This document shows positions 1-64,000 of a DNA stretch of 64,000 bases, one piece after another. Made by a program: the position numbers and the translations under genes. The notes under the pieces are model-generated. The model had not been told where the DNA came from and ran no database searches. It saw only the letters and a list, made by a program, of their open reading frames with translations. Source of the stretch: Sipunculus nudus (taxonomy: Eukaryota > Annelida > Sipuncula > Golfingiida > Sipunculidae); the NCBI GenBank assembly GCA_026874595.1, contig CM049307.1, positions 21,305,079 through 21,369,078 on the forward strand, in the 5' to 3' direction. Each line of letters opens with the position of its first letter. Position 1 is the first letter of the stretch.

Positions 1-162
1 GGTAAATACGGAAAAATCACTAAAAATTATATGTATATTAAAAATTATTTATTCTCATATCACCTATGTCACTGCGGAGATAATAACCTTTAAAATGATG
101 TATGGTACAGTATTCTTCAAAACGCGGTTTTAGAGAACATTGCGAAGAAACGTGAACCGATT

Positions 163-389
163 CCTTTTATAAGTATTAGAAGATAGAAATGGGTTTTAAG
201 CCAACGAATTAGTTACTTTCGTCGCCAACAGATGGCAGCACTCACGAACGTACGTCTTGGTACCCCGACAACTGTACCTTTTATAAGTATTAGAAGATAG
301 AAATGGGTTTTAAGCCAACGAATTAGTTACTTTCGTCGCCAACAGATGGCAGCACTCACGAACGTACGTCCTGGTACCCCGACAACTGT
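163..389. repeat. 114-bp tandem duplication
   Basis: Two head-to-tail copies of a 113-114 bp unit (about 163-275 and 277-389) differ at about one position (C/T near 257/371). The near identity points to a recent duplication or an assembly artefact. No reading frame is involved. Confidence 0.9.
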
Positions 390-770
390 TCGTTGCTGAC
401 TCCGTGACGTCAGTCGAGGCATTGGATTACGTTTCACTTTACATGTTAAGGTACATGTTTAATGGCTTGGCAGGGTCAGAATACCAAACTCGTCAGTCTG
501 ATATACGTTTATATCGTTTTGATGTCATACACAAGGGTAAACACACTTTCAATTCTTTTTTTTTGTCACTCGCTCACACATAACACACACATTGCAAATC
601 GGGTTAGGCCTAACCTTGCATTTAAAACATTACAGCGAATTTTCAAGGCCCTTCGAAAGAACCTTGCTATTTACACAAGCTCTCATGTCGCGTTCTTTCA
701 TCTGTTTCACAGCATCAGTATACATGTCAGATACGTACAAGAGTAGCTACATCGAAATACAATGAAATAA
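390..770. repeat. Diverged copy of the 5.2-6.0 kb repeat
   Basis: Starting with GCTGACTCCGTGACG, this stretch resembles the units of the ~310-bp array at 5156-5990: a CAGTCGAG block, GGATTACGTT, GAATACCAAACT, CAGTCTGATAT and a GATGTCA-CACACAAG block come in the same order. It contains a 94-codon open frame at 462-746 with no recognisable domain and no splice context, which I take as chance. Confidence 0.6.
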
Positions 771-1189
771 CCATGTGCTGCCTAGGTTAATTATAAACAT
801 ATTTAGTTTGCATCGGTGAAACATAATAATTTTACTTACCTGATATGAATTTGCATTATTTAAAAAAAAAAGAATCAAAGAAGCAATTGCACTGCATATA
901 AAGGAAAACCTTTGTGCAAGAACGTTGCACTTTGTGTTCCGACAATATTATCTTTTATTATCAATTTGGCCACTCTAGAAAAATGGCTAAACAGAAACTT
1001 CTCCAATGAAAAATTTAGACTGCATGTTTATCTCCTTAAATTTACAAAATATAAAACTTTTATATAACCATGGCAGAGGTTAAGGGCAACATTTATAGAC
1101 GCCGTATTGGACTGAATATCTGAATATATAATATATAATACTAATATAAATTATTTATACATAGGATTACATAGTTTATTTAAAGCAGT
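771..1189. other. AT-rich 5' flank of the first family gene
   Basis: No gene seen. From about 840 onward the sequence is the left end of segmental-duplication unit A and aligns with about 7400-7720 (shared blocks include GGCTAAACAG, GACTGCATGTT and the 'AATATATAATACTAATATAAAT' type AT tract). Confidence 0.6.
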
Positions 1190-1214
1190 TATTTTAACAA
1201 ATGCATGTTTATAT

Positions 1215-1269
1215 TGTACTAGCAACCGCCCATTCCAAAACTGTTTTCATCATTAAATGATATTCAAGA
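1215..1269 (+). promoter_or_regulatory. Conserved promoter-proximal block, copy A
   Basis: A block matching ACCGCCCATTC-AAAACTG-TTTT lies 20-55 bases before the start codon at 1270. Versions of it precede exon 1 or its relics at 5056-5090, 7733-7765 and 18628-18660, each with a TTCGAA-like core. Its constant position suggests a core promoter or 5'UTR element; two of the copies (5090 and 18660) also have CATATAAAC just downstream, a possible TATA box. The role is inferred from conservation only. Confidence 0.45.
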
Positions 1270-2932
1270 ATGAAGATCTGCCTCAGAGGTAGTGTGTATT
1301 TTTACGTTCTTGCCTTGCTCGGCTTGAACATATGGGGAAATGATGCCAGTCAAGAAGAAAATACAGGTATGTTTGTAAACGTTTTCATCCATCCTATTCA
1401 TACTGTAAACAATTCTTTGTGTTCGGTTTGTATTTTTCTTTTGTATTTAAATTAATAAAATTCTTTGTTGGCATCTATATTACAACAAAGGAATTTACAA
1501 GACATACATAGATAAATTAAAGACAAGGCAAATTGTATTTGAAATATCGTACAGGGCGTGTTGCTATTGTCATTATAAGTCGTTATTTTTTTTCTAGGAA
1601 ATGCCAAAATGGAAATTTCAGATCGCATACGTGGGTTTGAAAAATATGTTGGCAGTAACCATCTGGAGGAACTGTTTGACGAGATGTATATGTCAGACTC
1701 TTTCATCATGCCGCCTGCTGAGCAGATGTGCAGGAGCAGGGGTAATGAGACATCTAAATGTTATCCTTTGAATATAATGATGAGGGGTTGCCATGATAAT
1801 TTTCTTTTAGAGAAAACATTTCAGTTTGTTATATTTCCATTTTATTTCCAATTTCAAAAGAAAAACGTTTTTCAAATAAAAGTGAAATGATATATAGAGG
1901 ACTGTACACAATAAAAATATGTTGTATATTTTGTATAAGGACATCACCATAGTAACTGATGGTAACCCCAGTAAACCTTCAAGTACCAATTCGGCATTAT
2001 AATCCTGAAAACAGTTACATGCATAGGATCTATATTTGACAAAAAATACAAAACAAAAGTCGTATCCGTGGTACAATTTATTGAATTTGGTAAAAATGAA
2101 TGCTGTTTTCCTTATCAGCGGGAAAAGACATATCCCACCTCGCCCTCCACGTTTTAAAATATAGTCCTGTAATAATAAACCCGAGAAATATTCAATTGAT
2201 TCAGTTTTTATCAGTGACATTAAACGCTCAAGCTGGAGCACAGCCCACGTTGTACTTACAATAAATTTATCCTTTCTTTCGGTTTGTGCAGGAATCATTC
2301 TAACTTTATACCACAATTACTTATCATATGCTTCACACTGTGCAATACCCCTGTTCACAAGACTATTGACACGCTACGGAAGTTATTTAAAAGACACAAG
2401 TGATGTGATTGAAGTACATGGAAATACGGCACTGCAGTTGTACCATTTTACGGAAGAAAACCTAGATACCGGTGTCACGACGTACGGCAAGTATGTCAGT
2501 CTATTTCAAGTTGTTAAAACTTAACAGGAAGAATGTGGACAACGTTTTGTGCATTAAAGCAGCTAAAAAAAGGCTCCATAAAGGGTTTATTAGCAGTTAT
2601 TACATAAATTTTAATCTTCTTTAGAATAACCTCTTTAATATATCAACTAGATCTTGCAATTTTCGTTTAATATCAATATAATTTGTCAACACGTAAGTCG
2701 GCATGGGATGGCCCAGTAATACCCCGACCACCAAGGAAACGTCTACTTTGAGATGTTCAAACGATGAGGATAATTTAAATAACATTATTGCTCACATATT
2801 TCTTCCATGAGTGCCTGTGGTACTAAGTGACTGTGACTAATCATGCAACCCTTTTATTTGCCTAGGGGCATGGCTATACTGTCGAAGAACCATCTCCAGA
2901 AGTGGATGTATACATACAGTCTGTGGAACTAA
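1270..2932 (+). CDS. Secreted NTF2-like (DUF4440/SnoaL-type) protein, four exons
   Basis: Exons 1270-1366, 1598-1741, 2292-2490 and 2866-2932 join in frame (phases 1,1,2) into 168 codons, with GT donors and AG acceptors throughout. Residues 1-27 form a signal peptide with a VYFYVLALLGLNIWG core. Exon 2 carries the family signature YMSDSFIMPPA (about 63-73), then a Cys in QMCRSRG. Exon 3 has VIEVHGNTALQLYHF, and the last exon ends W-M-Y-T-Y-S-L-W-N. This order matches the helix-loop and beta-sheet layout of NTF2-like DUF4440 domains; the biochemical role is unknown. Oddity: exon 3 is 45 nt longer than in the paralogs at 45082-45235 and 54667-54820, and its first part runs in a different frame relative to their VDR-x-H helix, so the N-terminal half of this exon may be new sequence. 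It is open, but decay in progress is possible. Confidence 0.65.
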
Positions 2933-3836
2933 TATCATGGCGGGGTCTTGAAATCAATGTGAAAATAAACACTCATAAACATATAAATCATTTGTGTATG
3001 TATTACCACGTACTCTCAGTTCTCACAGAAACATAGAGTTAATTTTATTTAGCACAACTACGAAAATCATTCATGCACTGAAGGCTACACGAACATGTAC
3101 AACTCCGTTATTGATTGATGGGACAACCATAACATTGATATTAAAGGTTTATTTCGGCCCTGACCGGAACTCATTTTATACAGATACATTTAGTTAATAT
3201 TGCAATTGAGACAATATCCTTCTTCATGGGAGGCTGCACCGAAACCGATCAAAGATTTTTTCTATAGGCGGGGGGGGGGGGGGGGGGGTAGGAAATTTGG
3301 CAAGTGAAGCTTCACTTCACTTCACTCAGCATCTCTGTAAATAGAAACATCAAATGTCTCATGAAAATATTACAAGGCCATACGTTCCGCTGCCCATGTC
3401 TCCTATTGTGAATTAAATAATGCCACTTGATCAGTCGGGGCATATCAGGCCGGTTCCTACGTACAAAAAAGGGTTTGTAGGCCCAATTCAGTGTAGGTCT
3501 TTGCCATGTCAAGGAATATTGAACAAAATCGCCTGCGTCGGTAAATAAAATGTGCAAGTTAAAGGCATATGTCGGATATATCACTCCTCACTCCTATAAA
3601 CAATTTAAGATTAAATACATGACGATACAATTTACACCAAAGTGTATCCATCAAGATTTTTTTGTTTTAACATTAACAGTACACAAGTACTTTTCCTTCT
3701 GTCTCTCCTTTAGCATGCCCGTTGCAGACATACATATACTGTGCAGGCAAATTTGTATTTAAACCATCATACTAAATCTTATATTCTCTTTTTAAAAGAG
3801 ATCTGAGTTTTGTCAATGGTTCTGGATAAATCTTTT
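2933..3836. other. Spacer between convergent genes
   Basis: No gene seen. It aligns with 9499-10415 in unit B. It contains a 19-base G run at 3270-3288 that unit B reduces to GGGGGGAGG, showing that the homopolymer expanded after the duplication. Confidence 0.6.
3270..3288. repeat. Poly-G tract (19 G)
   Basis: An uninterrupted run of G in an otherwise AT-rich spacer. The unit B counterpart near 9831 has only a short G-rich stretch. Confidence 0.95.
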
Positions 3837-4512
3837 TTAGGGCAGAAAAACATGACCACCATTTCCCCCGAGTATTATGTTGTTCCAGATACTGTATCTC
3901 ATCCGCCATTTATTCATCATTCCCCATATGACCAGACTCCTCGCGAAAAAATGATAAGGTAATTTAAATGTAGCAATACTGTTAATGATCTATAAATTTA
4001 TGTGTATGTATGTAAATATAAAGAGAGAGAAATAGAGAAAGAATGAGAGAGAATACGCCTGATCTAGATCTATGTATTTAAATCTAGAATAATGCTTTTA
4101 CTTTGTAGCCTAACTGAATTATATCCACTGGCATTCTGTCTCAAATGATAACCTGAAGTAAACACATTTACATTGGATCATAACACATCCATATAATTAT
4201 GAAAATAAATATCAAATAAACGAAATAGTGTATATGAACTAATCTAATTCTATCGTGTAAAATCTTTGTCCAGTGATAGCTCAATAGGGATGAAAAAGCT
4301 CAAGTCACATTTAAGTGAATTTGTGAAAATGTGAAAATGACGATACTACAATGTTTACTTGACTTGTGATGTGAGGGTTTGGTCGGATCCTATCTCATCC
4401 AGATGGTTTGTTTGAACGGCTGTCTCTGAATACATGTCGATCCGGTCGCTATGAATACGGATATCTCGGACTCCTGCCTCCATATATCTCTCGTGCAATC
4501 TGTCTACAGATT
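3837..4512 (-). pseudogene. NTF2-like gene fragment: exons 3 and 4 only
   Basis: Read on the minus strand, exon 3 (4512-4359, 154 nt) encodes ESVDRLHERYMEAGVRDIRI then HSDRIDMYSETAVQ and ends TSQV+K in phase 2. Exon 4 (3939-3837) encodes SLVIWGMMNKWRMRYSIWNN and runs on to a stop 10 residues later than in the paralogs. Both splice sites look usable (acceptor TTTCACAG, donor AA|GTAAAC). I found no exon 1 or 2 in 4513-7783. The unit B counterpart has them at 15572-16098, so the duplication broke between exons 2 and 3. Probably a 5'-truncated pseudogene; it could only be expressed from a distant upstream exon. Confidence 0.75.
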
Positions 4513-5019
4513 CTGTGAAACCAAAAGCTTTGAATGCCACTCGTTATTAATATTGTTATTTTGTTTACTGTATGCGGTATATGTGGCCAGAGGCTCAAGC
4601 TTATTATCCCTGCATTCAGAGAATACACATGTAAGAAAAAAAATCCTTAGTACAACTGTGAAAATATTATACAGATATCTTGAACTCATCTTGGCATATG
4701 TTGTTGAGAGACTATTTGCTGCTAGGTAACAGTACATTCTTTTGTGATAGGGTACAGAATTTATATAGACATTACTGTTATCAACAGGAAAATGTTAATG
4801 CAGCAAATGTATACATTGGGTCCACTAATAATTATCTGTTATTCATTATAGCATTTTTTACAAAAAGTAAATTCTTCAAGGAGATATATAGACTGCAAGT
4901 TTGTATCCTTCATGAATGACATGTAAGAATTACTGGGTAACCAAGGTAGAGATTTCATGTACCAAATTGGACTGATTATGTTAATATAATACATTTGTAC
5001 AAATTGTTACCTGTTTTAT
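4513..5019. other. Decayed intron/flank sequence
   Basis: No gene seen. The end (about 4840-5019) is a copy of the 5' flank that also occurs at 18410-18600, leading into the relic exon at 5116. Confidence 0.5.
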
Positions 5020-5155
5020 GTGTCTGCTCTATTTTCACACACCCATCATTATTCAACCAGCCACCGATTATTCGAAAACTGTTTTAATCATATAAACAGC
5101 AGCTAAGATTCATGAATGAACCAGGGTAACTTTGTACTTTTACGTTCTGGGATCA
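5020..5155 (+). pseudogene. Relic promoter plus exon 1 of the NTF2-like gene
   Basis: The conserved CCAGCCACCGATTATTCGAA block (about 5057) is followed by an ATG at 5116 whose frame still shows the FVLLRSG equivalent of the signal-peptide exon at 1270. The copy stops at about 5155, where the ~310-bp tandem repeat begins. There is no donor and no exon 2 nearby. It shows that the 5' end of the gene was copied on its own, or truncated by the repeat. Confidence 0.6.
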
Positions 5156-5990
5156 GCCATGTGAATGTACGCAAATACAAATGCCGCTGACTCCCTGACG
5201 GCAATCATGCCATTGAATTACGTTCAGGAATAAGTATAATGACCTGGCAGGCATATAGAATACCAAACTGTTGAATCTGATATGTATTGTTTTGATGTCA
5301 CACACAAGTATACACATCCTTTTGATGCTCTTTTGTCACTGGCACACATGTAACACATATTCAGGTATATTTTAGTCGCCATCTGATTGCATCACTTATA
5401 TTTTAGTCGCCGTCAGATTTCGGCACTTAAACGAATGAACGGCGTGAAACACACAGACAACATCTGTCAGGCATGTTAATGCACGCCAATACCAACGCTG
5501 CTGACTCCATGGCGGCAGTCGAGCTTGGATTACGTTCAGGAATAAATATAATTACTTTGCAAGCATTTAGAATACCAAACTGTTCAGTCTGATATGTATT
5601 GTTTAGATGTCAGACACAAGCAACACATCCTTTCGATGCTCTTTTGTCACTCGCACACATTTAACACATATTCAGGTATATTTTAGTCGCCATCTTATTG
5701 CAGCACATATTTAAGTAGCCATCAGATTGCGGCACTTACACGAATGTACGGCGTGAAACACACAGACAACATCTGTCAGGCATGTTAATTTTATTCCAAT
5801 ACAAACGCTGCTGACTCCGTGACGGCAGTCGAGTCGTTGGATTACGTACAGGAATAAGTATAATGATCTGGCAGGAATACAGAATACCAAACTGTTCAGT
5901 CTGATATGTATTGTTTTGATGTCACACACGTATACACATCCTTTCGAAGTCATTTTGCCACTCGCGCACATGCAACATACATACATTGCA
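5156..5990. repeat. Tandem repeat, about 310-bp unit, nearly three copies
   Basis: The block GCTGACTCC-TG-CGGCA-TC recurs near 5182, 5494 and 5804, giving a spacing of about 310 bp. Each unit carries GGATTACGT-CAGGAATAA, GAATACCAAACTGTT, TCTGATATGTATTGTTT and CTTTTGTCACT-GCACACAT, and ends in TTTTAGTCGCCATC-GATTGC. A diverged single unit lies at 390-770. It looks like a dispersed element with local amplification. No open frame is conserved among the units. Confidence 0.8.
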
Positions 5991-7400
5991 AAAAAAAATT
6001 GCATTTAAAACATTAAAGTGAATTTACAAGGCCATTTGAAAGAGAAGTATCTTAATAATCACTCTAGACATTGATCATAAGGTTGATGTATCCTGTGGAT
6101 ACAGATATCATTTACGGACTCTCGACGTGAATGTGTGGCCCGTTGAATAATCGTCATTACTTGAGATCCGTGTCCATCTACTCTTATCGCGTCAAAACGT
6201 GCGACTAACGTAAGAGAGAACTGGCGTAATCAGTGTTACAGATGACGCAGTTGTCGGACAGTCTAAATAATCACATGGAGATCTCAGTTACAACTGTCGT
6301 CGCACGTATTTCTCACTCATTTATAATGGCGCAAATATCTAATGGCTTGAAATTAACATGTGCCCATATATCCGGTTCGAATTCACTTATCAAAAGCTAT
6401 CCTGTCACAACATTAATACATACGTGTCATATACGTACCAAATTGGCTACATGGAACCCGTTTATAATATATATACCATGTGTTGTCCGGTGTTAATTAT
6501 GAATGTAATGAATTTGTATCCCTTGAACAGTTTTTCCACTCAACATTATGTGTAAGAGTTTAATTGTGAACTGCATGGTTTATAATTAATTAACCATGTG
6601 TTGCCCCGTGTAAATTATGAATGTATTGAATTTGTATCCATCGGACATAGTTTTTTTCCACTCAACATTGTATGTAAGAGTTTAACTGTTAACTGCATGT
6701 ACGTGTGTATGGAAATATCACACTTCTAAGAATAATATACGATTCTTTTCCTGTAACAAAATCAACAGATTTCGAAAGTGTGTTGCCAGGCATATCAGCA
6801 ACAGTTGAGTACGTTTTAGGGTTTATGCCAGTTGTTATATTTGAACAATAGCGTAATCATGTAAATAATCATAGATTAAAGAGGATAAATCTAGTTTGAT
6901 TAAAGATTTACTAACATACGAAGCTGTCACGAGAGACTTTAGATCGACGAAATAATGCCTTCGCCAAACCTCTTTTGGCCCTAGGTGCTCAACTGGCCAA
7001 ATAATCCACGGATGTGAATTGTCTGTGCGTTATGTTGTTACTACACACAGCAACGCCTTGGGATCAGCTGCGTCAAGGCTCATAAGATGCACTTGAAAAC
7101 AACGATGCTGTTGAAAATGACGCCGTACCATTCCGAAGCAACTTATCCTGTTGCCACATAAATTATGAAAATAGCATTCAGGTTGAAATCTTATGACTAA
7201 CATTTCAGATACAAGGTTTACTAGAGGATATGAAGTAAATAAGATGAACAAAAATGCACGTGATGATTTTTATGCATCTAGATAATTCTTCTTTAAGTTG
7301 ATAAATGTTTTATCATTTATGGTAATATTTAAAAACAGATCAAAGATTAATTGCTGCATCTACGTCTTATATGAAATCGTATTATTTTAAACCAGAATCA
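5991..7400. other. Gene-free AT-rich stretch
   Basis: No gene seen. Two related AACCATGTGTTG-CC-GT blocks lie near 6472 and 6592 with shared downstream sequence (TTTTTCCACTCAACATT), a local duplication of about 120 bp. The block CCTGTAACA...GTGTTGC-AGG-CATATCAGCAACAGTT (6751-6806) recurs at 17028-17078. Confidence 0.6.
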
Positions 7401-7724
7401 ACAAAGTAGAAATTGTAATGCATTAAAGAAATATCGAATATTTTTAATCTAGAAAAACATTTATGCAGCAACTGTGTACTTTGTGTCCAGGCAGAATTAT
7501 CTTTTATCCATTTAGCAAATCTAGAAAAATGGCTAAACAGTAACTTTGGACTGCATGTTAATTTCTTTTAATTTACAAAACAATTAAGATTTCTAGATAA
7601 CCAAGGTAGAGGTTAACGGCAACATTTATAAATACTGTAGTGGACTTAATATATGAATATAATATATAATACTAATATAAATCATTTGTACAAAGCAGTT
7701 ATTTTAACATATATATTGCTAATC

Positions 7725-7783
7725 TTTATTTACCAGCCACCGCCCATTCGAAAACTGGTTTTAGCTTTAAATGATATTCAAGA
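7725..7783 (+). promoter_or_regulatory. Conserved promoter-proximal block, copy B
   Basis: CCAGCCACCGCCCATTCGAA then AACTGGTTTTAG sits about 20-50 bases before the ATG at 7784, the same position as in the copy at 1215-1269. It is the least decayed version of the element. Confidence 0.45.
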
Positions 7784-9498
7784 ATGAGGTTCTGCTCCAG
7801 AGGTAGTGTGTCTTTTTACGTTCTTGCTCTGCTCGGCTCGAACATTTGGGGAAATGATGCCAACCAAGAAAATATAGGTATATTTGTTAAACGTATACAT
7901 TCATCTTATTCATTTTATTTACAATTCTTTGCTTGTTTTAAAGTAGGCGATGAAAATTAATTAAATAAGTTATCTGCTTTTTGTTGGCGCTTTTATCACT
8001 GCAAAGGCATTCACAAGACAGACATTTAAATAAAACGCAAATTGTACTTGAAATATTTTACAGCGCGTGTTGAAATTGTCATTAAAGTTTTTATTTTTTT
8101 TTTCTCCCGAGAAAATGCCAAAATGGAAATTTTGGTTGACATGCATGAGTTTGAAAAATATATTCGCAATGACGAACTCTTTGGCGAGTTATTTACGCCG
8201 GATTCCTGCATCATGCCGCCTGGTGAGATGATGTGCAGAAACAAGGGTAATGAGATATTTCAATCTTATCCTTTGAATTTAATGATCAGGGGTTGCCTTG
8301 ATAGTTTTCTTCATGTGAAGGGAAATCTTTTCAGTTTTTTATATTTGCATTTTAATTTCCAATTTTAAAAGAAAAACGTATTTCCGAATAAAAAGGCACC
8401 ATGCTATATTTAGGTTATAAAGATTATGTATATTTTTAATACTGACATGTTCATAGTAACTGCTGGTCATCCCCGATGAACCTTTAAATACAAATTCGGA
8501 ATTATAACCCTGAAATCCGTTACATTAGATTTATATATGAAAAATACAAAATCGTTTCAGTGTTATAGCTGAATGAACATATGGTATAAATAAATGCTGC
8601 TTTCCTGCTAATTGGGTACGGGCAAATCGCTCCTCGCCCTCCATGTAAAATACAGTCCTCTGATAATAAAATCTGAGAATGAATCAGTTGTTTCAAGTTT
8701 AATCAATGACCCTAAACGCTCAAGCGGAAACACAGTCCCGTTTGTTCAAACGATAAATTTTACCCTCTCGGTTTGTGCAGAAATTATTCGACATTAAAAT
8801 CACAATTACTCACCACATGCTTCAGACTGTGTAATACCCCTCTTCAAGTGAATGGTGACACGCTACGGAAGTAATTTAAAGGACACAAGTGATGTAATTG
8901 AAGTACATGGGAATACGGCTCTGCAGTTGTACCATTTTGCCGAAGAAAACCTAGATACCGGTGTCACGACGTACGGCAAGTATGTCAGTCTATTTCAAGT
9001 TGTTAAAACTTAACAGGAAGAATGTGAATAAATAAATGGACAACGCATAGGGTATTTAAGCAGCTACAAAAAGCGTCATAAAGAGTTTATAAGCAGTTAT
9101 AACACAGATTCTAAACTTTATTAGTAACAATTTGTTTAATTTATCAACTTTTTTTCGCATTTTTTTTGTTAAATATTACTTTAAGGTTTCTACACGTAAG
9201 TCGGCATGGTAATGGCAAAGTCATACCCCGACTACCAAGAAAACGTCTATTTTGAGATGTTCAAACGATGACGATACTTGAAATTACATGATTGCTTGCA
9301 ATTTCTTTAACCGTTTCACGATATACATGCATGTAAGGGACAAGGCCCATTCGTCAGGATATAGAATTTACGTATAAGTGCTTGTGGTACTAAGTGACTT
9401 TGACTTATTATGCAACCCTTTTTTTACCTAGGGGCATAGTTATACTATCTAAGAACCATCTCCATAAGTGGATGTGTACATACAGTCTGTGGAACTAA
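7784..9498 (+). pseudogene. NTF2-like gene copy with stops in exon 3
   Basis: Unit B counterpart of the gene at 1270. Exon 1 (7784-7877) encodes a signal peptide with a VSFYVLALLGSNIWG core. Exon 2 (8112-8246) keeps the frame and the motif CIMPPGEMMCRNKG. Exon 3 (8781-8979, same 199-nt length) has an in-frame TAA six codons in, and a later TGA in LFK*MVTRYG. Exon 4 (9432-9498) is intact and ends W-M-C-T-Y-S-L-W-N. Donor and acceptor dinucleotides are all present, so the loss is recent and limited to exon 3. A splice choice that avoids the first part of exon 3 would still have to start after the TGA. Confidence 0.8.
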
Positions 9499-10415
9499 TA
9501 TCATGGCGGGGTCTTGAAACCAATGTCAAAATAAACAGTCATAAGCATATGAATCAATTGTGTATGTATTACTATTTTTCACAGTAACATAGAGTTAATA
9601 TTGTAATATCCCAACTTCATAAATCAATCTGCATTGAAGGCCGCACTAACAAGTACAACTCCGTCATCGATTGATGGGAAAACCATAACCATGAAAATAA
9701 AGGTTCATTTCGGCCCTGCCCGGAACTCAGTTTATACAGATACATTTAGTTAATATTGCAATTAAAACAATATCCTGCTTCATGGGTGGCTGCAACGAAA
9801 CAGTGGCCGATCAAAGATTTTTCTGTAGGCGGGGGGAGGCACAAGGACAAGTCAAAGCTTTACCTTCATTTCACTCAGTATTTCTGTAAATAAAAACATC
9901 AAATGTCTCATGAAAATATTACAAGACCATATGTTCCGCTGCCCATGTCTCCAATTGTGACCGTAAATAATGCCACTTGATCAGCCGCGGCATATTAGGC
10001 CGGTTTCTAGGTACAAAAAGGGTTTGTTGGCCCAAATCAGGGCAGGTCTTTGCCATGTCAAAGAAAATTGAACAAAATCGCCTGCGTCGGTAAATAAAAT
10101 GTGCAGGTTAAAGGCATATGTCGGATATATCGCTCCTCACTCCTATAGACAATAAATGATTAAATACATGACAAAACAATTTACACAAAAGTGTATCCAT
10201 CAAGATTTTGGTTTAACATTAGCAATACACAAGTACTTTTCCTTCCGTCTTTCCTTAAGCATGCCCGTAGTAGACATTCACATAATGAGCAAGCAAATTG
10301 GTATTTACCATCAGACTGAATCTTATATTTTTTTAAAGAGATCCAGGTTTTGTCATTGGTTTCGGAAAAAATCTTATTTAGGGCAGAAAAACATGACAAC
10401 CATTTTCCCCGAGTT
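9499..10415. other. Spacer between convergent loci, unit B
   Basis: No gene seen; aligns with 2933-3836. The block with TACAGTCTGTGGAACTAATA at its start is the 3' end of the upstream locus. Confidence 0.55.
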
Positions 10416-10473
10416 TCATCTTATGTTGTTCCAGATAGTGTATCTTATCCTCCATTTATCAATCATCCCCCAT

Positions 10474-11964
10474 ATGACCAGCATACATGGGGTAATAGTA
10501 ATAAGTAATTGTAATAGTAATAGACTATTACAGTTTTTTCCATGTAATAGTAATAGTAATAGTAATAGTAATAGACTAAAAAATTTGAGCTGTAATAGTA
10601 ATAGTAATAGAAACAGAAGGCAAAGTAATAGAGTAATACATATTACTTTCTATTACTTCCTGTAACCCCTTTATTATGAAGCATATCAGCAGATAATGCT
10701 GAACAGACTCACTTCTTGTCCAGTGTTTTCCCAGGATGTGCCTATTGTTGAGGCAAATATGGGCCTGCTGCCACATTGCTGGTAACCACTTGTGCTAATT
10801 ACATAAGAGTACTGGACAGAGCAGGTCACAGCCAAATAAGTTACCTGGCACAATAAGAATTTGATTACTAAACCATGGTTAAACAGAGGCTTGTTTGATG
10901 TTAAGAAACAGGTAAATAGTGTATTATTATTGTGACATGTACATCTTATCTCACATCCATCAATCCAAATGCACATTCTGAAATGTACCTAGATGTGGTT
11001 TCACCAGCCAGTTTGCATTTTAATAATACAGATTGCAATAACACACATTCAAGAAATTATTATATGGAACCAGATACAGTGCAGATCTAGAATGTTCATT
11101 TTAAGCTCATGGTGTTTTCACTACCTATAAAGTATTGAAGCCTACAATTCTATAAACACATACCAGTATGACAATCATTTGGATAAATTGATACTACAGG
11201 CACATCTAGTAAATTTATATACATATTCTTTTAAAACTGTTATTTTAATATTTGTCTGTTGTTTCATAGTACCAATTTTGCTGAACTTCATTCAGTATCT
11301 AAATTTATGTTAATTCATATTTTAAAAATTAAATGAACCTTTTTTCTTGAAATTAATTTATTTGACTACAAGGAAGAAGATTAAATCTAAACAGAAGTAT
11401 GTACTATAAAATAAATTTATGTGGAATATCTATAAAAAAATGTGCAGGGATCCATATAATTATAAATCAATATTTTATATATGCCAGGGCCTTTACATGG
11501 GTTGCCTTCAAATTAAATGTATTCTAAAGTTCATACAATTATCTTATAATTTCTACTTGAAACCCCCCAACAATGATCATTGAGTTTTCAAAATATAAAA
11601 GAACAGAATTAAAGAAGCTGAAATAATTAAGATCTCCAGTATCATTAGGTTTTCTGTAAATGACAGACACAGTATAAGAAAATTGTATAGGTAACTGGAT
11701 GATTTAGGTGCATGTAATATTATTTAAACATGTGATTGTAGTGCTAGTCCATCCCACTCTTGGCTGCGCAAGGTCTAGAATCCTCCCATCAGTTTAAGTA
11801 ATAGTTATAGTAATAGTAATGGTAATAGATACTCCAGTGATAGTAATAGTAATAGTAATAGAAGATAAAATATGGTAATAGTAAGAGTAATAGTAATATC
11901 AGAAATTGAAAGTAATAGTAATAGTAATAGAACAACTGTAATAGACCCCATGTCTGATGACCAG
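10474..11964. mobile_element. Non-autonomous hAT-type element with TAATAG subterminal repeats
   Basis: The element spans 10482-11956 and is flanked by a perfect 8-bp target duplication ATGACCAG (10474-10481 and 11957-11964). Terminal inverted repeats are CATACATGGGGT and CAGACATGGGGT (11 of 12). Both ends carry many GTAATAGTAATAG repeats (about 10493-10650 and 11800-11945), typical of hAT subterminal transposase-binding arrays. The interior has no transposase frame, so it is non-autonomous. The empty site is preserved in unit A (about 3927-3934), which proves insertion after the segmental duplication. It interrupts exon 4 of the - strand family gene. Confidence 0.9.
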
Positions 11965-12609
11965 ACTCCTGTCGAAAAAAATAAGGAAATTTTAATGTAC
12001 CACTACTGTTAATGGTATATATAAATTTATGTATTTATGTGTAATATATATATATATATACATATATACAAATATATATTTATATTGAGAGAGATGGAGA
12101 AAGAGAGAAAAAGAGAGAATACGCATGATCTTTGTATTTAAATCTAGAATAATGCTTTTATTTTGTAGCCTTACTGTATTGTATCCACTGGTATAAATTG
12201 ATGACCTGAAGTATACACATTTGCATTGGATCATAACACATTCATATAATAATAAAAATAAATATCAAATAAACGAAATAGTTAAATGAACTAATCTAAT
12301 TCTGTCGTGTAAAAATCTTTGTCCAGTGATGGTTAAATAGGGCATCGAAAAGCTCAAGTCACATTAAAGTTGTTATGGAGATGACGATACTACAATGTAT
12401 ACTTGCCTTGTGACGTAAGGGTTTGGTCGGATCCTATCTCATCCAGGTGGTTAACTTGAACGGTTATCTCGGAATACATCTCGATCCAGTCGCTATGAAT
12501 ACGGATACCTCTGACTCCTGTCGCCATATATCTCTCGTGCATTCTGTCTACAGCTTCAGTGAAAGCAAAACCTTTGAATGTCACACATTCTTAATATTGT
12601 TATTTTATT

Positions 12610-13680
12610 AGCTGTTTGTGGTATATGTGGCCAGAGGCTCAAGCTTATCACTCCTTGCATTCATAGAATTCACATATTTGATTAAATCCTTTGGTACAGC
12701 AGTTAAATCATTGATTTCTTGACATATTGACATAGTTTGTTGAAACGTTATTTGCTGCCAGGTTACAGAATATATTTTTAACATTACTGGTATATTGATA
12801 AAGATGTTTATATTCTGTTCAGAAGCACTGCATGGAAAGGGATGGACAACTGCTGTGCATATAAAGATGGACAAGGACTGCCCGAATAGCTTTGTTCCAA
12901 ATACAAAAATACCAAAACAGCCGTCAGAGTCTTGCTGGATCGAAGTGATGTGACTCTAAGTCCAATACCGGTCTTTGAATATAAGTTAAAAGTAAACAAA
13001 ATCAAATAAAATCCCAGGTTCAACTGTGAACAAAATACACGGGTGTGTTAAACGTATCTGAACATATGTGGTTGATAGAGTATTTACATTCAGTTTACAG
13101 AATTTATGTAAACGGTATTGTTTTCTAAATGAAGATGTTTAAACCCTGTTAAGAAGCAATACATGTATGTGTATGACCTGATTCCTCTTGTGTAGTAACA
13201 CATATATGAGCTGTGGACTCATTTTCAGTTTGACAAAGTAATGTAGGTTCCCCTTGTTATGATACAGTCACCAGCAATTTATAGAGCTTCATGTGTTCAA
13301 AGCTGCAGTGACAACTGATGAACATGTAATTATGGACAGGAAATGCCCAAATTATCTTGTGGCGAATACTACAGAAAAAAAAGCTGTCAAGGTGTCCTGG
13401 AGGGAGGCGATGTGACCCCAAAAGTGACACCATTAGATCCGTTACTGCCAAGTTTAAATAGTTACCTCATTAAGTCTTCGAAAATAAGGTCAAAGTCAAA
13501 AATAAATATCAAGCGCAAATAGGTAGCTATACTGCCCATAATCGTACTGACAGGACTAAGACTCTGCTAGTTAAGGATATTGTGTAAAGACCCCCCTCCC
13601 CCTCCCCACCAGTACCCCACCATTACCCCATCCCGAGCTAACACTAAAGAAATAATGCCCCCTCCACACATACACACACA
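12610..13680. other. Intron sequence without recognisable genes
   Basis: Lies inside the large intron of the - strand pseudogene. Two loosely similar segments (about 12840-13010 and 13300-13500) share TGGACA-GGA--GCCC-AAT, an AGTC-TG-TGGA block and a GATGTGAC block, so an old local duplication is likely. A CA/CCCCT-rich patch lies at 13590-13680. Confidence 0.45.
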
Positions 13681-13681
13681 C

Positions 13682-15123
13682 TAGGGCCCTGCGCGGGCTG
13701 AAAAACTGAACCCGCACCCTCCCGCATCATGCCCTGTCAGCCCGCAGCCCGCCCTGCAATCAAATAAATAAATTCAGCCCGCCCCGCCCCGCAGTTACTA
13801 TGATTCTTTCAGCCCGCACCCGCCCACGAAATTTTCTTTCAGCCCGCACCCGCCCCGCCCCGCATTTTTTAAGTTTCCGGCCCGCAGTCCAGCCCGCAAA
13901 ATAATTAAATATAGTTTTCGGATCCGATGGTTTACATATCAAGATATTTTACAGCACATATATAAGACACGCTTATTATTAATATATATGAAATGTTTGT
14001 TGAGTGGAATGAAAAATTTATTTAAATACGTTTTTGCAATAATTCAAACCATAATTCATGAAATATTTTTAAAGACAGATTTGATTGATTAGATGGATTT
14101 AATTTAGACATAATAATTCAACACAACTTAAATATGTATTCATATTTTACAGGGGAAATAAACAAACCTTTGGTTTATTGTGTCTGTTTCTACTTAAATA
14201 TATAAAAACAGTAAACAAAAAATTAGACTTTTTCCAAGTATTTGTACCCAAAGTGACCCTTTAGAATAGTATTGCCTAATCCAACTAACGAGATGTGTTG
14301 CTTGTTAAATTTTTTCAGTCACAATCTGCTAATTAGCTGAAACTGAGACTAATCAGGTCAAGGGAGTAAAGGGGTATTCTAACCCATGTGGCTTTAGGTT
14401 CAGGATGTTCACTGAGATCTATAGACATGGCCAGAGCCTTGTTTCTTATAGCAATCGTCAACACATTATGCTGTGACCAAACAGTGATTTGACCAGCCAG
14501 TGGTCAATGTCATTTACAATTAGACAGGACATTGAGTTACAATTAGAAAAGGAGTCAAATTTAGGGTAATAGAGCCCTTGATTTACTCCCAGCCATATTA
14601 TGTAATATGTGAGACCTGACACAAGTACAGGGTTACAGTCCATATACAACATCAGGCCAGGTAACTAGATCTATACAAAGTTATGACCAGCTCCCATTGC
14701 AAAGACATTTGTTTAAAGTCTAGATTTCAGATTAAAGATACATCATCTATTTTGTATAAAAATTGATGTTATACCTAGAAAAGACACATTTGCATGGTGT
14801 TGTTACAACTGTCAGTCAGTGTAAGGGGTTAACAGGAATAAATTAATTTTTTTTTTCAAATTTACGACACCTGAAAACATTTTATACAAAATTACCAATT
14901 TCTCCAAATGATATTATTTTAAGTAAAATTTTATTTTCATGTTTAACTGAACTGCTAGATCATCAACCCGCAGCCCGCCCCGCCCCGCACAGATGTCATT
15001 TCGGCCCGCCCCGCACTTTCTTAGATGTAGCCCGCCCCGCCCCACATAGATTTCTATGCGGGGGACCGCGGGCTGCGGGCCCCCGCGGGCTGGGGGTCAA
15101 AACCTGCCCCGCGCAGGGCCCTA
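13682..15123. mobile_element. Inverted-repeat element with CCCGCCCCGC-rich ends
   Basis: The ends are inverted: TAGGGCCCTGCGCGGG at 13682 and its reverse complement at 15123, 1442 bp apart. Both subterminal regions (13720-13890 and 14965-15110) are packed with AGCCCGCCCCGCCCCGC-like repeats, in sharp contrast to the AT-rich core. It is inserted in a CA repeat (CACACACA on both sides), so the target duplication cannot be measured. No transposase frame is present. The end sequence and subterminal repeat style suggest a hAT-like non-autonomous element; the superfamily is an inference. Confidence 0.75.
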
Positions 15124-16098
15124 ACACACACACACACACACACAAACACATTGTTTCGACAAGTTGTCCCGGCCTCCAACCATCCCTAACTGAAAGGGGT
15201 TTGTTTAAAAAAACGACCTCTGACGGAATGCTGATCTGTCACCTGCGGTTATTACTCTGCCTAAAGGGCATTTTGAAATATCAGCGGTATTGGATATTTG
15301 ACACAAATACAGACAGCAAAAGAAAAACAGAGACAAAGTATAAAAAAATAAATATTTAACACTCAGGGGAATCCAAGAAAGCCCAAACCCCGCAACACAC
15401 CACATAAATCTGGATGCAAATATCGACATAAAACGTAATGCCCCTCAAAGCCGCATAATTAGTGTTGGTGAACATTAAAGAATCGGTGACCCTTACACTC
15501 ATACAGTCTCCCAACGATACCATTTTTACAGCAGTGCAATTTAATAAGCGTTTGTTTAGACGTTTGCTCACCTCTTCCCTGACAGATATTCTGCCCGGAG
15601 GCATAGACACGGTATCAGAAGTGTAAGTCTGGGCGAACATAGCATCCAGATTGTGGCTGTCATACAGGTTAACAAGGGTCTTCATCTGCGACAGAATCAG
15701 CCTATTGTTATCTTAAATGGAAACAACAGTAAATGACCTCATTTTTAAGAGTTTATATGAAACGTATCGGTCTTCAATTGTGGATAATAGCAAATAGCAC
15801 GTTAAATCAAATTTTTGCAACAACAAGTCGATACGCTTGGCCGAACATTACTTTAACGCTATTAAGACCTCACTTTCTTTGATCTAAGATTATGCATCGA
15901 CACGATATAATTAAGTTTTAAACAGAGATATTCCTCTGTTGGTGCTAGGCCCCACATGAAACTTCAGCAACTGTAATATGATATTTTGTCAGGGAAACAT
16001 AACCCACCTTTTTCACCCAAAGGAGATTCTGCGCTGATTAAATTGTAGATTGTCAGAATGGCTTGTAAGACCAGGGCTGCGTCACGTGTCTTCGTCAT

Positions 16099-17200
16099 CT
16101 TTCAAAACGACTGTATTGAAGTAAAATACTTGCAAACTGTATAAAAGTATAAAATGAAAATTATAAAATCATAAATATTAAAATATATTTGTACTTTATT
16201 CTACCCGTGTGGCAAATTGCTTTAATGCCCTCGAACAATAGTAAAGCGTTGTACGAGATACATGTCAGCTTTGATAACAGTGACCTTTTTAATTATTTTT
16301 CAACAATATGTTGCTCAATTTAATTACAAACGTTGCTTGTGTGCATACATCACGCACATATCATTCTGCTTATATGGGTAAAACTATAATTCCAACTTTG
16401 GAATCATAAAGACGGTAAGGTCTTGAATAGTGAATATTGGAGCCCGGGTCTCTTGTTAATTGTTTGATGATATATTTTGCAGTATATATTAAGAGTATAA
16501 TGCTGAAGTATTATTCAGAGGATTAGTCCTCAGAATTAAAATTTCATTTATAAAATGCTCCATCATTTTCAATCATTCTTGTATATATGTTATTGAAATG
16601 TGTTGGGCATGCTTTCCTGTTAAATGTGGAAATGGTGGTGCTACTAGTATTGTTTTTGTTTTGAGTAATAGAACCGTTTTAAATCGTAAGTCTGAGACCG
16701 AGGAATAATTTACTTGACAGTTTTATCAGTGCAGTCATTATCCTATCATATACATTACATAGTAGCGTTAAGATGCTCTTTGTTAAATTTGTAAGATATT
16801 TGTACTCGTTCAATAAATCAAATTTTGTCAAGATATCCGGTTCAAAATTCATTTGCATATTCCCCATATAGCGTTCTTTCTATAAGTTTCATAATACAAA
16901 TATATCTCTGTCAAAAATATGCCAGATTGGCTACTTAGAATAGTTTTATAATGAATTAACAATATGGAGCTCGAGTTAATTATAAATTTACACAAATCGC
17001 ATCTTTTAAGGTGTATGCATCATTACCTGTAACAATATCCCCACAATCAGTGTGTTGCAGGGCATATCAGCAACAGTTAGGTATAGGTTTCATATTCACC
17101 AGTTTTTTTTTTTTTTTATTAATCGAAAACAAAAAATCTTGTAAGTAACGTTTAATATTTTGGTAAGCAAATGAAACCCATTATATTTATATATATATAT
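16099..17200. other. Gene-free AT-rich stretch
   Basis: No gene seen. 16800-17080 is a diverged copy of part of 6330-6810 (shared blocks include ATATCCGGTTC-AATTCA, CCAAATTGGCTAC-like sequence and CATATCAGCAACAGTT). Confidence 0.5.
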
Positions 17201-17205
17201 TATGA

Positions 17206-17415
17206 CGGGTAGGACGTAGCCTAATGGTTAAGGTGCTGGAGCTGAAGGTCCCCGGTTCATACCCCGCCGCTGCCACAATGGCAAAATGGTGAAATCTCGG
17301 AACAGAACCTCAGAGATTGGCACTAATGTCTTAACGACATGTTATGACTTCTGGATTATTCCTAACCCCGTGCATATAAAAACCTGAAACCCTACGGCTT
17401 AATAATACTTATATA
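17206..17415 (+). mobile_element. tRNA-derived SINE
   Basis: The head resembles a tRNA gene: an A-box-like GTAGCCTAATGGTTAAGG at about 17214 and a B-box-like GGTTCATACCC at about 17254, spaced like RNA polymerase III internal promoters. A non-tRNA body follows to an AT-rich end. The acceptor stem does not pair well, so it is not a functional tRNA gene. Confidence 0.65.
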
Positions 17416-18400
17416 TCATTCTTATCGTATGGATATCTTCATCCTCATTACATATACAGTGCCACTAATAGGACATGGACCTTTCCTTAAAAAAGAAACA
17501 GTTAAGTATGGGTGTTTAGATCTCATATTCATCAGTTTTCTTTTATTGGACCAAAACCAAAAGTTTTGTGAGTAATGTTTCAAATTTTGGTAAGCATATA
17601 ACCCATCATATATGTTAATCCACATACTTTACCACCAAAGAAGCAAATGCACTGAATGCAAATTATTTCATTAAGAAATTCAATAGGAATGTGTACATTG
17701 GGTCAACTTTACGCTCTTTACACAGCACTTTAACTATAGGCCTACTTCCTATATGGTAAGCGCTGTTTGTTATGACCTCGTATCCTGAATTGCTACACCA
17801 GAGGGGAGCACTGTATTTTTGTCCAATCAGATGAGACCTTGTGCTGGAAGACAAGGTCAAGCGAGGTATACACGGAGCCAATCATGTTCATTTCGTTTTG
17901 AGTGACAGCTCATCGCCCGTCTGAACAGGCCACAGGCTCAGAGAGAATTGCCGCAGACGTGGTTTGCTTAGGGCCTTGGACACATAGGATGACCGGTCGG
18001 TGAGCTGTAATTCAAACGAAACGTAGCAACAAAGGCTGCGTGCACACCTCGCTGGCTGGTTTCAGTTCTGCGGACACCAGACACATGGCTACGCTAACAC
18101 AGTCATACTGTCAGTATCGAATCGTTCGATGATGCGAGAATGCAGAGGGAGCAATTAAAATTCGAACGTAAACGGCGCTTGAAGCGCAGCTATGGGCGGA
18201 GCCAGGATGCCTGTCGAGTGTTTGTTTATTGGCATCTGGTTGGCTGCTTGTCACATCATACGCACGTTTTGTTCAGCGGACAACGAACCGCCAACTGGTG
18301 TTTAAATATATCATAAACCGTCAAAGCTGGCAGCGTGAAAATCAGTTGCTTCTTTAGAAGCGTAAAATTTCCGCTGCCTCGGGAGCGTAGGTCAACTTAC
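17416..18400. other. Unclassified repeat-like block with inverted arms
   Basis: No gene seen. TTTCGTTTTGAGTGACAGCT at about 17891 is inverted at about 17999-18024 (GTGAGCTGTAATTCAAACGA), giving 25-bp arms around an 85-base loop. Base composition from 17700 to 18380 is clearly more GC-rich than the flanks, which suggests an inserted element of unknown class. Confidence 0.45.
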
Positions 18401-18409
18401 AATAATCTG

Positions 18410-19140
18410 TTATTCATTTAAGTATCTTTTGAAAATAAGTAAATTATTCAAAGAGATATATAGACTGCTAGTTTATTTTTTATGAATGAAATATAAGAAT
18501 TCCTGGGAAAACCAAAATAGAGATTTCGTATACCATATAGGGCTGAATATTTTTATATAATACATTTGCACAAATTGACACATTTTTCTTGTGACTGTGA
18601 TATTTCCACACAACCATCTTTATTCTACCAGCCTTCGAATATTCGAAAACTGTTTTGTTCATATAAACATCGAATGGGATTAAATAATGAGGTTCTGAAC
18701 CAGGGTTACTGTGTACTTATACATTCTGGGCTCGAACATTTATTTGGGGAAATGGAATCAACCAAACAATATAGGTAAATTAAACGTGTCATACAGCCTA
18801 TTCAATCTGTTTAAAAATTCCCTGTTTTTGGTTTGGTATGTTTTTAACATATGCAGTTCGAAGTAGATGTATTCCCCCGTGTTAACTGTCTCAACTATAC
18901 ACAACTGCAAAGGTAATCACAAGACACGAATTAATTAAATAAAACACAATTTGTAATATTGTATAATTTTGGTGAATTAATTTTTTTTTCATTAAAATCG
19001 TGTTTTTCCTAAGGAAATACAAAAAAAAACTGAAATTTAAAATGCAAGTTACACATATGCCTTTCGGTTTTTACACGGTTTGATAACACAGACATGATAT
19101 TTGCTGATATTTGGAAGTCAGATTTCATGAAAATTAAATG
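18410..19140 (+). pseudogene. Third decayed 5' end of the NTF2-like gene (promoter, exon 1, exon 2 relic)
   Basis: The conserved ACCAGCC--CGAATATTCGAA block (about 18628) is followed by exon 1 at 18687-18774, which ends in an intact donor (ATAG|GTAAAT). Its fourth codon is TGA where the copy at 7784 has TGC, so the signal peptide is not encoded. At 19014 a degraded exon 2 follows a TTTTTCCTAAG acceptor, with the start of the paralog exon still recognisable in sequence but full of indels. No exons 3 or 4 were found. This is the remains of a third tandem unit. Confidence 0.65.
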
Positions 19141-19259
19141 GGTCCGCCAGTCGTGCTATCTCAGCGTCTTCTGCACTTCTGTGTATATAGCTGCATGTCA
19201 CGCTGTTCGATCCTGCGCTAGACTTTCCCAAGTATGTGTTGATGGATAGTTTTTTTCAG

Positions 19260-19401
19260 CGATGCTTTGAGACTGTCCTTATAACGCCTCTGGATCTTTT
19301 ACCAGATAGCAGTTCTCCATACAACAGTTGTGCTTGGAGTCTAATCCCCCGGGACACCGCTTTGCTTTTTATAGATTCTCTGGTTAGTTACAATGAAGAT
19401 G
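19260..19401 (+). other. Possible orphan exon, weakly isochorismatase-like
   Basis: An open segment between a good acceptor (TTTTTTTCAG at 19259) and a good donor (GATG|GTACGT) encodes 47 codons ending CAWSLIPRDTALLFID, then SLVSYNEDG. The pattern W-x-L-x-P-x-x-T-A-L-L-x-I-D resembles the start of isochorismatase-like hydrolase domains, where the Asp is catalytic. No neighbouring exon with the Lys or Cys motifs was found, so it is either a stranded exon of a gene outside the window or a coincidence. Confidence 0.25.
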
Positions 19402-19604
19402 GTACGTTGTATTCACTTAACATATCCATACTTTGTAAAAGAAGGATATCTCTTTAACTACTTTTTTTTAATCATGGCGTAGTCTATTGACATTTAATAA
19501 GATATTTAGCTGTTATATTCAATGATGTATAGTATATCTGATTGATGAGATTATTTTATATATATTTTACCCTCCTGTTGAATAAATCACAGTGAGTGTG
19601 TGTG

Positions 19605-19870
19605 TGGGGTGGGTGATGCTTGTGTGTATGTGAGTGTAATGGTGCATATAAAAGTATTTCTACTTGTCTCCCGGGTAAAAAATTTGCCCTATAGGTGAAA
19701 AGGGTAGAACGCTGCGTTGCGGGTTTGATCCCAGGAATTGGAAGGGGTTGTGTTTCAACTTGTATTGTATATGTATGGATTTGACAGAGAAACACGGAAA
19801 GGCTTGGTTCTCTGTCGTTAGTGTCGTTGTAAGTTTTACAATAATGTTTATTCTCTTAAGTATCAATAAT
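19605..19870 (+). mobile_element. SINE-like repeat, copy 1
   Basis: Shares GGTGCATATAAAAGT-TTTC, TACTTGTCTC, a B-box-like GGGTTTGATCCCAGGAAT and the tail GGATTT-ACAGAGAAAC-C with the copy at 32872-33100. The paired occurrence and the RNA polymerase III B-box support a tRNA-related SINE. Confidence 0.55.
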
Positions 19871-20057
19871 GTCAGGACGTCTATCAAATGCATAATCAGT
19901 TATATCCATATTCACATCAGTAGCGTATAATACATCATAGAAGTCAATGCTTAAATAAAGTTGACTTGTAAAATATGAATGTGATGAACTATAAATCTTG
20001 CCGCGCCAGACCAATTCCTTACGCACTACTGGAAAGGTTAATGAGGACCTAGAAAGG

Positions 20058-20727
20058 CTGTTGTTACGGAACCTAATATAAACAGATCACGTATGCGTGA
20101 TGAACACAAATTTTGTAATGGAGATAAAAACAAATCAGATTCTGTAACAGGTTTTTTGTTAACAAATAACTATAATTTATTCTTAAAACAACCCTAACAA
20201 TACAATACACTAAATCAATACAATTATACAGTAAAAAAGCGGTATAGTAAAAAGTCAATACAATCACATAAAAAAATAATGTGCACAGTACCTGTATACC
20301 AACACCATCACTACGATAAGTCCTTTAAATGTAAACTCTCGGAGAATGACAGTCCAGTGGAAAGTAAACTGAAGTCCAAATGCATAAAATCCAGGAGAAA
20401 GTCTTTGAAAATCTATAATTGCCGCATTAGTCAGATAAGGTCCTAGAATCTGACACACGCTTCTGCGTCCGCTGGAATCTGTCTATAAGATCTTGCACAA
20501 CACAGACTACACGCGTTTTAGGAATTCTTCAGAAAAACAGCGCTGTGTATCTCCACACACCAGGCTCATCACGTGACCCACGACCTAGCGTAAAAACCCA
20601 AGGCTAAACATGACAACGAATTCAACCAGTACGGATTAAACATATATTGTGATACGCGGCCAGACACGAGTGCCACAACAGGAGTTACGCCCGTGTCACA
20701 TAATAAAAAGAACACCTGTAACACTGT
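20058..20727 (-). mobile_element. Solo LTR 1
   Basis: 20062-20723 begins TGTTACGGAACC and ends ACCTGTAACA, flanked by a perfect 4-bp target duplication CTGT (20058-20061 and 20724-20727). It is the same family as 58558-59281. It splits the gypsy pol frame between the pre-RT and RT segments. Orientation is taken from its match to solo LTR 3, whose TATA box reads on the minus strand. Confidence 0.85.
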
Positions 20728-21188
20728 GCAGGAATAAAATAATCTCCCATGTGTAGAACAGCGCATGGGCTACGCAACTCGTTCCCGTGGTTAAGCCTGA
20801 TGTTTAAGTTCGAATTTGCGGAGATTTCAAGGTGACGGTAAATCATGTTCTCAAGGTAGACCTGCATCCCATGCCGCGCATTGAAGATATGTTCACAAAC
20901 TGACAGGTGGACAACTTTTCAGCATGATTGACCTCGTCCACGTCTATCTCCAGATGGAAGTGGAAGATGAATTAAAGGTATTCCTGACAATAAGCACTCC
21001 AAAGGGAGTGTATCGCCATAACATACTTGCGCTTGGTATAACTTCCGCCCCGGCAACCAACCAAAGAGCCATAGACCAAATTTCAAGGACTCACAGGAGT
21101 ACTATCAGGACGACATCTTAGTCACTGGCAAAACCAATGAAGAACACCTTAACAACTTGAAAAAGTGTTAGAAAGACTTCAGGGATAT

Positions 21189-22019
21189 GGATTGTTACAT
21201 ATATCTGTTTATCTCTGTTTGCATTGCTTGACATGTGTCTGGCGTTCTGATTCTTGTTAAGCGCAAGCCCTGTGCCATGCTATGGGAACCGCACTTGTTG
21301 AACTATGGCTTACCCGCAGAGTGTAAGACACAGCGTGTTCGTTGAAGTGTAAAAGGTTCGTGTTTGTTCTTTGGAATGTCCCGGACTAGAAGCTTCTGGA
21401 CTTCGGGGGGAAAAGCTATAAATAGGGGCTGTGTTTGGAGCTGGCAGAAAGGAAAATACCACCGGACACTAAAGGGTGGGACTTTCTCATCAGTCTTGGG
21501 ACCTAATCCGATAATTGCATAGTAACAGATTTTCTATGGACTTTATACATAATTTATACAGATTTTATATATATTGTCTTCAGTTTGTCTTTGGGATTTT
21601 ACCCGAACTTCATTTCTGAATTACAACAGCTTGTCTTCCAGATTTAATTGGACTATTCACTGGGAAGATTTACTTGACTGTTTACTTGGATTATTTGTGC
21701 TAAAACACTCTTGTTGGACTGTGACAGTTATGGTATCCAGAAATCAAGGCCTAGGATCCGGACTCTGTTGATTTACATTTTTATTATTGTTATGTCTTAA
21801 ATACTGTGTAATTGTATTGATTTAGTGTATTGTAATGTTAGGATTGTTCTAAGTATAAATTATAATTATTTGTAAACAAAAAAAAACACTAACTTCTTTT
21901 TTCCCCTAGACATTTCACGCTGCCTAGTGTTGCGGAATCTAATTGTTTTTGTCTCCGTAACAAGGGTTTGTGCTCGTCATGATATCGTAATCTGTTATTA
22001 TAAGGTTCCGTAACAGGAT
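21189..22019 (+). mobile_element. Solo LTR 2
   Basis: 21193-22015 begins TGTTACATAT and ends TTCCGTAACA, flanked by a perfect 4-bp duplication GGAT (21189-21192, 22016-22019). Its 3' end is the reverse complement of the start of solo LTRs 1 and 3, so it lies in the opposite direction and is a more diverged family member. A TATA box (CTATAAATAGGGGC, 21416-21429) gives the transcription direction as +. It interrupts the gypsy RT between the ILVTGKTNEEHLNNLKKC part and the KIKAIVDA part. Confidence 0.85.
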
Positions 22020-22885
22020 TAAGAATAAAGAAACCGAAATTTGCCTTCCTGAAACGTGTACTGACCTATCTGAGGCATGTTGTCGATGCCGAATGTCCTC
22101 ATGCCTCAACGGAAAAGATCAAGGCCATTGTAGATGCACGGAAGCCACCCAATGTCTCACAGTTGAGATCCACCTCAGGCAGGGCAACTATTATGATGGA
22201 TCTACCAAGTTTGTCATCACAACTGTACCCACTGAATAAACTGTTTAAGAAGGAAACTCAGTGGCAATGGACAAAACACTGCGACAAAGCATTAAAATAA
22301 ATTAAAGAGGCATTGACTTCGACCAAGGTCATCACCAATTTCAATCCAGAATTGCCAAAACGGCTAGCGTGTGACATCTCAGAATTATTAAGATGAAGGC
22401 GCAGGCTAGGAGCTACGTTTGGTGGCCACACCTAAATGATAAAATCACAAGCACCGCAAAAACTTGCAGCGAGTGTAAGTGTACAACCATTACCGCACCC
22501 TTACATCCGTTGGTTTGGCCGACAAGACCATGGCACAGGATCAACATAGATTTTGCATTTATCGGCGAACACTGCCGATGCGCACTTCCATTTGACACAT
22601 CAGATGCGCATTCAAAATGTCCAAAGGTGGCCATTATGCAATCCACCACAACCAAACAATCCAAAATTCCAAGCCCCTAGAGACATGTTCTGTCGCACTC
22701 GACTCCCTGAGCAAATTGCACATCAGATCAGCACCATATCCCCTTCAACAAACGGACTTTAAGAACGGTTTCTAAACACTCAAACAAGGTCTGACAGCAG
22801 CCTAGGCTGATCTGACAACAAAATCCAAACTAGCAAAATTTCTACTTGCATATCGCAACACGCGACATTCTAAAACGAATGAATA

Positions 22886-25800
22886 ACCCGCAGGGCTTGA
22901 AATTAGCGCCGGACCACCGGAAATTTCCGGTAAAAATCACGGAGGTCCGGCAGAATGTCTACCGCCGCCGGACCTCCAGTCCGGCGAACTCCTTGGCCTC
23001 CAGGGCTCGTCAAGCTAATGGTTCCCCTACCAATTTGTCGTCATGCCACGCAAGAAAAAAAATGCCTGTGAAACGGTAAATCGCACGATCGACTGACGCT
23101 TTTGTTTAACCATCATTTAGCCTTGACCTTAATACAGACTGGTACCGCGATCTATTAAATCCCATAGTCACTGCGGTCACAGTGGGCGATAATATAGTGC
23201 ACACAGCGGGCAAAAAAAAAAGAGCGGCGTACCAGACTAAGGACGAACATACTCGGTCAAGATTGGACTCTGGAAGCCAAGATCGCATCGCTTTTTCGAA
23301 TTTTAATCTGTGAGGTATGTACAAAAATCTAAGTTGCAACGTAAATCAATTGATTATTTTGAAAAATGTCCTAAAAAAAGATATTTATTTTTAAATATGT
23401 GAATTATTGAGCAGCCTGGTATTAAAAAAAATTGAATAAGCCAAAGTTTCTTAAAACTTTCCGGTAATTTGCGCCATTTGATGACGTAAACACCAAAATC
23501 CCGCTGGAAGCATGGTCTTTTCACATACGTTTGGGAATCAAACATGGCAAAACAAATGAAATTGGACAATTTCCTTGGCCCTAAAGGCAAAGAATTAGAG
23601 AAAACTAAAAGTCACAAACGACGTGATTTCAAAGAATATGAAACAAAGAGACAGAAGAGAACTTTTCAGGTACATTTGTATTTTTTTCTAAATTAAAAAA
23701 GTAAGTTGTAATACTGATAGTTTTCCAATATTATAGTCTGTTTCATCCCCTCATGTCCAGATTGGATAAATCTGGAGAGCACACCAGATGAGGATGAGAA
23801 ACTGTACTGTGTCATCTGTAGGGAGACGCCTTCACTGGCAGACCAACAGTCACCCTTCTTTATTGGCACTAGCAAACAGTGGAATACCACTGCTTTTCGG
23901 GATCATGCAAAATCTAAACGCCATATGAGATGCAAAGATGCCCAAGAAACTGCAAAATTAAAACCAGGGACCAGTGCTGCGGAGAAAGCACTAGACCAGA
24001 TAGCAAAAGCAGAAAAGCAAAGAGTTCTGAAGTTGATAAGCTCAGCACATGCAATTGCCATGCACAATCGCCCATTCACAGACTTTCTTTGGATAGTTGA
24101 ACTGCAAAAGAAGAATGGGATAGATTTGGGGAACTCTTACCAGAACAACAAGGAATGTATCCAGTTTACTCAGTGTATTGCTGATGTTGCAAAAGGAGAA
24201 ATTATCAAGTGGCTTGATGGGGCACATTTCTATAGTGTCCTTTGTGATGGGTCCACAAATACTGCAGTTAGAGAAGTTGAACTGTTTTACATTAGAGCTT
24301 CACGGCAGGGTGTTGTAAGAGTATTTTTTGTTGCCTGCAAGGTGGTTGATAGACCAAATTCGGAGAGTATTCTAAATGCAATGCTAGAGGCCCTTGGAGA
24401 ACTTAACATATCAGAGGAGCTTTTTTTCCAGAAAGTTGTAGGATTTTCTGCAGACGGAGCTGCTGTAAATTTTGGTTCACGAACTGGTATAGCTACTAGG
24501 CTTCTTGAAAAAGCTAGCTGGCTCATTGCAGTACACTGTGTTGCCCATCGGATTGAGCTAGCCATCAAAGATGTGACCAAAGAGGTTTCTTTTCAGAATA
24601 AGTGTGATGACCTTTTGTTTGGTCTCTATCTATACTACCACAATTCCTCAGTGGCTAGAGCAGGACTGATTGGGTCCAGGGATAAGCTTAACACCGAAAT
24701 GCGTTTACCAACAAGAGTGAAAGGCACCAGATGGGTTCAGCACACACTACAGCCATAGATAATCTCTTAAAAGTATATCCGGCCATTGTAGCCCACTTGG
24801 TTGCAGTTACAGAGGATGGCAGTGCAAGTGCCACTGCAAAAGGCAAAGCACAGGGCTTTCTTAAGATGTTGAACTCTCGCAGGATGATCCTGTACTTACA
24901 TCTAATGCTTGATGTTACAGCTACTTTACAGAGATATTCCAAACTTGTTCAAAAACAAGACTGTTTATTGAGTGATGTATCTGAAAACCTATCTGCTACC
25001 CTGGAGGTATTGCGGCAATACCAGATGTCCACATCACCGTCTCTGGTCACACTGATGGGCAGCAAAACTGAAACAGACTTTGAATTTCATGACATAGATC
25101 ACCTACATTCAGATCAAGGCAGTTTCACTGCAGACAAGCAGAAGGTACTGAGTGGCTTAATAAAACATCTGGAACTTAGGTTTACTGACCTTGAGAAGCC
25201 CTGCATCTCTGCTCTATCAATATGCAATATTAACACTTGGCCCATCAATGATAAAAGTCTAATGCAGGTGTTTGGAAACGTAGAGGTTAGACTTCTCCTT
25301 GACCATTTCAAACCACTCCCTAATCAGATTGAGGAGTTCAGTGAAAATGAAGTATTGAATGAGTGGCAACTGATAAAACATTCTATTGGGCAGGTGGTCA
25401 AGAGACAGACTGACAACAGCAACAAGAAGGTTAATAACCTTATAGTTTGGCAAGAGATGTGGTGGAGAGAAGGATTTGAGAATTTTCTCTTGTTGACTGA
25501 CCTTGTTTTTAGCATGCAGTCACAAAGTGCTGAAGTTGAAAGAGGCTTTAGCCTATATAAAATGATACATACCAATCTAAGGAATGGCTTGCTTCCTAAT
25601 ACTATTACAGACCTTATGCGAATAAGGTTACACACAGCTGGGGTACAAGAGTATGATCCAGAGCCTGCCTTCCAGCACTGGAGGGCTTCTGGCTGTCGAA
25701 GAAAAGACCATCTACACAGCCCTATAGTCCCAGAAAAAGACACACTGAGGACCAATTAGAAACTATGGACTTGTGTCCTGATCTTCCAGATTCTGATTCT

Positions 25801-26309
25801 GATCAAGATTCTGATTGAGATTCTGATAAGTGATGACTTAGATTTTCTAATACTGATAATCAGTGAAAACTCAGTTTGAGATGGTGACTGAATAAAGGTT
25901 CTAACCTTGATTGGTGCGAGTTTGCCTTTTAATTTTCAATACAACAAAATAAACTATCAATGAAACAAAAAATGTGAAAAAGAGCTTTTATTTTAAGATA
26001 TAGGATTACAACAGACATGCTGCAGACATGACCCTTTCCTTATCTGTATAATTTGTATGTAAAACCATTAAAAAAAATTATTAGATCCTTTATTAGACAT
26101 GATAAACATTGCATGCTATATTCAATTTCAGAATTAAAAATGTTCATTTTTATATGGAGTTTTTTCTTAATGACTAAAGCCCAAAATTTGAAGAATTTAA
26201 CATTAGATAAATAAGAGGTCCGGCAATTTTTTTGGAGGTCAGGTAAAAACAAAAATCTGCCAGACCTCCAGTCTGGTGGCTGAATTTCTTAATTTCCTGC
26301 CCTGACCCG
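22886..26309 (+). mobile_element. hAT-superfamily DNA transposon, ZNF862-like, nearly complete
   Basis: Spans 22891-26304. Terminal inverted repeats start CAGGGCTTGAAATTA (left) and CAGGGCAGGAAATTA (right, inverted), 13 of 15 matching, with a perfect 5-bp duplication ACCCG (22886-22890, 26305-26309). Subterminal regions carry repeated GGAGGTC/GACCTCC motifs in both orientations. It encodes the transposase at 23544-25759. It sits inside the integrase of the gypsy remnant, whose frame continues on both sides. A 5-bp rather than 8-bp duplication is reported for some hAT clades (hAT5-type); placing this element there is an inference. Confidence 0.85.
23544..25759 (+). pseudogene. hAT transposase (ZNF862/KIAA1586-like), one frameshift
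   Basis: A short first exon is likely (23544-23669, MAKQMKLDNFLGPKGKELEK onward, donor CAG|GTACAT). The main exon begins after an AG at 23759-23760. It encodes a BED/TTF-like zinc finger (YCVICRETPS then FRDHAKSKRHMRC), the hAT core with the first Asp in CDGSTNT, the second in FSADGAAVNFG, an H-C-V-A-H motif (VHCVAHRIEL), and the C-terminal dimerisation domain with the catalytic Glu in SAEVERGFSLY and RNGLLPN. The frame is broken once: 23761-24758 ends in TAG and the reading continues in another frame from about 24735 to 25759, so a single 1-base indel near 24740-24750 separates two otherwise open halves. The phase between the proposed first exon and the main exon does not match simply. Low decay implies recent activity. 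Confidence 0.85.
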
Positions 26310-26766
26310 CCATGCAGTTCCTCGGTGGACAACTCAGGACCCGACTTAGTGCCATCTTACCAAACCTACAGAGTGATATCGCACTTAAACAAACCAGTTC
26401 TATACTGACCAGAACAGGAAAGCAGTGACACTTCGATACTAACCAGCATGTATTTGCAAGAAGGAGAGAAATGACTTTCGTGCGTTATAGCGAGGCAGAC
26501 AGGGTATGATATGAAGTGAGAATGGAAGGATTTGGAGGCGACACGCAGACCAGTTAGTATCTGTCTCCACAGCCACGTCACTGGATAACCCCTATGTAGA
26601 CGATGCATCCGGTTTAGACAAGTCCAGCTCCCTCAAGTCAACAACAGACGCAGATGACTCCGACATGTTTACATACGACTTCAAAGACAAAACAAAAACG
26701 ACAACAGACGGTGAAACTGTTGCTCGATTGTATCCCGCAAGACAAAGATACCCTCCAGAGCGCTAT

Positions 26767-28880
26767 TGAATTTAATTCGTGTAGTTTAGTTGAGTGAACG
26801 GACGGCAAAGGTCCACTAGAAAGTGACGTGTAAGTAAACTCTTCTCTCTTTAGTTATCATAAAGTTTTGTATTGATTTTCGAACATATAAATCTTGTGGT
26901 AAATAAAAAATATATATATATATATCCCAATAGAAACCAAAAGAACTCAACAAGAACGGACAGATTAAATAAGACGGGAGGAGCTGTGATGAACTGAAGC
27001 ATATATCACCGTTTTCAAATTTTACCAGTGCTCATCAATACACAGCGGATTGTAACGAATAAAGTAGTTCGGTCTCAGAACAATACCTGCAGTAAGTGTA
27101 TATGTAAACTTCTCCATCGAAATACATAATACGGAGGTTAACCAATGGCTTATTAATTATTTTGGTAGTAGTTGTCATAGTAATGGTGGTAGTACAACAA
27201 CTAATTTCTTTACCAACCAAGCTGGAAGTGGGTCAAGTTGAAATGATTTATTTGTTGAATGCAACAAAATACTTTCCCTTCCTTCTTAGCTTCCCAGGAC
27301 AAAAACAGTATAGGTGTCGTATTTTATCAATTTTGGCGACTTATGTTATTTTTACAACAACAAAAAATCAAACGGATATGCTTGATGCTCTGCATATACT
27401 GTCTTCTACAAGAGTTCAGTATCTAATTTAGATGTATTGTAGAACTTCTTTCTTTCCCGACTTAATCCTCTTAAAACGTTATTCTAATTTACAAATATTT
27501 TTCCATGTAGTGTCAATTTTGTCCGTCCTTACTGGCGTTTCTAAGACTGTACTTATAGCTCCTCTACATCATCAACTTTCTTTTGGAAAGATAACACACA
27601 AAGACAAATATTCAGTATTTTAAAGATATATTAAAAGCATGGATACAGCGATGTTTATGCACTAAAACATACGTTTTATTAAGTTTACAATTAGTTTTTC
27701 CACTTTTGATTCCGTTCCATAATCACACACGATCACAATAATTTCTGACTGTGTAGAGTAATCTCCTATCTACAGAACTAACACAAAGAGCTCAAACCCC
27801 ACTTATTTAGGGCGCGCCTCCAGGACGCGCCTAGTCGGAAGTTTCTAGGTCCAAGCATTATGATTTTAAGGTGACCTTTAGCCATACATATGCATGAAAT
27901 AACAACTGAGAAACTGGCACGTAATTTGTTAGTCTCATAAACAGAGAAATAATGTAGAGAACAGCGAAAATACAGATAGCACCACCAGTATTCAGAAACT
28001 GAAAAACTAATGATGGTCAATAAGCATACCAGGTTTCAAGAGGAAATAATTTATGTAAATGAAGTCAAGGTTATGTAATCACTCGTGGAGATCAATCCAA
28101 TGATTAGAATTAATGTAATAAATTGAATTTCATGAAGTTGAGAAACTGGCTTTATTCAATGTCTAGCAGCCAGTTGTACCAATGTGAACTCAACAGTTCT
28201 TACGGGAAGACCAGTTCAAAGGTGTGAAATTAAATTCAAGTAAAATCTCGCGACAAGCGGTCCTGGCTATTTGATGGTGCATGGTGGACATATGCAATAG
28301 TGTGTTGTCTCAATTAAAATGGAGTAAAGCTATTTTTTAAGAATGAGCGAGGTATAGGTTAGGTATATATGTTTATTCCGTGTGAAAAGACCAGAGTATG
28401 CAACACCTTCCTAATACAGGTACTTACCTGATTATACCTTTATAATAGTGCATATTATGATATATTCAAACCTTGCTTTTCAATAAGCATTTTAGTATAC
28501 TTTCTTACAACACTAAACATGAGCGAGAATAGTCCCGTTTTAACTCAGTATATTGGCAAATCCCTCCACAAGATTGTTGAATTTCTGACTGCATGAATAT
28601 AAACCTGGCACGCACGGGTTACTGGACGCAGCCAACTTGTAGGCGATACATGGAAAATCTCGTTACCAAAGAGAGGGAATTTCAGTTGTGGGTGCGAGGT
28701 CACATGTGTTCTTTAGCGTTAATCCTTAATTCATAGCATAATGTTACGATTATGGGCTGTTTACCACAATATGAATGCAACATGATGAAAGGCCACTGCG
28801 ATGCATTCCTCGATATTGCTTGAATCACGATTCACCAGGGCAATTATCGTTCCTACTAAGTCGGGTTGTTAAGGCTAGAA
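26767..28880. other. Gene-free stretch
   Basis: No gene recognised. A short (TA)n lies near 26911. Between 27820 and 27860 there is a GGCGCGCC-containing patch. Open frames at 27162-27431 and 27778-28020 have no domain or splice context and look accidental. Confidence 0.5.
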
Positions 28881-29440
28881 AAATATGAGAAAAATACGGG
28901 TTTTGTAGTTTACAAGATATAGGTCACCATGACCCAAGTTCAGGTTTCCAAGGAGATTTGCATAGGACCTGCCTGAATGTACAGTTAGAAGTTTCTAGGG
29001 GGTCACGATTTATACCCTGTAAACGGACGGTCTGCTTCATCAAGAAGTTCCAAACATAGAGAAAAAAATGAACAGAAATAAGAAAAATACATTTGCTGCT
29101 ATCAGTCGTCAGGAAATGATGAAATTCGATTTCATTTATGTGTATACAAAGAATCATGGTTGTCAATCCATTAGTTTCAGATATTGGAGCTATTGTATCT
29201 AATTTTAATCCCGGCAGTATTTTACGAGCCCCGTAGCTCGGAGGATATGGGTCGCAGTGATCTATTTTCAGGTTTCCAAGGAGATTTTTATGGACCTCCC
29301 TGGATGTTAAGTAAAGATTCCACGTCCAGCGGTTACGGTTTGTACCCTGTTAACGCACAGACGGTCGGACGGACGGACGGCTGACGGAAAAAGAGTGATC
29401 GCTATAGCTCAGATGACTTACTGTCAGCTGAGCTATAAAG
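28880..29440 (+). repeat. Dispersed copies of the 155-bp satellite unit with GACGGACGG tail
   Basis: Two degenerate units (28921-29035 and about 29245-29365) share GGTTTCCAAGGAGATTT, GGACCT and a GATTTATACCCTGT-like block with the array at 40480-41895. The second ends in CGGACGGACGGACGG and GTGATCGCTATAGCTCAGAT, as that array does. The 66-codon frame at 29184-29384 is in this repeat and is not regarded as a gene. Confidence 0.75.
28921..28935. promoter_or_regulatory. Palindromic nuclear-receptor-like site
   Basis: AGGTCACCATGACCC contains the perfect inverted-repeat core GGTCAnnnTGACC known as the steroid (estrogen-type) receptor element. A second core match is at 40638-40650 in a related repeat unit. 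Binding is not shown; the match is sequence only. Confidence 0.35.
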
Positions 29441-29601
29441 CAGCATTTACATTTAGTTGTTCAAGAATAGTATAATACATATTGAGTCTTTGACATGTTG
29501 CAAATCAACATGATTCAAATCAAGTTGAATTAAATTATATTAAAGCATCTCCTCTTAAGCATTAATAAATTTTTGTCGCTTAATGTGGTTAAGTGAATAA
29601 G

Positions 29602-29810
29602 CAGAAGCGGATCCGGGGGGGGGGGGGTCCAGGGGGTCCGGACCCCCCTTTTTCACCCGAAGCAACCTTTTTTAAGGGGTTTTAGACGTAATTTTGCGGC
29701 CTGGACACCCCCTTTTCCAGACCTGATGACCCTTTTTTTTTTAGGAATTTCATTAGTCCTCCTGGATTGGACCCCCCCCCCCCCTTTCCAAAATCCTGGA
29801 TCCGCCCCTG
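29602..29810. mobile_element. Short hAT-like MITE with G/C homopolymer arms
   Basis: Inverted ends CAGAAGCGGATCC (left) and CAGGGGCGGATCC (right, inverted) match at 11 of 13 and surround 209 bp. Inside are poly-G and poly-C tracts (29616-29628, 29771-29784) that are also inverted. ATAAG abuts both ends (29597-29601 and 29811-29815), a candidate 5-bp target duplication. It lies upstream of the gene at 30103. Confidence 0.7.
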
Positions 29811-29819
29811 ATAAGGAGT

Positions 29820-30102
29820 TCACTATAGAAGTGCTGGCTTTTCCACATATTTTGTGCCAAAGTAATTTTCCGTTGTCAATGCAATCAACATCATTTTGTC
29901 TGTAAATTGTTTGCACACATGGCGTGGGTGTCAGGATTGAGTAAGACTAATTAATAACACGTACACCCAGGAATCGTTGTGTTTAATGCTTTTTCATAAT
30001 TTAATGTTTCACTTTGATGTATTTGAGCACACGTAGACATTGCATTAACGAATCTGATTCCGGATTAACTGTTCTAGTATTGGCCGCAAGAAAGAAACTA
30101 CA
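29820..30102. other. Upstream region of the gene at 30103
   Basis: No separate gene. 29820-29890 loosely resembles the sequence just before the exon 1 at 32502 (shared GTGC-AAAGTAA-TTTC and CAATGCAAT/CAATGAATGC), which suggests an older lost exon 1 copy. Confidence 0.35.
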
Positions 30103-31868
30103 ATGAATGCGCCAGGCCTTTGCTTGCTTTCCCTTGGAGTCTTGATCGGAACGGCCAGTGGTGAGTTGGCAAAATTTGGGCTAGATCCGAAGAAAGGGAT
30201 GTCGCGTCACTACTTGTACCAAATTAATGAATAATTGTGTATATTTCTTTATATTTTCGTCATAAAGTCTTCGGTCGAATTTGTAATAGTATATATATAT
30301 ATATATAAAATATATATATAATATTTGGCCAATCCGTGATTCGTACCCACGTCGGTGGCGCAATGTCCGGCGTTCCAACTGTTCGCTGGAAAATTAAATT
30401 TCACTAGCGAGACAGTTCGGTCCGATTTAATGTCAACCCGAAACAATATATATATATATATATGTGCGTGTGTGTGTGTGTGCTCATATATTGTAGGTAG
30501 ACATTAAGAGTGACTACTTTTAGATAAACTAACTTATTTATTAACTATATAAAACGCGTCATTCGTACCCTTTTACTTTACATCTTTTATTATATTTAAA
30601 AAACGGTCAACAGTCTGAAACTGAGGACAGTATAATGCCTTTTTAATTCATCAGAACTAAAATTCAATTCTTAAATGTTGATAGCCCTCCTCTTTTTCAT
30701 TTTAAGCTTTCTCATATATTTCCTATAAAAGCATATATGTAGGTTTTATGTAGGTTTTATATTGTCTTCTAATTCATACGTAACGAAATATCTGGCATGA
30801 GCTATGGTCAAACTACTTAACACAATGTCATCAAATATCATAATGTGTTAATTTATCACGTTATATAAAGCTGAGTTATCCAAGGTTCAAGGGATGTTGG
30901 ATATTTGGAAATCCGAGGTCAAAAATAAAGATGCTGAACAGCTCGTAAAAGATCTGTATATGTCAAGAACCTTCATCATGCCGCCAGGACTACCCTTACT
31001 GACGGCCAGAGGTAATAGTGTCCTTTTCAAGCAAAATAACCGAGAGCCATTAAAGGTATCATATATTCTATAACTAATCGCTCGACATTCAATAGGCATT
31101 TAAAACCTGATAGTATACCTGTAGTCTTGAATGGCCCCTATATAAATTATATTGACTCGAAAGCTCCCATTACATACTTTAATAATATATTAAATCAAGT
31201 CCAAACAATGCAGTTTTGATGTCCTTTCTTGGGACATTTTTGGCGACTTGCTGATATTGAGTTTTCTGTCTTATTTGATCTGAAGACGATATCATACAAA
31301 TGCGAAGATACATAAAGAAGCAAAAGGCCAAGGCTAGCTTCGGCGAATATGACACCCATGTATATGGTGGCATCGTCATTATGGAGCAGTCTTATCGTGA
31401 AGAGAACGCTGACAAGACGTACTCCAATTCCGGAATGTAGGATACCGATATAATTGTTTCATTTAGATTCATTTATTGTTATCTTTATTTTGGTAGATAA
31501 TGAATGCGGTAAAATTGGTGCATTTAATGGATGACGATAGCGCTGAAATAAGATTCCTTTGTTATCATAACCAGAACTGTCACTCTGTATTTTAAATCCT
31601 TTTTTAGAACTGTATAAAGAGGGCGCTAATGGTTTCTTATAATCATCACCCGCGATAAGTTTTTTTGTAATTGCTGGAAGTAATATATGGAGATTATAGA
31701 AAATAATGTTGTTTTCTAAAAAGTTTATAGGATGGCTCTTGAAAATAACTTTTTTCAGTCCAAGTAATTTAAACTAATAAGGACCAGTTTTTCCACAGGT
31801 GTATCTTCATCTGGAAGCAGGACCCGGACACCGGAAAGTATAAGATCATCTATAATATTTGGAACTGA
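30103..31868 (+). CDS. Secreted NTF2-like (DUF4440/SnoaL-type) protein, four exons, intact
   Basis: Exons 30103-30160, 30871-31011, 31286-31436 and 31799-31868 join in phases 1,1,2 into 139 codons plus stop. Residues 1-19 (MNAPGLCLLSLGVLIGTAS) are a signal peptide. Exon 2 has the helix AEQLVKDLYMSRTFIMPPG (about 41-59) and ends LLTAR. Exon 3 gives IIQMRRYIKKQKAKASFGE then YGGIVIMEQSYREENADK, the central strands of the fold. Exon 4 (CIFIWKQDPDTGKYKIIYNI then WN) supplies the last two strands, as in DUF4440 proteins. The length suits one domain plus signal peptide. Function is unknown; secretion is predicted. It represents a second subgroup, with exon 4 C-I-F-I-W, shared with the loci at 32502, 47183 and 59550. 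Intron 1 holds a reversed SINE-like piece and (TA)n. Confidence 0.85.
30324..30425 (-). mobile_element. SINE-like fragment
   Basis: On the minus strand the sequence CAGTTGGAACGCCGGACATT followed by GGGTACGAATCACGG resembles the D-arm to T-arm region of a tRNA with a B-box-like GGTACGAATC. (TA)n tracts flank it. Partial and without a cloverleaf. Confidence 0.4.
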
Positions 31869-32501
31869 AATAGATGGCTCTTCTAAACGAATATGCGTTC
31901 AAGAATAAAGATTTAATGTAATTTCTGTATTGTTGAATTCACTCAACCGGGAAATAGTCCTGACATTTCAAAATTTGCCATTAATGTTTCAATTTTTGAA
32001 TCGGCTCCATTTCATATTTGATCACTACAATTTCTGTCTTTGTTCATGGTAATCACTCACCTAGTATCTTCATAACTAACAACCCCTGTAATTTTCAGAT
32101 TAAAATATTTCTTTTGTTCAGTTTTGCCTATTTTGAAAACTTCCTTCATATTTGGTACAGCGCTGAAAATTTGCTGTCATGATACTTTAATATCATGCAC
32201 TTTCACAGTCATTCAAAGTATTATTCACAGTTAGTTCTTTAGAAGCAATTTAACGTATATGCAATCATCCAACTGTTGCATATCAACATGACTCCAGCCA
32301 ATTTGAATTGATATGAAACATCTACTCTCTAGTATTCGAAATTTGTCTCTTAATTATGAAGTGACAGATATTTTTAACTGCACGGACGTTGCTTATTACA
32401 TCAGACACATATGCATACAGAGAGGCGGAGTGGATACGGAAATTACTGTAGAGGTCATGGTTTTGCTGTTTTTTACGTGCAAAAGTAACTTTCACACCGC
32501 A
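31869..32501. other. Intergenic sequence
   Basis: No gene seen. 32230-32340 resembles 29470-29590 (GTTGCA-ATCAACATGA-TC, AATTTGAATT), the upstream region of the previous gene, consistent with a tandem duplication of the locus. Confidence 0.5.
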
Positions 32502-32871
32502 ATGAATGCTTCAGGACTATGTTTGCTCCTTTTAATTCAGACTGGAACGGCCAACGGTAGGTTTGCAAAATAGGGATCGATCCCGAGGAAGGATTGTCCC
32601 GGTACTTCTTCAGCAATATTATTAAATAATTGAATTGAATTATGCTTGCTTCTTTATTGTCGGTTAGAAAATGTTTTTAGTCCGCTTTGTAAAATTGTAA
32701 ATATTTTATTACGGCTCTTGACAAAGACATTTGCAAGAATAATGTAATGTCATGTTCAGGTGTATTGCCATTGTTGGTTAATGTTTAATTCATCCAAAAT
32801 GAAATCATTTATAGTTAACCTGATAAATTAGATAAAATATATACTTTTACCTTTCTGCTGGACCGATCCCT

Positions 32872-33100
32872 GTGTGCGTATGCGTGTGACGGTGCATATA
32901 AAAGTGTTTCTACTTGTCTCGCTGGTGATCTAGACTATATTGGTGGATATTGGTTAATATTGGACTAATATGCCAGCGGTGGGGGTTCAATCCCAGGAAT
33001 CCGCTAGGGTTTCGTCTAATATATACGGATTTACAGAGAAACGCAGGAAACCTTGGTTCTGTGTCGATCCGTTTACTGTATATCTCTTTCCCTTCCATCT
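32872..33100 (+). mobile_element. SINE-like repeat, copy 2
   Basis: Matches 19605-19870 in the GGTGCATATAAAAGTGTTTC, TACTTGTCTC, GGGTTCAATCCCAGGAAT (B-box-like) and GGATTTACAGAGAAACGC blocks in the same order. It lies inside intron 1 of the pseudogene at 32502. Confidence 0.55.
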
Positions 33101-33959
33101 TGTTTTAGTTTTTTCAATTTTTCTAAATTTCTACATGCCATTTCGGACTAATATATCATGATGAGACAGGCTCTAAAATGAAAGAGTAAAGAGTATGCAG
33201 CGTTTTTAATTCACGCTTAATACTGGGTAAGCATAGTTTGAGTGATAGTTACTCTTTAACAATTTTTACATAAACATGCTACATCATCCTGGACCGCCTA
33301 ATGAAAAAAGTTAAATGATACAGTTACATACATTTCTTCCCTTTACCATGGCATGGTATTGTGTTTGGGACGAGGACAATGTTTCGGTCTGACGGGGCAG
33401 TTTTTGTGAAAATATACGGTGAACATTTCCTTGTATACAGTACCTGTAAACCTATTGGGGGTTAATTAATTCTCAAAGGGAATATTGTGTTTTGCATTAT
33501 TTGCGAATGCAACAAAGAGGCATCCAAAGGTATCCTGGATTGGACATTGTGTAACAGTGACAGCAGCAAAGGTCGAAATAAAGCAATACTTTATATTTTA
33601 ATACAAAGAACAAGGAAATCTGGGTATTAATGGAACGGATAGAAACATAAAAGAAGAGGTGCATTGTTTATTCTCTCTTGTATATTTCATATACTGTTTT
33701 ACATAACAATATATCTTTCAATCTGGCTCCAAAGTTAGGATATTAAGTTGGACTGAAATTGAGCAATTTAGTGGGCATGCGGGATTAGGGATAGCTATCG
33801 TGTTTTTGTTTAATTTAGCTGTCAGTTTTATTTCAATTAAGTGTTTAATCAAGTTTCAATATGATAAACTTCAACAGGAAGTGGAAGTATATTAATATAT
33901 TAAGAAGCTTGGGGCGACACGCTGAATTACATGTTGTTTTCTGCCTAAAAAACTCTGCC
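33101..33959. other. Intron sequence
   Basis: No gene or repeat recognised beyond ordinary AT-rich sequence. Confidence 0.4.
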
Positions 33960-34020
33960 ATGAATCCAGCAGACGTTTTGCTATTCATGGGAATCGTTTT
34001 CATTGGAGCGTCCAGGGATG
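33960..34020 (+). pseudogene. Relic exon 1 of the NTF2-like family
   Basis: Encodes MNPADVLLFMGIVFIGASR, in register with the signal peptides at 30103 and 59550. The donor position reads AGGGATGAGTGG where the paralog has GTGGTGAGTTGG, so the GT is mutated to AT. It is a decayed or alternative first exon for the locus ending at 39214. Confidence 0.6.
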
Positions 34021-34309
34021 AGTGGAGAAAACAGGAATAATCAGGGAGTTCGGGTATTACGATGGTCAGGACTCCGTGTGTACAACGCAATATTTTTGTG
34101 CAAAGAAACAAATGACTATGTGCCTTTTGTTTATTTTGACTTTCGGGTGTTCTTTCAATAATAAAGGTTATTTATATTAAGACACATTTCATGTTAAAAT
34201 TTGTAAAGCCACAAAACAAAACAATAAATCTATAGCGAACTAGAAGACTTTGCATTTGTAAACAAATACATGAAGCGCCCCATGAGGCACACATTCTGTC
34301 TGTGACAGA

Positions 34310-34505
34310 GGCATTTCCTCAACCACCCACCCTCCCACTCGCAACCTTCTCCCTCACACACACCCTCTCATTCCACACCCTCATTCACACACCCTCACTC
34401 GCACACCCACACCCCCTCTCACACACATACCCTCACACACATACCCTCTCACACACAAAGCCTCTCTCTCACACACACCCTCTCTCTCACACATATACCC
34501 GCACC
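34310..34505. repeat. Pyrimidine-rich CACACCCTCTC repeat
   Basis: Almost purine-free on the + strand apart from A, built from variants of CACACACCCTCTCT. It gives a 79-codon frame of Thr, His, Ser and Leu that is low complexity and not a gene. Confidence 0.85.
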
Positions 34506-34604
34506 TTAAAAAAATTGAGCAAAAACCCAGATTTACATTAAAACCCAATAGTCATTTTTTAAGTTGTCAGAATAGTAGGAAAGATATGTTATATGGTAAT
34601 GTCT

Positions 34605-35060
34605 TTATCTATATATATAAAAATATAGAAATTAATATATATATAAATATAAAAAAAAGATATAAAGATATATGTATAGATATATATACACACATTTATA
34701 TATAAATATATATATATATGTTACACATATATACACCCATAATATATATACATGTATAAATTCACACACGCATATGTATACACATATATGTACATATATA
34801 TATATATACATATATGTACACATATATATATATACATATATATATATATACACACATAAATATACATGTATATATACACATATATAGATAAATATAGATT
34901 TATAAACACATCAATATATATACACAGATACATGTATTTATATACACAAATATATTTATACATATATACACATATACACACACACATATATATATGTATA
35001 TAAATATGTATATATATGTTTATATCTATATATGTGTATGTATCTCTCTCTAACTATATA
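34605..35060. repeat. TATACA/TATATG degenerate array
   Basis: About 450 bp of alternating AT with scattered C and G in steps of ATATACACAT. All open frames here (for example Tyr/Ile-rich ones on both strands) come from the repeat. Confidence 0.9.
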
Positions 35061-36722
35061 TAGAGTCATGTCTAAGAAAAAAAAATAACTAGGAGAAATC
35101 AGCAATTTAAGAAGCCTATTTAGTCATCAATTAATCCAGGAACTGCAGAAAAGCCTGCATATTTAGTGAACTGCACATAAATAACAATTCCCACATTTTA
35201 TTAGAATTAGAATAAGAATTGGATAGTATTGTATATTCAGCTCACACATACATATAATGGCGCTTTTTATGTATCAAAAGCAATATACTTCTTTTCAAAA
35301 CCAACAATTTTTATTGTATATAGAAAAATAAAAAAAAAACCATTATAATTGAATAATTTTCTTCCCATCAACATGAAAACTCACCTCTGATAGAATGTTT
35401 AAAAAAATTGCCTTGGAGAAAAACACATTCTGACAGACTCAAGACACAAGAATAGTCCTGATATGAAAACCTATTCAGAATTGCTTACCTCGCAATATAA
35501 TGGAGCCAGTGTATTTAAGACAATGCCTGCCCAGCCAAGTGCAAAAATGGCTCCAAATATTGAAAATGCGAAATGACCTTGAAGACCAAATACAAGGTCA
35601 CTGGTTTTCGAACACATCACAGAACATTGTCAGGGCAATGGGTTTAGCAATTTTGAAGAAAATATCACGTAAACGAAAAGTCCACATAAAATTAAAATTC
35701 CTAGGTCAAGGTCACCCAAAAATTGATGCGTTGAAGGAAGTCATAAGGCGTTGTTTTTAACAAAGTAATATGCAAATCAAATACTCTGGCCGCTATCAAG
35801 ATAACGGACAAGTTAGGTGATATTTCCAGTATGACCTGACCGGAAATGTCAAGGTCAAGGGCACACAACCAAGGAAAAATCTTTGCTATTAGTAAAGGAT
35901 TACGACGAACTTTTGATAGGAGGCAATACTTCTGAGATATATCCTCTAGACGCGGACGCAGAGCCGGTAAAACAATAAGCTCCCTAATGAGGCGCTTAAA
36001 TGTATCTTTCAGTGATAGTTTTCACTATAAATATTATCAATTATTCGTTATAATATTTTCTGTTTTGTTAAATACTTGTCGGTTGCCGGATGCTTTTTAT
36101 AAATATGTGTAATCCGTTAAAAACCCTTGTCCGCATGTTTTTTTCCCGATAATTATTTAAAGATTATTCTTTAAAAAAAGTAGATTTACAGATATTACGC
36201 CAATTTGTGTAAAGCAGTAATATATCATGTTAAAAGTATTTACTTTGCGACTCTTTTTCGTTATGTATGCTGATGGACCGTGGATGGCGTCTTCCGGGCA
36301 CAGCTGGACAGCACATTCTTCCATGGTACACTTTTCATGTTTATGGCTGCGTGAGGTGTTTGTTAGACAACAGTGACGTCACAAAGACGTCACAATGACC
36401 GGTCGTGCGTCACCTTCTATTGACTAAAGTCATCAGTTTGCCTGGCTTATTTATAATTAGTTCTCTAGCGATGAAAACTTCGTAATTATTTGTCTAATAC
36501 AATAACAAAATAAGGTAAGGCATAACTTTTTTATGCAGCCAATCGGCGGAATAGCCCGTTCAACCTTTGGACCAGGAATGATCACACTGCTACACTTGTA
36601 TGTAAAATGTTCCCGGAAAAACATGCGGACACGGGTACTGGGACGGACCATATAGTTTACAATTTATAGATTATCGTCATGTGCTGAGTACATATAAGAT
36701 TATTTTGTGTCTTTCTCCAAAG
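35061..36722. other. Intron sequence with one repeat-like block
   Basis: No gene seen. 35480-35990 is more GC-rich and has CAAGGTCAC/AGGTCAAGGTCACC and GACCTTGAAG blocks, as in the dispersed AGGTCA-bearing repeats. At 36374-36392 TGACGTCACAAAGACGTCAC holds a perfect CRE palindrome and a second half. Confidence 0.45.
36374..36381. promoter_or_regulatory. CRE-like palindrome TGACGTCA
   Basis: A perfect TGACGTCA followed five bases later by GACGTCAC, within 350 bases of exon 2 of the pseudogene at 32502. Two adjacent CREB/ATF-type sites are less likely by chance than one, but no transcript start is evident. Confidence 0.3.
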
Positions 36723-36862
36723 CTGAAACATTCCAGTTTCAAGACCTATTGGACGAATTTACATATAATTTCAACACAAAAGATGCTGCTCTATTCGTGA
36801 AAGATCTCTACATGACTGTAGCCTACAGCATGCCTCCGAACCAACCTCTGTTGACAACCAGA

Positions 36863-38044
36863 GTTAGTGGCAAAATTTGTTTCATTTTCACTACCTAGGA
36901 TAAGTTCTTTTTCTTTTGCTCCTTATAGGTTACCCTACCACTTTTTTAGTTGTAGTTAGATTCATATTTGTGTGAAAACCATTCGAAATTGTCACGTCTT
37001 CAGTGTTTTCCGAGGGATTCATTTTCACGATTTACCACACGGTAACTTGCACAATGTACATAACAATTATTAGATGAGTTTCCTAATATGTACGCAAAAC
37101 TCAACTGCACACAGATCAAAGAAAACATCAAACAAGTGGTTAATCCTCATTCAATAGAGGCAAATATACAAAAGTATCGGTATTATTTATATTATCAACT
37201 TTGAATTACGGGTATCATAAAATGTATGCTAATATTGATGCTACCAGCACCATATACATCAGATGCCATTAAAAACTATAAAATAAATAACTGTTCACCT
37301 GTGCAGTTGAGGCGTTTTGTTCTTTTATTCACGATGGCTTTATCTTCGCGACAGTTTCCCCCGTCGCGAATATCGCAAATTTGAAACCCTCGCAAAAAGA
37401 AAGGTAATCGCAGTATTTGGCAGTCCAGTAGAGTCATCTCGAGCACTGAAGAAATAGCCGCCGGCCGAAATTTTGAAATTAATTTCAATGGTCAATACTG
37501 CTTTTGGTGTTTTGGGATCGACGAATGCATATATGATGCCAATAATATTTGATCTATTTAGACCTTAAAGTCTAAGATGGCTACTAATGTTTAGCTCAGA
37601 AAGGCTACTAAATTTATTGTACAACTTTCACAATGGGTTTATGCGTTGCTTTCTGTTTAATAAAATTGACATATATAAATATGAATTTGACCCCTAAACC
37701 TTAGAATCAGAATATCGACTAGTAATATAAGACAACCCATTGTAAAATATTCAAAATGGTGGAGGCGGCCAAACTGAATTTTTGAATTTTGGGAAGGACA
37801 CCAAAAATTAAATCTATGCTGAACACGGTTACGGAAATGCACCAGATCACCCAATAACGATGCAGTAGTGAGATGAAGCTCGGATTACACTTGCGTTCTC
37901 AGAAGGGGAGAAAATCTGTCACCTTTAATGTTATGATACTAATAATAACGGAGCTAGGTAGACGTTCTGTATTCAATTTTGAAAGAATCCTTTAGATATG
38001 CACAGCCAAACATTTCAAAACTTTTTAAAATTTTTTTTCTTAAG
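36863..38044. other. Intron 2 of the pseudogene at 32502
   Basis: No gene or repeat recognised. Confidence 0.4.
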
Positions 38045-38208
38045 ATGATATCATACAAATGCTCAGAGACTTCCAGAAGCAAAATGCTAAGAACACATTC
38101 GCCGAAAATACCATCCGTGTGTTTGGGGACCTCATCATAATGGAACAGAAATATTGAATCCAGAATACTGATAAGTCAATCTCAGATAAAGGAAAGTAAG
38201 ACACTTTT

Positions 38209-38209
38209 A

Positions 38210-38260
<51 letters not shown>

Positions 38261-38324
38261 TTTATAAGGTCATAGTTATCGATAGACTAATCATCATCGT
38301 TATAAGGATTACATCATTATATAC

Positions 38325-38369
<45 letters not shown>

Positions 38370-38428
38370 GCGAACAAATTCTTCCTTAAGAACTTCATAA
38401 CATAGATTTTAGTTTATAGGATGCCCCC

Positions 38429-38471
<43 letters not shown>

Positions 38472-38475
38472 TCAT
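38209..38475. repeat. Microsatellite cluster (TTA)n, (TA)n, (TC)n
   Basis: (TTA)n at about 38209-38261, (TA)n at about 38328-38367 and (TC)n at about 38431-38475, all inside intron 3 of the pseudogene at 32502. Confidence 0.95.
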
Positions 38476-38866
38476 AACAGCCACAAGAATACACATGGAG
38501 AGCCCCATGTTTATACACATATAGCCGTCTTTAAGCACTGTCACTAACTGCTCTCAGTACAGCCTCTTACCAGCCCCCTCATAGAGCGACCTTTGACCCC
38601 AGTCCTCCCGTATCCCGACTCTATTTATCTGATCCTGGAATATCTTTGCCCCAGGGCGCACATTTACACTCAACAGTCTTGGTTACAAGTGACACAACAG
38701 GCCAGTAACATATATACATTCAAGGTCGCATATCTATGTAAGACGTATATACCGGTATGATCTAGTCCATTTCAGCCAGACAGCATTACCTGAGGAGTGC
38801 AACAACGTTGTACGAAACTACGTAGTAGTAAAATTTCTGAAAATACTTGACTCGTCTTCATTTGTA

Positions 38867-38869
<3 letters not shown>

Positions 38870-38930
<61 letters not shown>

Positions 38931-38935
38931 TATAA
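38870..38935. repeat. (TA)n followed by (TAA)n
   Basis: Pure alternating TA passes directly into TAA triplets. A second mixed A-rich tract follows to about 38955. Confidence 0.95.
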
Positions 38936-39214
38936 AAAAAATAAAAATAATAATAACAGTGGCGGTTATTGTTGGATAGACTGCTGTGGTAGGAGTGGCA
39001 GAGTAATAGTCTCTGTTGTAGTTATTGTAAATGAGTTTGCTTCTTTTCACTTTTCACTTATTTTCACTCATTTTACTCATGTATTTTTGTAAGAATCGAT
39101 TTATTTAATATATTATGTAATAAAAGAATGAACTTTGTCCACAGCTGTATCTTCATCTGGGAGAAGGATCCGGAGAGCGGAAAATACAAGATCATCTATA
39201 ACATTTGGAACTGA

Positions 39215-40479
39215 AGTAAATGCTTCCACATGAATCTGTCAGAAGAATAAATGTTATGTGCATGAATCTCAGTGTTGATTTATTAAAATATATACCGAAA
39301 TGAGAAGTTGGCCTGCCATTTTGATGATGACTTCATAATGACAAGGTAATATACGTCAGTATTTATGAGTATGGAGTGCTACCCTACAAATGCAGTAGAA
39401 AGTAAGTTTTACCTTTTTTTACTGTGTAGATAGATTTGATAGCTGTATCTAATGTCATTTTAGCAAAAATGTTTGAAATGTCATATACGTCCGTGATAAT
39501 CTTATTTCTCCGCATCTTTAACCCGTTTATCATGGTTACCTGTTTATCAGGATATCTTACAGTTTCTGCATAAATTTAAAGGGAAACTTTGTGAAATCGC
39601 AGTGTAACAATCATGGTAAAACTGCAATAAGAAACAAATAACTTATGTCTTTAAGCTTCGATCTGGTAAAAATTTTCCTTGGTAAAAGTAACGAACTGAG
39701 TTGTAAATTGAACAAAGTAAGGTTTGTCACATCAAAGTTCTGTCGGGTGAGAATATTGTTCTTAGATCCTTGTTAAATAGGTTCTAGGCCATCCTGGTAC
39801 ATCATGCAAAGTAATAAAAAGAATCTCCTTTAGCACATACGCATATACACTAAGAAGTAAATTAAAGCAGCAAAAAAATTGCCAAAGGCATAACAACTTC
39901 GCTTACCCATCGAGTGTGAAAGGGATAAGTTCATATACATGTAGTAGGAAAGGGACTGGCTGTGGTTCTCAAATCATTGTATAAAATAGGAAAAGAACAA
40001 AGTGTTACAAAGATTATAAAAATTTGACCTGGTTATATACCTCCATGAAGAATGCTTGTGATGACTAATGGATATTCATGCTATGTTACATTAAGCGAAA
40101 TTCAATCTTTAACACGAGTACAAGTTGAATTTAATTGTATATTATGGTTCTGTACAGCTGTTGTCCTAGATATACAGAAGCTTTGTCAACGTTTGTGTAT
40201 ATTTCCTCTGTGTTAAGTGTATACGCTTATATAGTATATTTCTATTATCAAACACACATCTTAGTTCAATTGCCCATAGGTAGCCTTATTAGGTGAACCA
40301 TTAATAAATTGATTAAACGTATTCTTTGATTGGAGAGGGAAAGTAGGTGAAATAGGACAGAAACGGATTAACAAAAGGCCCATGGGCCATGAGCTCAGCC
40401 TATTTTGACTGGGTACTCATTTCTTCATTTAATGTTACATATTTTCTGCGAGAATAGCATATGGCCAATGTTAATGTTG
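39215..40479. other. Gene-free stretch
   Basis: No gene or recognisable repeat seen. Confidence 0.45.
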
Positions 40480-41895
40480 AAAAATGGACAGAAAATATAT
40501 ATTTCAGGATTAATAGGAGACCTGCCCGGGACCCCCTGGATTTCTCAATAGAGGTCCCAAGGAAAATGGATACAATTTGAACCCTGTCTGTCTGGGAGCT
40601 CTAAATCATGTTTCTGGTCCATACCTAGCAGAACATAGGTCACCCTGACCCAAATTCAGGTTTCCAAGTGGAGAATTTCCCAGAACCTCCCAAGATGTTG
40701 CGTAAGAAGATTCTAGGCCTAATGAATACAATTTGTGACCCGTCTGACTGCCTGGGTGCTTATATGACATATTTTCCTATAGGTCGCAAAATAAAAGTCA
40801 TTGTGACCTAATTTCAGTTTTCCATAGACATTTGCCAAGGACTCTCAGAATGATACATCAGTAGATTCTAGGCCTAACATATACAATGTTTGTCCTATCT
40901 GACCTTCTAGGTGCAAAAAATTCTATTTTCGTCCTGTAGGTCACAAAATATAGGTGACCATGACCTAACTTCAGTTTTCCAAGGAGATTTGCCATGTACG
41001 TCTCAGAGTGTTACATTAAAAGTCATTAGGCCTAAAAGAAACAATTTGTGCATATTCTGACATTTAGTGTGCTCAAAATCATGTTTTTAGCTCGCAAGTC
41101 GCAAAATAGAGATTACCATGACCTAAATTCAGGTTTCCAAGGAGAGTTGCCCAGAACCTCCCAGGATATTGTGTTAGAAGATGCTAGGCCAAATAGATCC
41201 GATTTGTCATCTGACATTCAGGATGTCCATACGACATCTTTTTCCTATAGGTCGCAGAATATAGGACACAGTGACCTAATTTAAGGTTCCCAAAAACATT
41301 TGCCTAGGACCTCTCTAAATTTCGCGTTTGAGAATTCTAGGCCTAATGAATGCAATTTGTGGCCGATCTGACTGTCTGGGTGCTCAAAATCAGGTTTTCG
41401 GTCCGTAGGTCACAAAATATATATCACCATAACCTAATTTCGGGTTCCCAAGGAGATTTGCCTAGAAACTCTAAGGATATTGTGTTAGAAGGTTCTAGGC
41501 CTTACAAATACGATTTTCTCCATCTGACATACAGGATGTTCATATGACATCTTTCCCCTTAGGTCGCAGAATAAAGGTCTCAGTGACCGAGTTTCAGGTT
41601 TCCAAGAACATTTGCCCAGGATCTCACCAAATGTCAGGTTATAGGATTCTAGGCCTAATGAATACAATTTGAGCCCCGTCTGACTGTCTGGGTGCTCAAA
41701 ATCATGTTTTCCGCCCGTAGGTTACCATGACCTAATTTCGGGTTTCCAAGGAGATTTGCCCAGGACCTCCATGGATGTACCGTGAGAAGTTTCTTGGTTT
41801 AACGGTTACGATTTGTGGCCTGTTTACGGATGGACGGACGCCGGCAGAAGGGTGATCGCTATAGCTCAGATGACTTACAGCTGGCTGAGCTAAAA
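40480..41895 (+). repeat. Higher-order tandem satellite, about 155-bp monomer
   Basis: Units start with AGGTCGCA/AGGTCACAAAATA and recur near 40637, 40784, 40938, 41096, 41251, 41408, 41562 and 41719, spacings of about 147-158 bp. From 41096 on, alternate units resemble each other (41096/41408/41719 versus 41251/41562), giving a dimer of about 312 bp. Each has GACCTAATTTCAGGTTTCCA, a GCC-AGGACCTC block and TTCTAGGCCTAA. The array ends in GGACGGACGCCGGCAGAAGG and GTGATCGCTATAGCTCAGAT. Open frames of 60-85 codons occur but are not conserved among units. Confidence 0.85.
40638..40650. promoter_or_regulatory. GGTCAnnnTGACC core in a satellite unit
   Basis: GGTCACCCTGACC is a perfect inverted repeat of the nuclear-receptor half site with 3-base spacing. 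The equivalent place in other units has one or two mismatches (for example GGTTACCATGACC near 41719). Confidence 0.35.
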
Positions 41896-43276
41896 ATGCC
41901 TCATGGAAAAGGATCACGAACGGTTTTTCATTGCTGCGATAACCAACACAGTAATATTTGTACGTCAAAGCATATCAGTTGTGCCGGCCTGTCACACTCA
42001 GGGAATCGTGTTAAGGCTCGATACCTTGATCACTCATCCAGTCTAAACAAAATAAAGGTTCGAAACACATGAATGTAGAGAGAAATAAAAGAGAATCTAC
42101 TTTTGCATCTGCATTACCTCAGTGTTTGCTCTATTCTTTGTGATGTAAAGTATATATTATTGTCCCACGTTATCTCCAAACAAAGACTCTCTTATAATTT
42201 TCATTAATGACCAGCTTGGAATCTTGACAGAAATATGTACTGGATTTGCATTTTTTATGGGAAACACTTTTGTGTCCCATATAGAAGTCGGACACAATCT
42301 TGAAGTATTCCTATTGTACTGCGAAATTAAAGGTTTAAACTGCTCTTTGAAAATACTAAAAGATATATTTACAATTAAAGTTATAAACCTTACTAAATTT
42401 TGCATATCACGGATTATATATCTATATTTAATATTCAAGAAAGCTCTTCAAATCAATCAATTTGTGCATAAAAAATACCCTAATTCTACATATTTACTTA
42501 TTTTACATATTTCATTCGTTAAAACAATTTATATGAATATCATGTCTATTCGAATGTTTATAAACCTTAACTACTCTGACGGCTCATGGTTTTATCTGTA
42601 GATGCAAAGTCGTATTTTTTAGTCATCTACAGCATTTTTATATTTTTCCATTTTACCATGGTTGTTTGTCTTCTGTCCAATAAAATAAATATTTTAAAAT
42701 GTTTTTATCTATAAATAGATGTCATATATATATATGGACAAACCCTCATAAATAAAAAATTCTTATTGCTGCCAGCTCCTTGGCACCCTCTATGAACTCC
42801 TGGCATAATGTGGTGTCGGGATAAACAGTGAAAGTTTTGCAGGAAGCAGAACCTCCACTTTGGTTGATTCGTATAATAAACCCATGGAAAATTATAATAT
42901 ATATTTGTTAGAGCAAATCTTAGGATATTAATTGTGGCTGACCTTAAGCACATGTGTGTAAATATCACTGAAGTATAAGGTAAGGTTGTTTTATTACTAT
43001 TGTCGTCATTATTATATTAATGTTTGAAATGCTGCTAGTTGTAATTACAGCCATTATTCCTGTAACTAATATATGTTAAGTAGTAGAATTGTAGAAATAT
43101 GTGGTTGTTGAAATAAAAGGAGAATTAGCAAAAATACAATAATTATTTTCATTGTGCAACACAGTTTACTTACTTAATTGAATTAAGTTGATTTTAGTAA
43201 CTAATTCCCTCATTTTCTTTAATATCCAATTTAGTTAACATTTAACGATAAAATCACATGACTGTTTTTTCTACAG
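41896..43276. other. Gene-free stretch
   Basis: No gene recognised. The 125-codon frame at 42224-42601 is the longest here but has no family motif and no splice signals. Confidence 0.4.
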
Positions 43277-43343
43277 ATGTATCTTTATCTGGAAGAATCC
43301 GGACGGCATAAAGTACAAGATCATCTATAATATTTGGAACTGA
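43277..43343 (+). pseudogene. Orphan last exon of the NTF2-like family
   Basis: After a good acceptor (TTTTTTCTACAG) the exon encodes CIFIWKNPDGIKYKIIYNIW, N and a stop, in the same phase 2 as exon 4 at 31799 and 39145. No further family exon was found between 39214 and 43277. It is either a relic or an alternative last exon of the locus ending at 39214. Confidence 0.7.
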
Positions 43344-43898
43344 TGACACCTGTTCTTTGAGATTTTGCCTTGAGAATAAATCCTATCTTATCTACGTGAT
43401 GAGATAAATAAACAGAGATATAGAAAGACATAAAGATAAATCAAACAATGAATAGACTTATAATGTCCTTTCTTATACTTATTTTACCTTCCTTTAACTG
43501 AGATTAACCAGTAAAATATTGCTATACCTCGTCGTCTTTCCTTATAGTACCCGTCTATTTGTTAGTAACAGTCTCACGACCAAATGAAAATATAAGTGAA
43601 TGTGGAATTATATGTTTTCTCTTATAATGCACAAAGATGCCCTGGTGCTAAATTCTGTATAGGTTCCTGTAAAGTAATTTGCTGGGTGAGCTTTGGTCAA
43701 TTAAAAATACTAAATGCACTTGACATTTGCCAGCGACCTAAATTACATCTCTAGTGTCTAGCACATACAAATAAGATCAATCACATTTTCAATAACATAA
43801 TTCCTAATTTACTCTCATGTTTTAAGTATATCCAATCTTCGAGGCCGTCAACGTTGTCTAGATATAGAGTGAACCTAATTAAATGGATAGAATCTTAA

Positions 43899-43900
<2 letters not shown>

Positions 43901-43960
<60 letters not shown>
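43901..43960. repeat. (TA)n microsatellite
   Basis: About 30 TA units. The paralogous position near 53640 has only a few TA units, so the tract expanded after duplication. Confidence 0.95.
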
Positions 43961-43961
<1 letters not shown>

Positions 43962-44014
43962 AATGCAGGTTTAGATTTTAAAAACTGATACTGATTTACT
44001 CAGGTCTTAGCATC

Positions 44015-44096
44015 AGAATTACTGAGAATCCGGGAGTACACCCCGCCGTGTTCTTTGCGTTTTTCCTTTTCATTAGCGCAGAACCTTCCATGGAAA
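44015..44096 (+). pseudogene. Relic exon 1 without start codon
   Basis: Encodes the paralogous AVFFAFFLFISAEPSME but the ATG is replaced (ACTGAGAATCCGGGAG against ATGATCGGGAGACC at 53722). The donor (GGAAA|GTAAAA) is intact. It belongs to the truncated direct copy at 43600-44410. Confidence 0.7.
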
Positions 44097-44837
44097 GTAA
44101 AATGTGATCTTGAATTCGCTACACTCATTACTTCAAACGTGTACAGGATCTACATATTTTTGTTTAATTATGAAATTCTCAAAGAGGACTAAGAAGTAAT
44201 GTTCATTTCGAAGCGGGCAATTCCAGTGGGCTTATATCGCTTATATTAAGATAAAGTGTATCTTAATTTTGGACAATTTCCTAACAGGATTTGAGAACTA
44301 TTCATCTTCAATCGACATGCAATTAAAATCAGATCTATATTTCAAATAAAATTTGAAAATTAAATCTTGTTTTGATATAGATCTTGTATATTAATTTTGA
44401 TTGATTAAAGGATCATAAGGAAGCTACCAAAACTGAAATCTCTTCTTTATCGTGACCGTCGTGCAAGACGTAGCTGTTAATTAAATAACCCACAAGAGAC
44501 GTACATGAATGGGCTCAGAAACTCAACATATAAACAGGGGGATTTATTTACGTGATTAGTTGTACTTGAGTCTTTTTCACACATTTGAATTTTTGTAAGT
44601 TGGTATAACAGCATATTTAACGCTTGAAAATATTTGTTTTTATTGTGATACACCCCAGACTCAGGCATCAGTTAAATAGAGGTGATACAAATGCCCTCTG
44701 TATTCTATGCCTTGAACACACGGGCGTGATAAAATATAGAGACTAAGAAACCTGTAAAGGACTGAATGCTTTTATTTAAGCAAACCGACAACGCACAAGT
44801 GAATATATTCATGTGTAGAACGAGGTTTCACCTCTCA

Positions 44838-45395
44838 TTAGTTGTTGTTCCATAGACTGTACCTGATTCGCCACTCCTTCACTGGATTAGTCATTTTCCA
44901 AACGATCATGCCTCTGAAGTAAAAATCTGCTTTTAAGTGAAGATGTAGAGGGTTTGAAGTAATTTGCGTATAACTGATGAGAAATTACACACGGCGTAAA
45001 AATACTAATATAAAAATCAAACTGGGATGTAACATTAAGCGGATATCAAAACTATCGAATACGTAAGGTAAGCATATATACTTTGCGAGTTGTTTGATGT
45101 TATCGTGAGGCCCAGTCTCTTCCGCATGGTGTATCTGAACTGCTAGATTTCCATGGACTTCGATCCAATCGCTATGGAGATACACATCTCGGATCCCTCT
45201 GTCCATGTACCTCTGATGCATCCTGTCAACAGCTTCTGTAGCGTCACATGTTGATATGATGTATTATTTCCCTTTGGAATGTTATATCATTAGTATCCAC
45301 TAAATAACGTAAAACAACAAGTATAACGCTAAATGTACTCACATTTATACATATATATATATATATATATATATTTCTTATTATTATGTGTAATT

Positions 45396-45439
<44 letters not shown>

Positions 45440-46032
45440 AAAATATATAACCACGAAACACAAAAATTTACCCCTTCCTCTACAGTAAGACTCTCCTGGC
45501 GGCATGACATCGGTGTCAGGTATAAAAATATGGCTAAATATGCTATCCGGATCCTGTTTGTTGTAAAGGTCCATAAGGGTCTTCATCTGCATTGCGATAC
45601 GTTTCTTATTCTCTGCAATAGGGAAATCATTTAATCAATCAAATATACATGATCTATATTCAAAGAACATTTATTTTTCATATACCCCTTATACACCCAG
45701 TTTAGTGGTATATGAAATATAAAACTATTTATATTGCAAGTCGAATAATGATGAAAAGTTCTCAAATTATGTTAAGACATATGAAATTTACTTTTATATA
45801 AATATTAGCGAATTTAGCATTTCTTTTAATTGTTCGCTTCGAAATGTACTTTGCTTCTCAGTCCTGTTTGAAAATTTCATATTTAAACATAAATATGTAG
45901 GTCCTGTACACGTTTGAAGTAATTAGTGTAACGACTGCAAGATCACATTTTACTTTCAACAGAAGATTCTCCACTAATGAGCAGGAACAACGCAAAGAAC
46001 ACGGCGAAGTGTACTCCCAGCCTCCCGGTCAT
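44838..46032 (-). CDS. Secreted NTF2-like (DUF4440/SnoaL-type) protein, four exons, intact
   Basis: Minus-strand exons 46032-45954, 45612-45472, 45235-45082 and 44913-44838 join in phases 1,1,2 into 149 codons plus stop. The signal peptide is MTGRLGVHFAVFFALFLLIS. Exon 2 runs KNKKRIAMQMKTLMDLYNKQ to DTDVMPPG (MPPG at 63-66) and SYCRGRG. Exon 3 has AVDRMHQRYMDRGIRDVYLH, SDWIEVHGNLAVQIHH and EETGPHDNIKQLAK. Exon 4 is GMIVWKMTNPVKEWRIRYSL, WNNN. All splice sites are canonical. It is the closest paralog of the gene at 53719 and lies in the opposite arm of an inverted duplication. Intron 2 holds two (TA)n tracts (45352-45375, 45397-45437). Secretion is predicted; the ligand or enzymatic role is unknown. 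Confidence 0.88.
45352..45437. repeat. Two (TA)n tracts in intron 2
   Basis: Interrupted by TTTCTTATTATTATGTGTAA. The inverted paralog has a single (TA)n at 54495-54553 in the same intron. Confidence 0.9.
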
Positions 46033-46520
46033 ACTGATGCTAAGACTTCAATAAGTGAATATCATTTGTACAAATTGAAACACATTTTTGTTTATATGTA
46101 TGCATGTTTGTATGTATATTTGTTATATATACGCGTGATGTTTCTCAGTTTGTTTAGTTTCAATATATCTCTAGACAACGTTGATAACCTCAAAGATTAA
46201 ATATACATAAAAACATGGGAAGTAAATTATTAATTATATAATTAAAAGTGTGATTGATATTATTTGTATGTGCTTGACACTTCAGAGGTAATTTAGGTCG
46301 ATGTGCAAATGTCGAACGCGTTAACCATTTTTAATTCACCAAAGCTCACCCAGCCAAAGTACTTTAAGAGAACCAATATAGAACTTAGCACCAGGGTATC
46401 TATGTACATTATCCTGTATATTCGATGTAATCTAAGTAAAAAATGTTGGCCTATGATCATAAACTTTGTAATAATGTTTAGGTTTCGGAGAATTGCAATT
46501 TCTAAGTGGGCACCCACTGG

Positions 46521-47182
46521 TGGGACGGACTATAGCTGTTTAATTATCAGTTTTCTTAGTTAATAAGTAAAATTGTAATTATCTTATTAAAATATTTTGA
46601 ATGTTACACGTTTGTAATTGACTTGGCTATAATATATGTGTACTGGAAACTAGAAAAACCTGAAAATACAGCCGATTCCTGTAATAACACGATTAAGAAC
46701 ACAAACACTCGATTGTGACTTTCATGTTATTACATACAAGAGATGGTTAGATTATAGGGATAAATGATAAAAATACATAAATAAGGTTGCGTGTTTTGTA
46801 GAAAAACGGAAGACACGTAATGATAATTAATGTGTGTTTATTATGGCTAAGAAATACCGACGTAAACGAAGGGGGAACTGTTAGAAGATAGAATGGGCCT
46901 ATCAAAAGTGGGGAACAGTGGGGGAAAGCCCTGGTGATTTAGTTCAGATCTCGCCATTTCTGGCAGTGGGGACGCGGTTCATAGAGACCATCCTTTTCGA
47001 TGAAAAAATATTCCCAATTGATTTTCAGCCTGACGTTATGGAAATAATACTTTGAAGTTCCCAAACTGATTTATACTAATATTCAAAATATGCCATAAAA
47101 TAAAATCATGATCAGACTATATGGACGACTCTATTTACCAAATGACGGATGAAACCATCTTTCCTTCTTTTTACATTTTTAG
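46521..47182. other. Upstream region of decayed exon 2
   Basis: No gene. From about 46870 it aligns with 60140-60386 (AGTGG-G-CG-GGTTCATAGA, TTGACGTTATG, AAATAATACTTTG), the left edge of a segmental duplication. Confidence 0.5.
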
Positions 47183-47465
47183 CAGAAGTTTTCGAGTTAA
47201 AACAGCTCATGGAGATGTTCACACACGCCTACGACTATGAAGATGCTGAACTGCTGGTGAATGATTTCTACATGTCGAAGCCTTTCATCCTCCCACCGGG
47301 CCATCCTTTACTGACAAACAGAGGTGGGGTTGACAGCTGAATTCAAAAATTAATTATTACTGTTACGTGTAAAAAACTATAATTTTTCTACAGGTGCGCA
47401 TCTTCATCTGGATGAAGGACCCAATTAAGGGAACGTACAAGGTAATTTATAATATATGGTTTTGA
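47183..47465 (+). pseudogene. NTF2-like gene remnant: exons 2 and 4
   Basis: Exon 2 (47183-47323) is fully open: VFELKQLMEMFTHAYDYEDA, then LLVNDFYMSKPFILPPGHPL and LTNR, with a good acceptor and donor. Exon 4 follows only 70 bases later (47394-47465) and ends YKVIYNIWF, but carries two extra bases (GTGCGCATC against GTGCATC) that break its phase. Exon 3, which in the duplicate at 61048 lies about 520 bases downstream of exon 2, is deleted, and no exon 1 was found. Confidence 0.75.
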
Positions 47466-49126
47466 TACATATATGTTTATTGAAAAACCCTATTATTGAG
47501 TAATAAATTCTATATTGAAACTTATTTAACCTTCCCTGTTTAACCATCATGTCGAAGATAATATCATATGGTTCTCCTGTGCATTAGTGTTTCGGTCTGC
47601 AGTTTATTAATGCTCCACAATACGGACCCTTGCCTTAATTTCGCCCAAACTAACCTAATTCTTTTAGCTTAGTGAATTAATTGAATTGTTTCAAAGAAAT
47701 CGCCGGGTATCGGATGAACTGAATGACATTATGAAGCATCTTTTGTAAATCAAATTCAATAATGAAACGTTTACTAAATTAGATATTATAATTATAATTG
47801 ATAATCACACATGAAAGCAGTTATTTTTTTATGATAGGGCTTTAAGTGAACGTTGCATTATGTAGCAAATATGGAGTTGTCTACATAATGTAATATATCA
47901 TGATTGACGTTTCAGACCCTTAAGGAAGTTGAAACTTAACATAAACAGGACCGTATGTGAATGCTCGGACAGTCTTAGGATTATCTTTTTTCAGAGAGAA
48001 CAAGTCTACACGATCAGAGATGAATCTTTCACGACATTCAAAACGACATTACGTTAAGGGAATGTTGCTGTGATATATAGATTTAACTCTCGAAGCAATG
48101 TACTTCTTCTGTACATGGGTCTAAAGAAAGATATCCTGAGGTTTGTCGTCCAGAGGTGGTTCAAGGTACAAACATAAACTTGTATATTCTAATACAATTT
48201 TATAAAGTAGAAAGATAATTTTTAAATGCATTTCATATTATACTCCTTTAAATTAGATGTAACAAACAATGGCAACATAGGCAGATGCATAGGACGTCCC
48301 TTCAATTAAAACATTTTAAGCGAAACGGGGCAGGCATCTCTCTGCAGTTAACCCGCATCTATACGCCGTTCATTTAAGGTCTTAAATGTTCTGATGATAA
48401 TGGATAACATTCACCACTGAGTTTCAAAATATAAGAGAATATCGTGCAAACACTAACCATGTTGTAATTTGTAAAACGGCTATATGTCTGTCGATCTGGA
48501 GCACAGGTTTGGATATTAATAACTACGATCTTAAAGCAATCACGAATACATAATTGATATAGTATTATATTTTGTGGTCCTTTAATTAAACACATCACAG
48601 CATGATATATTGGAACACCTGTGGACGGAGATTTTTTAAGCAAACATCATATCGCTGGTAATCAATTACTCTATAATTCAAGAAACTATAAAATGAATTC
48701 GTTGGGCGTTTGGTTGCTGGTGGTTATCGTGTATTATATACAACAGTGGTGTGACTGGTATTCATGATATTAAACCTGTGGAAGCGGCTATTTGCAATTT
48801 TCTCGTAAAGACATCTCAGGTCTAGATCTTTATTGGAATGAAAACCCGGGATATCACCTTTAATTGGGACATCAGGTTGCATATATTGTGGGGCAGACAT
48901 TTTTTAAAAGCTCCAGTTTACATACAACAGATGTGTGCAACAGAATTTCTAAAAGTTCTGGTATTTTCTTAGTTAATATTCTATAATCCATATATATATT
49001 TAATTTTTAATTAACACATTTATTTCTTCAATAAATTCCTGTTTAGGATATACGGACAGATTACTTTATCAGATATGGTTATAATTATTCTAATAATTTC
49101 ATCTCGTCTGTTTATTTGTTTAAAGA
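47466..49126. other. Gene-free part of the left segmental copy
   Basis: No gene recognised. Sequence matches 61770-62810 patchily (for example GCGTTTGGTTGCTGG near 48704 against GCGTTTGGTTTCTAATGG near 62738). Confidence 0.45.
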
Positions 49127-49239
49127 TGTACCACTCAATCTTCAACGCCAGTATCATTGGTCTATTCCCGGGCGATGCAGGAAGGTGTAAAGACTTCAGG
49201 TTATACCCCGATTTCAGGCTGCCATCAACAATCTAAAAA
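49127..49239 (+). other. Exon-like frame conserved in the duplicate, copy 1
   Basis: After TTTGTTTAAAG an open frame reads SIFNASIIGLFPGDAGRCKD then FRLYPDF and ends in TAA. The duplicate at 62803-62941 keeps the same frame (YNAFIIGLFPGDADRCKGFR, L-x-P-x-F), with many of the differences at third codon positions. I do not recognise the family. It may be a last exon of an unknown secreted protein or the remains of one. Confidence 0.35.
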
Positions 49240-50220
49240 TCGATGTTAGATTACCTCCGAGCGTAGTCTTAACTTTATTTCAGGTTACCACCAAACTGTT
49301 CAGACTAGCCCTGGTTAAATTAGGCTTTTATCTATTGGACATATAATTTCAGTTAACCTCGAGAAGGTTACGACATTCATAAATTGAAATCTTTGAAAAG
49401 TTAAATTGTCTTAAAATGTTAATAATATCGTTAATTATTTTAATGTTGATTCATGCTCTTCATTTGAACACATGACAAATTAAATGCATACATAATTTTT
49501 TTTGTTATCGGAGAAATCCAGAATTGGAAATTATAAAAACAATTAATTAATATAATATGAAGCAATGTTTTGAAGGGGTAATCTGAAATCGATTTCAGAT
49601 TTTCCCCATTTAATCTGAAGCGAGGATCATCTGATATCGCCACACCGGGGCACGGCGCCCTGAGCGTATATACCCTAAGTTGGTAAAGCTTAGTTGGTCA
49701 ACCGATGGATTGCATATTGTGTAAGAGCTGAGAGGGCTAACAGTGTCCCATGTCACATTTTGGCCGTATATTGACAATCTTACTCTTGTCCAGGCTTTGT
49801 CACGCCGCAGTTGTGCCATCATTAGGAGACTGGACACCGTTGTATTCGCCAAGTCTCCCACAATACACAATTGCAGATTAATATATATAATTGTTCATGA
49901 ATGTATAATATATCTATGAAGTAAGAGTCTACTTTAATTGGCATTAAAAAGGATGTTATAGCCTACATCACTGTGTTTTGCGAAAGGGAACCACAAATAT
50001 CATAGTTCTAGAGGCACCTTCAAATACAAATTGACATCGCTCTTAAATGCTTCCAGGATAGTCTGGATAGCAGACTTTGTTTTAATCCTGCGAAGTCCAT
50101 AGTGGTTAGATTTGGCAATAACCGGAAAACTCGACGGCCGCTCGCAATATAGGCGAGATAATATTACTTCTTGTAGAGAATACAGTTGCGAGGTGTTATC
50201 ATTAACTATATCCAAACTGG
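49240..50220. other. Right part of the left segmental copy
   Basis: No gene recognised. GGTAATCTGAAATCGATTTC and ATTTAATCTGAAGC near 49575 form a small repeat that is further multiplied at 63194-63290. Confidence 0.45.
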
Positions 50221-52563
50221 TGAGAGCAGACTAAACTCTGAAAAATTAAAATCTAAGGTCTCACTACTCTTCTGTCTCAGTAAAATAATATATAGTATAC
50301 AATAGATCGAATTAAGATGGATCTGGATCAAGGTCGGCATATTACATGCACGTTCGGTCAAAAAAAAATTAAATTTTCCTTTTTCTTTGTCCATGACCAT
50401 CCTTCCACAAAATTCCATTAAATTCAATAAAGAACTTTCGAAGATGTGTCACACACATACACAAATATGGCCGTTCACATAACCACCTGCTACTTTTGGC
50501 CGAAGGTAATTAACAAACCAGGTTGAATAATCGAATGTTGATCAAAGATTTACCTCTTTTATTAACTTACCTGTATAGAAATGATTCTCTGAAAACGAAC
50601 GCGAATAGTTTAATAATGCTCTTCAATATAAAGTGATTCCACACAAAAACACCAATTCTTAACCATACCGATGTCGTGGCGTAAATGTTTTGAAGTCTAG
50701 TTTTTTTTATGCTTGCCCATCTTTGAAATCATCTGCCACTTACTTTTAAGTCCTTCTCTGACTTACACCATTTTACCAATGTAATCAAACATTTATAACA
50801 TGATTTATTCCAAAACCTAATATTTAGCATATACCCTATGTGCTTTATATATTCAAAATTACGATATTTTCTCATAATGTGTATAGTAAATGCTATCATA
50901 GTCATATCGTGGCTCCGTGATGCACACGCGCTGTGTTTATGTGGACAACTGTGATCGCGCCCGGTCCACTGTTTTAAACACACGTTTACAGAAGTAAGCA
51001 AATGGTTTCAAGGCAGTATTTTTGCAGGTATAGCTTTATATATAAGGAAGGCACCTATACTTGATATGCATTCAACATGCCTTACAGGTGATTAGGCCCC
51101 TTTTAAAGAAATGAAAAACTACAGCAGATAATAATAAATGATGTATCAATGAAAAAAAAGTAAAATACAGGGATTTTGCATACTGCTTTCAAGTAACATA
51201 CCATGTAAAATGCATACAATTATATACACATCAACAAATTATGCCCTGTAAGCGTGGTTATAAATTTAAGTGAACAAATATAGTAAATATTGCAAAGCTT
51301 AAGCATCAGCATATCAAGCGGAATAAAAGGCGTTTCTTCTGCGCCATAATGGACACATTTAAAATAGAATTTCAACATACATACTTAAAACCATTTTCAT
51401 TCAAATCATTTACAAAAGATTTGTTAATCAAATTAAAAATTACAATTACCATTAAAATTAAAATTATTATCGCAGGTATATATAAATCAATATAAACAAT
51501 GTAAGTAATGCTAAACTTATTTCAGTTCAACTGGCTGTGATCAATGAACAAACTGACTTTTCTCATTGCAGCTAGCATAATGTGAAATGCTGCCATCATT
51601 AATATTTGCAATGAATTATATGGGCAATATTTCACTGAGAGGTTCTATCATATCAACTAGGTTTTGTTTGATAAGAGACGTTATATAGTCAATGATACGT
51701 AATTGTATGCAAAAACAATAAATTACAGTTCACAAAGACAGATGATTCAAAGGTGGGGGATCACACCTAAAAGAAATGCAAACTCAAATATAAGACATTA
51801 ATTTTGATTATAATCTTGAAATCATCCACATTGTCAAAAGCGTAAAAACAAAGGAACAATTGTTTTTACAGAAGTATCAATATCACATGAGGACTTGAAA
51901 ATGTAATGCTATTAATGTAAGATCAGCCGAAGCATCAAATGCTTTCTCAAGAATCAACAGAGGTTAGAAAAAAGGAAAACATTAATCGTTGCAGACTGCA
52001 TGTCAGGGAAGAAACCACATCTATAATTAAATTACCTATATGGCAAGATTAGCTGTGTGGTACACAGGCAAGGACGACAAACAAACAGCATTGAACGGAC
52101 AGATGAATGAATGTGAGGTGCAGTGATGACTGAGACCATTAGCTTACTGTGACCACCGCTGCAATAAAAGTAATTATGGTACCTCGGGAAAATTCATAAG
52201 ATTCTAATGAAGTGAAATAAATAACAAGTAATCTCATGTGACAAATATTAGTATGACATCCCTTCAACATGAAAGGTGAAGACGTCATCACATGTGAAGG
52301 GCTTTTAGGATAGGCTATCATCATTAGTTCTACAATAATGTTTAATATAGTACCTCATGAATATTTAATATTTTGTGATGATAACATTCCTTCTTTATCA
52401 TGTTTTTCTATATGTATCGGTGAAACCTGAGGTGCCATGCATCATGCTGATTAGTGTCAACTTCAAAAGCTTTCTAAAGAAGATTTATGACTATGGTCAT
52501 ATCACACGACTTTAATATGATTATGAATATACATGTATATGATTCATTTGGGTTTTCTCGACC
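50221..52563. other. Gene-free stretch
   Basis: No gene, RNA or mobile element recognised. Open frames here are short and without splice context. Confidence 0.4.
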
Positions 52564-52620
52564 TTTGAAAAATTGCAGTTTCAAGACATAATGGACTAAT
52601 ATACTTATGGTTTAGTAGAT
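52564..52620 (+). pseudogene. Relic of family exon 2
   Basis: TGCAGTTTCAAGACATAATG and the next 20 bases align with the start of exon 2 at 36730 (CCAGTTTCAAGACCTATTGG), but a TAA follows and the PPG half is absent. Confidence 0.45.
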
Positions 52621-53279
52621 TAACATACAGACAGCAATCATGCTTACATGCGGGACGTGCATATCTATTCATCTCTTGTATTTAATAACTTCCCAAGAGA
52701 GTCACAATCAAATGGTGATCGTACCGTGATGTCAGTAGTGTTTTATTAAAGAAATCGGCTCTCGGGATGTCTATCACCTGTACAAAATATAATACCCATG
52801 TCAATCACCCATGTGTAACATCAAGCACATTTCCAAAAAGGAAAGTACCAGTTTACTCAGCCACATACCTGTTATATGAATACTATTTTTATAAGGAATG
52901 TACAAATATACTTGAATGAAATATCTAATGAAACTAATAAAATTGCTGTAGTCTGTTCCACCATTGGGTGCCCATTGAAAAATGGAGATTCTCTGAAACC
53001 TAAACTTTATTACACAACTTAGGATTATTATGGATAAGGGACTAAAGGCCTTATATCAAATGAAAAAAAAAGATTCTGACTAGATCCAATAATTTTTAAA
53101 CCATTCTGGTTAATCTGTGTCCTGTTCGCTAAAAGGCATGGCCCCTATTACAGGTTTCCAAACCCAACAAGTTTCCATCTCCCAATTTCTTTAAAACACT
53201 ATTTCTGAGCCAAGAGTTATATTAGTCGGATGTTTATAAACTAATGTGTTCCAGTCAAACACTGATCACAGGAAAATAG

Positions 53280-53281
<2 letters not shown>

Positions 53282-53330
<49 letters not shown>
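53282..53330. repeat. (TA)n microsatellite
   Basis: About 24 TA units upstream of the gene at 53719. Confidence 0.95.
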
Positions 53331-53331
<1 letters not shown>

Positions 53332-53718
53332 TAGATTACATCAATTAACAGAATGATGCACAGAGATCCTATGGTGCTAAAGTCTGATTAGTTGTGTGCC
53401 TGGTGAGCTTTGGTGAATTTGATATAATAAACGCTTTTGACATTTGCACATCGACCTAAATTACATCTGTAGTGTCTAGGACATACAGAAAAGATCAATC
53501 ACATTTTCAATTACATAATTACTAATTTACTTCACATGTTTTAAGCATATTCAACCTTTGAGGCTATTAAAGTTGTCTAGATATACAGCGAAACTAATCA
53601 AACGGAGTAGAGTCACGCAGAATCCGGTAAGTATAATATATTTACATACAAACATGCATATATACACATGCAGTTATAGATTATACAACTGATACTGACT
53701 TACTGATGCTTAACCGGC

Positions 53719-54492
53719 ATGATGATCGGGAGACCTAGAGTACACCTCGCCGTGTTCTTTGCGTTGTTCCTGCTCGTTAGCGGAGAAACTTCAATGGATA
53801 GAAGTATAATGTTTATCAAAATGTGATCTTGAATTCGCTTCACTGATTACTTCAAACTTGTACAGAATCGACGGACTCATGTGTAATTATGAAATTGTCA
53901 AACAATACTAAGTAATAATTTTAATTTCGAAGCTAACAATCTTCCGCAAGCAGATATCGCTAATATTTAGACCAAATGTAATTTAAATTTGGACAATGGC
54001 TTAACACAAATACCACTCCGGGTTGTGTGATGTATTAGTGGTATCTGAAAAATAAATCCTGTTTGAAAATAGATCATGTATATTAATTTTGGGTAAAGAA
54101 TATATCTATTGCAGAGAATAAGAAGCGGATCTTAATGCAAATGAAGACTCTAATGGACTTTTACAACAATCAGGATCCGGATGGCATATTTAGCCATGTT
54201 TTCAGACCTGACACCGATGTTATGCCACCCGGAGAATCTTTCTGTAAAGGAAGGGGTAAATTTCTCGTGTTGCGTGGTTTTATCTTAATTATATCATAGT
54301 TCACGTTATATTTAGAATATGAAATATAAGATTTTAGTAAGATTATTTCTACTTTGCTATACGTTTGTAGTCTGTCAGAAATAAACATTTGCTGGCTTAA
54401 TGATTCAATAATTTACTTGTTTTTACTAATTCCGCAGACTGACTTGTGATCTCACTTAACTCTGAAAAAGGAACCGGCTTTTTACAATTTTG

Positions 54493-54554
<62 letters not shown>

Positions 54555-55069
54555 GTGTGTTTGTATCTAGCGTAATACTTTTATTGTTTTACATTATGTA
54601 ATGAATATTAAAGATAAAACACCATCATAGAAAATAAGACTTATATATCAACATATGACGTCACAGAAGCTGTTGACAGGATGCATCAGGGGTACATGGA
54701 GAGAGGGATCCGAGATGTGTATCTCCATAGCGACGGGATCGAAATCCATGGAAACCTAGCAGTTCAGATACACCACCTGGAAGAGACTGGGTCTCACGAT
54801 AATATCAAACAACTCGCAAAGTACATATGCGTATCTTAAGTATACAAAAGTTTTGATATCCACAACATTTTTGTATTGTAGTTTGATTTTATATTAGTAA
54901 TTTTACGCCGTGGATAATATTTACATCAGTTATATGTAAAATACTTCAAATCCACTGAATTTCCACCTAAAGCAACATATCATTTTCCTTCAGAGGCATG
55001 TTCGTTTGGAAAATGACTCGTTCAGTTAAAGAGTGGCGAATCAGATACAGTCTGTGGAACAACAACTGA
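53719..55069 (+). CDS. Secreted NTF2-like (DUF4440/SnoaL-type) protein, four exons, intact
   Basis: Exons 53719-53803, 54115-54255, 54667-54820 and 54994-55069 join in phases 1,1,2 into 151 codons plus stop. The first of two adjacent ATGs is used; the second (53722) is also plausible. The signal peptide is MMIGRPRVHLAVFFALFLLV. Exon 2 has KNKKRILMQMKTLMDFYNNQ and DTDVMPPG (MPPG 65-68), then SFCKGRG. Exon 3 gives AVDRMHQGYMERGIRDVYLH, SDGIEIHGNLAVQIHHLEE; exon 4 ends MTRSVKEWRIRYSLWNNN. Exon lengths 2-4 equal those of the paralog at 44838 exactly (141, 154, 76), with amino-acid changes spread lightly. All splice sites are canonical. NTF2-like fold inferred from PPG, HGN-x-A-x-Q and W-R-I-R-Y-S-L-W order; no catalytic residue can be assigned. 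Confidence 0.88.
54495..54553. repeat. (TA)n in intron 2
   Basis: About 29 TA units, at the same intron position as 45352-45437 in the inverted paralog. Confidence 0.95.
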
Positions 55070-55500
55070 AGATTTCTTCTGCACAAGGGCATTCTCAACC
55101 TTGCATTGTAGGTTTACTCAAATAAAAGCATTCAGTCTTTTTCGGGTTTCTGAGTCTCTATATTTGATTAAGCTTGTGTGTTCAAGGCACAGTATAGAAT
55201 GAACTTTTCTGCCACATTGAGTCTACTTGTATACCTCCGCCACAGAAAATATGAATCACGATTAAGCCATTCCTTGGTGAATTTCAATAAAAACAAATGT
55301 TTTGTCCTTGAAAATCACGTAGAATAAACCGGTTCCAGCCTTAAATGTGCTGTTATACTTTCTTAGTGAAAAAGATTCAGTCACAACTAATCATGCAAGA
55401 GAATCTGTTTGTATGTTGAATTATTGAGCCCATTCATATACGTCTCTCGTGATTGGTGGAATTAACTGCTACGTCTTGCACGACGGTCACGATGAAGATC

Positions 55501-58500
55501 AGATTTGAGCTTTGGTGGCTTCGTGATGGTAGTATGGACGGCCAATGCTGTGGAGTTTACGGCATTTATGTTAAACATGGAACACCCACTGGGTCGTGTT
55601 TTCATTGATACATCAGACTCCCTCAGACGATCGGACCCAAATTCTACTGTGTTCACAAATGTTCATTAGTATATGAACACTGATATAATTAAACACGTTG
55701 TAGTACAAGCAAGAGTGTGAAATGAAACCGTATTGTTTCCAGTTTAGTTCTTAGTATATGTGCCTTGCTGAAATATATTCATTGTATTCTTCATCCTTTC
55801 CTTATATATAAGAAGGAGCTTTATCAAGTTTTGCAAAGGATTTGCATGAGACCTTAAAGATGTATATTGAGCCAGCAATTGTAGATTATAAACATGTCTT
55901 AATACCTGGAGAAAATATTTAGGTCACTCTGAGTCATTTTTCAAAATACTACGTTCTTTTTCAGTTTAAATCATTTATACCCCAATGCATTATTAAAAGG
56001 GCCTTGATTATTACATACATGTATGAATCGAACATAGGTCTTTTTGTTTATAGACTTCTGCTTATCTTTCGTGAAATTTTTAACTCATTTAGAAACATTA
56101 AATGTGACTATTTAACACACACATTCTGCTGTATTATGTATGGTTGTGACATACTAGTACGTATGTAGATTGTACAGTGTATCACACCCATGGAGAGATG
56201 GACAGTCCAGGTTCTTTTAAACCGGCTGAGACTTGCACATAAACACGCAACAGATGAAGAGACAGGAGTAAACTAAACAAAAATATATTAATGGTAAACT
56301 TGCACTTCTCTGGAGAGGCGTGCCACACAAATGACCACTGCGCCCGTTTCAATACACAAAAACACACTATAACATGTATGACACAAGTCCCGCGTATGAA
56401 TCCTACACAGGAGATGTCCATATGTTTACTTGGCCGACACTGAACCGACGCACCTGCCACTGGGAGGCCAGCAACCAATATAGGACGTCCACACTTTATA
56501 CAAGATAACGGACACCAGCTTTCCACGCCGCTAAACAAATCTGGGTCGGCACACAACACGGTAAAAATCCTGGGATGACCGACAGAGGCTCACAGCCGTC
56601 TCTGAAAGAGCACTCAAGAAATTCCTGTCACTTCCAAAAAATGACGTATCCAGTACCACTCACGGTTAGCGTATACATTGTCCTGACGTTACAAGACTAC
56701 ACCAATGCATAAACACTTCGACGTTTAAATTCCGTTGAGAGGTATCCGTTGTAGTCTGTAGACATTGACATTCACTCCACCGTGATAGGAACACATGACG
56801 TTTATGTAAATACGATTCCACTCGCATGTGTACAACGCTGTAGACCTGTTACTGGACGCGCTTAATGTAGATCGACATATTGCCGAATTACCAGTCCGTG
56901 GGAAATTCCGATATCCCCTCTGGAGTCCTTGACAGAGTAATCTACTAAGCCGTCCCCTGACCCGGACATTTTTGCACAAGAACGCCGTTTCACAGCAATA
57001 CTTGGTCAGAAAAATTGGTCAGACTACATCGTCTGACGCGCAGACTAAGGAATTTTTTCATCAGTGTCCTGTTTCCAGCCTTATATCGGTGCTGACAACA
57101 CAACTCTTGACCGTCCTTTGCCCATCGTTTGATGTCATGAATACAAGAAAATGGACAGGCCTCCAGAGACAAAGGTACTAAAAATCGCGCCAACAGGTGC
57201 ATTCCCCTTGTAGTCTACAGAATGAATGTCACCACATGAACCGGTCTTGCCAAGGCAATTCTGGATGACTTACAAAAACTGCACTTACCTAAACCCGAAA
57301 TATGACACTCAGGTTCCAATCCTACGTTATCATCCATATCTGATACTTATAATATTAATAAAATAAATATCACAGCTCTCTGATGACACCATGAGCTAGG
57401 AGAGTTAGGGAAGCCTAATGCCTGATTATGTATTTTGACTTAAATTCTTAACTTTAATGGTGTTTTAATTTATTTGATACTGCATCGAACATCCCGTTAC
57501 GTTAAAATACTTTAAAATACAACACACCTTATGTAATCCAATAAGGATTAATCTTGTCTTGTGTTCGTAAGCACACACAATTCAAACCACTGAATTAGTA
57601 AACATTTTTAAGCCACGGTGAAGTGAAAGGCTTCATCCGGCTTAACAATCTATACATTCTCAAGGAAGGTAAACCCTGGATTATGATGTCTCTGGCAAGT
57701 GAAATCTAAGCACAAGTGTTGCTATCATAATGACAAAGAAACTTGAAGTAACCCTGACCGTGCACATATTTTTTTTTCACTTATCCTCTGTCCCAGCGGG
57801 CACTCTAAATTGGATGTGTTTTTAGTAAGTTTGGGTCATACTTGCCAAGTCAGGATTGTGTGTGAAAGTCTGATGTTGTCTTTGCACTGTCTGATATCAT
57901 CTAACTGCAGCGATTCCACTTGGTTTTCCATCATTTTGTATTTCTCCAACATGTAACGTAACATTGGATCAGACATACTGGTATCCAATGACTATCAGCT
58001 GACGTCCAAGTTGTTAATGGAGATAGCCAAACCTGAACACTGAGTTCTCTGAAGTGATCATCCAGTGATTGTTTAGCAAAGGATTACTGGGTCAGTGGGT
58101 TTGAACATTACCTGCGACTTCACACACGCGGAGACATTTTCATGATTTATCAGTGAAATTCACGGATATAAATGCATAATCTCATGACTACAGCCTGTGT
58201 CCTGTTTAACCAAGCAATCCTAGCTTACCACTGCCTGAGAGAGTTTGGCCAGACAACACAGTTTTGAAGTTTATCTTGTTATGAACAAAATAGCATGTAG
58301 TTAAATAGGTAGTCGGTGACATAGAACTCTGTTTGGGTAAGCTGTTTCAGACTTTTGCAAGAAAAAAATACTCTCTTTCCATTTAGAAAAAAAAAAAAAA
58401 AACAAGTTTCTTTCATCAAAATCATTAGAGTAATTGAAAAAGTATTCCAAAATGCATTATTTCGCTATCATAATCATAACAATTAAAATAACTTGTAGCT

Positions 58501-58553
58501 ATTAAACTATAACTTTGTAAAATCACAAATTAATGTTAATTATTTCAGAACTT
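55501..58553. other. Gene-free stretch with an unclassified GC-richer block
   Basis: No gene recognised. 56160-57260 is more GC-rich than its surroundings and looks like an old inserted repeat, but I could not find its ends. The rest (57300-58550) is AT-rich with an A run at 58387-58402. Confidence 0.4.
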
Positions 58554-59285
58554 GTAATGTTACGGAACCTAATATAAACAGATCACGTAGCATGATGAAC
58601 ACAAATTCTGTAACGGAGATAAAAAAAATCAGATTCTGTAACACTAGGCAGCGTGAAATGTCTAGGGGAATGAATAAAGAAGTCAGTGGTTTTTTGTTAA
58701 CAAATAATTATAATTTATTCTTAAAACAACCCTTACATTACAATACACTAAATCAATACAATTATACAGTAAAACAGCGGTATAAGAACAAATCAATACA
58801 ATCATAGAGAAAAATAATGTGCACAGTACCTGGATACCAACACCGTCACAACGATAAGTTCTTGAAATGTATACTCTCGGAGAATGACAGTCCAGTGTAA
58901 AGCTCTTGTAACAATCCAGAAAGTAAACTGAAGTCCAAAAGAGTCACACGCTTCTGCGTGCGCTCGAATCTTCTCTACTCTCTGCCCCCGGTTCTTAAAC
59001 ACAACCCCTTTATATACTCTTCACCCCAAGCCGAGAATTTTCCACTTCTAGAAGATTCGAAGAATAATACATTATACACGGTAAGCATGCGTCACAGGAA
59101 TTCTCCAGGAAAACAGCGCTGTGTGTATCTCTACATACCAGGGTCATCACGTGACCTCGGCCAGGCGTGAAAACCCAAGGCAAGCATGACAATGAGAGTT
59201 TAACCAGTACGGATTAAACATAAAGTGCAACAACAACACGAGTTACGCCCGTGTCACACAATAAAAAGAGCACCTGTAACAGTAA
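58554..59285 (-). mobile_element. Solo LTR 3
   Basis: 58558-59281 begins TGTTACGGAACC and ends ACCTGTAACA, flanked by a perfect 4-bp duplication GTAA (58554-58557, 59282-59285). On the minus strand it has a TATA box (TATATAAAGGGG, around 59005-59016) and the ends TGTTACAGGTG...GTAACA. It is the closest relative of solo LTR 1 (20062-20723). No internal retroelement region adjoins it. Confidence 0.9.
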
Positions 59286-59549
59286 TTAATTACACGCAAT
59301 TACAATAACGCATTACAATTACGATTCTGGCAAATTCATGTTATAAGGTCTTCATTATATCACAGAGGTCTGTGTAATTGAACACTGTCAATTCAATCTC
59401 AATTTGATATATTCGAACACAGGTAGAGATTATTCTAACAACCACAGCCGGCAGATAATTAACTACAAAATATGATATCAAAACAAACTGGGCTATGCAT
59501 TTCTCGCAGATCTATAGAAGAGTAATATTGCTGCAAAAACACACCAACC
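59286..59549. other. Upstream region of the pseudogene at 59550
   Basis: No separate feature; AT-rich sequence with a TTACAATTACG-like imperfect repeat at 59282-59330. Confidence 0.4.
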
Positions 59550-59726
59550 ATGAATGCGTTGTGCCTTTTGTGTTTGCTGGGGCTCGTTCTGATAGGAACG
59601 TCAAGCAGTGAGTGTTGAAAAAAGGATGGAGGGAGGGGTTTATGGAGGATTGTTTAGATGGGCGCAACATGCTATTGATACTGTAGTGCTCATTTGTATT
59701 ATGATGTACAAATTCTTATTTACTCT

Positions 59727-59775
59727 GGGGCCTGGACAGTCGAGTGGTTAAACGCTTGGCGCTATCTACTGACAT
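59727..59775 (+). mobile_element. tRNA-like SINE head, fragment
   Basis: GGGGCCTGGACAGTCGAGTG then GTTAAACGCTTGGCG resembles a tRNA 5' half with an A box; the B-box half is absent. It lies in intron 1 of the pseudogene at 59550. Confidence 0.4.
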
Positions 59776-61065
59776 TGTGCAATATATGAAATATGAAGTA
59801 ATCTATCTTTATTTATGTGGTAAACTATAGCCATTTATTATTTAAAAATCCCTTTTTTGAAAAGCAAGAAAAGATAAGATAATTAGGACGTTTCGATATA
59901 CTAAATATAATTTCTTAATTAAAAAAATCTATAAACAATACAAACAGTTGAAGGCCAAAATATGTACCACAAATTTTTTTAAAAGCAATACTGTCTTGTA
60001 TTCAAGCGCCCAAAATCTGCCTATAAATTGTCATCTGTGAGAGGGGGCAGCACCTCTGAGCCCCCCATCCCCGGTTCACGACTGTGTCACGTTGCGCCAT
60101 CTCCCCCTTATGGTTATTGCGTTTGGACTTCATTTATACAAACAATAATAAGGACAAGCAGAGGCCCAGGTAATTTAATTCAGACCCCTCTTTAACTGGC
60201 AGTGGAGTCGTGGTTCATAGATTATTCCCACTTGACGTTATGAAAATAATACTTTGGAGTTCGCAGACTTATTTATTATTAAATTAAAAAGGGGGCATTA
60301 TATAAATCCATGAACGGACGGTATGGAAGATTCCATTTATCAGATGGCGGGTAAAATCATCTTTCGTTCCACTTAATTTGTTTCAGCTGAATCGTTTGAA
60401 TTTAAACAGCTCATGGAGACGTTTACATACGCGTTCGACCATGAAGATGCTGAAGTACTGATGAATGATTTCTAAATGTCAAACCCCTTCATCCTCCCAC
60501 CGGGCCATCCTTTACTGACAAACAGAGGTGGGGTTGATAGCACCTCTAAATGTTATATGTACGGCGGTTCAAAAGTTCATTCTTATTCCATTCCTGAACA
60601 GCTGAAAGTCATAATCATGTAAGTTTCGAGCCGTAAGGTGAACTAAAGTAGTCTTCTAGGTAGCTCTAATTCAAATGTAATATTTATATATTTGTATTAT
60701 GTATTAAAACTCTTGATACGTGCCTTTTATTACCAAGGAAATCCATTGCTTTATTTTAAGAATAGTCCTAACAATGTTTGTTGTAGAGGCTAGCCCAATG
60801 ACGTTTCCATAGTAACAGAACTATACAGTTGACCCACGCAATATAAAAACAAGTGTTTTAATTTTTTATGACATGACCTATACTGATATTTGAAAAACAT
60901 ATCTCAGCGTGAAAGCAGAGTTTAAGAGTCATTCAGCATCAACTTCTTAGGATATCAACATGATCTGTACAACCTAAAGTGACTCAAATTTATGTAGTCT
61001 TTAAAGGTTTCAACAGGATAAAACTGACTGTTTTTCTTTGTCTTAAGATTCTATAATAACAATGA

Positions 61066-61171
61066 TCAGAGAACAAAAGCCTAAGGAACTCCTCGGCAAA
61101 ACAAGCATCAGTCTGTACTCAGAGAACAAAAGCCTAAGGAACTCCTCGGCAAAACAAGCATCAGTCTGTAC
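61066..61171. repeat. 53-bp exact tandem duplication in an exon
   Basis: TCAGAGAACAAAAGCCTAAG onward is repeated without a visible mismatch. It lies wholly within exon 3 of the pseudogene at 59550 and causes its frameshift. Confidence 0.95.
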
Positions 61172-62802
61172 GGAAGTATAGTAATCACTGAGCAGTCGTA
61201 TCATGACGAGAACGCAGATGGGAGTTTCTCTGAGCCTCGAAAGTGAGACACCCTGTTATTTCTACCAGTTTTTCTATTTTTAAAGATTACCGAAAACATT
61301 GTTGTTTGTAGATGAAGTAGCAAATTAATTATGTTTACTGTTTCCCGGAGGAAAACTCGCAAATTTTTCAAAACATAATCTGTAAGATACTGTTATTATC
61401 GTTATCATTATGGTTAATATTCTTTATATGTTATTATAATCATTACTAACACTTTATGCTTTAGAATAAGATTTGTCGTCGTTTAAGTTGTAGTGGGCTA
61501 AGAACTTATATATACAATATTCATCATAGCTGCATAAAATTGATTTTCATAGTTAAACCAAGAAAATCCCACACTCATAAATATGAAATATTCCAATCAT
61601 TCCCATCATAAAACTTTGAAGATAAGGCGCTCATTGTTTGAGTATGTATCGATTTAATCCACATTTTAAAGAATAATCACTTCTATTTTTCCACAGGTGC
61701 ATCTTTATCTGGATGAAGGACCTAGTTAATGGAATGTATAAGATAAATTATAATATATGGTATTGATACATGTTTATTCATGAGCATGACAACATAATAT
61801 ATGTGGAATAAATACTATGTTGAATATTATTTAGCTTTCCATGTCTGACCATGATATCTCAGATAAGATATGATGTAGTGTGTTTAGTGGAATACAGTTT
61901 CAGTTTATGTCCTGGCTCACGGCCACGCGCCAAAAGGTCTGGCATAAAGGTTCTTTTAACCTGAGCGAATTTCGTCTCACTAAAAGGCAGTACATCACAC
62001 ACAAAAGCAAAACAACTACTGTTTACTTGTCTCCTTGACTTCCAAAATATAAGTACATTTTCGGGAAGTAATCGCCTTACATATTAAGGAGACACCACAA
62101 GCTTGTAGGTGTTCCAGGGGTTTTATGGGCAGGAATGTGACAAGGATTTTCTTGGGTGTTCTAATTATAAAACATTAAATTGAATATTTTTATAGATTAT
62201 TTCATACACGTATACAAAGCTAACTTTGAATACATTCCATGTATTAGATCAGGTACAACAAACAAGGCAACATAATGCAGTCTAAACGCGTATCGTGTTA
62301 TAGTGAATTATGTTGGTAGATATCAACAGTAACTGAATTTTTAACGGCACGGCTCATAATCCGGATTCTATTGTAATTTAAACCTTGATACCTTCCTCTC
62401 ATTCTGCTCTAAGTTGTCGATAAATCGTGGCGGTAAGGATTCAAGTTTTCTGAGGATTAAAGCTCTAGAGCTTTCAGGAGATAAAAGTAAACAATGCTAT
62501 GCAAATGGTGACTTAAAGCATATTGTAATTTGGGAAATGGTTTTATATTTGTTTGTCAATCTTGCGCACGGGTTCAGATGATAATAATTACGAACATAAA
62601 GCAATCACGCATACATGCGGGATATATAATTTAGGGTCTCAACATTATATATTCGTACACGTGTGCAGGAAGATCAGACCGCAATACCCAATTACCGTAT
62701 TATATATCAAACTATATAATTAATGCGTCGGGCGTTTGGTTTCTAATGGAAATCTTTATTATTAATAATAAAGTTGCAGCTTTCTTGTTCACTTTGAAAG
62801 CC

Positions 62803-62941
62803 AATTCTACAACGCCTTTATCATCGGCCTTTTCCCGGGCGATGCAGACAGGTGTAAAGGCTTTAGGTTAAACCCCCCATTTCAGGCTGCCATCGACAGT
62901 CTGAAATCAGTGTTCAGAACTTTCAAGATTAACCCTGGTTA
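62803..62941 (+). other. Exon-like frame conserved in the duplicate, copy 2
   Basis: After TTCACTTTGAAAG the frame reads FYNAFIIGLFPGDADRCKGF, continues through a PPFQAAIDSLK segment and stops after NPG. It is longer than the copy at 49127 because of a one-base difference in a C run. The family is not recognised. Confidence 0.35.
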
Positions 62942-64000
62942 ATTGAGGTTTTTAAATCTTAAACATTATTTCAATAAACCTTGTGAATGTTAATACATAT
63001 ATGAGTTGGAATATTTGAAAAGTAAAATTATCGCAAAATGTTAATTGTATCGTTAATTAAATTTATGTTGACCTCTGCTCTTCATCTTAACACATGACAC
63101 TTAAATATATACAAAAATTCCAATTAATTTGAGAAATCCAGAAGTAGAAATTATAAATTATAAATATTGGAATGAAGCATTAGATTATTAAAAGGGGTAA
63201 TCTGAAATCGATTTCATGTAAAAGACGGGCAATTCTGAATTCGATTTTAGATTACCCCCAGTTAATCTGAAGCAGGGGCAATCTGAAATCGATACACCGG
63301 AACGCAGGGCCCTGATCATCAGTTAAGTACGTCAGCCGATGGAATGTACAATCAGCCTAACGATCAATGTGGCACAAGCTTTGACTAGCAAGAGCGGTGT
63401 CATCATTGGGAGATTGGACAACTTTTGTTTCAGTGAATATCTAATAGCTGATGAACGACCAATATATACAAGGCCCTGCTCAATCAGCATTAAAAAGTAT
63501 TCGATAACCTTAATCATTATATTTTGAAATGAAAATTAAAATAATATCCATCACAGATACTGAACTGTGTCCAATGTTACGTGTCTTATTTCTGGCCGTA
63601 TATTAAGAAAAATATTCTTGTCTAAGCTTTTACCTGCCACAATTGGCGTCATCACTGGGAGACCGGGCAACCTTTTTTTCTCCTGGTCTCGCATTACACG
63701 CAATTGCAGATATTTATAATTATTGATGAATAGATAATTTATTTTATGAAGTTACAGTCTACTATTATCGTCGTAAAACGGGATCTGATGGCCTACATCA
63801 TTGTGTTTTGGTAAAGCACAGTTCTAAAGGTACCTTAGAATAATTGACATGCCCTTAAAAAGTTCCAGGATAGCTGACTGTATAATTCCTGCGAAATCCA
63901 AAGTGGTTTAATTTGGCAACAAAAAACTCTCTCTCGCCCGCCCGCAATTTAAGTAAGGTTATATTACTTCTTGTAGAGAAGTTACGAGGTGTTATCATTG
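62942..64000. other. Gene-free right end of the window
   Basis: No gene recognised. GGGGTAATCTGAAATCGATT and relatives occur three times between 63194 and 63290, sometimes inverted. Open frames near 63340 lie in the duplicated TCATCA-TGGGAGA block. Confidence 0.45.

Follow-up and report, generated by a model that had tools for sequence, protein, structure and literature searches.

A Clustered and Mostly Broken Set of Copies of a Small, Secreted-Looking NTF2-like (DUF4440) Protein Family in Sipunculus nudus

A 64,000-nucleotide stretch of the genome of Sipunculus nudus (assembly GCA_026874595.1, contig CM049307.1, positions 21,305,079 to 21,369,078 of the forward strand), here called the window, contains a series of short exons that resemble one another. 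This raises the question of which protein family they encode and whether any of the copies could be a working gene. The segment from 1270 to 61766 was found to hold clustered, mostly broken copies of one small, secreted-looking NTF2-like (DUF4440) protein family. The initial annotation, made from the letters of the window, had counted at least eight multi-exon loci and six relic exons. The cluster itself was confirmed, and the counts are now revised to eleven loci, ten of them with more than one exon (L1 to L6 and L8 to L11) and one a lone exon 4 (L7), together with three lone exon 1 relics that lie apart from these loci (Table 1).

Using five peptide seeds from open frames of the window, tblastn matched exon 2 at 1609 (2e-10), 45586 on the reverse strand (6e-8), and 54129 (2e-7); exon 3 at 8852 (3e-28), 45173 on the reverse strand (3e-6), and 54729 (5e-6); and exon 4 at 39146, 43278, and 61698 (2e-12 to 2e-7). 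A scan of the window with exon profiles identified 9 copies of exon 2, 9 of exon 3, and 11 of exon 4. Ten shuffles of local composition served as the control and gave top scores of 10.0, 7.9, and 8.2 bits for exons 2, 3, and 4, respectively. All nine exon 2 copies, all nine exon 3 copies (seven at 41–85 bits and two relics at 22.9 and 15.0 bits), and nine of the eleven exon 4 copies scored above these maxima. The profile scores are partly high by construction because most of the matched exons had seeded the profiles; the matches that were not seeds are the exon 3 relics of L6 and L11 and the exon 4 relics of L3 and L4. The latter two scored 7.8 (L3) and 7.0 bits (L4), within the shuffle range (9.0 and 11.6 bits in another scan), and are probable copies judged by their location behind exon 3 and their likeness to each other. 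An exon 4 match at 13142 (6.5 bits) was discarded. In L3, exons 1 and 2 were not found in the window scans, and in L9 exon 3 is absent between exons 2 and 4. The flanks (9,999 and 10,000 bases) contained no match to exons 2, 3, and 4 above 12, 12, and 9 bits, respectively, and the ends first proposed for the cluster, 1270 and 61766, are correct.

Table 1. Exons and relics of the cluster, in window coordinates. Scores of lone exon 1 relics were obtained without a shuffle control.
Feature	Position	Strand	Remarks
L1 exon 1	1270..1366	+	signal-peptide-like MKICLRGSVYFYVLALLGLNIWG...
L1 exon 2	1598..1741	+	PPA instead of PPG
L1 exon 3	2362..2490	+	homologous acceptor, frame-shifted; open only with start at 2292
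L1 exon 4	2866..2932	+	
L3 exon 4	3882..3914	-	match core; weak score, supported by position
L3 exon 3	4358..4513	-	ends approximate
L2 exon 1	7784..7877	+	signal-peptide-like
L2 exon 2	8112..8247	+	
L2 exon 3	8849..8979	+	frame broken
L2 exon 4	9432..9498	+	
L4 exon 4 relic	10428..10457	-	core; weak score; expected acceptor without AG
L4 exon 3	12399..12557	-	expected acceptor without AG
L4 exon 2	15569..15685	-	out-of-phase donor
Lone exon 1 relic	18687..18765	+	L1/L2 type; weak, 7.6 bits
L5 exon 1	30103..30160	+	signal-peptide-like MNAPGLCLLSLGVLIGTAS
L5 exon 2	30871..31011	+	
L5 exon 3	31286..31436	+	
L5 exon 4	31799..31868	+	
Lone exon 1 relic	32502..32552	+	L5 type; 10.7 bits
L6 exon 1 relic	33960..34016	+	donor lost
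L6 exon 2	36749..36865	+	PPN replaces PPG; donor GT lost
L6 exon 3	38045..38196	+	stop inside
L6 exon 4	39146..39214	+	
L7 lone exon 4	43278..43343	+	
Lone exon 1 relic	44030..44095	+	L8/L10 type; 31.4 bits; within inverted copy of L8 DNA
L8 exon 4	44838..44913	-	
L8 exon 3	45082..45235	-	
L8 exon 2	45472..45612	-	
L8 exon 1	45954..46032	-	signal-peptide-like
L9 exon 2	47209..47325	+	match core
L9 exon 4	47400..47465	+	about 75 bp past exon 2
L10 exon 1	53719..53803	+	signal-peptide-like
L10 exon 2	54115..54255	+	
L10 exon 3	54667..54820	+	
L10 exon 4	54994..55069	+	
L11 exon 1	59550..59607	+	signal-peptide-like
L11 exon 2	60387..60527	+	TAA inside
L11 exon 3 region	61122..61240	+	local tandem duplication; ends approximate
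L11 exon 4	61697..61766	+	

The complete genes consist of four exons joined in phases 1-1-2, the first of them signal-peptide-like. This plan, which had been proposed as common to the cluster, is complete in L5, L8, and L10, with GT-AG at all junctions, and splicing yields open products of 139, 149, and 151 aa, respectively. Four loci had been thought to read open; these three do so with homologous splice sites. The fourth, L1, reads open only from a nonhomologous acceptor, which lies 70 nt upstream of the homologous site, and is doubtful as an ordinary working gene. Seven of the eleven loci are broken or truncated by the loss of splice sites, frames, or whole exons. Two modes of duplication can be distinguished: L1/L2 with L3/L4 are tandem copies, and L8 and L10 form an inverted pair. 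Five other long open frames in the window were compared with Pfam. One, at 23721-24755, scored 26.2 bits against zf-C17orf113 (cut-off 29.5) and 18.8 bits against DUF659 (cut-off 34.7), both below threshold, and the remaining four, including 24692-25756, gave no match. A search for the molluscan haemocyanin domain (PF14830) gave no match in this genome or in the control genomes and has no bearing on the placement of the animal.

The expansion within this one genome far exceeds the window. A single query returned 75 further gene-like groups, 39 of which have exons 2 and 3, and 61 of the 75 are located in 1.1 Mb of chromosome C12 (19.48-20.59 Mb), which makes the window an outlier, and a mostly decayed one. 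The whole family amounts to approximately a hundred gene-like places, most of them on C12 and the rest including other chromosomes. The C12 genes have an exon plan identical to that of the window genes, and the window copies are a side branch of this large family. In an unrooted tree, the L1/L2, L5, and C12 subfamilies are joined with support of 29–63, too low for their order to be read, and the solved structure 3hx8 is placed beside the L5-type clade (support 63). Because of this placement, a single animal origin of all the subfamilies is not given by the tree, and such an origin is suggested instead by the shared exon plan.

The assignment of the family to the NTF2-like fold, which the initial annotation had made as DUF4440/SnoaL, is supported by profile comparisons, though not by any window protein above the Pfam threshold. 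The curated cut-off for DUF4440 (PF14534) is 25.2 bits. Three of the five C12 paralogs tested exceed it (L035, 26.3; L036, 25.5; L041, 30.0 bits) and two fall below it (L038, 19.2; L034, 17.9 bits). None of the four window proteins does so (L8, 17.7; L10, 22.0; L5, 12.9 bits; L1, no match), and the cut-off is thus passed by the family and not by the window's own members. Window and C12 members match PF14534 over nearly the whole domain; the window members differ in scoring under the cut-off. A further difference is that each four-exon gene encodes this domain alone, after a signal-peptide-like first exon, and that this one genome has about a hundred such gene-like groups. An eight-member profile matched 3hx8, a putative ketosteroid isomerase, at 5e-12 across nearly the full domain (positions 6-121 of 123), and 5ien, 5iep, and 5ieo at 8e-7 to 1.6e-5; we take the chains of all four structures to have the NTF2-like fold. 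Unlike 3hx8, the animal proteins carry an extra N-terminal leader, and no conserved catalytic residue was found in their family. By eye and by an uncontrolled count of hydrophobic residues, exon 1 was recognized as hydrophobic, with its donor in phase 1, in L1, L2, L5, L8, L10, and L11. At least one candidate of the same kind lies upstream of all eight C12 genes scanned, in an uncontrolled search that also listed other frames and in which two of the eight cases (L038 and L039) are near copies. The earlier description of the products as secreted agrees with these leaders.

What these proteins do can be approached from the fold. We consider it probable that the window is an outlying, decayed cluster of a secreted, single-domain NTF2-like family whose members act as small extracellular ligand binders and whose copies turn over. 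Each protein would begin with a signal peptide, comprise about 120 residues in its mature form as a single NTF2-like (DUF4440) domain, and be exported to work outside the cell. There, its pocket would bind small ligands with no catalytic set conserved, and changes in these ligands, which may be microbial, dietary, or signalling molecules, would drive the turnover of copies. The initial annotation had named defence, mucus, or shell-matrix factors as examples of possible roles, and the results speak neither for nor against these. Secreted, noncatalytic ligand binding is what we infer as the best reading from the fold and from the missing catalytic conservation.

Bacterial relatives of the NTF2-like fold bind or convert small molecules, and the fold serves many small enzymes. 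The copies could accordingly be secreted enzymes (ketosteroid-isomerase, dehydratase, or epoxide-hydrolase-like) with one substrate per paralog. The closest solved relative, 3hx8, is named as an isomerase, and the NCBIfam model for SgcJ/EcaC oxidoreductases weakly matches L10 (17.7 bits) and L8 (15.7 bits; cut-off 33.95). However, that structural name is itself qualified as "putative", all NCBIfam matches obtained are far below cut-off, and L5 and L035 match no model. In ketosteroid isomerase the catalytic Tyr and Asp are conserved, whereas no acid, Tyr, or His is invariant in the eight unbroken members or in the 19 members that include relics, in an alignment without a ketosteroid isomerase of proven mechanism. 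The only invariant residues of the eight unbroken members are P65, G66, G102, W130, W146, and N147 (L8 numbering), and we regard an enzymatic role as unlikely.

Large tandem families of small secreted proteins are also common in extracellular matrices, and instead of binding ligands the products might be structural parts of one, such as mucus, cuticle, shell, or egg coat. The open products, however, are nonrepetitive and retain a single globular domain. A DUF4440 domain is listed in a coralline sponge skeleton proteome, but in that protein it is joined by an IG domain and by what is predicted to be a membrane helix, a different architecture (PMC4633127). A matrix role appears improbable.

It is about equally improbable that the cluster is wholly dead, with eleven pseudogenes among which L8 and L10 ceased to be under constraint a short time ago. 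Seven loci are damaged, as noted above, one more is doubtful, and L5 has less usual splice sites (acceptor AAAG at exon 2 and donor AT|GTAGGA at exon 3). Against this, no exon has been lost from L5, L8, or L10, their junctions are all GT-AG, and their frames are open. For L8 and L10, dN was determined to be 0.084 and dS 0.309 (dN/dS 0.27), with 84–93% identity in exons versus 72–78% in introns. Neutral drift at a dS of 0.31 would be expected to leave stops or shifts in approximately 450 coding bases of each copy. L8 and L10 have been under purifying selection in the past, although a dN/dS from two copies reports past constraint and not present activity. Selection on the open loci, which had been named as the point to check, is thus found in L8/L10, with weaker evidence in the case of L5, whose comparison with L047 gave a dN/dS of 0.41 (p 0.02) with a partner that itself looks broken at the exon 4 acceptor. 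The C12 pair L035/L036 has a dN/dS of 0.10. For L1/L2, constraint was not significant in exon 2 (dN/dS 0.68, p 0.58), and L2 was rejected as an ordinary working gene despite the value for exon 3 (dN/dS 0.10, p 0.006, uncorrected and one among 13 comparisons). The lesions had been called young, which is right only in part, since dS between pairs is approximately 0.2–0.35. The birth-and-death pattern first suggested for the cluster holds, in that copies are clustered, some are intact with constraint, and others have decayed.

Literature searches on DUF4440, SnoaL-like, and NTF2-like proteins returned, in the portions of the papers available, no description of a comparable animal gene expansion. 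With a restriction to molluscs, the SnoaL-like search led to work on a mushroom and the NTF2-like search to work on bacteria, and SnoaL in bivalves gave nothing. According to two ascarid reports, a 13.7 kDa DUF4440 protein is abundant in the larval proteome of Anisakis, DUF4440 proteins are listed in extracellular vesicles of Parascaris, and the DUF4440 label in the Anisakis table covers SXP/RAL-2 proteins too (PMC7407331, PMC11468347). Homology of these ascarid proteins to the present family is not established because they are likened by description and because of this wider use of the label.

If the genes are expressed, they would constitute a large animal family of small secreted proteins, a family not found described in the literature searched. 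Going beyond ligand binding by single members, we suggest, as a tentative possibility, that the approximately one hundred gene-like places for secreted NTF2-fold proteins, with a main array of 61 in 1.1 Mb, form a diversified extracellular system for the recognition or scavenging of small molecules. The role would be comparable to that of lipocalin or odorant-binding-protein arrays, which differ in fold; to our knowledge, the NTF2-like fold is not known for such use in animals. Within a small span, the window brings together open copies, relics, and an inverted pair that is open, all of use for dating turnover, and the C12 array provides the material for testing what the family recognizes.

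A single family was recovered on both strands of the window by exon-peptide searches, with more than one exon in 10 of the 11 loci, L7 being the exception. In L5, L8, and L10, the exons are joined at GT-AG junctions with phases of 1, 1, and 2, and the spliced products were determined to be 139, 149, and 151 residues, respectively, each with a hydrophobic leader at its start. The leader is contained in exon 1, PPG and G-R lie at the end of exon 2, exon 3 supplies the middle, and exon 4 encodes the short end, W-K...W-x-I-x-Y-x-x-W-N.

Loci of the DUF4440 family and other elements in the window (lesions judged by eye from the sequences)
Feature	Position in window	Strand	State
L1	first 16 kb	+	frame-shifted from the homologous acceptor; open only with exon 3 start at 2292
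L2	first 16 kb	+	stops and frame shift in exon 3
L3	first 16 kb	-	neither exon 1 nor exon 2 located by exon searches of the window
L4	first 16 kb	-	AG absent at expected acceptors of exons 3 and 4; exon 2 donor out of phase
L5	30 to 62 kb	+
L6	30 to 62 kb	+	donors of exons 1 and 2 lost; stop in exon 3
L7	30 to 62 kb	+	lone exon 4
L8	44.8-46.0 kb	-	inverted pair with L10
L9	30 to 62 kb	+	exon 3 missing; ~75 bp between exons 2 and 4
L10	53.7-55.1 kb	+	inverted pair with L8
L11	30 to 62 kb	+	internal TAA in exon 2; exon 3 carries a local tandem duplication
Lone exon 1 relics (3)	18687, 32502, 44030
Overlapping open frames (2)	23721-25759
Tandem array	40635-41722
Dispersed repeat	20150-20364, 21802-21883, 58688-58902	both

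Exon profiles identified 9, 9, and 11 copies of exons 2, 3, and 4, respectively. All scored at least 15.0 bits except the exon 4 relics of L3 (7.8) and L4 (7.0); 10 shuffles preserving local base composition reached at most 10.0, 7.9, and 8.2 bits for the three exons. Since the profile seeds included most of the exons scored, independent support comes from seed-to-copy tblastn and the conserved splice phases. The flanks of the window (9,999 and 10,000 bases) gave no exon 2, 3, or 4 match above the thresholds used. The lesions are distinct between copies, in agreement with the initial annotation, except that for L1 and L2 part of the exon 3 change is apparently common to both.

Within the same window, the first of the two overlapping open frames matches zf-C17orf113 and DUF659, both below cut-off, and the second has no Pfam match; these frames may belong to a hAT-like transposase. 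The dispersed repeat (91-93% identity) is possibly a mobile element. The tandem array holds 6.9 copies of a 158-base unit (dimer, 312 bases), which is similar in length to the bivalve satellite BIV160; a paper on the latter gives 9 monomers within 1426 bp (PMC5139131).

Constraint was estimated between pairs of copies. For L8 and L10 (151 codon columns), dN was 0.084 and dS was 0.309, a ratio of 0.27, with dN equal to or above dS in 0 of 1000 bootstraps; their exons are 84-93% identical and their introns 72-78%. Thirteen other dN/dS comparisons were made, with p values that are nominal and per comparison. The L1/L2 ratio is 0.10 (p 0.006) in the exon 3 core, 0.63 (p 0.27) in exons 1 and 2 joined, 0.48 (p 0.26) in exon 1, 0.68 (p 0.58) in exon 2, and 0.42 (p 0.32) in exon 4. 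Exon 3 seems to have been under constraint after the L1/L2 split, which counts against our reading of these two loci as relics. L5 was also compared with L047, a family copy lying on chromosome C2 at a distance of 0.8 Mb: the ratio is 0.41 over exons 2 and 3 (96 codons; p 0.02, 11 of 500 bootstraps), and 20 codons of exon 4 show no difference. The exon 4 acceptor of L047 appears to be broken. The exon 4 ratio of L5 was 0.13 (p 0.015) with L6 and 0.26 (p 0.11) with L7. Values of 0.51 (p 0.22) and 0.43 (p 0.08) were obtained for L3/L4 exon 3 and L9/L11, respectively. Among paralogs on C12, L035/L036 gave 0.10 (p 7e-16, dS >1) and L041/L044 exon 3 gave 0.07 (p 0.02).

The fold and family are already known. 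L8 and L10 match DUF4440 at 17.7 and 22.0 bits, both below the cut-off of 25.2, as the sole Pfam family at E ≤1; L1 has no Pfam match. All six further members matched DUF4440: L5 (12.9 bits) and five paralogs on C12, namely L035, L036, L038, L034, and L041 (26.3, 25.5, 19.2, 17.9, and 30.0 bits), three of which pass the cut-off. SnoaL_2 was matched below cut-off in four of these six. With L8 as a single query, the putative ketosteroid isomerase 3hx8 was the best match (1.4e-4) among seven sequences at E ≤10, three of them unrelated by name. An eight-member profile matched 3hx8 at 5e-12 and the designed proteins 5ien, 5iep, and 5ieo at 8e-7 to 1.6e-5, with no other match at E ≤0.01. At the profile level, the NTF2-like assignment proposed initially is thus supported by the Pfam and 3hx8 matches.

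The window spans C2:21305079-21369078. Searched across the genome (1.43 Gb, 153 contigs), the DUF4440 model matches a single place on a small contig and nothing in the window, since each exon is scored separately. L001 (G000:C131:5823-6119, on a 67.9 kb contig) is an uninterrupted 147-residue open frame at 37.7 bits, over the cut-off, and may be bacterial contamination of the assembly. With L8 as query, 25 matches were obtained, located in the window and on C12 at 5.94-5.99, 6.54-6.55, 12.26-12.32, 19.99-20.56, and 45.14-45.17 Mb; with L5 there were 12, divided between the window and C2:20.51 Mb. L035 returned at least 120 matches from 150 of 303 candidates. When clustered on strand, exon order, and spacing, the matches form at least 75 gene-like groups (C12, 68; C9, 3; C4, C6, C10, and C15, one each); exons 2 and 3 are both present in 39 of the 75. 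The groups are not a gene count, since one with a single exon could be either a relic or a piece of a long-intron gene; the limit on candidates scored acts in the opposite direction. At least 61 groups fall within C12:19484364 to 20586588. The L041 query (19 matches) added C12:45.14-45.29 and C4:36.08-36.09 Mb. Hand addition of the L8, L5, and L041 places absent from the L035 groups brings the total to approximately 100 groups, counting relics and single exons.

Exon 2 and 3 pieces are open in all four C12 array loci picked from the 61 groups, a sample that is not like-for-like with the window. All eight C12 genes scanned (L027, L034, L035, L036, L037, L038, L039, and L040) are preceded by a candidate exon for a signal peptide that has a phase-1 donor, in a scan that reports other frames too and has no control. 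Near-identical exon 2 and 3 peptides occur at L012, L013, L014, and L016 (C12 near 19.99, 20.21, 20.33, and 20.57 Mb), and in every case another family member with an equal score lies 10-22 kb further along, which suggests recent block duplication inside the array.

Published lists for nematode proteomes and vesicles include DUF4440 proteins (PMC7407331, PMC11468347), and one multi-domain case is given for a sponge (PMC4633127). The part of the literature searched contained no description of such an animal DUF4440 expansion.

Only P, G, G, W, W, and N are invariant among the eight unbroken members. Among 19 members, relics included, a P and a W are each kept in all 18 members that cover those columns, and P, G, G, G, W, N, K, Y, Y, D, I, and M mark further columns at ≥75%. 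Judged from sequence, the proteins would be exported and may bind a ligand in an NTF2-like pocket that lacks a conserved catalytic set; taken alone, the binding reading is tentative, and we lean slightly away from it. The gene plan, leader, family, turnover, and past constraint are shown by the sequence analysis and bear the weight of what is, as a whole, probably the best explanation: a gene family with these features whose products would be exported and may act by binding.
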